A DNA stretch of 64,000 bases from Blattamonas nauphoetae. Taxonomy: Eukaryota; Preaxostyla; Oxymonadida. Under the pieces are notes generated by a model, which had not been told where the DNA came from, ran no database searches, and was given only the letters and a program-made list of their open reading frames with translations. Position 1 is the first letter of the stretch. Every line of letters starts with the position of its first letter. The DNA is taken from positions 62,001-126,000 of the forward strand of contig JARBJD010000150.1 of NCBI GenBank assembly GCA_033064195.1. Direction: 5' to 3'. The translations under genes were made by a program, and so were the position numbers. Shown here piece after piece: positions 1 to 64,000 of this stretch.

Positions 1-3000
1 CAACTGACGACTTCATTTTTGATAGTATCTTATTGTTTCTACTCTTTCATTCTCCTCTGCTACGTCCAGATCGAAATGCCACAATCAACATCAAACACGT
101 ATATTGGAATGAAACAGGAGGAGAAATGAAACGAACAACATGTTTTCTAATTCTTCATTTATATTTGTTTTCATTCTTTTCTTCTTTCTCAAGATGAGCA
201 TCTCGTCACCTCAAAAACGGACCCAGAATTCTATGGATTGCTCACAGACAAGTCAATTCCAGAAATTCGACTTATTTTGGAAAATACAATCGAACTTCAT
301 CTATTTACAAACATCGCCACCCTCCAAATGGATTACTGGAGTGGGACATCTACGCAAACGTGGGAGGCCAATGTGTGTTCATATCTCCAAAATATTATGC
401 AATTATTGCCATATATAGTTCAAAATTTTCCGAACACCAGCAGGAAAGTTCACCTTGCGCCCAATATTCACATACCGTGAAACCAAACTCAGTATGTTCA
501 TTTCTCTCTTTTTCTCCTCCTCAGACAAAAATGTCTGGCTTTTGGTGTTTATCGCCGTTATTGGGATCATTTGCTCGGTTATCTCGTTTGTCATGTCGTT
601 CCTGTCGATCATCTCTTCGTTCCAACGATATCTGGTATGAATCAAACGATCTATCTTTCATTAAGGGAACTTTTCTTCTTTAAACCATCAATATCATCCT
701 TTTTCATTGATTTATTTTGTTATTTTCATGTTTTTAGACTGCAAAACGACTCTCCAAGTTCACATCACCACCAACGCGCTGGAACCGCGTTCCATTCAAA
801 ACCAAAATGCGATTCTTTTCAAAATGGTTCTTATTTCCCCTTTTGCCTCTCATATATCCCCTATTGTCCTCAGGGAGATATTTACCCTCCTCTCCGCCGT
901 CCTCAACTTCATCTCCGGAATCTTCTTTGTCTTCCGCTATCTCGTCGCCAAATCCCAAAATCTGTCGGTCAATCTCATCCAAGGTCTCTCTGGTCTCACC
1001 AGCTGGGTCTGCGTCACACGATACCTTCTCTACATGCGCCGCGAATCACAGCTCTTCCAGGCCGTGTTATTCTCCTGTCCCTTCATGGTTTCCTATTTAG
1101 TCGCCCTCCTGCCTGTCCTAATCGGGAGTACGTTATTTTCCGTTGCCTTATTCGGCTCTCACGACGAGCATTACGCAAGCTACAATCGGGCCTTTGATTA
1201 CAACTTCGCCGCCATCAATGGAGACGAAGTGTGGGCGTTATATGTTCGTCTCAATTCAAGAAATCCGTTCCTTGCAATTACTTTCGTGGTTATTCTCGTT
1301 TCGGCCTTCTTATTTTTCGCGATCAATTTGATCCGATCCATCGTCGAAAGAGGATATACCAGTGCCAACTTTGCACTTTATGGGAATGAAGGACTTTATG
1401 TTGGGAACGCGGAATTCGAGCACATGGAGCAGTTGCAGAAGAAGATGGAGAGGATGGGGAAGAGAAGAAAGCACGCAAAGCGACGAAAGAGGAAAACCCA
1501 AAATCAGTCAACATCGAGCTCATCATCTCGATCGTCTGAAGGCTCACACATCGATGAAGATTGGTCGAGTGATTCAGACACTTCCCATCTCTCCACAACC
1601 AGCTCGCTGTCATTCTCGTCATCTTCCAACGCGTTCAACGAGCATGAGAGAATGGCGGACATGATGGGAGCGTTTGAGAAGCGACAGGGGATCGCTGAAA
1701 AACAACAAAAGATGGCAGAACTGTTCCACGAAGCGATGCTGAAAGGGAACGACAAGACGAACAAGAAGAATCGAAGAACACATTACGAACAGGAATCGAG
1801 AAGCAAACCAGCACAGCCCATCGCCCAACCCAAACCGCGACATCGTCTCTTCGCCAATCGTCGGCGAGGCAAAAAAGACACTCAGACAGGAACGAGCGAT
1901 GATAATGGAATGACAGAGCCGCTCCTGCCGAGAAGTCAGCCAAAAGTGTCGATGGATCAGTATAAAGACGAAGCGAGGGAAGTGGACGAAGCAATGGGGA
2001 TTCCAGACCACGCACTGAAGAAGCAGCGGCAGCGAAAGCGGGCCACAAGTCGGTCTCCGCGAGGTCAGAACAGAGCGTTTCTGGACGAACCTCACTCACA
2101 TGATGACAGCGACTCGTCTGCTGTTCTGTATCGATGGGCAGCGAGAGTTGGGAATGAGATGGCTGCCAAACTCGCAGATACGAGGATCGCGGAAGATGAG
2201 GTGAATTGGGACGAGTCGGATGAGAAGAGATGGAGGATTGAGAAAGGAGTGAAGTTGGGAACAGCGTTCAAGGATGCTGATCAATGGGAGAAGGGAGACG
2301 AGAATGGAAGCAGCAACGATTCTGTATCCAGTGGAAGATCAGAGAAAGTCTGGGAGAGAGATTTGGGGGAAGTGATGGAGCTGACAAGAAGACATACCAT
2401 TTCCATGGCAAGGCCACAGAAAATCGCGATCACTGAAGACCAGCTCGATGGTGACGTGGAGGAAGAGAAGAAGGGGTTCAGAGCGAGACGGAAGAAGTCG
2501 ACAGATGAGCCCACAGCGCCGTACCAGCGCTCGTCACTGAATGTGAACGAAGGAGAGTTCACAATCTCGATTTTGGAGGACGGACAGAAGAAGACAACAA
2601 GTGGGTTGAAAGAAACAAAGAAACGACCTCTGATTCTCAATTCCAAGCAGGATTCGGACAAATCATTCCATCCAAAATCGATCACAAGCACACCACATTC
2701 GGTTGTCTCGTCATCAGACACAAGCGACTCAACAACTGAAGTTGAGAGACGACGCCACAGAGAAGAACATCATCGAATGCGAGAAGAACGGAGACAGCTA
2801 CACGAAAAGAAGAGACAGGAGCGAATGGCTGAACACAAGCGACGACAACCAACATCCGACCAAACAAACGACGCTGACGTCCTCAGCGCGATTGACAAAC
2901 AACTTGAGAATGAAGAAAGGGCGGACCGAAACAAAGCAACACGTCTCCTGCCATCTTTCCTCTTCTCCGAAGGGAAATACGCAGCTGTGCTGAACGAGTC

Positions 3001-3616
3001 AACTCCGTCGTCGCTCAGCAGCACTGAAGACGACGATTCCACAAACTCCAAAAAGCACAAAACGAAAGAAGCGTTCGAAAAGTCGTTTTTCAAAGTGTTC
3101 CCCCTTCTGGACGAACAGAACCCGGAAAGACGACTCTCTCAGGCCGATAGAATGGACAAGAAGAAGCAGGAGTTTTCGAAAGTGATGGACGAATGGCTGG
3201 CGGAAGACAAAAAAGTGAAAGAAGATGCTGAAATCGCCAGTCCTGTCGCAATCGGAGACGATCTCTTCTCCTCCACACCAGAACTCATCGACGTCTCTCC
3301 CACACTCCACCCAGCATCATCTTTCGATCCTGCCATGTCCCCATCGATGTCGCCGTCGATGTCGCCCACCCGACGCTCTCGCCAGTACAAACCAGTTCCG
3401 TGGAAAGTGCCAACTCTCGTCTCTGTTTGTGACGATGCGAATTCCGCAGCGATGAAGCTGATCGGTGAAATGGTTGCGGATTGGCAGAAGAGGATGATTC
3501 AGATTGTGGTGGAGAAGAGGAAGGAAGAGAAGACAACAAGGAGGAAGCCACTTCCGCATCGAACGAAGTCGCACGAGGACAAGATTGAGTTGCGGACGGT
3601 TGGAGATCCAATGTGA
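1..3616 (+). CDS. TRPML (mucolipin)-like cation channel, 5' partial, with very long C-terminal tail
   Basis: A TRP-mucolipin type endolysosomal cation channel that runs in from the left edge. I reconstruct exons <1-24, 70-141, 194-372, 419-491, 525-634, 738-826 and 874-3616. Introns are 45, 52, 46, 33, 103 and 47 nt, all GT-AG and all frame-compatible. The lumenal loop (to about 500) precedes a TM segment (KNVWLLVFIAVIGIICSV). Further TM segments follow with mucolipin-like hallmarks: an SVNLIQGLSGLTSWVCVTRY stretch and the pore signature AINGDEVWALY, comparable with LINGDDMF in mucolipins. The last TM ends near 1350. It is followed by about 755 residues of basic, Ser-rich and acidic tail with coiled-coil-like R/E runs and an SMSPSMSPSMSP repeat, far longer than the usual short mucolipin tail. 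Channel identity is well supported. The role in lysosomal or phagosomal Ca2+/Fe2+ release is family knowledge. The N-terminus lies outside the window. Confidence 0.82.
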
Positions 3617-3917
3617 AGATATATCACTATTCTTTGCATTATTTTATCTACATCTTGCTTTTTTCTTCATTTTCAGGTCTTTTTTCTTCTCACAGCTTCC
3701 AAATTTTCTGTTTCTGTTAATCATTTTGATTTTGGTGGTTTCTCACCACAATACGATTCGCTCACTTCTCTTGAATCAGATCTGACAATTTTGCTTCCTC
3801 TTTGATCCAAATACTCTGAAACTTCATTGTAATTGTCTAAACAACAACTTTTCAGATGATCAACCCAACCTTTTTTCTGATCACTCATCACTTCGTTCTG
3901 CTCTTTTCTTCCAATTG
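3617..3917. other. Intergenic, T-rich
   Basis: About 300 nt between the channel stop and the RING gene start. It is AT/T-rich with pyrimidine runs and no supported coding exon. It presumably holds the 3' UTR of the channel and the promoter/5' UTR of the RING gene. No specific motif could be identified. Confidence 0.5.
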
Positions 3918-6099
3918 ATGAGATCCGGCAGTAGAAGGCATTCCTATTCATCGTCGGCTCATTCATCCAGACCATCATCGGCCCATGAAAAGGAGAAGAA
4001 ACCAAATCAATTCACCAATACTTCAATTCGACAGTCGTCTTCTTTCGCACCAAACTCTCGCGTCCCCTCAAACCTTCCACCGCTTTCCTTCCCCTTTATT
4101 CCTCTTCCACCAGTGCAGTACAGACATCCACAGTTTAATCTGCCCTCGACCGGACTTCCACCTGTACCACCTCAACAATATAATCCCTATCTCCACGTTC
4201 CAACCACCACACCAAAATCATACCAAATCCCACCCACACCCACAGTTTCACAACCGCTTGTATCATCACGTCATACGGACGTTCGCCCAAAAACTCCATC
4301 GCCTCTGATTCGAACCACTCAACCCACATCAAAACAACTGTTGAAACAAGAGACTGACTCAGAATCATCGCCGTCCCTCCTCTCTGTTGATTCCTCACGC
4401 ACCCCTTCGCCTTCATCGACCCTCAATCATCTCCCGAATCAACCAGATTATACCTTTGTTGATTATGATAATGATTGGAACATAGATTTTTCTTTCGAAC
4501 CTCCAGAGGACACTACACATTATGGAAACTCTCCATCTCCTCATTCTCCGTCACCAAACCTGTTTCAAATCACGCCTCCGCTCTCTAGTCTCCCACCCTT
4601 GTATCCTCGTTCGCATATATCTCTTCCTGTACACACTCCTTCCACAACAACTTCTAACTCAACTTCATCAACATTTTCAGCCCAAAACAACCATAAACCC
4701 GCTCCCATCCGTCCACCCAGCCCAAAACCCCAACGAACCTTCCCAAAACTTCCAACTCCACCTCCGAAGTCAGAATTGGAACTTTCCGGCCCACTTCTGG
4801 CCCAACTCGCTGAAGAAGACAGAAAGGTTAGAGCGATGCTGGAACAACAAAGAAAGAGCGAAGAATACATCTCACACTTGCTTGCATCGGAAGGAAACCT
4901 CTTCGACGATCGTTCCGCCTTCGCACAAACTTTCTCCGCTCCGACTCAACCACAACCTTTGATAGCAGAACCTCCAATTCAAATCCGTGCCCCACAACCC
5001 AAATCTCAACCCAAACACACATCTTTCTCTGACCATTCACAACGAATTAGAAAAACTGTTCAACTCCCAACGCCAAAATCCAAATATGTCTCAATTAAAA
5101 CTCCAGACAGCACAATAATGTATCAAGACACGTATCCCCAACAGTCATCCGCTGAAAGTGTCTTCTCGAGTGTCTTTGGCCAGCCTTCCCATCAGCGATT
5201 CGGTGCATCTCACAGCGAACAAGCTCCCGTTCCACCATCTCGTTCAACTTCTTCTCGCTCCAATCTGAACCCCAACGCTGAGCCATTCTATCCTCGTCAC
5301 TACGAACAGCAGAATCGTCAATACGAACAGCAGAATCGTCAATACGAACAGCAGAATCGTCAATACGAACAACAGAACCGTCAATTTTTACATCAAATCC
5401 AACATTACGATGATGACTCTGAAGACGATGACGATTATCGCATGTTTGGATATTTGGATTCGTCCCCATTTCAACGCTATCCCAGCGCGAGGAGAACAGT
5501 TGGACGACGATCTGTCGTCCACGACGACGAAAGTGACGATGATCTCCCACAGCAGCCTTTCCATGCAACTCCAAGACGAGTCACTTTCACATCGCGTGGT
5601 CAGCAGCTGACTGGAAGACAGACGCAGTTTGGAGCCCAACCCACACCTTCCCAAGATTCCAGGATGAGAGAGACGGGCGGAACAGGGTCGGGAAGATGGA
5701 GGGATGTGAACGAAACCGGTGGATTCGCTGACTCTCAAGTCAAATCAATGCGATCGGGAAAAGTGTGTTCTTCACCTTCTCATTCTCCAACTTTCCCCAA
5801 AATCTTTGATCCAGGTCCTCCCCAAACACGCCAGCCCAACATCAGGAGAGGATTCCACAGTGTTTGGGATGTGTTCGATCTGCATCTGTGCAATTGAAGT
5901 GGGCGAGATGATCTCACTCGTCACGAAATGTTTGTCGCTTATTCTGGCTCCATTCCCCTTTTTCACCCATTTTCTTTTCGTAGGCCAACATGCGTTTCAT
6001 ACGAAATGCCTTTCTGAATGGTTCAAAGTGAAACGGTGTTGCCCAGTCTGTCGAGGAACTCTTTCTTTGCTGGATCGCGATACATCCAGTCCATCATAA
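3918..6099 (+). CDS. RING-H2 E3 ubiquitin ligase with disordered N-terminus
   Basis: A probable E3 ubiquitin ligase of about 691 residues. Exons are 3918-5762, 5815-5929 and 5984-6099, with introns of 52 and 54 nt. Splicing brings together a complete C-terminal RING-H2: CSIC, then after 14 residues C-x-H (CQHAFH), C, W, and CPVC. The second intron splits the cysteine codon of the CQH motif (T|GC). Without splicing, the finger is split between two frames. The first ~600 residues are Pro/Ser/Thr/Gln-rich and probably disordered. A short helical, charged stretch (LLAQLAEEDRKVRAMLEQQR) lies near residue 300, and there are four exact-length YEQQNRQ repeats at 5301-5384. Start is the ATG at 3918; the preceding in-frame TTG is not used. 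Substrates are unknown. Confidence 0.8.
5301..5384 (+). repeat. Coding tandem repeat, four 21-bp units (YEQQNRQ)
   Basis: Four consecutive in-frame 21-bp units within the RING-H2 gene encode YEQQNRQ. The first three units are nearly identical and the fourth has silent changes (CAA for CAG, AAC for AAT). The pattern suggests recent slippage with some time for drift in the last unit. Confidence 0.9.
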
Positions 6100-6243
6100 T
6101 TCATTCTTCTTTTCTGTCTTTATTTGGTTATATGTCTTTTTTTCATTTCATTATGGAACTTTTTTCGAGATAAGAACTGCTTTCGCTCGATCCGACCTTC
6201 ATCCCGTAATCTTTTCTTCCCTGATTCGCCGAGATCGCATTGA

Positions 6244-7019
6244 ATGCAGGACCCCAACACAGAGCCATCTGAAGCTGAGCCAACTACAAACCAGTCTGAG
6301 AACCCATTCACATGCAGCATTTGTTTCGAGTCACCAGACGATCCTGTCATCACACCTTGTGGCCATCTCTTCTGCTGGCCGTGTCTGCATGATGTTTGTT
6401 GTTTCTCCTTACATTATCCTTGCTCTTCGACCATTTTCACACTTATTTTCCCCTTTTTCTCGTATCTGCTCATCATTTTCGATTTCTCCAATTCTAGTGG
6501 CTAGAAAGACAGCAAACCTGCCCACTCTGTCATGGTCTCTGTACAACCGAGAAGGTAATCCCAGTTTATGGTCGCGGACAAGAAAAGACAGATCCTCGGT
6601 CTGAATCAATCATTCTCATTCTTAACTCGTCTTCCAGGTCCCGAAACATTCCTCGCCGTCCAGAATCCCACCGTGAAGACCCCCCTCCTCGTCAAAATCG
6701 TCAACACCAATTCCAATTTAATTTTCAGGTCTGAACTCGTCTTTCGGACATTTTTCAGGGATTCCCGAACGGCGTGATGTTCCAATTCGGCACAGATCCA
6801 CAACCATTACCTATCTTTAATCCTTTTGGCAATCTTCAACGGATGTTTGCTAATCAACCGATCCGACCTGCTGCTCCTGTCAGGCCAACAACACAAAATG
6901 CCGGACAAACTGAATCCTCACAAGAAGGAATAGGAGGAACTCACCAAGATCCTGAAGGACGAGATCAACTTATTTTGCTTGCTCTCTTTCTTGTGTTGTT
7001 CGTAGTCCTTTTAATTTAA
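6244..7019 (+). CDS. RNF5/RNF185-like ER-anchored RING E3 ligase
   Basis: A 200-residue homologue of RNF5/RNF185, tail-anchored ER ubiquitin ligases of ER-associated degradation. Exons are 6244-6393, 6498-6598, 6638-6728 and 6759-7019; introns are 104, 39 and 30 nt. Spliced, the RING reads [27 protein letters not shown] then [11 protein letters not shown]. It is followed by the family hallmark KVIPVYGRG and a DPR motif. The 39-nt intron is a multiple of three and open in frame, so its removal is likely but not forced. The 30-nt intron contains an in-frame TGA and must be removed, which gives [15 protein letters not shown], like the family's Phe/Gly-rich linker. The C-terminus is a hydrophobic tail anchor ([16 protein letters not shown]). 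Identity is strong. Confidence 0.88.
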
Positions 7020-7251
7020 ACAAACGACAAAAACATCTTAATTTCGTTTTCGTGGTTCATTCGTTGCATCCTTTGCGAATTTCATTCTATTTTTCTCAAA
7101 TAGAGCAAACAATAATGTGTTTTTAGGACTCTTCATCAACTTTTGTTATCCCAATATCTCCTTGTCCCTCCAACAAATTTCTTCAACTCTCAACAAGCAT
7201 ATCTGCGCCCTATTCTCAGAAATCACTGCTGTATCTCGCTTCCCACCAGAC

Positions 7252-8449
7252 ATGAACAATGATCCTCCTAATCCTCAAGAGAATCAGTGTCTCAGTGTCT
7301 ACAATTCCTGCAACAGTTTTTTCCATGTTTTTCCTCATTCTCAGATATCTATGGACACGGATCAGGATCAGTTCTTGTCTTAGCAGTGATTTCATTGCTT
7401 CTTTTAGTCCTTTCATTCTCTCTTCTGCATCGAGAGTTCGTCACACGAACCAAGAAACAATCTCCCCTCCGTCTTCTCTGCCTGGGATCGATAGTGCTAT
7501 ACAGCCTCTACAACTGCCTTTTCCTTCTCGTTCCTCTTCCCATCTCTGCAGGAGGAGCCTCATTCTTCTGTAGTCAAGCCAAACGGAACCTCCTCTATCT
7601 TGCATGGCAGTTTCTTGCTGTTTGGCTGATGAAAGCCATTGCACCAACACTCCAAAATAATTTTTTCCACAAGATACTCCCTATTGTTTTCTTTATTATC
7701 GTGGGAGTCCTTCTGCTTGCATCAATTTTTGTGTCTTTCTTCTTGGTCTGTTTCCCCGTTGTATTCGTCATGACTATATCATTTTTTCATCATTTTCTCT
7801 GAACATTTCCATGATTATAGGGACGCATTCCGAATCAACCATATCCTGACCAGATCATCTCCATCACGTCATCAGCCTTCCATTTCTTCCTCTCCTTCTC
7901 CATCCTCCTTTATACAATACGTTTTCTGACATTAACCAAACATTTTAAAGCTCTCCGAACTGCTCGGCAAACACTCTGCTACATTGTTCCGTTGTTGATC
8001 ATCCCCTTCATTGTATTCACTGTCAGAACAGTCCATAACATCTTATCAGCCTGCCGTGTCAATATCTTCAACCGGAATAATATGAGATGGATGCAGGCAT
8101 GTTATCAAAACCCTCGTTCATGGTATGCATTCTTCCATTCATCACATCTTCTTTCTCAAGCACGAAATCATCAACATACTTTGCTGTGTTTTACATCATC
8201 TTTGACCAGCTTCCAGCTTTCTGTTTTCTCATTTTGACAGTCCTCCCTTCCTTCACCCAACGTCGGCATCAAAACAAGAAAGGGAGGCCTCTTCTGGCGT
8301 CAAAACGAAGCAACACGCCTCTTCATGCATTCTATTCTCATGTTGAGGACGATACTGATTTTGTGGATCCTGCGGCATCGCCAGGAATCAATTGGGGCGA
8401 TGGTTTTGATGAATCTCATTCAATGAAAACGATTCGAAAGGGAAAGTGA
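7252..8449 (+). CDS. Seven-transmembrane protein (possibly TOM1/THH1/GPR137-like)
   Basis: A multi-pass membrane protein of about 348 residues. Exons are 7252-7315, 7345-7745, 7822-8122 and 8161-8449, with introns of 29, 76 and 38 nt. The short N-terminus (MNNDPPNPQENQC) is followed by about seven hydrophobic segments, beginning GSVLVLAVISLLLLVLSF. A final segment contains YFAVFYIIFDQLPAFCFLILTVL. The C-terminal tail is short, polar and acidic. The arrangement and the Y-x3-DxLP last helix resemble TOM1/THH1/GPR137-type proteins, but similarity is weak and another 7TM family is possible. The 29-nt intron is needed to connect the initiating exon in frame. Confidence 0.6.
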
Positions 8450-8597
8450 TTCAAGGACGTTTTTCTTTCTTTTTTTTGGATTTATTGATTCGAGATGGAA
8501 CACTATTCTTCTTGCATTCCACTGTTTTGAGAGATCTTATCTTTCCTTTTCTCCAACCCTTTGAATGATTCCTTGATCAACCTTCAATCAAGGGTAT

Positions 8598-10612
8598 ATG
8601 GGAAATGAAGTGTCGAATGTCACCTTGAATGTTCTACTTCCGTGTATCTTGCTTTTTGTTGTCGGATGGTTGATTGGAGCGGCCAAATTGATCGAACCGA
8701 CTTCAACAAAGACATTGAACACATTTGCTCTTTATTTCCCAATCCCGTGCGCGATTCTCATTGCGTTTTTACAGTACGCTTCAATATACATCCTCATTTT
8801 CTCAGAAATCAACTCACTGGAAGCGATTGGCTGTTTATGGTTCCGTTGATGATCCACAAAGTCGTATTCCTCCTAATTCTGCTGATACCCCTCGCCATCT
8901 TCAAAAAATTCACAATAAATGTCTATGTCACAATGTTACACCATTCTACCTATGCTAACTGCATTACTTTCGGAAAGTCTACCCTTTTGCCGACTCGCTT
9001 AAATCTTCTTGTTTTTGCAGCTATTTTTTGTTCTCCTACTATCCAGACTATCCCATGGAATTGCTATGTAGCCTAGCTTCAATTCCAGATTCATTTATAA
9101 CTTACTTGTGGTCAGTCTTCCTCCTAGAATACCAAAAAGAACGGAATCGTCTCCAAACACTGACAGGAGGGACTGTCAAAATCACCGCTTCTCGAACATG
9201 TGCCCTTATTCCCGGCATCATCCTTCGAGTTTTCTTGAACCCAATTATTTGGGCTGCTCTTTTGGGACTGATCTTTAACTATGCTGTCCTTCAAACTGTC
9301 GGATCAGTCCCGAACTGGATCAAAAGAACCGTCCAATTTGGAGCAAATTCTGTTTTATGTGTATGCTTGGTGACATTGGGATTTTTCACGTGTGCGTCAT
9401 CTTCCAGATTTGATCATTGTTTTTCGACTTGAACTAATTAGCTACAACTACCCTCCCACCCACATCAATTTCTCCAAACACAAACGAACAATCCAGCGAA
9501 AGTGGTATGAATCAAAGCGAAAGCGAGCCCAAAAGAAGGGCCACACCGAATCAGACAAAGAAAGGGAAATCCAAGCCATAATGAACGAGCTTAGGGGCCA
9601 CCAAGATTTTCATCAACCACAAGGCCTCCCATCATCCGAATTAACTGAAAAACAGCAGAAGAGAGCAGCATCAAAAGCGCGTGACGATGAATGGATTCTC
9701 AGAAAGCAGGCAATCAAGGTAAGGAAGGAAAGACTGGCTGCAAACACGACATTGGCAGAGCTGGGTCAGAGAACGGCAGAAGAAGAGCAGGATTCACAGC
9801 CGGCAACGGAGATGGTCGAGTTCAGGTCAAGTGATCAGACCATCACTCCCCGTACAGACTCATCGGAGGAAACTCAGCAGGCTATGCCAGAGAGTTCACC
9901 TAATGATCCAGAGATTGATCAGAATTTGCCTCTTTCACCAAATTCTGAGACGATCAACCAAAATTTGGTTTTGGACACTCATCCGCCAGAAAAGGCTGAA
10001 CCATCGTTATTGGCAGATCAGCAGACGCAGCAAGCTTCTTCTCCTCCCCGCCAAGAAGACGAATCTGACCGAGAACCCATCATCAATGTTTCTCATCCGA
10101 TCGTGTCACAAGTTGATGATCCAACAGACACTCAACCGACTCCGCGACAGAACGAATTGACACTCCCTCAACCTTCCCCCTCTCCCACCGACACTGCTCC
10201 TCTCCTTCCCTCAAACCAGTCCACTATGAATGAACCTCCAGCTGAATCTCTCCAACCATCCCCCACTCCACAAAACACTGAAGAAAAACCCTCTTTTGCC
10301 CCTCCGCCAGTTCCTCCCAAAATAAAACTAAATTTTTTGATAATCATAAGCCAGATTCTGCTCAAACATCTTGTGGCTCCAGCGATCATGATCCCGATCG
10401 CTCTGATCTTCAATATCGAAAACTACAAGAGACAAGCCCTCGTTCTGATTAGTGCCCTTCCTGTTGCCAACGTCCCTTTTGCTCTTGGGAAGGAATATCA
10501 GTGTTTCGAGGGTGAAACTGCAGTGTCTCAAATCATCCAGCAGTTCTTGCTTTGTTTGCCAACTTTTATTTTGTGGGTGTGGATTGCCAGGATGATATTC
10601 CCATTATCTTGA
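8598..10612 (+). CDS. Auxin-efflux-carrier-type membrane transporter (Mem_trans family) with long cytosolic loop
   Basis: A protein of about 628 residues related to the PIN/PILS-type 'membrane transport protein' family. Exons are 8598-8773, 8806-8976, 9021-9389 and 9442-10612; introns are 32, 44 and 52 nt. The N-terminal half has paired hydrophobic helices (NVLLPCILLFVVGWLIGAAK, FALYFPIPCAILIAFL). Splicing across the 44-nt intron creates CITFGN, the conserved TFGN motif of the family. The C-terminal half has SQILLKHLVAPAIMIPIALI and ISALPVANVPFALGKEY. About 290 polar, Pro/Gln/Ser-rich residues separate the halves, a loop comparable in position to the PIN hydrophilic loop. Substrate is unknown; many protist members are not auxin carriers. 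Confidence 0.75.
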
Positions 10613-10787
10613 GAGGAGGGATGATTTTTTATTGTGCATTTAGTACATTTCATCAAAAAAAGACTTCTTTTTCAGTCAGCCGCAGAATCGGTACGGAAAG
10701 TGCAATATCAATTGAAAAATTTGAGATAAACATAAATTTGACGATATATACCGGCAGGAATAGCAACAGAATAGAAGATACGCCGAA

Positions 10788-11321
10788 CTACTGGAGGGTA
10801 GAATAGCATGTGAGTCGTTTTGTGACCGGGAGAGTATGGGGCTTAGGTAAGACTCTCTGCGACAACGAATCACTTGACTGGTGAATAAACCAACAGAAAG
10901 AACCATGTGGACAGTTCCGTTGTTTTTCCAAGTTCATGCAGACCCTGGTGCGGCAATTGAACCATTTGTTGTATCTATCCCAGGACAACTTAGGGTTTGG
11001 TTTGGAGAGAGACACATATGCTTTGGCCAATTGCTTTTCCTGTGTTTGATGATTTTGGGTCGGAGCCATCGTCCACGTCAATGAATAAGCCAACGGAAAG
11101 TACACTTCGCTGAGAATAGCAATAAGAGGCATCAACGGGGTCAAATCAATTTGGTCAACATTAAAATCAGAAATTGGGGGCAGAATAAGAGCTGGAAGTT
11201 TTGGTGCATCGAACAGGGAGAGTGGAGTGGTCGCAACTGTTTTGGGGGAGATTACGTGTTTTGGACTCACTGACTGAGGGGATGCCTGCTCAACCCCAAA
11301 AGAGTGAAGGGAGTGCATCAT
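10788..11321 (-). CDS. CCCH zinc-finger protein (single finger)
   Basis: A 177-residue single-exon frame. It contains one good CCCH finger near residues 125-150, TRVCMNLEKQRNCPHGSFCW followed by FIH, matching C-x8-C-x5-C-x3-H. The YNKWFNCRTRVC lead-in is like the YKT-x-C lead-in of tristetraprolin-type fingers. The N-terminal part is rich in Ser, Pro and Leu without a recognisable domain. A role in RNA binding is inferred from the finger only. Most relatives carry two fingers, so this may be a short variant, or an exon may lie outside the frame. Confidence 0.55.
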   Translation of the reverse strand: MMHSLHSFGVEQASPQSVSPKHVISPKTVATTPLSLFDAPKLPALILPPISDFNVDQIDLTPLMPLIAILSEVYFPLAYSLTWTMAPTQNHQTQEKQLAKAYVSLSKPNPKLSWDRYNKWFNCRTRVCMNLEKQRNCPHGSFCWFIHQSSDSLSQRVLPKPHTLPVTKRLTCYSTLQ

Positions 11322-12397
11322 ATGAAATCAAGATGATGAAAAAAGTGCAAGTTTATTTGTTGAATGTTGATCTTCCCTCAACTCAGTTCTCTCTCATCTC
11401 AAACAGATTCCATATGCCTTTATCGACTCCCCTATTACCAGTTCTGTTCATAAAGTCAAAGAAGATACTCGATTTCACATTTTTCCTCCCGCTGTCATCA
11501 TAATGACGAATCGAACTTTCAAAAAGTCATTCGCAAAACTCATTTCACGAAGCATCCATTTAACACTGTTCACAACCGGCTCTCTGTCTTTTGATGTATC
11601 TTTATTGACTTATCTTTGGTTTTTTCACAACTTTATTTCATCCTATCACCGAATTCAAGCGACTATGCATTATGACAGTCGTTGTCTGTCATTCTCCTCC
11701 TACCAATTCATCACCAGTTTACTTCACAGGTCTCGTAATCTATGACTGATTTAAATCGTCTCCACAACTCTTTAGTCTTGATGTCTGATATATCTGGATT
11801 TGGCCGTAAGCATCGAAAAGAAATATTTGCAGAAGCCATTCGATTTTTCCAGTTTAGAACGACATACTCAATTGATGTAACGTTGTTTCGTATTGTTGTC
11901 TCGTGAGTTTAGTAGATTTTTCATCGACCAATACTTTTTTAAGTCGATTTTACATCATCAAATTAAGCCGTCTTTAATCCATTGACCGTTGTCAAAATTC
12001 TTTTACAAATTTAGCAACTTCATATATATCCTGTCTTCTTAGTGATACATCTCCTTTTCTCTCCATTTTTCTCTTCTCGTCCAATACGGCGTCCAAAGAA
12101 CCTAATTCTCAACTTTCGAAAGGATCCACGAAATTCATGATATTAATCGAAAAAAATCGAAACAGTGATGATTATTTCATGATTTCCGGAGAATTATTGA
12201 CAGGAAATCTCTGTTCTTGCCTCAGCCGAGTCAAAGATCTTGACGAGGTCTTCTCTAAGCACACACAATTGGATGAGAATAGTTTGTTCATCACACAATT
12301 CTCAACAGGAAAATAGCTCGTGAAAATCGAACTTGTGGGGGAAAACCAAAATAAAGAGAGAACAGAAAGAGGAAAGAGTGAAGTGGTGTGTTCTGCT
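11322..12397. other. Gene-poor AT-rich interval
   Basis: About 1.1 kb between the CCCH gene and kinase copy A. The longest plus-strand frames (about 80-100 codons near 11201-11745) show no domain, composition bias or splice pattern that supports a gene. I see no repeat or RNA gene here. Confidence 0.5.
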
Positions 12398-14451
12398 TTA
12401 TTCATCCATCGCGACAGCAATCGTTCCTCCAACCATCTGCGGATCGGACACAACTTCAACTGATTCAATCTCAACTCCATCGTCCACTCTGAACAAGCTC
12501 ACCGCAAATCGGAAGGGAACAGGGATGTTCGTGAAGAAGACTGGCGCTGTCTTTCCATCTTGCGACAGTTTCAATGTTCGCTTTCCTTCTCGTCCATCTG
12601 CCTCCAACACCACTCGCTGTCCCTTTCTTCCTCCCAAACATGCTGAACCTTTGTTTGTCTGTTTGCTGTTCTGTCTGGCATATCGACCAGCTGGAGACAA
12701 TTCCCATCCTGTTCCTCCCATCTCATATGTAAAATTTGTTTTGAGAATCTTGTTGCTCAGATGGACGAGAAGATCCCAACAACAAATGAGCTGCTCGGTC
12801 CATTTCTGATTGTGAGTGACAGACGAGCCACAACTGCCCCGAACTCGAACGAGACAAGCGTAGCAAAAGAAGGTTGTGATTTTGAGAAAACATTTCCAGA
12901 CACTGTCCAATGAGCTCTGTCGAACAGTTCGATCGCTGCTGCTCCCATTTGAGATCGGATGACAATTGCTTGTCTTGCTGCAGACGATGCAAGAGGTCCA
13001 TTTGAACGAACTCCACTCGAATGAGGTGCTGGCTGAAGAGGAGGTTGGGTCTGGTTCGATCTCGATGCGGCCAACTCTCTTTCCAACCGACTAACTTTCT
13101 CCTTCTCTACCATCAAGTCTTCTTTCAGGCTTTTCAGTTCTGTTTCGAATTGTTCAATCTTATGATGATCTTGCTTGCGGGCGTTCTTCAAGTTCTTGTT
13201 TTCGGAATGGAGTTCTTTGTCGTCGTCATCTTTCAGTCTCCAAAGTGCTGAGGGAGTGTTCACGAGGCAACGAAACACTCCAAACGAACACAACTGACAA
13301 CTCGTCACTCGAGTTTCTGGGTTCTGAACAGAACGAAGGAAAATCACAAAGAATGAAGAAAACGAAGAAAGATGGAGAAAGAAACAAACAGGATCCAACA
13401 TTCGCATCAGAAGCGCGCGTTCTTCTCCTCCACAACTCGTCCCAATCATCGATACGCGGAAAGACGAGATCTCTTGACCCAGTTTCAGAAGAGATTTGCT
13501 CTTGAAAGGCGGTTCTCCAAACAGAAGCCAGTGAAGAACAATCCCCAACGCCCACACATCCGATGAGCACGTCGCCCTTCCTGTGTCCGATTCCATTCGT
13601 TCCGGCGACACATACAGTTGAGACATCACCGAACGCGTGCTGCTCACATCTTCCGATTCCGCCGCTCCTAAATCACCTGAATCAACATAATAAGATAAAA
13701 ACGAAGAAATTAATTATGAATAAAAGATGAAATCAAACTTTGATGATGGTAATAAATGAAACAGCTTCAAAGTAAGCTCCAAAATGTCAAAAGAAGAACA
13801 AGTGACAGAAGATCGAGAAAGACAAACACAGTTTGAAGTGACCCCTATCAAAAAGAAGAATGTTCTCCATCTTCACATCTCCATGTGCTGTCGCCCCACT
13901 TTCGTGGTTGTGCATCAAGTTCAGCGCGGACGAAACATCCATCATCACTCGATAAACAACCTCAAATCACAAGAAACACAAACACAACAATAATCAATCC
14001 CAGAACAACATCCAACCCAAAGAACAACAAAATCAACAACAATCAACAACAACTAACATTTCAAAAACAAACTTCGCGAGCAACAAGAACTCCACGCGAT
14101 CGGTGGTCTCGAACGATATCTGCAAGCGACTGTCCCCCAAGTTCCATCACAATCACTCTCGAGTTTCCCATCGAGGCCAATTCTTTCAGTCCAACAATTC
14201 CTGGATGCGCGAACTTTCGAAGTCGATTAACTTCACGATCGATTCGTTCCCTGTCCTTCAGTGCGATGCACTGTATTATCTTTCCCGCATAATGTTCCTG
14301 AGTTGAATCCTCAATCATTTCCACAACACTCCCGAAGCCACCAGAGCTGATGATTCTCACGAATGAATCTGCACAAAACGAAAAACATGAATTATCAATA
14401 AAGGCTAGAAAGAAACATATATCCATCGGGGACTTCGACTACATCCATCAT
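12398..14451 (-). pseudogene. Kinase/coiled-coil/SPRY-like family, copy A (decaying)
   Basis: Same five-exon plan as copy B. On the minus strand: 14451-14421, 14368-14073, 13960-13828, 13676-13390 and 13323-12398. It encodes a kinase domain (SGGFGSVVEM, AGKIIQC, HGDVKMEN, DLGAAESEDVSS, YVSPERM), a coiled coil, and the C-terminal SPRY-like domain. Two defects stand out. The first intron begins AT (ATATGT) where the other copies begin GT. In the last exon one base is missing near 12761 relative to the paralogues, which puts a stop inside the SPRY-like domain. The downstream SPRY sequence continues in the next frame to the family's usual C-terminus. I call it a young pseudogene. Assembly error at the single-base site cannot be excluded. 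It diverges from copy B across an 88-bp gap. Confidence 0.75.
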
Positions 14452-14539
14452 TTCTACTATTCAGTTCGATGATAAAAAGTTGGAATTTGATCTCCCCATG
14501 ACCACATCTCTCGGTCGCGGAAAGAACAGAACTGTCCAA
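14452..14539. promoter_or_regulatory. 88-bp divergent intergenic region between kinase copies A and B
   Basis: The inferred start codons of copies A (minus, 14451) and B (plus, 14540) face away from each other across only 88 bp. Any promoter for both must lie here or overlap the coding starts. No known core element was recognised. The sequence differs from the conserved upstream box shared by copies C and D. Confidence 0.4.
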
Positions 14540-16631
14540 ATGACAGATGTGATTGAAGTTCCAGATCGATGTATGTTCCATTTTCACATCTTGAAGTCGA
14601 CTTTTGTTTTGCTGTGTTCCAGATATGTTCGTTCGTGAGATCCACGCTGGAAGCTTCGGAAGTGTTGTGGAATTGATTGAAAATTCGACTCAGGAACATT
14701 ACGCGGGAAAGATGATTCCGTGTGTGACAGCAAAAGATACAGAACGAATCGATCGTGAAGTTAATCGACTTCTTCAGTTCGCGCATCCAGGAATTGTTGG
14801 ACTTAAAGAATTAGCATCGATGGGGAACATGAGAGTGATTGTGATGGAACTTGGAGTGCAGTCGCTTGCAGATATTGTTCGGGACCACACATCGCGTGGA
14901 GTTCTTGTGGCTCGCGAAGTTTGTTCTGAATTCCTTGTTTTCTTGTTGATTGTTGTTGATTTTGTTGTTCTATTGGTTGGATGTTGTTCATGTATTGATT
15001 ATTGTTGTGTTTGTGTTTCTTGTGATTTCAGATTGTTTATCGAGTGATGGTGGATATTTCATCAGCGCTCCAAGTGATGCACAACGAGTCAAGAGGAGCG
15101 ACAGCACATGGAGATGTGAAGATGGAGAATATTCTTCAGTTTGATGGAGGACACTTCAAATTGTGTTTGTCTTTTTATACTTTTTCTCCGTTCTTTTTTT
15201 TTCCAATTTCACTCCATCCTTCAACGTTCATTCTTTTTTTTCTTCTTTTCCTTCCTTCTTTTGTTTATTTCTTAATGTTTATTTTTGTGTATTCTGCATG
15301 TTTCTGGATTTCAGGTGATTTGGGGGCGGCGGAATCGGAAGATGTGAGCAGCACGAGTAAGATGATGTCTCAACTGTATGTGTCACCGGAACGAATGGAA
15401 TCGGAAACAGGAAGGGCGACGTGCTCATCGGATGTGTGGGCGTTGGGGATTGTTCTTCACTGGCTTCTGTTTGGGGAAGCGCCTTTCAAGAGTCAGAATG
15501 CAGCTCGATTGTTTCGTGAGATTGGGTCATTCCAAGTTTCGATGATCGGGACGAGTTGTGGAAGTGAAGAACGAGCGCTTCTGATGCGAATGTTGGATCC
15601 TGTTTGTTTCCTCTCTACTTTTCTTCATTTTCTTCTTTTTTTGACTTTTCTTGTTTTCTAATCAGAATCCAGGAACTCGAGTCACAAGTAGTCAATTATG
15701 TTCATTTGGAGTGTTTCGTTGCCTTGTGAACACTCCCTCAGCCGTTTGGAAACTAAAAGATGACGACGAAAATAAATCCTTGGACCAACAAAAGAAACAG
15801 CTCGAAATCTTCATCAATCTTGACAGAGATTTAAGATCAGAAAGGAGTGCCCACAAAAAGACAGCGAATTCCCTTCGATCGGAGCAAGCCCGAGTTCGGA
15901 GATTGGAGGAAGAATTAATGGCCGAGAAGGAGAAAGTCGCTCGGTTAGAAAGAGAGTTGGCCGAATCGAGGCTGAACCAGACCAGACCGCCTCTTCCATC
16001 TGCACCTCCAACGCCGTCTCGACAACGCGGATCACCTCCGCCCCAACGAAGACAAGGAACTGTCATCCGATCTCAAATTGGAGCAGCAGCGATCGAACTG
16101 TTCGACCAAAATGAATGGACAGTGTCTGGAAATGTCTTCTCACTCTTTCCGATCTATAGACCTGGTTCGCTCATCTCGTTCGAGTTTGGGAAAGTTGTGG
16201 CTCGTCTGTCGCTCACAATCAGAAAAGGACCAAACCATGATTTCATTGTTGGGATCATCTCGTCCAGTCTGAGCAAAGAGGCTCTCACCCAAACCTTCAC
16301 GAGTCTGAAGGGAGGAGCAGGATGGCAATTGTTTCAAGAACAGAGAAGTGCCATACAGAACAGGAAAATGAAGAAGAAAGGATCAGCATGTTTGGCAGGA
16401 AGAAAGGGTCAACGAGTGGTGGTTGAGGCAGATGGACGAGAAGGAAAGCGAAAGTTGAAACTGTCGCAAGATGGAGAAACACAACCAACCTTCTTCGTAA
16501 ACATCCCAGTTCCCTTCCGATTCTGTGTGTTCCTCTGGAACCAGAACGATGCGGTTGAGATCGAGTCAGTTGAAGTTGTGGACGAGCCGCAGATTGTTGG
16601 AGGATCAGTTCCCGTTATGATGGATGAATAA
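14540..16631 (+). CDS. Non-RD protein kinase with coiled coil and SPRY-like domain, copy B
   Basis: An intact 570-residue member of the window's repeated kinase family. Exons are 14540-14570, 14623-14918, 15032-15164, 15315-15601 and 15666-16631; introns are 52, 113, 150 and 64 nt. The N-terminal kinase (about residues 10-255) has a glycine loop (AGSFGSVVEL), the AGKMI lysine and the helix-C glutamate (DREVNRL). The catalytic loop is HGDVKMEN, with Gly replacing Arg of HRD; the Mg loop is DLG instead of DFG, and SPE replaces APE. The essential Asp, Lys and Asn are all present, so activity is plausible. A charged coiled coil (about 270-355) and a Pro/Arg linker follow. The C-terminal beta-rich region (WTVSGNVF, FEFGKVVARLSLTI, VVVEADGREGKRKLKLSQDG, FFVNIPVPFRF) resembles SPRY/B30.2. 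It likely detects or docks a ligand; function is unknown. Confidence 0.8.
14919..15031 (+). other. Conserved second intron of the kinase family (copy B)
   Basis: A 113-nt intron rich in TTG/GTT. The equivalent introns in copy A (13961-14072), C (27335-27447) and D (60944-61056) are 112-113 nt and align base for base over most of their length, including GATTGTTGTTGATTTTG. The other introns of these genes have similar lengths but have largely drifted in sequence. In A, C and D the 3' site reads TTTGAG, a rare acceptor with G at -3; copy B has TTTCAG. Confidence 0.75.
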
Positions 16632-16751
16632 ACCAGAACGACCACTTCACCCTTTCATCATTGTTTTCTATCTTCATTTTTGATTCACGCACACGAATAT
16701 TTGTGAACCAATCTTTTTCACACTCAATCCCATAAAAAATAACACAGTCTC

Positions 16752-18527
16752 ATGAGGTGTGTTCTCCTCTTATTCTCGATTCTGTCCAGATTGATCACTT
16801 TTGTATTGCTTGTGGTTCTCCTTTTGGGAGCATTCTACTTTTTCAATCTTCTCAAACAAGACGACAAGCCTTCAGAAGGCACTCGAAAGACGACTGAGAA
16901 ACATGATTCGTCTGAAACCGAAATCACTCCAAATACCGTTTCGGAAATCGTCTCTGCACCAATCTCATCTCCACCAGAAACATCGACGGAAGAAGGAGAA
17001 GCGAGTGAAATCGAATCGACAACAGAAAATCCTCCCTCATCCGATCCTCCTTCTGTTCCAGTTCCTCCTTCACCCCTCACTGCCCCAGAACCTCCCCCTC
17101 CAACAATTGTGTCTTCCCCTCCTCAACCACCACAGCCAACACCAGATGAAAGTGAGAAAGTCGCGAAACGAGCGCAGCAGAGAGTGTTCATCCTCGCTGA
17201 GATCCTCTCAACAGAAAAGACGTATGTCGCCCAGCTGCAAGCCTTCCACGACGTGTTTTACGAACCATGCCGAAGTCGAAGAGAGCAACTGGGTTTGAGT
17301 GAGATGGACATCAAATCGATCTTCAGCCAACTGAAAGTGATTCTGTCGACGAACATTGAGCTTCTGAAGCAGCTGCAGGTGTCGATTGAGGAGAATGGGG
17401 GTGAAGGGGTTGGGAAGGAGATTGCGAGCATGTCGGCGTATCTGCGCTGCTACACACCGTACATCAACAACTACACGAACAGCCAGAACACGATTGCGGA
17501 GCTTCAGAAGAACAACAAGGCGTTCCGGAAGTTCCTGAAGGAGTGTTCGCAGAATCCAGCGAGTCTGAACTTCCCGATCGAGTCGTTCTTGATCCTTCCT
17601 GTGCAGCGTCTTCCGCGATACAAGATGCTGATTGAGCAGCTGCTGAAGTACACAGAAGAGAACCACCAGGAATACTTGCAGATCAAGTCAGCACTGACGA
17701 CGATCTCGAATCTGGCGGAACAAGCGAACAATCGCTGCTTCGAGAATCAAGAACGGATGGGAGTGATTGATTTCCTGAACTCGATCAACGAAGGGCTGCG
17801 GGAGCAGAAGAAGGATGTGTCGACGATCGACGGGTCGGCGATTGTGACACCGCTTCGACGCCTGCTTCAGAAACTCCGAGTCATCACCTTCACTCGCACT
17901 CGACAGACGGACATTGCGATTCCTGCGGGGACGGACGAGGCAGATGCTCCTTTTGAGCGAATCCGAGCATTGCTGAAGGAGAGTTCGGGCGAATCAATGA
18001 AAGAGCTGAAGGCTCTCTACATCTTCAACGACTCGATCGCCGTCACGTCCCTGCTCGACAGACATTCCCGCAAATCGATTTCCAAAATTTCAGAAGCTTT
18101 TCCAGCCGTTACCTCGCAGAAATTGATAGAACTTTGCCCAACGTATTTCGTTTCGTCGCTCTCGATCTCCCCTCCTTACGACGGGCAAAGTGTTGATCTT
18201 TCTTTGTCTTCCCGTGTTTCTAAACCACCTCCAGATCACGTCCTGACCCAAGATTCGCCCAAAACGATCGTGTCCTACGTTCTGTTTTCGTTCACCGCCC
18301 ACATTGACCCATTGTTCTCCACGCAGACACCAACGCTCTCGACTGATCCCCCACTTAAATCAACAGGGTTCCGGCAGAGCACCACAACTTATTCTGACTG
18401 GACCGAGCTCGTCCCAAAATCATACACTTTTCTTGTCAAAGCGACGGTCGAGGAAGCATTTGAACTCGCTAAAGTGTTCGAGAATGCTCAAAATTCGCTG
18501 AAAGAATTGGCACGAAAGTCCTCCTGA
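16752..18527 (+). CDS. Membrane-anchored RhoGEF (DH domain plus PH-like region)
   Basis: A 591-residue single-exon protein, a guanine nucleotide exchange factor for Rho-family GTPases. It starts with a hydrophobic signal anchor (about residues 3-32). A Pro/Glu/Ser-rich linker (35-135) follows. The DH domain covers about 143-335 and shows the typical opening ILAEILSTEKTYVAQL and the conserved FLILPVQRLPRYKMLIEQLL helix. The region after 370 is beta-rich with basic segments and probably corresponds to a PH domain with insertions, though this is less certain. Membrane anchoring at the N-terminus is unusual for DH-PH proteins. It lies 120 bp downstream of kinase copy B on the same strand; part of its DH domain is duplicated downstream of copy C. 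Confidence 0.82.
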   Translation: MRCVLLLFSILSRLITFVLLVVLLLGAFYFFNLLKQDDKPSEGTRKTTEKHDSSETEITPNTVSEIVSAPISSPPETSTEEGEASEIESTTENPPSSDPPSVPVPPSPLTAPEPPPPTIVSSPPQPPQPTPDESEKVAKRAQQRVFILAEILSTEKTYVAQLQAFHDVFYEPCRSRREQLGLSEMDIKSIFSQLKVILSTNIELLKQLQVSIEENGGEGVGKEIASMSAYLRCYTPYINNYTNSQNTIAELQKNNKAFRKFLKECSQNPASLNFPIESFLILPVQRLPRYKMLIEQLLKYTEENHQEYLQIKSALTTISNLAEQANNRCFENQERMGVIDFLNSINEGLREQKKDVSTIDGSAIVTPLRRLLQKLRVITFTRTRQTDIAIPAGTDEADAPFERIRALLKESSGESMKELKALYIFNDSIAVTSLLDRHSRKSISKISEAFPAVTSQKLIELCPTYFVSSLSISPPYDGQSVDLSLSSRVSKPPPDHVLTQDSPKTIVSYVLFSFTAHIDPLFSTQTPTLSTDPPLKSTGFRQSTTTYSDWTELVPKSYTFLVKATVEEAFELAKVFENAQNSLKELARKSS

Positions 18528-18755
18528 CTTTTTCGTTGGGTTGTTTTTCTTCATTCTTTTTCACTTCAACTATGCAAATGGTCTCATCGAAATTGAGACA
18601 ATTCCATCCAGTCAAGGTTTTCTTTTCAGTGGAAATGTTCTCAATCATCTTTGTGGACCGTTCATTTATCGACCATATAATGGGCATGATCTTATTCTCA
18701 CAAATCATCAAGTTCCCCACCTCCGGTACCGGCAGATCCAAAGCGTTCCAGCATC

Positions 18756-21700
18756 ATGATATCTCTCCTCGTGTCATTATTAGTCTCATTCAGCTCGTTG
18801 AGACATTTGTCCCTCGAAAGTCAAATTCGAAATCACGCTACTCGTTCAACACACACTGATATCCAGCGGAACGTTCAGCTTCCATCTACCACTTTCGTTT
18901 CGTTCAATTTCCCAGTCGTGAATGCCGATCTCGTCCTCAGAGGAGATATCAGCACAACCATCACCATCAGCAATGATTCTGCCGAATCGAACTCCCAAAA
19001 TTGGAAGCCACAATATAACCCTCTCGGAATTGATTCGTATCAGTCGTGTTTCATTTGCACAAACACCTCTCTCGCCCTCAACACGATCAGCTTCGCCCTC
19101 GCTGACAACTCTGAGCAAGAAGCGCACAAAACTTCGCATTGCTCGCTCATCCATTCATCTCACGTCACTGCCACGAACTGTAATTTCATCATTTCAGTCG
19201 GGGCTTCTCCTTTTATAGTGTTCGAAACGACAACCACACTCGAAGACCAGTCTTCGTCACTAACACTTGTCTCTTCCTCAATCAGCAATTCTGAGGGCGT
19301 CATTGGATCCTTTAGCGACTTTGCCCCGTCAAACTTCGAAGGGACCCACTTTACGCAAGTTATCTCGTCGTCGGAATTCAGATCAAGTTCTCTTCTCCAC
19401 GGCGACGGAATCGCCCTCCGACAGCCTCACCTCACTTTTCCAGCATCCTCATTGTCTGTCTCATCCACCATCTCGTCCACATCATTCCGTAATATGTCGT
19501 CTCCGGCGACCCAGAATCGAAGACCAAACTTCCATTTTTCTCAAAATGCAGTCGGTTGCGACCTCCATTCAACAGCTAATCATCTCTCCGGATGCCCTTT
19601 CCGTGGATTGGACAAGGGAGGGTCGTTTTCTTGTCGGAATACCACATTCACAGCGCTGATGGAACAGGAACCAACACCAATCTCAAATGCTGCTTACGAG
19701 AAGGCCGGTGAAACATTTGAGACATCTAAAGACGCTCCACATGTCGCCATTAGTTCAAGCGACTACGAATCAATCACCGTCATGAACTGTGTGTTCAAGG
19801 GATATTCTGGGTACAGCACACGCGCACTTGCCATCCTCATCCAGCAATACGATAACAGTGTTATCATCTCCGACTGTCAATTCATAAATCTTGAATCGAA
19901 TGCAGGCGAATCAACAGAATTCCTTTCTGGTGCTGTCCTCATCAGACCTGAACACGAAGAACATGCGTATTCTTTCAAAGTCCAAATCTCAACGTGCACG
20001 TTTGAGAGCTGTTACTGCATCGGTGGGCCAGGAGCCATGTTTCTCGGCTCACCGAGAAACAGAATGACGTTTATTGTGGGTTGCACGATCAACAATTGTT
20101 CGTCATTCAAACACGGCGGAGCAGTCAAAATCGACATGAAAGGTTCATTGAACCTGATCAACACATCATTCTCACGCTCTGATACGTGGACAAACCATCA
20201 CGGAGGCTCGGCGCTCCAAGTCTCCAAATGTGACTATCTTCTCGTGCGTGACTGTTTGTTCGATTCAAACCGTCAAGATGTCGATTCCACTGTCTATGTT
20301 GAAAACGTAACACAGGCTCGCTTCTCATCTTGCATTTTCTCAGACAATGTGGGTACTACAGACTATTCGTCTGGAGGGAGAAGCCATGGCGCTTTCGTGG
20401 CGAAAGCTGCCATCCGACTTGAAATGACGGGGTGTTCGTTCACAAACAATCAAGGACAATTTTCAGCTGCACTGTATCTCGATCGATATGTGGAAAGTGT
20501 CGTCATGGATGATACTTCATTTTGGAACAATTTTGCCCATGGAGGTCCGTATGTGCTGAATCTTGAGGCAGAAGAGATGACAAAATTGATCAACGCTTCT
20601 TCTGTGAGGAATTGTTGGGCAAAGAACCATTACAGGGTCACAGATTATGAAGAGCTGGACAAACTCTTCCCTGAGCAATTCGAAGAAATTCAAGTCAACG
20701 AACTCTTCGTGAGTAGTAGCGGAACAGAAACGGAAATATGTTCGAAAGAAGCACAGTGTTACCAGCTGACGGATGCCCTGACCTGTCGAAATGATCAAAA
20801 AACAAAAATCTCTCTTTCTGGCGCGATTTATACAGAAAATCCGATCATTCTAGATGGATCAATTGAACTTGCAGGACTCGGAACTGAATTTGATCCCCCT
20901 GCCACATCATTTCAAAATCAGGCATTCCAACTCGCGGAATCGTCGTCAGTGAAAATCTACGCGACGAATGTGTTTGTTGGTTCTGCCCCATTTGTCACGC
21001 AGGACACAGCCAGCGATCTCGTCTTGTCTGAGATTCTCGTCAATCCATCTCTCAACGATGGAATTATGAGTTATCTCTTGCACCAATCAGCCGGCACATC
21101 GTTGGTCACAATGTCCTCGTTCACAGGCTACATTTCGCCATCCCTCATCAGAATCATTGGAGTCGCGAAAGCCACCATTTCCGATGTTCTCTTCACCAAT
21201 GTCGTAGCTAGTACTCAGTATGATGACCCTAATGTGAATGGCATTTGCATCACGTGTGACACATCTGGAGACGTATCTATTCTTCGCTGTGGGTTTGAAT
21301 CGACTAAGGTGCAGGAAGATTACAGACCTGTCTATCTTGATGGAAAAGAAAATGGGAATGTTGAAGTTCAATGGTGTCGATTCGCTGATACAAGTGATAC
21401 TCACTACATACCATATAATGATCTCGTGGCAGTTAATTTTGAACCTGGGAAGTTGAAGATAGATTATTCGACAATTGAAATGCTCCCGAAAGACAAGCAG
21501 TTTGATATTGATGGAGTGACAATGAAAGGCCTCCCTCCTCCCTTCCTGATCTACGAGTACAATCCTGAAGATCAATCTACACTCAACTGGAGAGACAGGA
21601 AACCACAAAAGGCAGAAACACTCAACGACACAGGCCTTCAACCGCTGTTGAACTCACTCAACAACAACATCCACACAACGCTCCTCATCGAATGTGAAAT

Positions 21701-24700
21701 TTCGGCTGCAATTAAAGATCTTGTTTTGGAGAATTGCTCGATCCAAACCATTTTTTGGCAGGATCAAAATATAAGATCCACAATCACATGCGACACTGAC
21801 GTCACATTGGTCAGGTTGGACGAATCATCCTTTGAATTGCGGCAAGTCGATGTCCAAGTGAGTTTCTATGGCACCCCAATTTCACCCCTCTTCTCCATCG
21901 ATCCTGTCTCGTCTCTCAGACTCGACACTGTACAGTTCCAGCGTGAAGATTTCTATCCCATGCCGAGCATTGTAAAGAGTACTGGTGGATCAGTGACTCT
22001 TCACAAACTCATATTGGATTACGTACATGAATTCTGGAATCCGATGGCTGATATGGAGGGTGGTGTTCTGACTGTTTCGCAGACATTACTGGAAGCTATC
22101 ACTATCACTTCTGGTGCTCTCTTACAAACAACTGGGACGAGCGTGAATATCATGGATTCGTCATTCTTGGAAATGATTTCTAGTACAGCACAAGCGAATG
22201 TCCTCTGTGCTGAGCTTAGCGGTGATCAAACGATCAGAGTGTACGGATTCCACCAGAATGCAAGCGAACAAGTCACCTTTCGAAACATGCGAACGGAAAA
22301 AAAGAATCTGATGATCTCTGTGAATGGTTCAACAACCATCGAAGACCCAATCTACTTCTCCTCACCACCAAATATTTCTTCTCCCCGTCCTGCTCGGTTC
22401 TCTGGGAACGGGATTGGTCCATTCGTGTCTGTTGCTGAGACTGTCTTCGAAAACAAGCCTGTTGAATCAATCAAACCCTTTAATGGATATTCTTATCTTT
22501 TCGACAATACACGAGTTGTCATTGAAGGAGACTACAGCGAAGAAGACAAAGAAACGATTGGATTGTTCATCGGCATTCCGACTGTGCCGCTTGCAGGGTA
22601 TTCATCTGAAGACTCAGCTTGTGTCTATGGTGGAGATATGTCGTGTCCCTCAATAACCTATACACTCGAAAAATCAGAAACTGTCCCACTGATGAACTCA
22701 TCTCACCCATTGCGCGTGTTTACCGTAAGTTATGCCGTCAGCGAAGATCAGATCAAACTGTCCCAACAGCAGATCGTCATTCAAAGCTCATCTCCCTATT
22801 CGAAACCCAAAATCTCCCCTGACTCCGCCAGATTCTCACTTGGTTCCAGATCGTCGTTATTTCTCCTCGAAACGAACACCGATCTCAAATGTGAAGGCCT
22901 CACGTTTTGTATTCCAATCCAAATTGAGACATATTTCCAAATTGATACAACCAGCAAAATGATCATTTCAAACTGTGCTGTTGAGATCGGAGTTGGATTA
23001 TTTGACCAACTTTTCCTCTGCAAGGGGGGAACTCTCACCATCTCAGACACGGAATTCAGTACCAACTCAGGGATTTTCACGATTCGAGGGAATCTGATCA
23101 AATACACTCAGTCAGCATCGAAGAATTCTGGACCTGAAACAGACTCGATGGCTCTCTCACTGTCCAATGTGAAGATCAACGGCTCGGCATTAACTTCAAT
23201 ACGTCCATTCTTCGACGTCACCACAGATTCTTCATTCATCTTCCAGAATGTGATAGTTGACTTCTTTTCGTCACCGTGGCCACAAAGTTATCCTCTTCTA
23301 CAACTAACCTCTAACACATTGGCCCAAATTGTGACTCCCGAGTACTTCTCAGGTTCGTACGAGTCATTCTCGTATCAAGACGAGTACGCGCTCAAAGGGA
23401 AAGACACTTCAGATGTTCCAATCACCGAATCAGGAGACATCACCCTTCTCTTCTTCTTGTTGAACAGACTCGACACAACAATTCACGCGAAGGGACTTGG
23501 AAAGGATGCAAAGGGATGTGGAAACGCCACTCTTGCTTGTCAATCATTCGACGAGGCAGTAAAGCATTTTGGAGGAGCTGGAGAGCACATCCTGTTTTTG
23601 GATGGAACAGTCCAACTCACAACGACCCTCCAACTCCAACAGACCCCTCACCAAATCTCGATCAAGCCCGAATCATCGTCGGCAAGTGTCGTTGCTGGAG
23701 TGTTGGGTGGTTTGAAAAATCTGCACTCGACAGGGACACACACAGTGTTGTTCAGCTCGATCGAGTTTAATCTGACAGGATGTGCAGTGGAATCGTTCAT
23801 TCAGTCGAATTGCGGGACATTGGAAGTGAAGAAATGTTCGTTCCTGCTCACATCACAACCCTCCATCACTCTCCTTTCGGTTTCTGGTGGATCTGTCATT
23901 GTTGACGCCCTCGACATTCCATCCTTGAAGCCGTCCACTCCTCTCTTCTCTCTCTCCTCATTCGTCCAGGCCACGCTGAACGATGTGAACATCACCGATT
24001 TCTCATCACAAAGTCTGATCACAGCGACTGGCTCAGGCGAAGCAAGCAAGCTGTTCTTTACTGACTGTCGATTTGATGGGATTGCTGAGCAGGCAAGGAA
24101 CGAGGAAGAAGATGTTGTGTGTGTTTGGACGAATGGAGTGATTGAAGTGTCGGACTGTGTGACGGAGCTGAATCGATGCACTTTCAACGAATTCGAGGAT
24201 GGGGTGTTCAAGATCGAGAAAGGAACACTGATTATCCATCCAACAACGACATTCGAACACAACGGACGAATCAATCCGTCGTTCCCCTCTGCCCAACAAA
24301 CAATCTCATGCAACAATGCGAATCTCATTTTCAGAGAATCGAACGTCAACACAGAAGGAAGGTCGAGATGGGTGTCGGTTGGAGATGATGGTTGTTCGGT
24401 GAAGGAAGGGCAGACGACGCTTCTCTCGACGTTGTTCGTTCCTTCTTTGGACACAAGTGAGTGTTCGGGAGGAGTGAAAGAGAAGATGGTTGAGATCAGT
24501 CTTGTTGGATCGATGCTCGTCCCGTGCGATCTCAAATTTGAAGTGTTCTACACTTCATCAGCTTCAAAGAACGATGAATCACTTCTCATTCCAATCTCAA
24601 CCATCCAACCAATCGAACACAACCACACTCACCTCTCCTTCTCCCTCCCCATCACCACACTCACCGAATCCCTTGGGAAGAAATCCGATTTATCCGCTCG

Positions 24701-25793
24701 CCTTGTCGTTGGAGACTACCTTCACACAACATCCTCATTCACATTTTTGGACAAGAAGTCGTTGAATGGAGGTGGTAACTCGCTGAGTGGGCCTTGGGGC
24801 TGGTTGATTCCAATGATTGTCGTGATTACGCTCGTTGTTGTCTCGTTGATCATTATTCTCATCATTCTCGATCGGAGGAGAAGAAGGAAGGAGAGTCCGA
24901 ATGAACAAACAGAAATGCCTGAAATGGGTGAAATTGAGAAGATTGAAATGGATCCGAGAGAAGCAGACACGATGGGCGCTTCCCTTCTGATGACCACGCA
25001 CGAACGAGACGAAACCAACCACGACATTGGGATGACCAAAGGCCAACCGGACAAGGACGGAGAAGAAGAGGACAACGGCGAACTCATTCCTGCCATCTCG
25101 TGCCATCCTCCGTTCGCAGAAATCTATGTTCAAGAGAGGAGCACTCTGTTCAATCGACTTCATGGCGAACACAAGAAGCCCATCAACGCACGCGCTGTTC
25201 AAAGGGAGTTGACAAAAGGGTTGGCACATGTGATGGAGAAGAACTTGAATAATCTGTTTCTGACGATGTTTTCGTCACACGCTGTGATGTTCGGGAAAGA
25301 CGATAAAGTCTGTCTGAAACTGACGATCGAACCAACCCCATCCGCTTCCATCCCAACCCAACAAGAACTGCAATCTCCACAAGATCAAGACCAGCTGAAC
25401 GAGCAACACTCCCCTCAACAACAAAATATCCCCGCTGCTCCTCCCTCCCGACAAATCCAACACGAAGGTCTTCGATGGTTTGCACCAGAAGTGAATGGAG
25501 GGAAGAATCTGGCGGCGGATGGGCACAAAGCGGCAGTTTTTAGTCTTGGCCTTGTTTTGTGGGAAATTGAGACAGGTCAAGTACCGTATGGAGAGCTGGA
25601 TGCGATCAACGCCCAGCGAACAGCCGGTCTTGGAGTGCCTCCAGTGATGCCGTCGTCGATGAACAGAACGATTCGAGAACTTATCGAGAAGTGTCTCAGT
25701 GTTGATCCTTCAGAACGACCACCAATCTCCACAATTCAAGAAACCCTCGACGAGTTGGATTCTCCCACACATCATCAGGATCAGAAAAGTTAA
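18756..25793 (+). CDS. Giant beta-helix surface receptor with C-terminal pseudokinase
   Basis: A single 2345-residue open frame. A signal peptide (MISLLVSLLVSFSS) leads into about 2000 residues of Ser/Thr/Asn-rich extracellular sequence. This part has recurring short beta-strand/Cys/Asn motifs (for example CSFTNN, CIFSDN, CTFESC) typical of right-handed parallel beta-helix (pectin-lyase-like) repeats. One TM helix lies at about 2016-2040 (MIVVITLVVVSLIIILIIL), followed by a basic stop-transfer run (RRRRRK). The cytosolic part (about 2095-2335) resembles a TKL-type kinase: TLFNRLHGE, LRWFAPEV (APE), VFSLGLVLWEIETGQVPYGE and DPSERPP. I find no HRD or DFG motif, so it is a probable pseudokinase. 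A single-exon gene of this size contrasts with its intron-rich neighbours. Surface sensing or adhesion is inferred. Confidence 0.8.
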   Translation: MISLLVSLLVSFSSLRHLSLESQIRNHATRSTHTDIQRNVQLPSTTFVSFNFPVVNADLVLRGDISTTITISNDSAESNSQNWKPQYNPLGIDSYQSCFICTNTSLALNTISFALADNSEQEAHKTSHCSLIHSSHVTATNCNFIISVGASPFIVFETTTTLEDQSSSLTLVSSSISNSEGVIGSFSDFAPSNFEGTHFTQVISSSEFRSSSLLHGDGIALRQPHLTFPASSLSVSSTISSTSFRNMSSPATQNRRPNFHFSQNAVGCDLHSTANHLSGCPFRGLDKGGSFSCRNTTFTALMEQEPTPISNAAYEKAGETFETSKDAPHVAISSSDYESITVMNCVFKGYSGYSTRALAILIQQYDNSVIISDCQFINLESNAGESTEFLSGAVLIRPEHEEHAYSFKVQISTCTFESCYCIGGPGAMFLGSPRNRMTFIVGCTINNCSSFKHGGAVKIDMKGSLNLINTSFSRSDTWTNHHGGSALQVSKCDYLLVRDCLFDSNRQDVDSTVYVENVTQARFSSCIFSDNVGTTDYSSGGRSHGAFVAKAAIRLEMTGCSFTNNQGQFSAALYLDRYVESVVMDDTSFWNNFAHGGPYVLNLEAEEMTKLINASSVRNCWAKNHYRVTDYEELDKLFPEQFEEIQVNELFVSSSGTETEICSKEAQCYQLTDALTCRNDQKTKISLSGAIYTENPIILDGSIELAGLGTEFDPPATSFQNQAFQLAESSSVKIYATNVFVGSAPFVTQDTASDLVLSEILVNPSLNDGIMSYLLHQSAGTSLVTMSSFTGYISPSLIRIIGVAKATISDVLFTNVVASTQYDDPNVNGICITCDTSGDVSILRCGFESTKVQEDYRPVYLDGKENGNVEVQWCRFADTSDTHYIPYNDLVAVNFEPGKLKIDYSTIEMLPKDKQFDIDGVTMKGLPPPFLIYEYNPEDQSTLNWRDRKPQKAETLNDTGLQPLLNSLNNNIHTTLLIECEISAAIKDLVLENCSIQTIFWQDQNIRSTITCDTDVTLVRLDESSFELRQVDVQVSFYGTPISPLFSIDPVSSLRLDTVQFQREDFYPMPSIVKSTGGSVTLHKLILDYVHEFWNPMADMEGGVLTVSQTLLEAITITSGALLQTTGTSVNIMDSSFLEMISSTAQANVLCAELSGDQTIRVYGFHQNASEQVTFRNMRTEKKNLMISVNGSTTIEDPIYFSSPPNISSPRPARFSGNGIGPFVSVAETVFENKPVESIKPFNGYSYLFDNTRVVIEGDYSEEDKETIGLFIGIPTVPLAGYSSEDSACVYGGDMSCPSITYTLEKSETVPLMNSSHPLRVFTVSYAVSEDQIKLSQQQIVIQSSSPYSKPKISPDSARFSLGSRSSLFLLETNTDLKCEGLTFCIPIQIETYFQIDTTSKMIISNCAVEIGVGLFDQLFLCKGGTLTISDTEFSTNSGIFTIRGNLIKYTQSASKNSGPETDSMALSLSNVKINGSALTSIRPFFDVTTDSSFIFQNVIVDFFSSPWPQSYPLLQLTSNTLAQIVTPEYFSGSYESFSYQDEYALKGKDTSDVPITESGDITLLFFLLNRLDTTIHAKGLGKDAKGCGNATLACQSFDEAVKHFGGAGEHILFLDGTVQLTTTLQLQQTPHQISIKPESSSASVVAGVLGGLKNLHSTGTHTVLFSSIEFNLTGCAVESFIQSNCGTLEVKKCSFLLTSQPSITLLSVSGGSVIVDALDIPSLKPSTPLFSLSSFVQATLNDVNITDFSSQSLITATGSGEASKLFFTDCRFDGIAEQARNEEEDVVCVWTNGVIEVSDCVTELNRCTFNEFEDGVFKIEKGTLIIHPTTTFEHNGRINPSFPSAQQTISCNNANLIFRESNVNTEGRSRWVSVGDDGCSVKEGQTTLLSTLFVPSLDTSECSGGVKEKMVEISLVGSMLVPCDLKFEVFYTSSASKNDESLLIPISTIQPIEHNHTHLSFSLPITTLTESLGKKSDLSARLVVGDYLHTTSSFTFLDKKSLNGGGNSLSGPWGWLIPMIVVITLVVVSLIIILIILDRRRRRKESPNEQTEMPEMGEIEKIEMDPREADTMGASLLMTTHERDETNHDIGMTKGQPDKDGEEEDNGELIPAISCHPPFAEIYVQERSTLFNRLHGEHKKPINARAVQRELTKGLAHVMEKNLNNLFLTMFSSHAVMFGKDDKVCLKLTIEPTPSASIPTQQELQSPQDQDQLNEQHSPQQQNIPAAPPSRQIQHEGLRWFAPEVNGGKNLAADGHKAAVFSLGLVLWEIETGQVPYGELDAINAQRTAGLGVPPVMPSSMNRTIRELIEKCLSVDPSERPPISTIQETLDELDSPTHHQDQKS

Positions 25794-26954
25794 TTTTTGA
25801 GCGTTTGAAAGATGGTCGGAAGCCAATCTTACGTGGATCTCACACACTTCACAGCACTCTTGGGAGAATGTGGAGTTGTTCTTACAATCTGACCATCACG
25901 ACTTCTTCATTTCTGAAATCTCTTTCTGAAATACCCTCACTTCCGTTGATTTCGATTCCGTTCCCATCAAACACGTCATTCTCTATATTCAGCTTTAAAA
26001 CGACACACCACTCCGTCGATTTGCTTCCTTTTCCACACACCTCTCTATCTCACCTCTCTCCAATCATACTCCATCAATCACACTCTGTATCCTCTCTTTC
26101 TTTGCCTGTTGATTCGCTCGATTGTCAGCAGGCCACGTCACCAAACGATTCCGAGCTCAGCTATCTTCGTGATTATCAATGATTCATTTTCGCTCATTGG
26201 ACATCCTCTTCGTTGCATCAGTCTCATCGTCACCTGTGGAATCACTCAGATGTCTGAAGGTCGCTTTATGTAAACGACTCATCGTCTGGTTATTATCACA
26301 TTTTGTGATCTCTTTGAATCCAACACCACAAGCCAAACACATCTCCACAATACCAACAGGTGACGATGTCTCTCACTCTCTTATCATGACAACGCCAATG
26401 ACAATGATCACATCATTTGTCTTGATTTCAACACTTCAGCCCTCTTTCTTCTTATTCATCTCTTTTTTCTTCACTTCATGTATCTATTTCAATTTCACCA
26501 AGAGACAACACATCTCCCGACATGTCTTCCTTTTCCTCTTTCTTGTCCGGATCCGTCTCTTCTTCCTTTTCCTCTCTTTTTTCATTTTTAGCCGCATTTT
26601 GAATGCTTCTGTTCGTCATACAACTTTTATGGGCTTTTTCAATTATCAGAAGAGATTTCACCTTTCTGCGCGTTTTCTTGTGTTGATTGACGCTTCACTG
26701 GACAGTTTCATATTTCACTTCAGTCATTTCGCACGTCAGCATCGCATATCGAAGCAGATGATGATTGGCTTTTGATGGGCCATATCTAAATCTGTGCATT
26801 ACGCATGTCATATTCTGCATTCTGTTGACTGTACTATATCAAAAATTCTAGTATTGTAAGTTCATTTGTTAAAATCTCAGAGTTCTGTTCACAATTGTTT
26901 TCAAAGTGGGGGGATCCTCGTGTCACCCGTTCGCTATACAACAGGACTGTGGAT
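25794..26954. other. Interval of uncertain content upstream of kinase copy C
   Basis: About 1.16 kb. Plus-strand frames at 25805-26182 and 26179-26775 are leucine/phenylalanine/serine-rich and contain many pyrimidine tracts followed by AG. This could be a small intron-rich membrane protein gene or non-coding DNA. I could not assemble a convincing set of exons and recognise no domain. The last ~40 nt carry the upstream box shared with kinase copy D. Confidence 0.4.
26912..26954 (+). promoter_or_regulatory. Upstream box shared by kinase copies C and D
   Basis: The sequence just before the copy C start contains GGGGGGATCCTCG, then a variable spacer, TATACAAC, and ACTGTGGAT directly before the ATG. 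The same blocks in the same order precede copy D on the minus strand (about 61437-61490). Copies A and B lack them. It could be a promoter or 5' UTR element, or simply recent common descent. Confidence 0.5.
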
Positions 26955-29086
26955 ATGACGGAAGTATTCGAAGTTCCAGATGGATGTATGTTCCATTTTC
27001 ACATCCCACAGTGGCATATTGTTTTTTTGTCTGTTCAGATTCCTTTGTGAGAACAATCAGCTCCGGTGGTTTCGGGAGTGTTGTTGAAATGATGGAGAAT
27101 TCGACTCAGATACATTATGCGGGAAAGATGATTCCGTGCATGACAGCGAAAGACAAGGAAAGAATAGATCGTGAAGTTAATCGACTTCGAAAGTTCGCAC
27201 ATCCGGGAATTGTTGGACTGAAAGAATTAGCATCGATGGGGAACATGAAAGTGATTGTGATGGAACTTGGAGTACAGTCGCTTGCAGATATCGTTCGGGA
27301 CCACAGATTGCGTGGAGTTCTTGTGGCTCGCGAAGTTTGTTTTTGAAATGTTGTTTTCTCGTTGATTGTTGTTGATTTTGCTGTTCTTTGGGTTGGATGT
27401 TGTTCTGGGATTGATTATTGTTGTGTTTGTGCTTCTTGTGATTTGAGGTTGTTTATCGAGTGATGATGGATGTTTCGTCCGCGCTGAACTTGATGCACAA
27501 CCACGAAAGTGGGGCGACAGCACATGGAGATGTGAAGATGGAGAACATTCTTCTTTTCCCTGGAGGTCACTTCAAATTATGTTTGTCTTTCTCGATCTTC
27601 TTTCACTTCTAACTTTTTCCTTCTTTCATCTTTTTGTGATCCGTTCTTTCCTTTTCATTTTTCATTTATTCCTTCTTTATTTTATTTTCTGATGTTTCTC
27701 TTTGTGTTTGTTGTTCTATTTGGGAGTTCAGGTGATTTAGGAGCGGCGGAATCGGAAGATGTGAGTAGCACGCGTTCGGTGATGTCTCAACTGTATGTGT
27801 CGCCGGAACGAATGGAATCGGAAACAGGAAGGGCGACGTGCTCATCGGATGTGTGGGCGTTGGGGATTGTTCTTCACTGGCTTCTGTTTGGAGAACCGCC
27901 TTTCAAGAGTCAGAATGCAGCTCGATTGTTTCGTGAGATTGGGTCATTCCAAGTTTCGATGATTGGGACGGGTTGTGGAGGAGAAGAACGAGCGCTTCTG
28001 ATGCGAATGTTGGATCCTGTTTGTTTCCTCTCTTCTTTCTTCATTTTCTTCATTCTTTTTGTTTTTTCTTGCCTTCTGAATCAGAACCCCGAAACTCGAG
28101 TGACGACTTGTCAATTGTGTTCGTTTGGAGTGTTTTGTTGCCTTGTGAACACTCCCTCTGGAGTTTGGAAGCTGAAGGACGCCGACGAAAATGAACTCCA
28201 TTCAGAAAACGTGAACTTGAAGAACGAACTCCACTCCAAAGAAATTCAGTGGAAGATAGAACTGGAATTGGAAACAAGCGCCCGCAAGCGAGCTGAAGAG
28301 AAGAACCCAAACATGGAAGCAGAACTTGATACAGAACAGAAAGAAATTCACAGGTTGGAAAAGGAGTTGAAAGAAGAGAAGGAGAAGAATGTTCGTTTGG
28401 AACGAGAATTGGAAGAATCGAGATCGAACCAGACCCAACCTCCTCTTCAGCCAGCACCTCATTCGAGTGGAGTTCGTTCAAATGGACCTCTCGCATCGTC
28501 TGCAGCAAGACAAGGAACTGTCATCCGATCTCAAATTGGAGCAGCAGCGATCGAACGATTTGACCTGACGAAATGGACCGTGTCTGGAAATGTCTTCACA
28601 AAATCACAACGTTCTAATGATTCGCTTGTGTCGTTCGAGTTTGGGGCAGAAGTGGCTCGTCTGTCACTCACAATCGGACGCACACCGATCGGCACTTTCG
28701 CAGTTGGGATAATCTCGTCCTGTCTGAGCAACCAGGCTATCACTGAATACGTTCTCTCTCTAAAGGGAGGAGCTGGATGGAGCTTGAATCCAAATTATCG
28801 ATTTGCCAGACAGAACGGGAAAGAGACAAACTTCGGATCAGCATGTTTGGGTGGAAGAGGGAGACAGCGTGTGGTGTTGGAGGCAGATGGACGAGAAGGA
28901 ATTCGAACATTGAAACTGTCGCAAGATGGAGAGACGCAGCCAGTCTTCTTCACGAACATCCCAGTTCCCTTCCGATTCGCTGTGTTCATCCGGGCGAATG
29001 GCGATGCAGTTGAGATTGAGTCAGTTGAAGTTGTGTCCTCGCCGCAGATGGTTGGAGGAACGATTGCTGTCGCGATGGATGAATAA
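26955..29086 (+). CDS. Non-RD protein kinase with coiled coil and SPRY-like domain, copy C
   Basis: An intact 582-residue paralogue of copy B. Exons are 26955-26985, 27039-27334, 27448-27580, 27732-28018 and 28085-29086; introns are 53, 113, 151 and 66 nt. The last intron is a multiple of three and open, so the unspliced frame also runs through it. Kinase landmarks are SGGFGSVVEM, AGKMI, REVNRL, HGDVKMEN, DLGAAESED and SPERM. The coiled coil (about 285-370) is longer than in copy B. The linker (HSSGVRSNGPLASSAARQ) is shared with copies A and D. The SPRY-like domain ends VVSSPQMVGGTIAVAMDE. Exon lengths 31, 296, 133 and 287 equal those of B exactly. The second-intron acceptor reads GAG. Confidence 0.8.
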
Positions 29087-29279
29087 GGCAGAACACACCA
29101 CTTCACACTTTCCCTTTTCTGTTATCTTTTCATTATTCATTTCACACACACAAAAACAGTCGAATGGTATTTCTGTTCTGAAATGTGAAATGGAAGAGAG
29201 GGAGGACTGGTCGAAGAACGGATCGAATCACACTCTGTGTTTGGTCAGGAACAGCGTTCGTGAAGTCGAGTGACCCAAT

Positions 29280-29797
29280 CATCGATCTGATTCGTTCTTT
29301 AGTCTCGAAACAGCGGTTGTTCGCTTGTTCCGCCAGATTCGAGATCGTCGTCAGAGCTGACTTGATCTGCGAGTATTCCTGGTGGTCCTCTTCTGTGTTC
29401 TTCAGCAGCTGCTCAATCAGCATCTTGTATCGCGGAAGACGCTGCACAGGAAGGATCAAGAACGACTCGATCGGGAAGTTCAGACTCGCTGGATTCTGCG
29501 AACACTCCATCAGAAACTTCCGGAACGCCTTGTTGTTCTTCTGCAGATCCGCAATCGTGTTCTGGCTGTTCGTGTAGTTGTTGATGTACGGTGTGTAGCA
29601 GCGCAGATACGCCGACATGCTCGCAATCTCCTTCCCAACCCCTTCACCCCCATTCTCCTCAATCGACACCTGCAGCTGCTTCAGAAGCTCAATGTTCGTC
29701 GACAGAATCACTTTCAGTTGGCTGAAGATCGATTTGATGTCCATCTCACTCAAACCCAGTTGCTCTCTTCGACTTCGGCATGGTTCGTAAAACACGT
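29280..29797 (-). pseudogene. Inverted RhoGEF DH-domain fragment
   Basis: A minus-strand copy of part of the RhoGEF gene at 16752-18527. It covers the DH domain from FYEPCRSRREQLGLSEMD to LAEQANNRCFE. At the nucleotide level it is nearly identical, with the first ~300 nt showing no difference by eye. The N-terminal anchor, Pro-rich linker and PH-like part are missing. Similarity fades beyond the DH end near 29280 and stops abruptly at 29797. An open frame persists, but no start or membrane anchor is evident. It lies just downstream of kinase copy C, mirroring the kinase B-RhoGEF pair in opposite orientation, and so marks a recent segmental duplication with inversion. Confidence 0.85.
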
Positions 29798-29847
29798 CCT
29801 GAATAGTTTGTTAAGGGTCTGATCACTATTCTTCACTCGCAAACAAC

Positions 29848-31691
29848 ATGCAAACACCTGCTCTGGAAAAGGCTACATTCTGGACAGTTCTTAGTGAAAG
29901 TTCATCTTCCGATTTTGAAGCTTTGATCCGCTTATTCTCACAATTTGGGACAGTTTTCATTTCGTCAACGATTGTCTCACCATTTCCTGGCATTCCACAC
30001 AAATATCAATTTGGGCTTCTCACCAATACAACAGAGGACATCATTACTTCAACGTTCCACTCGCAATATCCATCTTTCTCAACCTCCAAACTGATCATCA
30101 TCAATTCTGGTCCAGTCACAAACCAACTCTTCATTTCTTCAGTGCCCGATACACTGACAAATAAAGAATTGCAGACGATCATCTCCCCTCATTCACAATG
30201 TGCTGTATACATTCGGAAAGACTTGGAAAACCCGAACACAAGAGTTGCGTTCCTGATCTTCAGGACACCGACAGAAGCAGCTCATGCCTTCATGGATCGC
30301 TTGCAATGGACTATCGATGGAACTCCACTTGAGGTGACATTCACCACCGAATCACCTCTGTCGCCTCGCTTCCTCATGATCACTATTCCGCCTCAACCCA
30401 AAAAAGCAGTCAATGCTCCTCATCAACAAACAAAAGCGACAGTTGACATCGAAAACATCAGTCAAGAAACTACACTTCGTGAAATGTTTGAATATTCCCG
30501 AACATTGCACGGGAAGAAAATCACATTTCAAATTCCTGAGAACGTTACAGTCATGGGTACGGGATCAGTGCAGCTTCAAGGATCGGAATCATTGCAATTT
30601 GCATCTTTCAAGCCCTCTTTCGCAATTGATTTCCGGAAACCAGCAACTGAGGTCTTCCACAAGATCTTCCAACAACCACACCAAACTGACACCAAATCCT
30701 GGAAGAAGACAGTTCTTTTCAACTCCACTCCAGATCCTTCAGTCCCTAATTCCATCGCAATCGAAGTTGCAGACATAATCCAAGTTGACAATGAATCTGA
30801 GAATGGGTGGACACTCGGAACGAACGAGCGGACGAAGGAGACCGGCTGGGTGCCAACTTCATTCCTTGGCCCTCAAATCGCATCAGATGTACCGCAGCCA
30901 ATCGAACAACTGGTTTTATTTGAGGCTCTAGTTCCTCAACACACACAATCGCAAATTCACAACATCGTCCCATTTCTCCAAAAGTTTGGCGAGATTCTCT
31001 CGTTTAATCCAATCTCCCAATCTCCTCCTGCCACTGACGAGTCCTTCCGCATCGTTATTCTCTCGTCTGTTCCATATCCCACCATCAGTCAGAGCATCAC
31101 GAATGATCCCTTGACCAATGAAGTGAAACTGAGCCCAAATCCAACCTTGCTGGATGCGAGGAAATTGGTGATCAACCGCAACAGAATTGGCCTCTCAACC
31201 AACCACTCCCTCATCTTCCTCCATCACCCCCTTCCGTTTATGGTCAAAACTCACAAATGATGCCTGTGGGACAAGTGGAAGCGTCACTTGGGAAGGACGG
31301 CATGATGACAAGCCCTGTCTCCCCACACTCTCCTCCTGTAAAGGTTTCATCTCCTCCTATCATCTTTCCACCACCTCCACCTGTCATCCCGAACGATCAC
31401 AATCGAGCCCTCAACACCACGTCGCTGACAGTCAGTACCCAACCCGTTCAACCGATTGAAATGACCCACAATCTGACTTCGAATGTCACTCCCTCTTCCC
31501 GAACACTCAAAGATGATACTCCGCGCATCTGTGCGATCTCAGGCAAAGAGATAGTGCATTGTGCTCATCTGAAGAACGAACCAGGAGTGTTCTACGAATG
31601 GGCAAAACTCAGAGAAATTGTGAGAGATACTGCAGTGTCACCACACTCCTACAATCCGGTGTCTCTGGAGGACATTGTTATGGATTCTTAA
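29848..31691 (+). CDS. RRM-repeat protein with internal SH3 domain
   Basis: A probable RNA-binding adaptor. The first long frame (29848 to about 31190) contains RRM-like units: LFISSVPDTLTNKELQTIIS with VAFLIFRTPTEAAHAF, an earlier degenerate one, and a later one (LVLFEALV... FRIVILSSVPYPTISQSI). An SH3-like domain lies at about residues 285-345 (TVLFNSTPDPS, IEVADIIQVD, NGWTLGTNERTKETGWVPTSFLGP). The Pro-rich C-terminal part (to 31691) is in another frame. A short intron between about 31127 and 31190 would join them. Two GT-AG options, of 17 or 62 nt, both restore the frame and share the acceptor ending at 31183-31190. The tail ends with a CAISGKEIVHC motif of unknown meaning. RRM+SH3 in one chain is unusual. 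Confidence 0.68.
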
Positions 31692-32265
31692 ATCGTGTCT
31701 TCTCTCTATTTCTCGTTTTTCGATGTTTTTCTTCTTTCTGAAAGCATCAGATATTTTTCTTTATTGTCACTTCACAATCGGCCATGTTTCATCCATAATT
31801 ATTTATTGCTTCGAGAAAACGGAGACAGAAAGGCGAGATAGTCTCAAATGAGAGCATTAAAATTCCTAAAGATGCTTATATTTGTTGTGGGTGATGATTC
31901 CGAAGCAGAGAGGAGAAGGGATGTCGGTGAAGATCCCAGGCTGTTCCTCATCGTCCACATTCTGAAGAATCCTCAGATTTTGAGTTCCCACTCTCCCTCG
32001 TCTATTGGAAGAGTGAATGCTGCCCTCCAACCACTTTCACAGAAATCATCGAATGTGAACGCGGAAAGAATTGGAGAACAGCATTCACTCATCCGATCGA
32101 CGAGAGAAAAGGAGCGACGAAAAAACTGGCGACTGGTCACGCGAGTCTCGGGTCAACTGCGATGGGTTCTTGCTCGTGAATTGTCTTGTTTTAATAATTA
32201 GTATCTTCCTTTGGTTGATTTATTGATGTCAGCAAGTTCAAGGAGTGAAGAACAATCCCCAACGA
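31692..32265. other. Interval without a supported gene
   Basis: About 570 nt. A 117-codon plus-strand frame at 31848-32201 has no recognisable domain and reads as mixed basic sequence; I do not call it. The right end adjoins a kinase remnant. Confidence 0.45.
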
Positions 32266-32563
32266 TCACACATCCGCCTCGCACGTCGCCTTTCCTGTTT
32301 CCAAGTCCATCCGCTCCGGCGACACGTACAGCTGCGACATCGCCGAACGAGTTGCTGGCACATCTTCTGATTCTGCTGCTCCAAACGGCCTTCGACGAAG
32401 AAGAGAGGAGAAGGGAGAGAGTGAGAGAAAGAAGAGACAAACAGAGCTTCGTGCATCCATCTGTAGCTATCAAGATGTTCTCCATGATGGTGTCGCCATA
32501 TGATGTCCTTCTGTTTTCGTGGTTGTGCATCAAGTCCAGAGCGGACGTAATATCCTCCATCAC
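32266..32563 (-). pseudogene. Kinase-family remnant F (exons 3-4 only)
   Basis: Minus-strand relic of the window's kinase/SPRY family. It retains an exon-3-like piece (EDITSALDLMHNHENR, then GDTIMENIL where the others have GDVKMENIL) and an exon-4-like piece (GAAESEDVPATRSAMSQLYV, SPERMDLETGKATCEADV). Immediately after ADV the codon TGA stands where the paralogues have TGG (Trp of DVWALG). The rest of the kinase, the coiled coil and the SPRY-like domain are absent. More divergent than the other copies, so probably the oldest. Confidence 0.75.
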
Positions 32564-32958
32564 TCCATAAACGTCCTGATATAATCAATAAAACAACAAA
32601 TGGAAGATAATAAATATGAAAACAAGACAGTTTATGAAGGATAATCTGAGCCGGATTCAAAGATGTAGAAGGACAATCAGATCGAGAAAGATGACATACA
32701 TCCTACAAGAACTTTGTTACCACCTGTAATTTCAACTGTTGAGTTCTTTGGAAGACGAGGTGAAAGGCGATCTCCCCATTGTAAAAAAGACGTGGCAACC
32801 GAATTTCGGTTTCCCAATACGTCCTCTGAACATCCTCGAATGAACGAGACTCACCTTAGATCAAAACATCAAACGTACAGAACGTCAGAAATCGAAAAGA
32901 AGAGAGTTAACAAGAAAGAAAGAAAAAAACAAAGGGCAATCCAGAACGAAAATCTTCT
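32564..32958. other. Interval between kinase remnant and MSP/RRM gene
   Basis: About 395 nt with no coding exon that I can support. It may hold 5' parts of the kinase remnant too diverged to recognise, and the 3' UTR of the minus-strand MSP-type gene's neighbour. Confidence 0.4.
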
Positions 32959-35442
32959 TTATTTTTGATCCTTCAAAATTAAACATGCGCCCCATCGATT
33001 CAACACAGTCACAGCCCCCAACGCTCGCTGATACTGCAGAGCGGTATAGAACACTGCTGAGCATCGATAGAAAGGGACATTCTTGGCTTGCGGGTGGACC
33101 TCCAACACCTCCCGCGGCACACCCACCACCATGCACACATCCTGCATCGAGAAGTTCCCGAAGAGACACAGGATCTCGCGGAGTTTGGTTGGGGGGATGG
33201 AGACAGGGCAGAAGAGGGAGAGTCGCTTCTCTTCGATGGGATTGACTGGTTTCAGAGTCGGTCGAAGCTCCTTCGCTGTCTGCTTCCCGATTTTGTAGCG
33301 GAATCTGTCGCCAGGCTTGAGGTGTTTGGGTTGTGGTTGGGAGAATGATGAAGACGACGATTCGGTGTCGGTGAACGATGTGGAGAAGGAGGTTGAGGAG
33401 GATTTGTGTGGTGCTGGGATTGGGATGAGCTGGACGTCGGTCGATTCGATTCTTTGGGCTGGCCGGAACACGAGAGCGTCTGATCCGCCGACGTGTTCAG
33501 ACGAGGCGAGGCCAGAAGTGGAGCGGACGCGGTGAGGGACGTACGACGTTGAGGATGTCGTGATGTTTGAATTGGATGACGATTGTTGTTCTGATGAGGG
33601 AGGTCGGGAGATTGGCGCTGAAGTTGTTTTGGAGAAAGACGGCGATGACGAGTCAGACACATCAGTCGGTCGAGTCGATTGCGATGTTGAGTAATCTGAG
33701 ATCGGTCCAGAAAACGAAAATGGGGTCGATGTTTGAGAGGATTGGGTTGATGCAGTTGTTGTTGGATACGATGACGTCTGGAGAGGCTGAGTGACTTCGG
33801 AGGATGTCGTTTTTGATGCTCCGATTGTCGATGGATGTGAAGTCGTTGTCACAGAAGAATTTGGGAGGGAGCTTTGGGCAAGTGAGGATGTGATGGGTGA
33901 AGATGTCAGCGACACTGATGGGATGAATGATGACGATGGATGATTTGAACTTGAATTGAGGTTGGATGCCGAGTCAGTGAGTGTTCGAGTGGGAGTGGAT
34001 GTGGAAGACGAGCTGATTGGAGTGGTGTTCGACACAGCTGTCGTCGACAACGATGTTTTCGTTGTCGTTGACGAAGGCGAGCTCAGCGTGTAAGAAGGCA
34101 ATGAATATGTGTTGGTTTCTGGCGTCATGACCGACGAAGCAAAAGACGTGGCAAACGACGAGCTTGACGGATACGATCGTGTCGTTCGTGTGCGTGTCGA
34201 CATCGACAACCCGATCGACGACGGGTTGGAAGTGGAATCGAGCAACGATCCATTAGAAAGACCACTCGTCAAACCAGAATTTGAGGTGGAGGTCATCGAT
34301 GACAAGAGCGAGTATGTTTGGCTTTCGGTGAAAGTGAAGGATGACAGTGACGAGGAGTTCGCTGTTGAAGAAGCGGTTCGTTTTGATGATTTACTTTTGT
34401 GACGTGTTTTCTTGTGGTGTTTGTCTAAATTTTGATGTTTATGTCGACTTGTCTTGCCAGAGCTTGATTTTGAGCGACGGATTGATTCTTCAAACTCGGT
34501 CTCGGTTCCGGACGACATGGAGAAGGAAAACGACGTCCCCTGTGAATATGAACCAATATGGGAACTTCCCGAAAGAGAAGAAAGAATAAATGATGATGTA
34601 GTTCCTGTTTGAGACGACCTGATCGTTTTAAGTCGCGAATGATGGGACTTCAGGACTTGCGTGAGGGATCCAAGATAATCCTGTTTTTGAGTCTCGTCTG
34701 GTTTTGCAAGAAGGCCATCTCCAGGGTTGCATTCTATGACAGTGTTTTGAGTGCGAATACCATGCCCTGTGAGCGTGAATTTTCCCAAATTGTGGGCGAG
34801 TTGCTTTGGACATCTGAGGGTGACTGTGAGAAGTAGTTCGTCGGTGGTGATCACTCCTTCAAGTGGGGAAACGGAGACATTTGGGTCAAGGCTCCGAATA
34901 TCGACGCTAAATGGATACGAAATTGGATGGGGAGATCGGAGTCGATATTGAACCGAATATCTGATATATGATGAAAAAAGAAAGGAGAAACATTTCACCT
35001 GACTTCACATCTCCAAACGAAAGAATTGGAGGGAGTGAGAAACCCGCATAGTACGGAATGGCGCGGAGGGGCATTGTGACGATCTGAAACCATAAATGAG
35101 GGGAATCAAACTCGATTTCCGACAACTACTCCGAGTGTATCAACAGTCTCTACCATGGCAGAGGGGGTGAACGATGGGAAGAAGGGGTAGTCGCGTTTTG
35201 GATGAAGGATCAACTGAGGTGGTCGAGTAAATGAACGAAGACAGTGAACAGACCCTTTGATCGGTTTGGAGGAAGAATTGTGTGGTTTTTGGAAACGCAA
35301 AGCTGATTGTAATCGATTGAGACGTTACATTGTTCAGAGCGAATTGAAGTTGAACTTTTTCGCCAACGGAACTAAAAAAGATGTCAAAAGTGGGAGGAGT
35401 GAATGTCAATGGATCACTGGTGAATGATTCATTGAGTTCCAT
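32959..35442 (-). CDS. MSP/ASH-like immunoglobulin-fold protein with Ser-rich region and C-terminal RRM-like domain
   Basis: About 785 residues. Exons on the minus strand are 35442-35329, 35302-35243, 35213-35112, 35083-35004 and 34960-32959; introns are 26, 29, 28 and 43 nt. The spliced N-terminus gives two MSP/ASH-like beta units: FFSSVGEKVQLQFALNNLCV with ILPPNRSKGLFTLILHPKRD, then ILSFGDVKYSVQYRLRSPHP with SVDIRSLDP and LTVTLRCPKQLAHNLGKFTL. Such folds occur in flagellar, centrosomal and membrane-contact proteins. A Ser/Thr-rich region of about 400 residues follows. The last ~110 residues resemble an RRM: LSLFCPVSIPPTKLREILCL, FGNFSMQDVCM, FYRCSAVFYTALQYQRALGA. The frame is closed at every N-terminal junction unless the short introns are removed. 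Function is not assigned. Confidence 0.65.
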
Positions 35443-35543
35443 CACAGATGAATCCACACACTCGATTGTTGAGATTTAGGAACAAATTACTGGATCCAAA
35501 CAAAAAGTCTAAGTATAAGTATAAAGAGAAGTGGAGAGAATTA

Positions 35544-36851
35544 TTAAGGAGAGTATCGAATTGTCCGATAGGACACATAGTCACCCTGAGTCACTCGAAC
35601 CGCGTACATCCCATCATTCCATCCCATTGTGCTCATTTTCACGGTTGCGAACATTTCATCTCCACTTGCAGATCCCTGAGTCATCTCTCGGTCACGAATC
35701 AACTGGACGGACCATGGCCCTTCGTAGATTGTAGCTTTCTTCCATTTGTAGTCTTCGAGTCGTTTCGTCCCTTGGAGTTTAGCAAAGTGAACCTTGACAT
35801 TCTTTGCGGAAACTGGGTAAAGATTAGTTCCTTGAATTTCCACGGAGACATACCCTGGAGCAGATTCTGAGATGTCGTGTAAATAGTCGATTTTGTTGAC
35901 AGAGACGATTGGATACCCTTTATAATCAGTTTCCGAATTCACAATGTCGATGATCTTTGATTCGCGGCTTTGCGAGTTCCATAATAATTGTTCAGTCGTA
36001 CCTCCATGGACAATATTGCAGCCGGAGCTTTCCACGTGGATTTGGTATGGAGGATAACCTGACTGTTTCACATCTCCGATCTGAATATAAGACCCAATCT
36101 TGGATTTGCATTTGAGAGTGGCGAGTCTGTAGTGCAGTGGATTGAGCAATGATGTTCTCCATGTTTCGATATCGTTTGTGAAGGGAGGGTTTGTGGTGTA
36201 TGGGAGACGTGGATTGTCCGCATAAATGGCACCAATCGACATGTCAAAATTAACGGGATGTGCATCAGTTCTAAGCGACCCATTAATGACGTGGATAGCG
36301 GCTTGTTTGGAGGACCAACTGTTTGGCTTTCCTGATGTTTTGAGAGCTTTGTACGGCGACCATTTGAACTTTGGGGGGATGTAGTAAGAATTTGTCCAAT
36401 CTACAATCCCGTATTCCATAACGCAAAGAAAATAGTCCCTCTGCTTGTTGTCAGATTCGGGTGTTCTGGTTGATTCGAAGCGGAGGTTTGATATGTCCAA
36501 GTGCAAAACATTATTTGGGTTTCCAGTAACAAGAATTGTCCCTGTTCCAGCAACTGTTGCAGAACTCGAATATGCTGTCAGGGGCAGCGTCCTAATGTTG
36601 TGGTTTTCAGGTGCTGTGATTTTTGCTCCATCGAATGTGATTTCGTCCACAATTTCACCAAGACCGACAACTTCAATTCTTACAACATCTCCCCATCGTC
36701 CCATTCCTGCAACCGTGTCAAGCGAATGGCATGCATCCTCTCGAGTTGGGTTTTTGCATTCCTGCCCAACTGAACGAGCCAACACATAGAATGTCACATC
36801 ATCTGGGCCACAATTCAGATGTGCAAAGAGTGACAAGAAATAGAGAATCAT
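35544..36851 (-). CDS. Secreted or surface protein of unknown function
   Basis: A single-exon 435-residue protein. It begins with a likely signal peptide (MILYFLSLFAHLNC). The rest is a soluble, beta-rich chain with scattered cysteines and N-glycosylation-type sites, for example KNPTREDACHSLDTVAG, NNVLHLDISNLRFE and GTTEQLLWNSQS. There is no TM helix at the C-terminus. I do not recognise the family. The motif style (short strand, Asn/Ser, hydrophobic ladder) recalls the extracellular part of the giant beta-helix receptor, so a related secreted form is possible. Start is the ATG at 36851. Confidence 0.6.
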   Translation of the reverse strand: MILYFLSLFAHLNCGPDDVTFYVLARSVGQECKNPTREDACHSLDTVAGMGRWGDVVRIEVVGLGEIVDEITFDGAKITAPENHNIRTLPLTAYSSSATVAGTGTILVTGNPNNVLHLDISNLRFESTRTPESDNKQRDYFLCVMEYGIVDWTNSYYIPPKFKWSPYKALKTSGKPNSWSSKQAAIHVINGSLRTDAHPVNFDMSIGAIYADNPRLPYTTNPPFTNDIETWRTSLLNPLHYRLATLKCKSKIGSYIQIGDVKQSGYPPYQIHVESSGCNIVHGGTTEQLLWNSQSRESKIIDIVNSETDYKGYPIVSVNKIDYLHDISESAPGYVSVEIQGTNLYPVSAKNVKVHFAKLQGTKRLEDYKWKKATIYEGPWSVQLIRDREMTQGSASGDEMFATVKMSTMGWNDGMYAVRVTQGDYVSYRTIRYSP

Positions 36852-37000
36852 GAAAATGTGAGAAGTTGATCAAGAGCCCGTTGGTATTTTCTGAATGTCC
36901 CACAATTCGTTGCAATGAAACGTGGTTGTTCTCACCAACTTCGCAAATCACATGAAAAAACATTGATGAATGATTGTCATGAAAAAAGTCAAAAGAATGG

Positions 37001-38253
37001 TTACAGTTCCTTCCAGGTCCCAACATAAGTGAACGAACTTTCGCTTTCAACATCGCTCTCGAATAACAACTGACCAGCAATTCCCTCGTCCTTGGCGACT
37101 TCAGCAAAATTACACAGCACGATTCCACCATCCACAGGGTGATACCACAAGATCGTCTTCTTTTCGTAGAAACGAAGATTGAACTTGCCGTTCGACTCAG
37201 AAATAACTATTTTAGTTGGTTGCCCATTTGTCGCTGAGGGAGACCAATGTGCAGCTTGGAGCGCTTTGCTAAGTCGTGCTGGGTGAATGAGGAAAGAGGA
37301 ACGATCAAACGGATGTCGCTGTAGTTATCATAGCTGGTGGTTGATTTAATGGAGTCTTTGAGGGCAAAAGTGTTAAAAGGCTTTCGGAAGCTTGCTCCGC
37401 CCATTCTTTTGCTGAATCTGGACGTGATCGTCTCTTTTGTCGGAATCTGATTGATGAAGAAATAAGACAGACAGCGTTCATTTCATAGCCAATCGGTGAT
37501 GCCATAAAAATCTTTTTATCCTTTCCTAACTTTAATTCTTTTGATACTGTCTTGAAATCGAAGGTGGCTAAGAAAATGATGACCATGAGATCTGAACGCA
37601 AACCAGCCATCCAACAAGTTCCCAGCTGTTGTTTTGTGCAAAACAGGACAAACTTCTCGAAAACATATCCAAAGTCTGGTATCGACGTCTTGTCATCTTT
37701 CAATCCAACCACAAAGCACGACGCATTCTTGATCGCACCGTAAGTCCCCACCTTGCCGTTAACCGTCTCATCGGCGCGAAATACCTTCAGAGTAATGCGG
37801 GAGCCGAACGGGCCAGTGATATTTGCGGGATCTTCGCACCATTCTTGGAGTGTTTTGAAGACTGAGTCTTCAATTCTCCGATCGGGGTCGAAATTGCGAA
37901 CAGAGGATCGGGTCATGGCGAGCTCAAACATTGAATATGTGCGTGCTTCGCTAAGCTTCTTTTCTTTCCGTGAAACCATTTTGCTCTGCTGGTAGAGCTT
38001 GAATACGGTATTCTGGGAGGTAGGTGGAACATGGTGAAAAAAGACATTGAATAGCATACAAAGAGAGCAACTGCGATGATTGAGCAGACGAGAAAGATGA
38101 GGCGAGAGAACTTCGGAGAAAAAAAATCGAAGATGTTCAGTGGCAGACAAATCCATCCACGCGTGAGATATTTGCTTTGTTGGCGATGAAGACAACGATG
38201 AATTCAATTAAATATTGGATGAGGGTATTCCGCATATCGGTTGTGGTTGTCAT
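37001..38253 (-). CDS. Nitroreductase-family flavoprotein with N-terminal membrane segments
   Basis: A 354-residue nitroreductase, an FMN-dependent NAD(P)H oxidoreductase family. Exons on the minus strand are 38253-38161, 38110-38060, 38012-37584, 37550-37473, 37446-37311 and 37278-37001. Introns are 50, 47, 33, 26 and 32 nt. The core has the FMN-binding start (MTRSSVRNFDPDRRI), WCEDPANITGPFG, GAIKNASCFVVGL and QLGTCWMAGL. After the short introns it continues with ASPIGYEMNAIP, HWSPSATNGQPTKIVI and VDGGIVLCNFAEVAKDEGI. These motifs sit in three different frames unless the introns are removed. Two hydrophobic segments (LIQYLIEFIVVFIA and RLIFLVCSIIAVALF) come first. That part is less certain than the core. 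It would place the enzyme on a membrane, unusual for the family. Confidence 0.78.
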
Positions 38254-38867
38254 CTGTGATGAAAAACAAAATCATGGGTTGGTGATCGATGAGTGAAAAG
38301 TCACCCAATCATTGATGTTGATAGACAACGAGTTGGAATCTGTTCTTAACGACTAAAACGATATAAAATGTGTACTTCCCATTGTTGAAGAACGTTTCGT
38401 GATTGAATCCATTCGAGAACCGAAGTTTACTGCAGCAGGGATGTCTGAGATTGATGAATCGATGAAAAAGACAAACTATTGATTCTAGGAAGAGAGAGAA
38501 TAATGATGAGGAGAGATTAAATGCCAATTGGGACGATGTGTTGAGAGAGAAGGGCGATGGTGTCGCAAGCTTAGAATCAGTCGTGACCAATTTAATTATG
38601 AGTGATAGTGGGTGATGTGATGTAGAAATGGGCAGGATTCATGTTGAGAAAAGGAGGAATGATTGAGAGTATAGCAGGAGCTGTTATGGTTCTGTTTCAT
38701 CAATGGCTGATAAAACCTTTCCACGAAGCAGAGATTAAGATGAAGAGTTGGGGTGAAGTTCAGTGGAGAACCGACGAGCAGCAACTCAATTGTGAGGAAC
38801 ATAAAAAAGATTCATTGTTTCTTTTTCGATGGAATATTTTTTGTTATGGGCGACATTAATTCTTGCC
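38254..38867. other. Interval with possible unassigned minus-strand exons
   Basis: About 600 nt between the nitroreductase and MIT-domain genes. Minus-strand frames near 38309-38590 and 38596-38802 contain protein-like stretches (for example LRFSNGFNHETFFNNGKYTF, FYIVLVVKNRF) that could be exons of a small secreted or membrane protein. No complete model could be built and no family is assigned. Confidence 0.35.
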
Positions 38868-39944
38868 ATGAACAATCCCCAAAACTTTGTCAATGCGGTA
38901 TCCTTTTCTGTCATACTAGCCATTCATACAGGCAAACAGGTTTTTAAAACAGGCAAATGACGCTGAACAAGCCGGGAATGTCCAAACACAGATTGCCTGT
39001 ATAGTCAAGGCAATTGAAAACCTCGACAAAGCCCGACAACTCACCATGCTCCATGAATATAAACTTGAACTTACGGGTCAAATTGAAGGTCTCCTTTCCA
39101 AAGCAGAGAATCTGAAAAAGCTGAAGGTTTCAAGTCCAGCCGCTGGAGACGAAGCGTTCGCTACGGGAATGTGGCGCTGTGAAACAGCAAGAGCCGAGCT
39201 TAAAATGTGTACTTTTGAGGACGCACGCATCCATTTTCAACAGGCCGTGGAGCAGTTCAAGATTGCCGAAATGACTGGATCGACCCAAGCGATTCGCCAA
39301 CAAGCTACAGAATGGATAAAGTATATCAACAAGAAACTCCAACAACTCGATCTTGATGATTTCGGACGGGATCAACTCTCTCCTCCACTTCCGATCCAAG
39401 TCCCACCAAGACCACAAGTTTCTCCATCACGAACTCCCTCACCACCTAAATTCACTCCGCAACCAGCTCCAATCGCTCCTGTTCTTGTTGCTAATGATCA
39501 TGCCATCACTCCATCTGCTCCGCCATCTTCAGGACCGATCGAGCCCGAAATCATCGACGAGAAGCATACACTCATTGTCAGCAGAAAGACCAGGAATCAC
39601 ACCACTGAGGTATTATTTGGATCTTACATCAATTTCTCCCTTTATTTTGATTTAGGCTGGAAAGTTGACACAAAAAGCCATGGAATGTGAACGGACTTAT
39701 CAGTTTGACGCGGCCAGAACGTTTTATCGATCGGCGATTGTTGAGCTGGAACAAGCAATCGATGGTGTGCTTTTTTCATTTTTCATCACTTTTTCAACCC
39801 AATATCGTCCTTTTTCGTCGTCCGTCAAATTCTGACGATCTCTTCCATTTTTCAGAGGAAACGAGACCGGAACAAGTGATGAACTATCGAGATATCATTA
39901 AAGCGAGAGAAGCAGATTTGAGACGGATCGAAAATAGACACTGA
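38868..39944 (+). CDS. Protein with two MIT-like helical domains
   Basis: A 301-residue protein. Exons are 38868-38897, 38932-39609, 39656-39764 and 39856-39944; introns are 34, 46 and 91 nt. Residues 1-75 form a MIT-like three-helix unit (NRFLKQANDAEQAGNVQTQI, AIENLDKARQL, YKLELTGQIEGLLSKAENL). A second helical unit at 85-150 includes ARIHFQQAVEQFKIAE. A Pro-rich linker (155-215) leads to a third, C-terminal MIT-like hairpin (GKLTQKAMECERTYQFDAAR, TFYRSAIVELEQAI). MIT domains bind ESCRT-III tails and microtubule-linked partners, so a role in endosomal sorting is plausible. The first exon is only 30 nt and supplies the initiator ATG. Confidence 0.68.
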
Positions 39945-40498
39945 GGACATCCACTGTATTCCTCCAATCTCTTTTTTTTGTGTCTTCCATTGCCTCTGTA
40001 TAAGCGGACATTTCACGAGTCGTGGGAAGATGAATCTTTATTCAGCTTTATTTTTGGGAAACTGAACAACGTCGAGAGGAGATCGACCCCATTTTGCGGT
40101 GCATTGCTGAGACACCCTGTCGAATCCGACTGAAATGAAAAACCATTATCAACACATTTCACGAGAGAAAAGACGGAAAAACTACGACGATGTCGTCAAG
40201 TAAGGAAAAGACTTCGATAACGTGATCCGAACCCATCAACTCGAAACGACGCATATACCAGTCCTCATCGCCCTCACCATCTCAAACACTCACGACCCTG
40301 CTATTTTAGTCGTTTTAGCCTCACAATCCCCCTCGTCAAGGTGGAAATTGGGAGGAGTTGAGGTGACATACACATCTTGTGGGGAAGGGTTGTCTGCGGC
40401 TGGCAATGGAAGAGTGGAGTGCTCTGTGATGGGAGAAGAGAACGAGTGAGCCGCGAGACTCCGCTTTCGAAGCGCATCGCGTCGTGAAAAAGGGTTTT
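39945..40498. other. 3' flanks of MIT and DYRK genes
   Basis: About 550 nt between convergent genes. Proline/serine-rich minus-strand frames at 40290-40646 could represent an alternative C-terminal exon of the DYRK kinase. No other coding signal was seen. Confidence 0.35.
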
Positions 40499-42670
40499 TT
40501 ATTTTGGAGAGAACGGAGGAGAAAGGGTTTCGTGCTGATTGGAGAGAGAGAGAAATGAAGAGGAAGGGAAGGGGGTGATGGGAGAGGAGATGAAGGGAAA
40601 AATTTGAGGAAAAAAAGGTAGGATTTGTGTAATGTGATGCAAACATTTCTTCTTTTCTGGAGTCGTTTCGGTGTGGACTGCTGGTTCTTCATCGTCAAAA
40701 TTGAATTGGGGGTCGTGGGGTGGCTGCCAACTCGATGAGAACGGTTCTTTTGTTAGAAAAGGGTGAGCGAGTGCCTGGAAAACAAATATGAATGAAAAAG
40801 CATCAAAAATATCAAAAATCGAATAAAAACAACAACAGAAATCATTATTCTGTCCTTCCAAACCTGATTAGGGGTCAATCTCTCTTTGGCGTCGACGACC
40901 AATGTGCGCTGCAGAAAGTCCACAAACGCGCGAGTATCAGCTTTTCCTCTTTCCGATTCCGAATTATCTTTTAAAAGCTGTGCAGAATACGCTGTGATAG
41001 TGTGAGAGATTGTGTCTTTCACAAAAGTATGATGACGGCGAGGTGGAACGGAAGAATCGAACTAAGGGGAGACAGAGGAGGGAGAGGGTGAAGAAGGAAG
41101 GGGAAATATGGGACATGGAACGGGATACTTGTTGATATTCCTGTTCGGTTTTGATCCGCCACCCTTTATCCTCTTCCACACAGTATTTAAGTCTGTTTCG
41201 ACCGTTTTCCATCAGAGTGGAAGGGATGGGTCTGGAAAGGAGATGAGAAGAAGAGAAAACGAGAATTAATGGAAAGAATTTGTTGGCTTCCAGAAACTTA
41301 TCAAAAATGAATCATTCCTCTCTCATTTCCAAGTTCAAAAGTTCTCTCTCCCATCATCTCCCCCAAATTCTTCTCAGTATCGCATGAACAAACCCAACCA
41401 TCTCGTGGATCCGACGAAGTTGATCGAATTCGGAAGATCCCGGAAAAATGGGCTTTCCCAAAAATAACTCTGCAGCTACACAGCCAACGCTCCACATGTC
41501 AATTTGAGGAGTATATCTGATGAGAGAACGAGAGAATGATGAAAAATGAACGAAAAGAAAGTGAAAGGAAAGATCAGTCTAAATAGCATTCATAATTCCC
41601 TCTCTTCACACTTATTCCCCAATATAACTTCAGGAGCACGATAATATCTGCTTTGAATGTAAGTATAAAGGGTCTTCTCCGCAAAGACACTCGAACCAAA
41701 GTCAATGACCTTGATGGCTGGGAGTGTCCGGTCGACGAGGATGTTGTCGGGTTTGATGTCGCAGTGGATGATGCGGAGTGAGGAGAGGAGTGCACAGACA
41801 TCCACAACTTGGGCAATAATCTGAAATGTGGGATGAGAGGAAAGAAATGAATTGATGAAAGGAAGCTGAGATTCGTCGAAAATAATGCAAGAACAACCAC
41901 GAAACAACAATAGACAAACAGTTGATGTCAAATCCAAGGAAAATCCTCGTGACTTTCCTTCTTTCAGCATCGCATACAAACTATCGCCCAAAAGTTCGGT
42001 AACATGGCACATATGACCATGAAATCGAAACGATTCCAATATATGAACACAGTGTCTTTCATTATCGGGATCATTTTTGCGAATCTGTCATTATTCACGG
42101 ATTGAAAAAATAAAGAAAGAGATCCTCTCAAAAAATCTGAAGACAAACCATTTCGAGAATCTTAATCTCTAAAGCAGCTTGTTTAGTGTATGCTGGTTTG
42201 TTTTTGATGACTTTGATCGCCACAGCAGAATAATCAACGAGGTTTAAACATCGCAGAACTTGTCCGAAACTGCCCTGACCCAATTTGGCTTCTACAAGAT
42301 ACATGGACTTTGATTTCGGAGGAGAGTCCGCTTTTAGTTGCTTATCACGTGCTTTCTGTCGTCTTGTTCTTCCTTCTGGTTCATCGAGGTCGGGTGTGAT
42401 CAAATCACCAATGTGAAAGATGTAGTCACCTTCAGAGTTGTCCAGACCGTCATTTTGGACACCAAGTGAAGGTGTTGTGACAATTTGACCATCGCGATGA
42501 ATGCGCTGCACGTACGGGAATTTTGGGTTGGCTTTTTTGTAAAGGTCACTAAGAAAGAGGGTTGCTTTCTTGATGGGCTGAAAAGAATGGAAGGAAGGAA
42601 GAAAATAAGTGATTCAATGATGAGAGTGGATTGATTGACAGACAGATTGCGTTCCCCAATCAACTGTCAT
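40499..42670 (-). CDS. DYRK-family dual-specificity protein kinase
   Basis: A multi-exon kinase of the CMGC group. Resolved minus-strand exons are 42670-42644, 42577-42149, 42084-41920, 41820-41612 and one starting at 41516. Later exons lie between about 41440 and 40499. The N-terminus contains a DYRK-homology-like stretch ([16 protein letters not shown]). Kinase motifs are [40 protein letters not shown], and the activation-loop signature [17 protein letters not shown], diagnostic of DYRK kinases, in which the second Tyr is autophosphorylated. Next come [26 protein letters not shown], and the C-lobe end [21 protein letters not shown] replaces HRD, as in several DYRKs. The joins between 41440 and 41200 and the last exon are unresolved. 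Regulation of growth or RNA processing is known for the family. Confidence 0.82.
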
Positions 42671-42890
42671 GATCATTTCGACGGGTTTGTGTCGATGCAT
42701 GGAGTAAATAGGAGAATTTTATAAAATAGTGGGGGATAGACGAAACTATGAGAAAAAGAAATAGCGATAATCGATATCGACCGAGAGTCGGTGAATTGTG
42801 AACAATCGCCCTTTGTTTTCTTTCTGAACTTTTCGATTTCGAAACGGCTTGGGTCAGATCTCCATTCTTTTCGAATTCCCTCCTTGTGTC

Positions 42891-45800
42891 ATGCAAACCG
42901 ACCTGAAATATGACACATTGCTCTTCGAAAACTTGTCAATGACCGGAGAGATCTCATCCATGACCGTTGGCCGTTTTTTGTACCGAAGTGTTGAGACGCA
43001 AATACTCGGAAAGGTATTCATTTATTGTGAATACCTCACACCTCCTCCAGCCTCCCATTTTAAGTGTTTTCAATCATGATGAGAGTAAAGATACTTTTGT
43101 GTTCGTTCAACACATAAATACATACAAACAAGTTACTTTCCTAAAAACATCCCCTCAACCACATAGGTAAGTTCTATCTCCACTTTTCATCGTAAATTCT
43201 TGTTAGTCTTGATTGTTTATTAACCCTTACTTCAGATGGCGAGTGGCTGTTGATGCAATGGAACGGAGTCTTCTTTTTTCCACTGGCGACAGGGTCACTG
43301 CAAGCTGCCCTCAATCCATTCCAAAGAACGCCGCTTCCCCGCCGATTTCATGTTGACCCAGTATCTTCCTCTTCGTTTTCTTATCCAAACCAGACTCTTG
43401 GTTTCTCTCTTAACATAATAACTGTTTCGTCTGACTCACCCCCCTATTTCGACGTACCTCTCCCAAGCACCTCCACCGATGCAGAAGATGATTCTGCTGA
43501 GACTAATACGACTTCGACTATTTCAATTATTCCCCGAATCTCATTCCGAGCCATACTCATCATCGAAGATAATGTGATCATCGGTCTGGGTTATGATGGG
43601 CTAGATTCCATCTGGCTATCGCATTTCCGTGAGACACCCAAAACATCTGCCCAAACCATGCGTGATGCTCTAAATCTCAGTTCCGATGTCTCAATTTTCT
43701 TGAAAAATGGGATGGAAGACGCGTGGTGCTACAGAAATCCCCCTCCTTCCCCAAACTCCGTTACTGTCGCCACAGCGGAAACATTTTCGTTTGTCGATCG
43801 AAGAGATCGCTTATGGGATGAGAAATCGTCCACCCTCAGATTTCTGGACATCATCAACAAAATTCGAGATTTTACGTTCACATCATCCATCCGTCTCCCT
43901 GATTTCCCATCCTATCCCGAAGGATATACAGCTGTCCGCCCATCACACCCTCCCCTCCTCCCCATTTTTACTACAGATCCGCCGCTTTCCACTGTCACGC
44001 CAACGGCAGTCAATGAAGTTCGCGCCCACATCATCTGCGACACAGGGCTGACTGTTCTTGTGATTGACATGATCTTTGATTTTTCAGATCATGCCTCCGG
44101 CTTTTTTGAGTTTGGGATTGGATCGATTCCGATCTCATCGTCGTATCTGATCCCCGTCCCAGATGCCGACATGTTTCTGCAAACTATTAAGCATGCGACG
44201 CCTATAAGCATCCATAGCATCGGTTTTGAGAATACACGAGTGATTGCTGAAGCGTTACTTGTGTCAGACGAGCTCGACTTCCAATACTCCGATCTTCCAG
44301 ATAATATGAAGATTGCATACCACCCACCCGACAATGCCTTCCTGCGACTCCATCCGACAGGGGAACCAGGCTCACTCGCTCAAGAGCTTCGAGATCGCAT
44401 CACAACGTACGATCTGAATAATCACTTTCTTCTCCTCTACAACTCGCGCACATTCCCCTCAGTATACTCCCACTTTCGAACACCCTTTGCTGTATTTGAT
44501 GCACATGGTATTTCCTTCTTCCAAACGATGAACTGCCACTTCCGATACAACTTCGCTTTCCCTCTCTCTGGGCCTCCCGTCTGCGTGAAATTCCTCCCTC
44601 CGCGATGCTACTATCTGGACTTTCCTCAAACAAGCCCTGATCCGCAGCCGACGTCACAAAGGGTCAGATCAAGTGGCGAGAAAGGACGATTGCTTGTTGG
44701 AGGGGCTGAAAATTTGATATGTATTATTGACGGTCAATTCCACAAACAATTCTTTCCCGATAAATATATACAAGGCTGTCTTGTGGTTACGGGGTCGAAA
44801 TGGGTGGAAAAATCACAAAGTCCGGTTGGATCACCCCACAACGACAACACGCCTGTCTTTCGGATCGAAGATGGAAAAGAACTTTATGAAAAACGGGGAA
44901 ATACCCTTGTATTCTTCAGTACAGCAAGAAGCCAGCCACTTCTCCTCAGTCTGAACTCTGGACGGTTTGTGGACATCCCGTTCGGTGAAGATTTCACTGC
45001 TAACCCCGTCTCCATCCACAACGTGATCAACACCAAGTCTGTCCAAATGGGTCCACGCCACACAGTCGAAGATACTCTCGTGATGGGGATTGGAATGGGA
45101 CAGGCAGGGGCGTTGTCGATCAACAATATTTCACATTCTCTCGTCCCGATGCAGCGTGGACAGTGGTTTGAACGGCTTCCGCTCATGTTCTCATCGAAGC
45201 TATTCGCTGGTGCAACGCTGTATTCGTTGTTGATGATTTGCGAACATTGTGTTTCTAGCGCGAACTACGAAAAACTCCAAACTGACGAAGAACGAGCATT
45301 GAGGTTGAAATTACTTGAAGAATCGTTCGAACGAGTCAAGGAATCCCCGAATGCGTTCCTGAATCCCCCACAATGGTTTTCCTCGCAGGAATTCACCCAT
45401 TACTCCACTTTTCCACTTCTTTCCGGAATCGGCAACAGAAAACCATTCAAGTATCCTGAATTCCGCTCGACAGAACTGGCGCTCTGGCCAGATAATGTCG
45501 ATATCGTCGACGGAGCCACAATCGGCATCGATTCCTCCCATCGCACACTCTCCCTCACTGGCGCTCAAGGAGCTCTCGTTCAGGTCACAACATGCGAAGT
45601 CCGAGTCGCTCCGACAGTGAAATACCACGGCGTTGTGAACAAAATCGGAGAAAACAAGTCCAACCTCCAATTCTCGATTGATCCGGAGCCGATCTGTCCC
45701 GATCCTGCTGCTGGCCTGCGCTGGCATCCACCTCCTCTCCACACGTCTTCGCAGGTTGATTATTTTCTGGACAATTTGGGATGTTATGCTTGTCCATGTC

Positions 45801-48800
45801 ATCTGATGAAGCCACGCAGTGTTCAGAAGGATGGCGTGAAGGAACCGAATCCGATCTGTCCGGGTTGGAAGGGCGGGGTGAGATTTGTGGAATTGGAACT
45901 TGCAAGCGTGACAGACACACTGATCGCTGCTTCTTGCGGTTCGACTGTCTTCGTTCTTCTGTGGAATCCACTCAAGCCTGCTCTGAACTCGAAGCGAGGC
46001 AGACCTCCGTCTGGTCGACGCGACTCCAAAATAGGCGCTTCGGAACCTCCCATCTTCTCGTATCGAAAACCACTTCTCCAGCATATCGCAACACTCTCCT
46101 TCCCTTCCCACGTCACTGCCCTCTCCACAGCAACCCTCTGCGGACGTCCCTTCCTTCTCGTCGGATGTTTGGAAGACATGAAGGTTCGTCTGTTCAGAGC
46201 AGATGACTTCGTGTCAACCGATGCGACTCCAACCAAATCATCAAAATCAAAGCGAAGACCACTCCCAAACTTTCCTTACGGCCACCTGGAAGAGCCAGAA
46301 GAGAAGCACGAGTTCCAGGTGCATCTGTCGGAGAAGAGGATGGGAGAGTTTTCAACCGAATTCCTGGACCCGCATCAGCGACGAAGATTGAGAGATTCGT
46401 TGTTCTTCGAAATCAGTCCGGGAACAGGCTTGTTTGTTCGGAATATTCATTCCACGAAATGTGTCATGACGCAACTCTTCTCGCTGAGTGTGGAATTCAC
46501 TCCAAGATCGATTCTGTTCACCACCTTCAATCGGACGATTCAAGGAAAACAGATCAACGTGTCCAAAGTTCTACCAAAAGACATTGAAGAACAGAGATTG
46601 GTGAGAGAGCGGACAACTCTTCCGTATCATTCTGATTCGTCGCTTTCTGATGAGATCGGAGAAGATGTCGCGAAACGAGATCCACCTCATCTTGTTGAGA
46701 CCAAGACGACCAATCTTCTGTTTGGGGAGTTCTCGAATGCGCCTAAAACGGACATCAAGCTCGATCCAAATCAACAAACAAAACAGAACACACATCCTTC
46801 GCGCGTGTTCTCAGACACAGATGGAGTTGCGCTCTTCGTTGGCTGTGATTCTGGCTCGCTCGCAACAACTCTCATTCCACTTGTCAATCTTCTCGATTTC
46901 CCTCCTGTCATCTTCAACAGAACATCAGACCAACAATCCACGCCTGACTGGATCTCTCCCCTCTCTGCGTCATCTCCCGTCTCATTCCCATCCCAGCCAC
47001 TCTACACAAACTCAAACTTCCTCCCTCCTGCCTCCTTCTCTCGAATTGGTCGATCGACGATAAAACTCGTCGATGACGGTGATCGAGTTTACGTTTTAGC
47101 AGAAAATGCGTACAAAATCAGATGGGAGGATGCGTTGGGTGATTTCCAATGGTCCATGCTTGAACATCAAGGGTCTCTTCACGCTCTCGCACCGATTCGG
47201 GTGAAAGAGGACACTTTCATCCATCCAGATGACCGAGATTCTGTGCACACGAAGCAATCTTCACAATCCACACAACCATCATCAATTAAATCCCCAACTG
47301 ACAGTCTAACTGAAGAATCGGAGTCGCTGTCGAATCAAGCAGCTGCCCATCCTTTCTACGTTGATGATGACATGCAAAGAAAGCACAATCCACCGTCCGT
47401 CCCTTTCACCAACTCTGTCCCGTCACAATCGGCATTCGAGAAAGACGAAACATTCACTTTAGCGTGGATTGGGACAGTGGAACGAGTGTTGTATTTTGGA
47501 GTGGTTGATCGAAGGAGAACGATCAACGCAAAGCGAGTGATGACATCTGGAATTCCGCTGTCTGTTGTTCATCTTCCAGCACTCCACGCGTTTGCGGTTC
47601 TTTGTCGAGAGACTGACCCGTTCCAGACTTTCACTGAAAATCGACAATCAAATAACGTTGTGAAGGAGATACTGGAGAATGTGAAGGATGCGGATGACCT
47701 CAACACTCCAAAGGTCAGGCCTCGCTCCGTCAGCCCACAAGTCTCGTCTCCTCTCAAGTTTGATTTAGCTGCACCAGACTCGCCAAAGACCATTCGCCAG
47801 ATCAGCGATTTGGATCCAAACTGGAAGGGGAGTGAGTCGGCGTGGTACTTACTGAGATATTCGATGGGCAAGTTCCGATTCTCGCTTGGGGGCGAGCCAG
47901 CTCAGATCACACACGGAACAGAAGACACCTACCGCCCGTTTCGCAACGATCTGATGCTGTACTATGCAAAGGTTGATGCTGTTCGCGCTGAACAGCTCCG
48001 AAATAAGCGCCGGAAAGGTCCGGAACAGCCCAAAGTCGACAAAAATGGAAAACCACTCGCGTATTACAAGTTCTTCCCGAAATTATCGAAACCACTGACC
48101 GATGCGCTCAACCCGACGTCGACGCCGGAGGAAGCAGAACAGTTCCGGAAGTTTGTCCCACAATCAGTGCTGTCTGATCCGAATTTGAAGGGATATTTGC
48201 ATTATGGGATCCACTCGGGATGGTTCGCTCGTTCGACAGATGCAAATAATGTTCCGTTTTTTGATATTGCGAATGATGTAGTCAGAGATAAACACGAGAG
48301 GCATTTGAGGAGCACACGACCTTTCCTTCAGATGCCACGGTTTTCAAGACACCCATCGCATTGTTATTCACAGTCGACCACATTCTGTGCCTCTCATCCG
48401 AACTGGCTGAACACCAAAACAGTTTCTAAGGCTCTTCGAATGCACAATCTTCGTCTCCGCCCGCGTGTGATCCAAAACACGACGATTCCGACGAGAAAAG
48501 CGATGGAATCGAGGCAACGATCGTTGGCGAAGATGCAAAAGCATGGCTACTTCTCAGGATTCATCCAAATGGAAGGGGAGGGGGAGGGGACAGATGTTCC
48601 CACGATCGATATCTCCACCGGACCGCTCCCTGTCCCACAAATCGACACGAATGTGCTCCTCTCTCGAATCTCTCCTCGTTTTGTTGTTCTGCTGTTTGAT
48701 GAAATGGACACAAGAACGAGAATTGGACGGATGGATCTGTCTGACATCGAACTTCTGTACGGATCAGCAAGCGACGCCCAACGCACTCTTCGCAGCCCAA

Positions 48801-50764
48801 ACGGAAAGATCGGACACAACCCACTCGCCTTCCTCTACAAAACACCGGATCTTGTTTCGGCAGCCTCTGTCATGACGAAAACGATGAAATCGCTGAATAT
48901 TCCGACCAACTCGACGAGGTTCTATCACTGGTCGTGTATGACTGCGCTGTCAATCCCCACATTCAGAACTGTGAAAGAAATAACGAAAATGAAGAAGAAA
49001 ATTGTAGAGTATGATGAAAGGAGGGTGGAGGAGATGCGACAGAGCAAGCAGGAGTGGGGTGATGGGCCGACTCAATTCAAAAAGCTTGGCTACGGCATGA
49101 ACAGCGACCAGTTCCACGAAAAACACATCCGCTCACTCATCGCTGTCGCTGGGAGGGAATCGACACACCAGCTCACTGGCCTGGGATTGATGGAGATTCA
49201 CAACGGAATGGACATGTTCTCGAAGGAGGCATGCAAAGTGCCGAGTTACGAGAGTGTGTATACAGACATTCTGATTTTTGAGCTGAAACGACAATCACTT
49301 TTTGGAGAAGCGAAGAAGATTGCTGCATCACTCGCAGCAGACGAACAGAACGAGCAGATTGAGAGGAAGTTGAAGCAACTCCCTTTCACATATCCAGAAC
49401 TAACAACAGCACCAACCATCTCAACATCTTCAGTGACCCAGCTTCTCAATGTCGACATCACGCTGGTAAAGCTGATACGAGTGTTGGGAGCGTGTCAGGG
49501 TTTGACATCGTCGCCTTCCCTGCTGTATATACTGAACAGCCAGTTTCTTCACATCATCACACTTTGTGATGGGGATCCAGAACTTGTTGGGTTGGAGAAA
49601 ATGGCGAAGTTTGAACGAAAATTCGACGAAGAGAAGAAACGGTTCCAGACTCCAAGTTCTCTCAGTACAAGTTATCCGAACACAGCACACGGAACGAATT
49701 CGTCGTTCTCGGACGATGGTGACGATTGGTTTGATGATCTTGTGACAGAATCGGAGAAGGCAGAGAACTTCTCGGGGAAGTCAGCACATCCACTCAATGA
49801 ACATATGCAACCATCACACACCTGCAGCTGCACTGTGCCTCTCTTCACGACGATCGGAAAAGAACAACATCGAACGTTCTTCTATCCTTCGCACATCTCG
49901 ACGTACGACGTGAGTGATGTCTCGCCTGTCACACAAGCTCTGTATCCACTTTCCGACAACATAATGTTGAAAGAGGCAATGCAAGCGCCAATCGGAACCC
50001 CAAAACCAGAAACTGGGAAGGTCAGAGTGATGGGATCCAAACTCCGATTGGTTCTTCAAGCGATGGCTTGTTTGGAAGCGCCTGCGCCCATCACGTCAAT
50101 CTCCATCACTCCAGTTGAGCAGATCGGGTCGACACTCGCTCCCAACATGGTGTCTCCCTCCCACAGCAGCCATCCGAGCTCAGTCTGTTCAGAACCCTGC
50201 GGAAAGTGTCTTCACGACGCTCTTGTCCCTTCCTATCTCCAAACAGGCAATCCACTCCACATTGTCTTGTCATTTGGATACAATGGACTTGCACTGGCTA
50301 AGTTCAGTCCGCCACTTGGGTTCCCATTGTCGTCGTTGATGCAGACGAAGGGAAGTGGGATGTGCATTTATCATCGATCGTCGATTAACGCGTGGGAGAA
50401 GAGATATCGTGATGTTGTGGAGAGTGGGGAAGGAAAGAAGGAGAGAGAGGAGGGAAAGAAGGGGAGAGAGGAGGAGAGGAGTGGGAAGGAAGGAGAAAAG
50501 AGAGAGAAACACAACATTGACAAAGAACCATCAACAAACGAGACCCAACCAGAAACACAACACACAAACCCCCTTTCATGTTTCTCTTCGGTACGCGTAA
50601 CCTCAACACCATGCCATCCCCCATTCCATACCCAAAACAAACCCATCTCAGCCAAATTGAATATCTCCGTCGATTCACACTTGGTCAGCTTGATCCTCCA
50701 CCAAAGGAGAAGTTCTATGTCGATTCCAAAGACATGTTTCTGTGCAAAACAGCTTCAGTTGTGA
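42891..50764 (+). CDS. Very large CPSF160/DDB1/SF3b130-like beta-propeller protein
   Basis: A protein of over 2500 residues. Probable first exons are 42891-43013, 43051-43166 and 43236-43267, with introns of 37, 69 and (tentatively) 25 nt leading into the long frame that ends at 50764. The N-terminus (LSMTGEISSMTVGRFLYRSV, then ILSVFN, YKQVTFLKTSPQPHRWRVAV) resembles the opening of the MMS1/CPSF-A superfamily. GIGMGQAGALSINNISHSLV matches the family's central G-x-G-x-x-GxL motif. Strand-rich blocks (TDTLIAASCGSTVFVLLWNP, ALSTATLCGRPFLLVGCLED) fit WD-like blades. Long low-complexity and Lys/Glu-rich insertions make it about twice the usual length. Family assignment is tentative. The entry into the long frame near 43236-43295 could use a different junction. 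Confidence 0.5.
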
Positions 50765-52242
50765 ATTCGTCGTTTGAGATTATTGCTCAGTGCACAACGC
50801 CAACACTGATTCTGGATGTGTGCATGTTGAACTCAGACAGTGTCGGCTTGTTGTTGGATGGGCATTCTCTTGTCTATTCAGTTGTCCCCAACACATGCAG
50901 CGTATCAGACCCTTCCTCTCCCCTCATCTCATCCACCGACACTCTCCCATACGCCTTCCTCCTCAACATCGATATCCCGTCTCCCATCCACTTCGGCATT
51001 ATGATGAAATCGACTTTTGGGGATCAAGGGATGTATCCTGATTACTACACGCACGTTGCGAAACGATATTCGGAGATGATCAGTGAAGGGAAGTCAAACA
51101 CTACGACAAACTCGTCTGCAACGAGTCCGACACTCTCGAATGACAGTCCCACACTGACACTGAATTCACCAAATTTTGAGAACAGGGCTTTAAATGAGAG
51201 GGGCGCTTCGTTCACAGGAACATTGAAAGAATCGCATCCGTTTGCCATTCAGCATTTTGCCGTCACACCAGCCACAATCCTCCAATCTCTTCCCGAACTC
51301 CCAACATTCTTGATCATCTCCCGACGAGGACACATCGCTCGCACGTCCCAACTCCTTCTGAGTCGATTCATCAGCCCTGACCACTCCCACACAGCCTACA
51401 TGTCGATGATTGAAAGGGCCCACTTCGGAGATGTGTGGAAACACAAACAACTGACAATGTTCGAACAATACAAGCAACTTGAACTCGATTCTTACAAACG
51501 ATTTGTCAAACTCTGCCTCCAAACCGAAAAAGACACTTTCGGCAGAATTCTCTCCGAAAATGCCCTTCCGGCCCCGAACTACCACCCACCACCCGTTTAT
51601 CTGGCGACGGGGAAATTCCGAGATTTGGGTCTACTCGCCGGAATTAGCCCCCTTCCATTTTCGCGTGCCACAAATCGAGTGATCCATCCGACGACAGACT
51701 CGTTGAGACAGGCGGCTGTGCAGATTAATGCGTTGTTGGCGAAGAGGAAGGTGGCGTTCTTGGCGATGCGGGAGGAGGAAAGGAGGAAGGATGAGAAGGA
51801 CGAGACAGGCGCAGTCTCGTTGCGAATGCATCAGCAGAAACAGATTGAAGAAGAGTTGAAACAACATGCTGCGAGGCTGAGAGCATCGCCAATGACGGTC
51901 AGACGAGGAACGAAGACAAATCGACATCACCATGCTAATTGTGACCTCTCCCCACACCCACAACCATCCAGACTCTCTTCACTCCCCCACATCTTTGTTC
52001 CACTTTCCCCAAGCGCTGTCTCATCCCCTGATCCAACAGAAGACGACACAGCGATTCTTGAAACGAATCTTCCTCATCCACCGCCTTCACACTCTCTCCC
52101 TCGTGTCCACACAGCACCATCGCTTGTGACATCGATCACACCCACTCACGATTCCTCAACCAATCGTCGCGACAAGGATGGGGAAGAGGGGGATCTTGAT
52201 TGGTCTGTGTCCCATCCGTCATCAGTCCTTCCCTCAGTCTAA
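50612..52242 (+). CDS. Beta-propeller-like protein, probable 3' continuation of the preceding gene
   Basis: A 543-codon frame from ATG 50612 that overlaps the end of the preceding long frame by about 150 nt in another phase. It encodes blade-like strands (FLCKTASVVNSSFEIIAQCT, LILDVCMLNSDSVGLLLDGH, FLIISRRGHIARTSQLLLSR), a helical region and a disordered Pro/Ser-rich tail. The overlap and matching character suggest one gene joined by a short intron near 50560-50650. I found no GT-AG pair that fits the phase perfectly, so it may instead be a separate gene or a frame error. Function is unknown. Confidence 0.45.
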
Positions 52243-52777
52243 ATTTTTAGGATTTTTAGTTGGAGGTTTCAGCACTCCCTCGCTTCCTTGTTTTGACCCA
52301 CTCTTTTCGGATTCAAGGTTCACATTCTGGACCGATTTCACTCTTTTTCTTTTTTGGCTGAGTGTTGTACTGAAACAATGACAAATTAAACAACCACACT
52401 TCTTCTTGACCCAAACCATCTTGATCGATCCCAACTTTTTTTTCTCCATCTTGAGTATAAAGGTTGAGAGAGAAAACGGCTTCTCTGTTAATGACCTTCT
52501 CTGGAAGGATATGATGCAAAGGGAAGTTCACTATAGCAATTGGTGAGAAGAGGTCGCCCTACTTGTTACGCCAGCCTCTTATACCGTCTGATTTCCTTCC
52601 ACTCTTTGAACCCGCTTTGTCTGTCTCTATACAATGAATTAACGAGTGTAGTGTCTACATAATCCTTTCGGACCTCGTCTGATGCAGAATTCTGCAAAGG
52701 ATGTGAGTTTCTTGTTGTGGAGGGAGAAAAAACAAAGATCTATGGAGAGAATGATTGTGTGTCTGATGGAAATAACA
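52243..52777. other. Intergenic, AT-rich
   Basis: About 530 nt between convergent genes. It has T-rich stretches and a short inverted match TGTAGTGTCTACA near 52650. No exon, RNA gene or repeat is supported. Confidence 0.5.
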
Positions 52778-53837
52778 TTAATTGAAAATGGAGATATCAA
52801 AGAAGGTGGAGTCATTTACTCTAAAATGTCGGTCCAATTTTGTGAGCTCAGCCACTTCAGCGTCCGCGAGTTGAAAGTCGAAAATTGCAAAATTCTCCTT
52901 GATTCTATTCACATGTACGGACTTTGGAATAATGCTCACATTCTTGTATCTTTGAGTGAGGAATCTGAGAACAATTTGTGCTGCCGATTTGTTGTATTTC
53001 TTTCCGAGATTGACGATCACTTCCTGTTCCGTGATTTGGGGTGTGTTCTTGTGAACACCCACACGTGCGAGCGGTGAATATGCGGTCAGATGGATGTTGT
53101 GTTGTGCACAGAATTGAGTGAGTTCTTCTTGTTGAAGATACGGATGGAGTTCGACCTGATTTGTGACTGGATGGATTCGCGCGTAGTTCAGCAGATCATT
53201 CAATAATGCAACGGTGTAGTTGCTCACACCAATATTCTTGACAAGTCCTGCATCCACCAATTGTTCCATTGCCTTCCAAGTGTCCGAGAGAGGAACACGA
53301 TCGTAGATCGTTTTCCCATCTTGACCTTTCGGGATCAGATCACCACCATGCTGGAATGCAAGAGGCCAATGAACGAGGTATAAGTCAAGATATGTAACTT
53401 GTAGATTGGCTAGTGTGAGCTTACACGCTGGGAGGACGTTTTCTGGTCTGTGATCAGTGTTCCATAGCTGAAAATTGAGGAAAATGTATGAAGAAGGGAG
53501 AATAACAATGAAGAACCTTTGAAGTCAGCCATAGTTCTTCTCGTTTCACCAATCCTTCGTCAAAGCATTCTTTGAGAGCTGGAGGCGATGAACGAGAAGA
53601 AGGAGAAACCTTGACCGATTTCTTTTTCATTCCCATAGATATGAGCAAAATCAAAGTGGCGATAACCAATTTTGATGGCTTCTTTGACGGCTCTGAGAAA
53701 GACATGACACGAAGAAAGGAGAGTGTGAGTTCGGAGTGTCCATACTGTCCTACCTCACCAGGAGGAGCTTCCCAGGTACCTAAGCCTAGACTGGGTATTT
53801 TTGCACCATTATAGAGTGTACAGAGTGGGACGGACAT
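52778..53837 (-). CDS. Aldo-keto reductase
   Basis: A 303-residue NADPH-dependent aldo-keto reductase. Minus-strand exons are 53837-53759, 53690-53610, 53578-53517 and 53467-52778; introns are 68, 31 and 49 nt. The TIM-barrel signatures are all present: LYNGAKIPSLGLGTW, GYRHFDFAHIYGNEKEIGQA (Asp and Tyr of the catalytic tetrad), LWLTSK (Lys), YLDLYLVHWP (His) and AGLVKNIGVSNY. The cofactor-binding end reads SIIPKSVHVNRIKENFAIFD. Length is typical (about 300-320). The first two introns bring the catalytic segment into frame. The first uses donor GTGAGG and acceptor AGAG. Physiological substrate cannot be read from sequence; sugar, aldehyde or ketone reduction is typical. Confidence 0.87.
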
Positions 53838-53981
53838 GTCGATTCAGTTGAAATCAAATGCAGGGTTGATCTAGTATTGTGAGCGAGAATGGATTTGAAA
53901 ACCGTAGAAAAAAGCAGAAGACTGTGAAACACAAATGATGAGAGAAAAGAATGATGAAAGAATGAAGTGGTGTGTTCTGCT

Positions 53982-54545
53982 TCATTCATCCATCTCGACA
54001 GCAATCGTTCCCCCAACCATCTGCGGTTCGTCCCAAACAACAACTGGCTCAATCTCAACTGCATCATTGTCCTGGACGATATCCACAACGAATCGGAAGG
54101 GAACTGGGATGTTCGTGAAGAAGACTGGCTGTGTCTCTCCATCTTGCGACAGTTTCAGTGTTCGCTTTCCTTCTCGTCCATCTGCCTCCATCACCACTCG
54201 CTGTCCCTCTCTTCCTCCCAAACATGCTGAACCTTTGTTTGTCTGTTTGCTGTTCTGTCTGGCATATCGAACATTTGGATGCAAGTTCCATCCTGCTCCT
54301 CCCTTCAAACTGGCAAAGTCTGCTGTGAGAGTCCGGATGCTCAGAATGGACGAGATGATCCCAACTGCGAATGTGTACGTCGGTCCTGTTCTGATTGTGA
54401 GTGACAGACGAGCCACTTCTGCCCCAAATTCGAACGAGACCAGCGAAGCCCAGATATTCTGTGATTTTGATAAGATATTTCCACACACTGTCCATCTCCA
54501 TTTGTCGAACAGTTCGATGGCAGCTGCTCCAATTTGAGATCGTCT
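53982..54545 (-). pseudogene. SPRY-like domain-only fragment of the kinase family, copy E
   Basis: Minus-strand C-terminal piece of the kinase/SPRY family with no kinase or coiled coil. It starts near RSQIGAAAIELFDKWRWTVC and runs through FEFGAEVARLSLTI, GSACLGGREGQRVVMEADGR and FFTNIPVPFRFVVD to GGTIAVEMDE. The stop is TGA instead of TAA, and the family's downstream GCAGAACACACCACTTCA block follows directly. The domain itself is intact, without internal stops. Upstream sequence (GC-rich, to about 54850) does not match the kinase part. It may be a 5'-truncated duplicate. A functional SPRY-only protein is possible but no clear start or promoter is seen. Confidence 0.75.
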
Positions 54546-55640
54546 TCCTGTTCTGGCCGCCCGCCTTCACTCCTTCCTCTGTTGTGAATGATCGATTGGA
54601 ACACCATCCGTTTCTGTCTTACCTGGCTCGAAGTGGTCATGCACACATTTCTGGGGATGTTCACGCAGTTTGTGTGGAGAAGTTCCAGAACTTGTTCCCG
54701 CTCTAGTCGGCACCGTTCCTGGCGCAGAATTTGAAATTCGAGGAAGTGAAGTTGGGATCGAGGTCGGGTTTGAGAGAGCCGCCTTGGCTGTTCCCCACGC
54801 TCGGAAAACCGCCGATTCCTGTTCTGATTGGACAGACAAATAAGGAGTTCAAGTCGAAGTTGAAGAAACGAACACAATCGAACTCGATTTCGTTTTCTCC
54901 GTTTCCCTACTCCACTCAGAACAAGACTCAGAATTCAGCACCGAAACCGGAACTGCCACCGAACCACTCGCTTCATCTGGACACGCACCTTCCGCGAATC
55001 GAACTGGAGACGATCGCATCGGCTCAACGAAACCAGAAACCACCGCCTTCTCGCATCTCGCGACGATTCAATGCAATTCCTGTGCCATTCTTTGCTCAAC
55101 AAATGAAAATGATGAACGAGACGAACGATGACACAAAGACGTCGGATGATTCGCTGATGAGCCAAAGCGAGTCGAGTTCATTCACACTGGATATCGAAGC
55201 AGCTCGAACATATTCGCAATCGGAGCACGCCTTCTCGCAGAACAGCGCCGACCACTCGATCTTTTCGATTCTTTTCCACATTTCATTCAACGAACACCTC
55301 AATATCCACATCACTTCCTATTTTTTTGCTCATTTCTTACTTCCTGACATTAAAGCTTCTTTCAATGAGAGACCCTTCAGCACATTTGTCCGGAATGTTG
55401 TCGTCTAGTTCACGAGCATATGTCCCTCCCAACTCTCCGTCTTCTCAACACCGCCAGCATTTCATTATCCACTGCCCAGCCCGAAGTATGCATTCCATAT
55501 GATCGTTTCACTTCTCTTTCCTGATATTCAAGTTCACCTTCCCTGATATCCGAGCCCACCCTCCACTATGTCCCGTCTCAAAGGTCAGTTCCATCTCCAA
55601 TCAACAACCTCGACGGACGGTTGTCACTCACTCATCGAAT
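54546..55640. other. Uncertain coding region
   Basis: Several overlapping frames of 80-225 codons on both strands. The longest, plus 54731-55408, is Ser/Asn-rich. An alternative plus frame near 54710-54840 (GTVPGAEFEIRGSEVGIEVG, then FERAALAVP) looks protein-like but ends soon. Frames shift repeatedly without clear introns. I read it as decayed coding sequence, family unknown. Confidence 0.35.
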
Positions 55641-57060
55641 CCGCTCACAACTGAGAATTTCTTCTTGCAGAAAAGAGGAAGAATTGAAACAGAACGTCCA
55701 AAAAGCAAAAACATTGAGACATTGTGAGAACGACCATGAAAGGCGACGACGCGAAGGAAACAAAAGGGAAGGGGATGAAGACGACTAAGTTGAGGTTGAT
55801 GAGGACATCGAAGGAAAATATGAACAGGCAGAAAATGAGAAAGACGGAACACGAAGCGTGGGAGAGAATGAAAACGTTGAAGAAACCGAACCTGAACCAA
55901 CTGGCGAAATGGAAGAAGATGAAGAAAACGACAATACTGAAGACGAGTAGGAAGAGGCAGTTGAAGATGAGGGTGAACAAGACGATGGAGATGCCGATCC
56001 CAACCAACAGGTAATCGAGAACTCAGAACGCGAACGCAGAGATGATGAGGAACAGTATGAAGAAATGGACTAAGCTGCCGGATCTGAAGAGAATGCTGAT
56101 GCGAAGAAAACGAGAATGATGAAGCTGTCGAAAGCGAACAACTCGATGATGAAGATCCTGACGCTGCCTGTCCTGAAAATGAACAAGCTGAATCGAAACA
56201 TGAAGATATGCAGGAGAAAGATGTTGTAAAAGCTGAAGACGAGGACGATGACGAAGAAGGCAAAGTTAAATCGAAGAAATCAAAAGTGAAGTCAAAACGC
56301 ACTTGTTTGGTGCACCAGCGCAAAAAAAGAATCAAACGATATAGAAAACGAGATAGAAAAAACTGAACTAAACATTGAAGATGATGAGGATTTTGCAGAA
56401 GCGGCGGATGAACAAGAAGAATCCGATGATCAATTTGAAGACGATGAACAGGCGGAAGGGACAGAATTAGAAGCCGAAAAAGAAGAAAACAGCAAACACT
56501 CAGTCAACTCAAGGGAGAGTTTAAAATCAAGCAAATTGTCCCGGAGTTCGAAATAAAGTCGGTCGTCAAAACAATCAAGCTCCAAATTTCTGAAATCACA
56601 CTCTTCGGAAGAAAAAGAGGAAGTAGTGGAAGAAAAAAAATCTGAAGAACAAGATTGACAGGAGGAAGAGTTTGAAGACCAACTGGAATATGAAGGAGAG
56701 AAAGGAGACAACATCGATCCTCAGCCGGACAAAGAACCAGAGCATCAATCGGAAACTAAGGACAATGACGACGAAATTGTGAAAAAAAGAGCATTTTATG
56801 GAGACAGGAGCTGGAAAGGAAGGATCGGTGCGTGAAACAGACATCGAATCAAAGTCTGAAGCCGCAAAGAAAGAATCAGGTGAAAAAGACGAAAACGAAC
56901 AAGAAAACAACAAAGAAGTTGGGTTGAAGAAGATGACGAAGAAAAAGTGGAAGAAGGAGAAACGTCACCGAATCCGCATTTTAAGTACGAAGATGAAGAC
57001 ATGTCCGAGTGACTGCTATTCACCCCACATTCACGAACACCGTTCAAACAGGACTGAATT
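55641..57060 (+). pseudogene. Decayed acidic (Glu/Asp/Lys-rich) low-complexity gene region
   Basis: On the plus strand, purine-rich DNA encodes long Glu/Asp runs (EETEPEPTGEMEEDEENDNT, then GEQDDGDADPNQQ; later EDEQAEGTELEAEKEENSKH). It is interrupted by several stops and frame changes without obvious splice sites. The minus-strand Ser/Leu/Phe-rich frames over the same span are shadows. It most likely derives from a highly acidic protein or the charged part of a larger one. It leads directly into the decayed receptor at 57070. Confidence 0.45.
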
Positions 57061-57069
57061 TGAATGTTG

Positions 57070-58480
57070 AAGTGGAATGGGAGCTTGCTTGAGCCGAAAC
57101 TGCACGTCGCCTCGGCTGATCTGAGTGGAGGCGAGATGGGGATGATTGTTGTGGACTCTACCTTTCTCGAGTTGAAGAACGTGAATGTGCACATCATCTC
57201 AGTCTTGCAGTCGTTTGTTCTGATTCATGGAACGAACTCTTAGATTGTGCTTCACGAAGGATTGTTTGCTGGGCCATCCACTGGAATGGCGATGAACGAA
57301 GATTCAGACAGTGTTTGCAGCTGGTCGTCGAGAGCTCTCCAACTCATCAACTGCGACCCGCACATCACGAACACTCGGTTGTTCCAGCTGAATCAAGGAG
57401 CGATCAACGTGAAGAATGGTTCTTTTGAAATCCGAACATCGTCGTTCGATTCGAACTGTGCCACGTCTTCCTCGTTTCCGTCTTCTCGTCGCAACATGCA
57501 CTGCTCGAACGAAGGGATTGTCACGATTGGGAGTCTGAGTGGAAGAGATGGGTCGAACGGATTGCCGCTGTTGGCGTCGAAGGAAGGGTGTGTGATGAAG
57601 GGGGATGCAGCCCACCCCGACTCGTCTCTGTTCGTTCCTCAGCTGGACAAGGAACAGTCAAAGAGTGTGGTTGACACAGCCACTCAACAGTACAAAGTGA
57701 GCATCGTTGGATCTCGACTGATTCCGTGTGGGTTGTTCTTGGAAGTGTTTGAACACGAATCGGAAAGCAATGCGGATGGCAAGTCAGTTGAATTCAATCT
57801 GAACGACACTTCGTCTGAGACTGAAGTGACATTTATCATCGAACAAGAAGAGATCGCCGCATTGGATCAGAAACACGAACTCCGATGCCGACTGAAGTTT
57901 GGTCAGAATCTGCGAACGACAGACTGGTTCACATTCTCGGCTGCCCACATCGACGATCCTGAGCCAACGAAACCAAAATTCAGCCAAACTCCGCTCGGAA
58001 AGGCACTTTCATGGATCCTTCCAGTTGTCGGCAGTGTTGTGCTGCTGCTCATCCTCCTCCTCATCATCTTGCTCGTGTGGCGACGAAAGATAGAGGAATG
58101 CATTGAAGTCACTCAGAACGAACCAGATTGTCTGTCAGGTTTGATTGGTTCAGGACAGATCGTGGCTGATGAAGGGATTCTCGATGGAAGGATTTCCAGA
58201 TGAGCAAGAAAATCGAGAAGAGAAAGAGGAAGAAATAGAAAACGAGGTGATGGAGAGGCCACACAAAAGGAAGAGGAGAAAGAAGAGGAGAAAGAAAAAG
58301 AACAACCGCTCAACAAACATCACGTCAAGAACGCTTCCGTCAGCAGCCCCCGTCCATTTGCTCCTTCACGTTGTACTCTCTCGTCCACAAACACAGCCCC
58401 GTTCATCTCAACCGCGTGTACTTCGACGAACGGGTTGTGATCGAGAAAAGGAAACAACAGTGGCAGAAGGCGACGTCGAA
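57070..58480 (+). pseudogene. Decayed paralogue of the giant beta-helix/pseudokinase receptor
   Basis: Corresponds to the C-terminal third of the receptor at 18756-25793. KVSIVGSRLIPCGLFLEVFE matches EISLVGSMLVPCDLKFEVFY there. The ELRCRLKFGQNLRTTDWFTF block and a TM helix (ILPVVGSVVLLLILLLIILL with a following VWRRK) also occur in the same order. An in-frame TAG near 57243 interrupts the extracellular part. The cytosolic part after 58200 shifts frame into Lys/Arg/Glu-rich sequence with only a weak echo of the kinase-like region. No signal peptide or long beta-helix region is present. I judge it a truncated pseudogene. Confidence 0.7.
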
Positions 58481-59359
58481 AGGGATGGACCGGAACACCT
58501 TTTTTCCGGCTGAATCAATCGTTTTAAGAGCCGTGAATGACGTTTTCATCGCCTCAGAGTCAGATTTCTTCCTTCGTGGGTGAGATCAACACTGATTTCA
58601 CGTTAATGCAACAATTTCAAAAAATTTGAGTTCACCAACACCTTCTTTGTTTTTCACGTCACTTACTTTCTTTTTAGTTGTTCTCTAGTGAAAAATTAGG
58701 ACAGAAAAGTCAGATCTGCGTGTAGACCTGGAGATCTGCGCCTAGACCGATCTGCAGATCTGCGTCTAGACTTTTTCGGATCTGAGTCTAGACCTACCCC
58801 CTCGCAACATTCGCTGTGTGGATCGTCTCCTGCGTCGAACTCTTCTTCATTTTCGTCGCAACTGAAACCATCGCCTTTCGCTTCTCCTAAAAACGAGAGC
58901 GTAAATTCGATATCACTGAGCGTGGCGTCTGGTGCCGGATCGCCTCTTTCGTCGCCACACGCTCGACTGGAAGTGCCGTCGTTCTGCCCGCGAAAGATCC
59001 AGGTGGACGGAAAGCAGAAAGGTGTGGGCAGCGGTGTGAATTCGGGGGGCTTTTGGGAAGGGAGTGGGGAAGGGTCGGGAAACAAGTGCTGCAGCTCCAC
59101 AATAATTGATTTGACGCTGTTTGTTGGGATGAGCTGGTTTCTTGGTTTGAGGTTGACGAAAAGGATCAATTCACGTCTTTTGTTTGACTTGTCGTTATTA
59201 TGATTGTCTTTTCTGCATTGCATTCTGTTCTGTCCTGGTCATTCGACATTTCTTGATTTCTGTTTGGACTCGTTTTCAAAAAGGGCAGAACAATCACACA
59301 ACAATGCGAATAATGAAGAGAGAACAGAAAGAGGAAAGTGTGAAATGGTGTGTTCTGTG
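58481..59359. other. Interval with degenerate short repeat and uncertain frames
   Basis: About 880 nt. It contains the GATCTG/TAGAC repeat at 58714-58795. Open frames exist on both strands (58696-59223 minus; about 58800-59203 plus), neither with a domain. The plus frame (SGAGSPLSSPHARLEVPSFC, IIDLTLFVGMSWFLGLRL) and the minus frame are equally plausible shadows of each other. The last ~90 nt are the conserved 3' flank of kinase copy D. Confidence 0.4.
58714..58795. repeat. Degenerate tandem repeat of GATCTGcGtcTAGAC
   Basis: Four imperfect copies of a 15-bp unit, consensus GATCTGCGTCTAGAC, with variable spacers of 2-10 nt. Variants are GCGTGTAGAC, GCGCCTAGAC, GCGTCTAGAC and GAGTCTAGAC after GATCT. 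The unit contains short palindromes (AGATCT and CTAG cores). It lies in non-coding or decayed sequence. No function is suggested. Confidence 0.7.
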
Positions 59360-61436
59360 TTATTCATCGATCGGGACAGGATTCATTCCTCCAACCATCT
59401 GCGGCGAGGACACAACTTCGGCTGACTGAATCTCAACTGCATCGTGTCCTCTCCACATGTACACAGCGAATCGGAAGGGAACTGGGATGTTCGTGAAGAA
59501 GACTGGCTGTGTCTCTCCATCTTGCGACAGTTTCAATGTTCGCTTTCCTTCTCGTCCATCTGCCTCCAACACCACACGCTGTCCCTCTCTTCCTCCCAAA
59601 CATGCTGATTGGCGGTTTGCCCTTTTGCTGTTCTGTTTGGCATCTCGACTATTTGGATACAAATCCCATCCTGCCCCTCCCGTCAGATAGGTAAAGGTAT
59701 CTGTGAGAGCTTTGTTGCTCAGATGTGACGAGATGATCCCAACAATGAAAGAGTCGTTCGGTCCTTTTCTGATTGTGAGTGACATCCGAGCCACTTCTGC
59801 CCCAAACTCGAACGACACAAGCGAAACACCATCACCCCTTCCTTTCGTGAAGAGATTTCCAGACACTTTCCATCTTCTTTGTTTGAATAGTTCGATCACT
59901 ACTGCTCCAATTTGAGATCGTCCGACAGTTCCATGTCTTGCTGCAGACGATGCGAGAGGTCCATTTGAACGGACTCCACTTGAATGAGGTGATGACTGAA
60001 GAGGAGGTTGGGTCTGGTTCGATTTCGATTCGGCCAATTCTCTTTCCAGACGAATTATCCTCTCTTGATCGAGCTTGCGGGCGTTCTTTTCCATCTCGAG
60101 TTCGTTCTTCAATTTCTTCATTTCCGAACGGAGTTCTATTTCAGCCTTCTTCAGTTTCTCCTTTTCCAAATGGAGTCCCTGTTCAGATGTAATCCATTTC
60201 TCTTCCTTGTCCAAGTGCTCCTTGTCTTCGACGTCTTTCAGTCTCCAAAGTGCTGACGGAGTGTTCACAAGGCAACGAAACACTCCAAATGAACACAACT
60301 GACGACTCGTCACTCGAGTCTCGGGGTTCTGAACAGAAAACAAGAAAAACACAAATAATGAAAAAAGAAAAAGGTGAGGAAAAAAACAAACTGGATCCAA
60401 CATTCGCATCAGAAGCGCACGTTCTTCTCCTCCACAATCTGACCCAATCTGAGAAACTCTGAACGACGAGATCTCTTGACCCAGTTTCAGGAGCGATTTG
60501 CTCTTGAAAGGCGGTTCTCCAAACAGAAGCCAGTGAAGAACAATCCCCAACGCCCACACATCCGATGAGCACGTCGCCCTTCCTGTTTCCGATTCCATTC
60601 GTTCCGGCGACACATACAGTTGAGACATCACCGAACGCGTGCTGCTCACATCGTCCGATTCCGCCGCCCCCAAATCACCTGAATGAAAATAGAACAAGAA
60701 ATATAAGCAACAGGTGAACGAATGGAAGAAAGTGCGAAGTAAGAAGCAATCAGAAAATAGAAGTTAAAAATAAATGGAGGAAAAAAAAGAAGTGAAAGGA
60801 GAGAGACAAACCAATTTGTAGTGTCCCCAAGGGAACAGAAGAATGTTCTCCATCTTCACATCTCCATGTGCTGTTGCCCCACTTGAGTCGTTGTGCATCA
60901 AGTTCAGCGCGGACGAAACATCCACCATCACTCGATAAACAACCTCAAATCACAAGAAACACAAACACAACAATAATCAATACATGAACAATATCCGACC
61001 CAAAAAACAACAAAATCAACAACAATCAGCAAGAAAACAACATTTCAAAAACAAACTTCGCGAGCAACAAGAACTCCACGCGATGTGTGGTCCCGAACGA
61101 TATCTGCAAGCGATTGTTCTCCAAGTTCCATCACAATCACTTTCATGTTCCCCATCAAGGTGAATTCTTTCAGTTTCACAATTCCTGGATGCGCAAACTG
61201 AAGAAGTCGATTAACTTCACGATCGATTCGTTCCTTGTCTTTTGCTGCCATGCATGGAATCATCTTTCCAGCATAATGTATTTGTGTCGAATTCTCAATC
61301 ATTTCCACAACACTTCCGAAGCTTCCAGAACTGATAGTTCGGACGAACGAATCTGAACAAACACAAAAACAATATTCCACTTTGGGTTGTGAAAATGGAA
61401 CACACATCCATCGGGTACTTCGAATACTTCCGTCAT
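59360..61436 (-). CDS. Non-RD protein kinase with coiled coil and SPRY-like domain, copy D (possible frameshift)
   Basis: Fourth near-complete member. Minus-strand exons are 61436-61406, 61352-61057, 60943-60812, 60678-60392 and 60328-59360. Kinase landmarks are SGSFGSVVEM, AGKMI, REVNRLLQF, DLGAAESDDVSS and SPERM. The coiled coil is long (EEKWITSEQGLHLEKEKLKK). The SPRY-like domain ends VVSSPQMVGGMNPVPIDE. Exon 3 is 132 nt here but 133 in copies A, B and C: the junction reads AAATTG|GTTTGTC, where B has AAATTGT|GTTTGTC. As drawn, this single missing base puts exon 4 out of frame just before DLG. Either the gene is newly inactivated, a nearby alternative splice is used, or the base is a sequence error. 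Everything else is intact. Confidence 0.7.
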
Positions 61437-61860
61437 ATCCACAGTTCAGTTGTATACTAAACAGTTGAAGCGAGGATCCCCCCATCAAGACAATAGAAAT
61501 CCGTCTGTGTGAAATCATGTGAGTACGCTCGATCCAAACAATGACTGAAGTATTCAGCCACTCACTCCCGACAAATGACCGAATCTGAGCAGAGTCGAAG
61601 TCCTTCTTTCCACTCTGAGCGCTTGCGACTCATTATCACACGTTTTTGGAATAGTCGGCAGGATTGATGAGGATCAGAGACCTTCGCCCTGGATCTTTAT
61701 CGACGGCCTTGCCGCTTCATGCACACTTGAAGATCCGCTTCCTATCAATTGATGATGAAAGCCCGAAACATTATCAGTTACTCCAGCGTGTCTCTGACGA
61801 TTATGATCACTTGAGCTCATTCCAAACGAGTGTGGAATGATTCACACCCTCTTCCCTCTC
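61437..61860. other. Upstream region of kinase copy D
   Basis: The first ~55 nt carry, in minus-strand orientation, the box shared with copy C (GGGGGGATCCTCG ... GTATACAAC ... ACTGTGGAT before the ATG). The remaining ~370 nt have no supported gene. Confidence 0.45.
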
Positions 61861-64000
61861 CTCATCGTTTTCCATTGATCAGTGTATTGGGAGGGAAGTG
61901 ATCCCCAACTTCACCTCACTGCGCCGATGCAGTTGAAGCAAAATATGGCTGAACGAACACAGAAACGGTATCCAGTCGCTTGTGATCGAGCTACAGAGCA
62001 TCATCCAACACAATATATTCTCTGAGAGGAATGAGGAGCAATCCAGATTCTTCGAGATTGTGACTGGAAGCGACCCGACAACCAACAGACAGCACCTGTC
62101 GAAGGGAGCGACGGAAGGACAAAAAAAGTGACAACAGAATGGTTGTTATACTTACTGACGCATTTCTTTCGTTGAATCGTCGAGCCCACTCCCACTGAAC
62201 TTGTCGTCGTACGCTCTGGTGTCACGGAACAGCCGTGAACTCATATTTTGTCACTATCTTCGAAACGGAAAGGCCGAAACAGTCGACGTGAAAGTTCGAA
62301 ACTCTGCGCGGATGGTAGCTGCCTTCATCGCACCATCGGAACTGTCGAGTGGGACAACACCATCTCCGCCTTGTTTGGTGGATTTGGCTGACGGGAGTGG
62401 ACTGCATCTGACGATATTGGTGGATTGAGGACATGGCCCGCCACAAGTGTCAAGATATCGAATCGAAAGGATTATCGATGGAATGACGCAGGAACCCACA
62501 CTGACATCAACAGGAACGGATGCACATGGCGTTGATCGCTGATACAATCAGCCGTGGTTCACTGGCTCGTGACTTGGTCTCGTGCCGAATCTCAGCTGTT
62601 ATCGGAACCATCAAACGGGAATGGAGATTGACCTCGCCCTGTGAGCGCCCGATTTGTTCCATCCATCCACACATTCGGCATTGCTCTCTCCTCCCTTCAC
62701 GAGACGAGGCAAACTGAATTGGAGTCCGCTCCCGTTCACAACTCAACGAAAATTATTACGTCTTTCATCAACATTCAACTACACTCGGGACCGTCGCACA
62801 AAGCAGTTCCCATCGGCAATCTCGTTTCATGCCTCTGATTCCTCGCTTATTCGCTTCGAAAACACATTCAGGTGGAAGGGGATCAGTTCCAACTCCAAAG
62901 GTCCTCGCGTTGTTTCATTTGGCGTGTTTCTCCAACAGACACGTTCGTTGTGCTGAGTGAACCCGAAAAGACGCGATTCTTCGCTTATCCGGCGGATCGG
63001 ATGAAGGTGAACGGGGAAGCAGGCATCGGCGGTCATGTTGCAGCTTTGGAAGTTGCCCAATTTGAGCAGAATGGCGAGCATACATCGTATTTTATGATGA
63101 TATCTCCAAATTTTGTCGTCCTCTTTGCGGAAGGGAGCAAAGGGGATGCGAAGTCGGGTCGGACGTGCCGAGTGACCAACTTCTGAAATATCATTGATTT
63201 GGGGAATATCGGGCGAATACAATCGATTAGTACCGATCACGCCGTATTTCACTGCCCATTCCGATTCAGTCCTCCATTTCCATGTGACCGAGACAGACTC
63301 TTCGTTGGCTTCTGTTTGGTGGCAACACAAACTCCACTGTCGCACGATGCTGTGAGCACGCATCCACCATCGTCAGCTTTCCGACAATCACTGGAACACA
63401 ATCTGGTTGTGCTTGGACTGCGTCCACCATGTCGAAAACAAGAAACTATGGGTGCAAACCAATTCACTCAAATTTCGACATTTCCGCTTTCGACATCGCT
63501 GATTGCGTTGAAAATGATACATCTCGGTGGGATTACTTCTCCGTTTGACGTTTCAATCCCAAATTGTGTGATGATTGCCTTCATCACGAAATGTCATCCC
63601 GAAACAGTGGAACTGGTGACCAACCAGAATCCATTCCCCTCCTCTCCCTCCCACGCTCTTCCTCTCCACCGTCCACCCCATCACTCCATCCGAACACCTC
63701 TCGAATCTGTGTTCCGCCTCTCCAAACATCATCTCGCTCCGATTCTCGCAGGCTCTTCTGACGGGATCCTCTCTTCAATTCCCATCACCCCCGATCTTTT
63801 CGCCTGTCTGGACTGGCATGTCTTGGCCACTCACGCTGCTCCCTCTCTCGCTCGTCGACTGGGGACACATCGTGTCGTGTTTGGATGGTGAACGGAACTT
63901 GGACGAAACACACCCAACCCACTCTCCGTGTTTCTGATGCACTGTGGAATCACGTTTCTCTGCTTCGACCATCCCTCGCTCGCCATGCACCCACAAACCT
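61861..64000 (+). pseudogene. Fragmented coding region, unassigned (weak CPSF-A-like ending)
   Basis: A series of plus-strand frames of 65-230 codons in alternating phases: 62201-62428 (VKVRNSARMVAAFIAPSELS), 62872-63186 (VNGEAGIGGHVAALEVAQFE, SYFMMISPNFVVLFAEGSKG) and 63199-63891. The last contains ILAGSSDGILSSIPITPDLF then WHVLATHAAPSLARRLGTH, loosely like the 'SSDG-x-i-g' C-terminal segment of CPSF160/SF3b130. Stops between pieces lack clear introns. I read it as a decayed gene or one too intron-rich to model, running off the right edge. Family assignment is weak. Confidence 0.3.

Follow-up and report, generated by a model that had tools for sequence, protein, structure and literature searches.

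A kinase-SPRY gene family in the oxymonad Blattamonas nauphoetae and the linker/SPRY module that it shares with other front ends

In Blattamonas nauphoetae, a 3′ linker/SPRY module is carried by at least two types of protein kinases and by a larger family of proteins that are mostly devoid of kinase. Six copies of the kinase-SPRY gene, or parts of it, lie in the window, i.e., the whole stretch of 64,000 nucleotides analyzed here, which corresponds to positions 62,001 to 126,000 of contig C58 in an assembly made of 837 contigs and totaling 88,311,006 bases. A preliminary description of the window had seen in these copies a single expanding family of kinases fused to a coiled coil and a SPRY-like domain. 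We found that the fusion is real but that the expanding unit is the linker/SPRY module, which is placed behind several different front ends.

Kinase-SPRY copies of the window

The six copies (A to F) were found where the preliminary description had placed them (Table 1). At the DNA level, copies A, D, E and F are linked to each other by ungapped repeat families, and copies B and C are linked separately (74–97% identity); the two groups are joined at the protein level. The gene models, which were spliced by hand, comprise five exons and four short introns, mostly of the form GTATGT or GTTTGT...AG. A ciliate-type genetic code is not needed, since copies B and C read through in the standard code without interruption once the introns are removed. 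The copy C model is identical, letter for letter, to the annotated Blattamonas nauphoetae protein P0001, and copy B was not found among the relative proteins that we collected. Copies A and B are arranged head to head, their start codons being 89 bases apart. Copy A carries AT in place of GT at the donor of its first intron, as well as a frame break and a stop in the SPRY domain. The public models of copies A (P0054, 438 aa) and D (P0019, 528 aa) both lack the HGD exon. Upstream of copy E, no match to a kinase exon of the type found in these genes (hereafter type I) was obtained up to 2.9 kb.

Table 1. Positions of the kinase-SPRY copies and of one neighboring gene in the window
Feature	Position	Strand	Basis or state
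Copy A, near-complete, broken	12398-14451	-	splice model
Copy B, intact kinase-linker-SPRY gene, 570 aa	14540-16631	+	splice model open throughout; Pkinase E 3.9e-38
Copy B exons	14540-14570, 14623-14918, 15032-15164, 15315-15601, 15666-16631	+	
Neighbor described in the text	18756-25793		
Copy C, intact gene, 582 aa	26955-29086	+	splice model open throughout; Pkinase E 3.9e-38
Copy C exons	26955-26985, 27039-27334, 27448-27580, 27732-28018, 28085-29086	+	
Catalytic-loop exon of copy C, HGD replacing HRD	27448-27580	+	
SPRY-fold domain of copy C, 194 aa, piece used for the structure model	28502-29083	+	
Copy F, remnant of a kinase gene with its catalytic-loop exon and C-lobe exon, reading YGD-T and containing a stop	32266-32563	-	
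Copy E, lone SPRY domain, 194 aa open	53982-54545	-	
Copy D, near-complete, broken	59360-61436	-	frame lost at third intron (splice model)

The C-terminal domain had been said to resemble SPRY, and structure prediction followed by fold comparison bears this out, the predicted structure being a SPRY beta-sandwich. Among the best 50 Foldseek matches listed for the model, two are glycosidases and not SPRY; the matches include the GUSTAVUS and SPSB complexes with VASA and PAR-4 peptides. Although its fold is that of SPRY, this domain lies below the detection of Pfam PF00622. With Pfam, copies B and C gave no SPRY match up to E 0.5, and a phmmer search of the domain against solved structures returned chance matches alone (best E 0.33). 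A PF00622 search of the genome gave 11 matches, none of which falls among the 150 listed places of the C-terminal domain. On the other hand, the kinase domain is readily recognized by Pfam, copies B and C each scoring 131.8 bits against a gathering score of 31.7 (E in Table 1), and neither has an ankyrin match. The nearest solved kinases by sequence are of the PLK2 and CaMK/CDPK types.

Charged residues and Gln abound in the linker between the two domains, where they make up a median fraction of 0.53. Its heptad periodicity is significant in only 10 of 43 proteins, and a coiled coil is thus weakly supported in the kinase type. Since copies B and C present neither a transmembrane-like stretch nor a hydrophobic N-terminus, their products are suggested to be intracellular. 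The family had also been described as close to surface receptors; in the window, one neighbor (Table 1) has a single transmembrane-like stretch together with a match to the kinase C-lobe, but the 150 listed matches of the SPRY domain are spread over 77 contigs.

A linker/SPRY module behind several front ends

The genome contains at least 150 matches to the SPRY domain (150 scored of 487 candidates, all with E ≤2.0e-38), at least 151 to the kinase C-lobe exon (150 scored of 409 candidates) and at least 150 to the catalytic-loop exon (150 scored of 261 candidates). Exact motifs were counted as well: EADGREG is found at 187 genome sites versus 4 for the reversed pattern, a difference that excludes chance, and EADGRDG at 75 sites versus none for its control, i.e., 262 motif sites for the two together, while HGDVKxENI is found at 118 sites, again versus none. 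The listed SPRY matches are also clustered. Contig C3 bears 13 of them (0.39 expected), the window's own contig (C58) 11 (0.29 expected) and C501 8 (0.53 expected), and 42 of the 73 within-contig gaps are shorter than 20 kb. The proposal of an expanded and clustered family with some broken copies is thus supported by these matches, by the contig clusters and by the state of copies A and D. Of 38 loci screened for their splice sites, 11 were flagged, some of these merely for in-frame insertions, and the screen is not used here as a pseudogene count. The relatives may be lineage-specific, as had been proposed: the three protein searches listed only Blattamonas proteins (among 120 listed of 138; 106 of 106 at E ≤1e-30; 44 of 44 at E ≤10), in a search restricted to candidates of bounded length that share 5-residue words with the query, and whose set possibly leaves out proteins of Monocercomonoides and Streblomastix.

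We fetched the best 60 of the 150 listed SPRY matches with their surroundings. All four type I kinase exons are present upstream in 38 of them; the remaining 22 show a second kinase type (4 seen), helical-type fronts, partial kinases or nothing recognized, which rules out the reading as a single kinase-SPRY family. Similarly, single-linkage clustering of the front ends of the 120 listed relatives groups 47 proteins with the kinases and 67 with P0022, a protein with a helical front, although linker similarity may have helped join the latter. One of these 67, P0048, also has a kinase (HKD) and is possibly a merged gene model. In P0022 itself, a helix of 115 residues lies N-terminal to the SPRY domain, and its fold search returned only SPRY-containing entries among the 50 matches listed. 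The catalytic motif could be located in 39 of the 47 fused kinases, as HGD in 34 and as YGD in 5; the second kinase type (type II) combines YGD with DFG (e.g., P0007, P0012, P0095).

At the DNA level, the type II locus L023 and the type I locus L030 are 91% identical over 871 nt, from about 130 nt 5′ of the SPRY domain to beyond the stop. When four type II loci are compared with three type I loci, the kinase is unmatched save for one patch of 107 nt (74%). Four helical-type loci likewise match two type I loci at 76–81% identity, from near the start of the SPRY domain or later. Conversely, the same kinase bears other SPRY-like tails. A kinase of the set is present in 112 of the 184 collected proteins, and their tails belong to the SPRY class described above (class 1; 65 proteins, one of which also matches class 3), to the SPRY-like class of P0132 (class 2; 28) or to that of P0124 alone (class 3; 3), none being found in 16. 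Profile comparison links SPRY class 1 to class 2 and to class 3 (probabilities 96.0 and 94.4) and gives no link between classes 2 and 3 (2.5); Pfam finds no SPRY match for these two classes. Kinase and SPRY distances remain correlated (Mantel r 0.62), hence exchange has not erased the linkage between the two domains.

Constrained kinases and variable loops

The kinase counts were made on the 32 type I loci with three usable kinase exons, among the 38 with all four exons, and the paired counts on 30 of those 32. All 32 carry HGD and DLG, as had been noted for the window, where the catalytic residues were described as kept with HRD changed to HGD and DFG to DLG. In the numbering of the 239-residue concatenate, Lys30, Glu46, Asp127, Asn132 and Asp145 are kept in 32 of 32 loci. 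Three further residues each differ in a single locus, namely the catalytic-loop Lys (kept in 31), the second glycine-loop Gly and the APE Glu. Altogether, 88 of the 239 positions are invariant. The residue preceding the catalytic Asp is never Arg in these loci, and the type I kinases are thus non-RD kinases, as first described; because their catalytic residues are kept, they are likely active.

The SPRY domain behaves differently along its length. When the entropy of 30 genes was mapped on the structure model, four loops that represent only 25 of 188 positions were found to hold 16 of the 30 most variable ones (P 2.4e-9), the other 14 lying outside these loops. These loops connect strands b2-b3, b4-b5, b6-b7 and b11-b12, according to our own strand count for all but loop 1. 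Loop 1, which joins strands 2 and 3, is described as a hotspot of variability in finTRIM and TRIM5alpha (PMC2657112). Mean entropy reaches 2.23 bits in the loops, versus 0.83 in the rest of the SPRY domain and 0.44 in the kinase. The ratio pN/pS follows the same order: in 15 independent pairs, which take in the frame-broken copy D (L017), the kinase has a value of 0.36 and the loops one of 1.29, with the rest of SPRY between them at 0.77. Tree-based counts give a loop ratio of 1.15, or of 1.33 with a transition weight of 2, and in the 16 of 20 sister pairs of the SPRY tree with pS below 0.3, the loops reach 1.18 versus 0.77 elsewhere. These SPRY codon analyses use 55 of the 60 fetched loci, the 5 with internal stops being excluded.

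A dN/dS survey along the SPRY-like loops had been proposed as a check, and its outcome is divided: the loop ratio exceeds 1, but none of the 165 tested sites passes a 5% false-discovery cut for positive selection. In the loops, pN exceeds pS in 11 of the 15 pairs and is below it in 4 (one-sided sign test, about 0.06). The loop pS is raised too (0.374 vs 0.230), and gene conversion, saturation or multiple hits may distort the loop ratio or contribute to it. Outside the four loops, the segment 73-89 (a helix and the b5-b6 loop) has a ratio of 1.14, and three loops of the SPRY core are strongly constrained (omega 0.06–0.39). Diversifying selection on the variable loops is thus suggested and not proven.

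Candidate functions and known counterparts

The reading that we favor, at evenly balanced chances, is that these kinases act as sensors in the cytosol, possess diversified binding loops and are analogous to the TRIM proteins. The product of each intact gene would be cytosolic and would consist of a non-RD kinase that is probably active, a charged linker that is probably a coiled coil, and a SPRY domain. A non-RD kinase would not rely on activation-loop phosphorylation in the usual way. The SPRY core would form a fixed scaffold and its loops a variable surface, by which different paralogues would bind different protein ligands. The binding of ligand, or the clustering of coiled-coil oligomers on it, would bring the kinase domains together and lead to phosphorylation of a common downstream target; such a ligand-driven clustering is suggested by the TRIM-like layout, in which the effector part stands first, a SPRY domain with variable loops stands last and a probable coiled coil lies between the two. 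New specificities would come from tandem duplication, from drift and from selection acting on the loops, and also from the movement of the linker/SPRY module between the two kinase types and the helical family. What is sensed could be microbes, viruses or other non-self. In its boldest form, which is possible and, in our view, rather unlikely, this proposal would amount to an innate recognition peculiar to Blattamonas: SPRY domains with diversified loops would form a combinatorial repertoire, which DNA exchange would pass back and forth between non-RD kinases and proteins with a helical front, and would serve this gut protist as cytosolic sensors of bacteria or viruses, convergent with the diversification of fish TRIM and NLR B30.2 domains.

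The main rival to sensing is a wiring of endogenous functions, in which the SPRY domain directs each kinase to its own internal substrate or cytoskeletal site and the expansion reflects a complex cell. We regard it as doubtful, and it has a precedent in another metamonad, Giardia, where 198 of 278 kinases are Neks, 133 of these 198 with ankyrin repeats, and where cytoskeletal targeting and scaffolding have been proposed for them, with rapid turnover in one subfamily and a cytoskeletal location for four (PMC3218828). It also agrees with the frequent recruitment of endogenous peptides by SPRY domains, as in the VASA and PAR-4 complexes found among the fold matches, and with the RhoGEF genes that adjoin copies B and C. 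However, loop variability with relaxed or diversifying ratios exceeds the obvious need of substrate sorting, and catalytic residues are kept in Blattamonas, unlike in most Giardia Neks.

Mostly neutral duplication, in which a recombination-prone 3′ module spreads by unequal exchange or conversion, unconstrained loops drift and many copies are dead or dying, appears improbable. Besides the broken copies A and D and the lack of significant sites, it would explain the internal stops in the SPRY domain of 5 of the 60 fetched loci, the SPRY pieces with no recognized front end and the tandem SPRY fragments of contig C273. It accounts poorly for the constraint on the kinase, both in its pN/pS and in its invariant positions, and for that on the three core loops while other loops vary. 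Finally, recognition of self or of a partner (allorecognition or mating-type-like), with loops under balancing selection between strains, is compatible with variable loops, clustering and turnover, and is highly improbable for proteins that, judging from B and C, are not obvious surface proteins.

Several known systems come close to this family. The fusion of a kinase with SPRY is not new in itself: the Dictyostelium dual-specificity kinase SplA, compared here by description only, joins a protein kinase and a SPRY-type sequence in a single polypeptide and belongs to the set of proteins that first served to characterize the SPRY repeat (PMC5071358). SplA is described as closely related to a TKL-group kinase and as involved in spore differentiation (PMC1420674), whereas the Blattamonas kinases are nearest by sequence to PLK2/CaMK among solved structures, and 112 kinase-bearing proteins were collected. 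With finTRIMs and TRIM5alpha, as described in PMC2657112, the family shares the order of an N-terminal effector, a coiled coil (putative in Blattamonas) and a C-terminal SPRY/B30.2 domain, as well as a large species-specific expansion and loop variation, loop 1 included; for finTRIMs, SPRY/B30.2 is moreover apparently common to another receptor family, the NLRs, via exon shuffling. In contrast, neither RING nor B-box is matched in copies B and C, which carry a kinase in that place, their SPRY domain is below Pfam detection, and the site-level positive selection reported for finTRIMs is not significant in Blattamonas. The Giardia Neks with ankyrin repeats share a lineage-specific expansion of kinases in a metamonad, a mobile C-terminal binding module and turnover; most of them are catalytically inactive (PMC3218828), whereas the Blattamonas kinases keep their residues and carry SPRY in place of ankyrin. 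The SPRYSEC proteins of plant-parasitic nematodes also form an expanded family with hypervariable loops on a SPRY scaffold, but they are secreted effectors of parasites (PMC5071358) and not intracellular kinases.

Variable SPRY loops (TRIM5alpha, finTRIM, SPRYSEC) and the expansion of kinases (Giardia) were thus already described. What is new is their combination, its scale, a class of SPRY domains invisible to Pfam, and the sharing of a module between kinase and non-kinase families. Our literature searches, which covered titles and abstract openings with few subscription papers, returned no named kinase-SPRY family of oxymonads, and a term search did not find the word SPRY in the main text of the Blattamonas genome paper (PMC10703272).

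Animals and plants are well known to possess diversified families of recognition proteins; to our knowledge, such families have hardly been described in anaerobic protists. Annotation based on Pfam overlooks here a domain with at least 150 matches and 262 motif sites in one genome. A mitochondrion-free gut protist with a large and scattered kinase-SPRY family is a good candidate for an unrecognized sensing system, and its constrained kinases, variable loops and module exchange make a testable candidate for the way in which such a protist may discern microbes or viruses.

Tails and arrays of SPRY-like domains

Outside the window, two further SPRY-like tails were found on the same set of kinases, one of them carried by the proteins P0132, P0134 and P0168 and the other by P0124, P0171 and P0181. 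The first can be present in several copies (35 copies in 24 proteins), and a Pfam SPRY match was obtained for neither class. P0047, also encoded outside the window, carries the SPRY domain twice; another segment is duplicated with it, one copy standing before each SPRY domain.

Two other contigs of the assembly carry head-to-tail units of about 750 bp with the family SPRY domain, those on C516 being known from their motif sites. In the fetched sequence of C273, the units are almost the same as one another, and none of the listed frames of this array contains more than one whole SPRY domain. An array of this type is possibly a coding fragment amplified in a satellite-like manner.

Features in the window (first four rows) and SPRY-domain arrays elsewhere in the genome
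Feature	Location	Strand	Remarks
RhoGEF-domain gene	16752-18527	+	directly adjoins copy B; Pfam E 4.1e-44
Open frame, 2345 aa	18756-25793	+	one transmembrane-like stretch near residue 2020; kinase C-lobe match at C-terminal end
RhoGEF-domain gene	29142-29795	-	directly adjoins copy C; Pfam E 3.7e-37
Open frame, 2504 aa	43250-50764	+	Pfam search: no match at E up to 0.01
Array (locus L077)	G000:C273:23200-28800		7 motif sites
Array	G000:C516:14950-17200		4 motif sites

Neighbouring genes and open frames

A RhoGEF match was also found in P0045, one kinase-SPRY protein of the collected set, which is perhaps a merged gene model. The 2345-aa frame is receptor-kinase-like.

Public models of the broken copies

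The exon of the HGD catalytic loop is missing from P0054 and P0019, the public models of the broken copies A and D in the window, and pseudogenes would thus be hidden in annotation-based counts.
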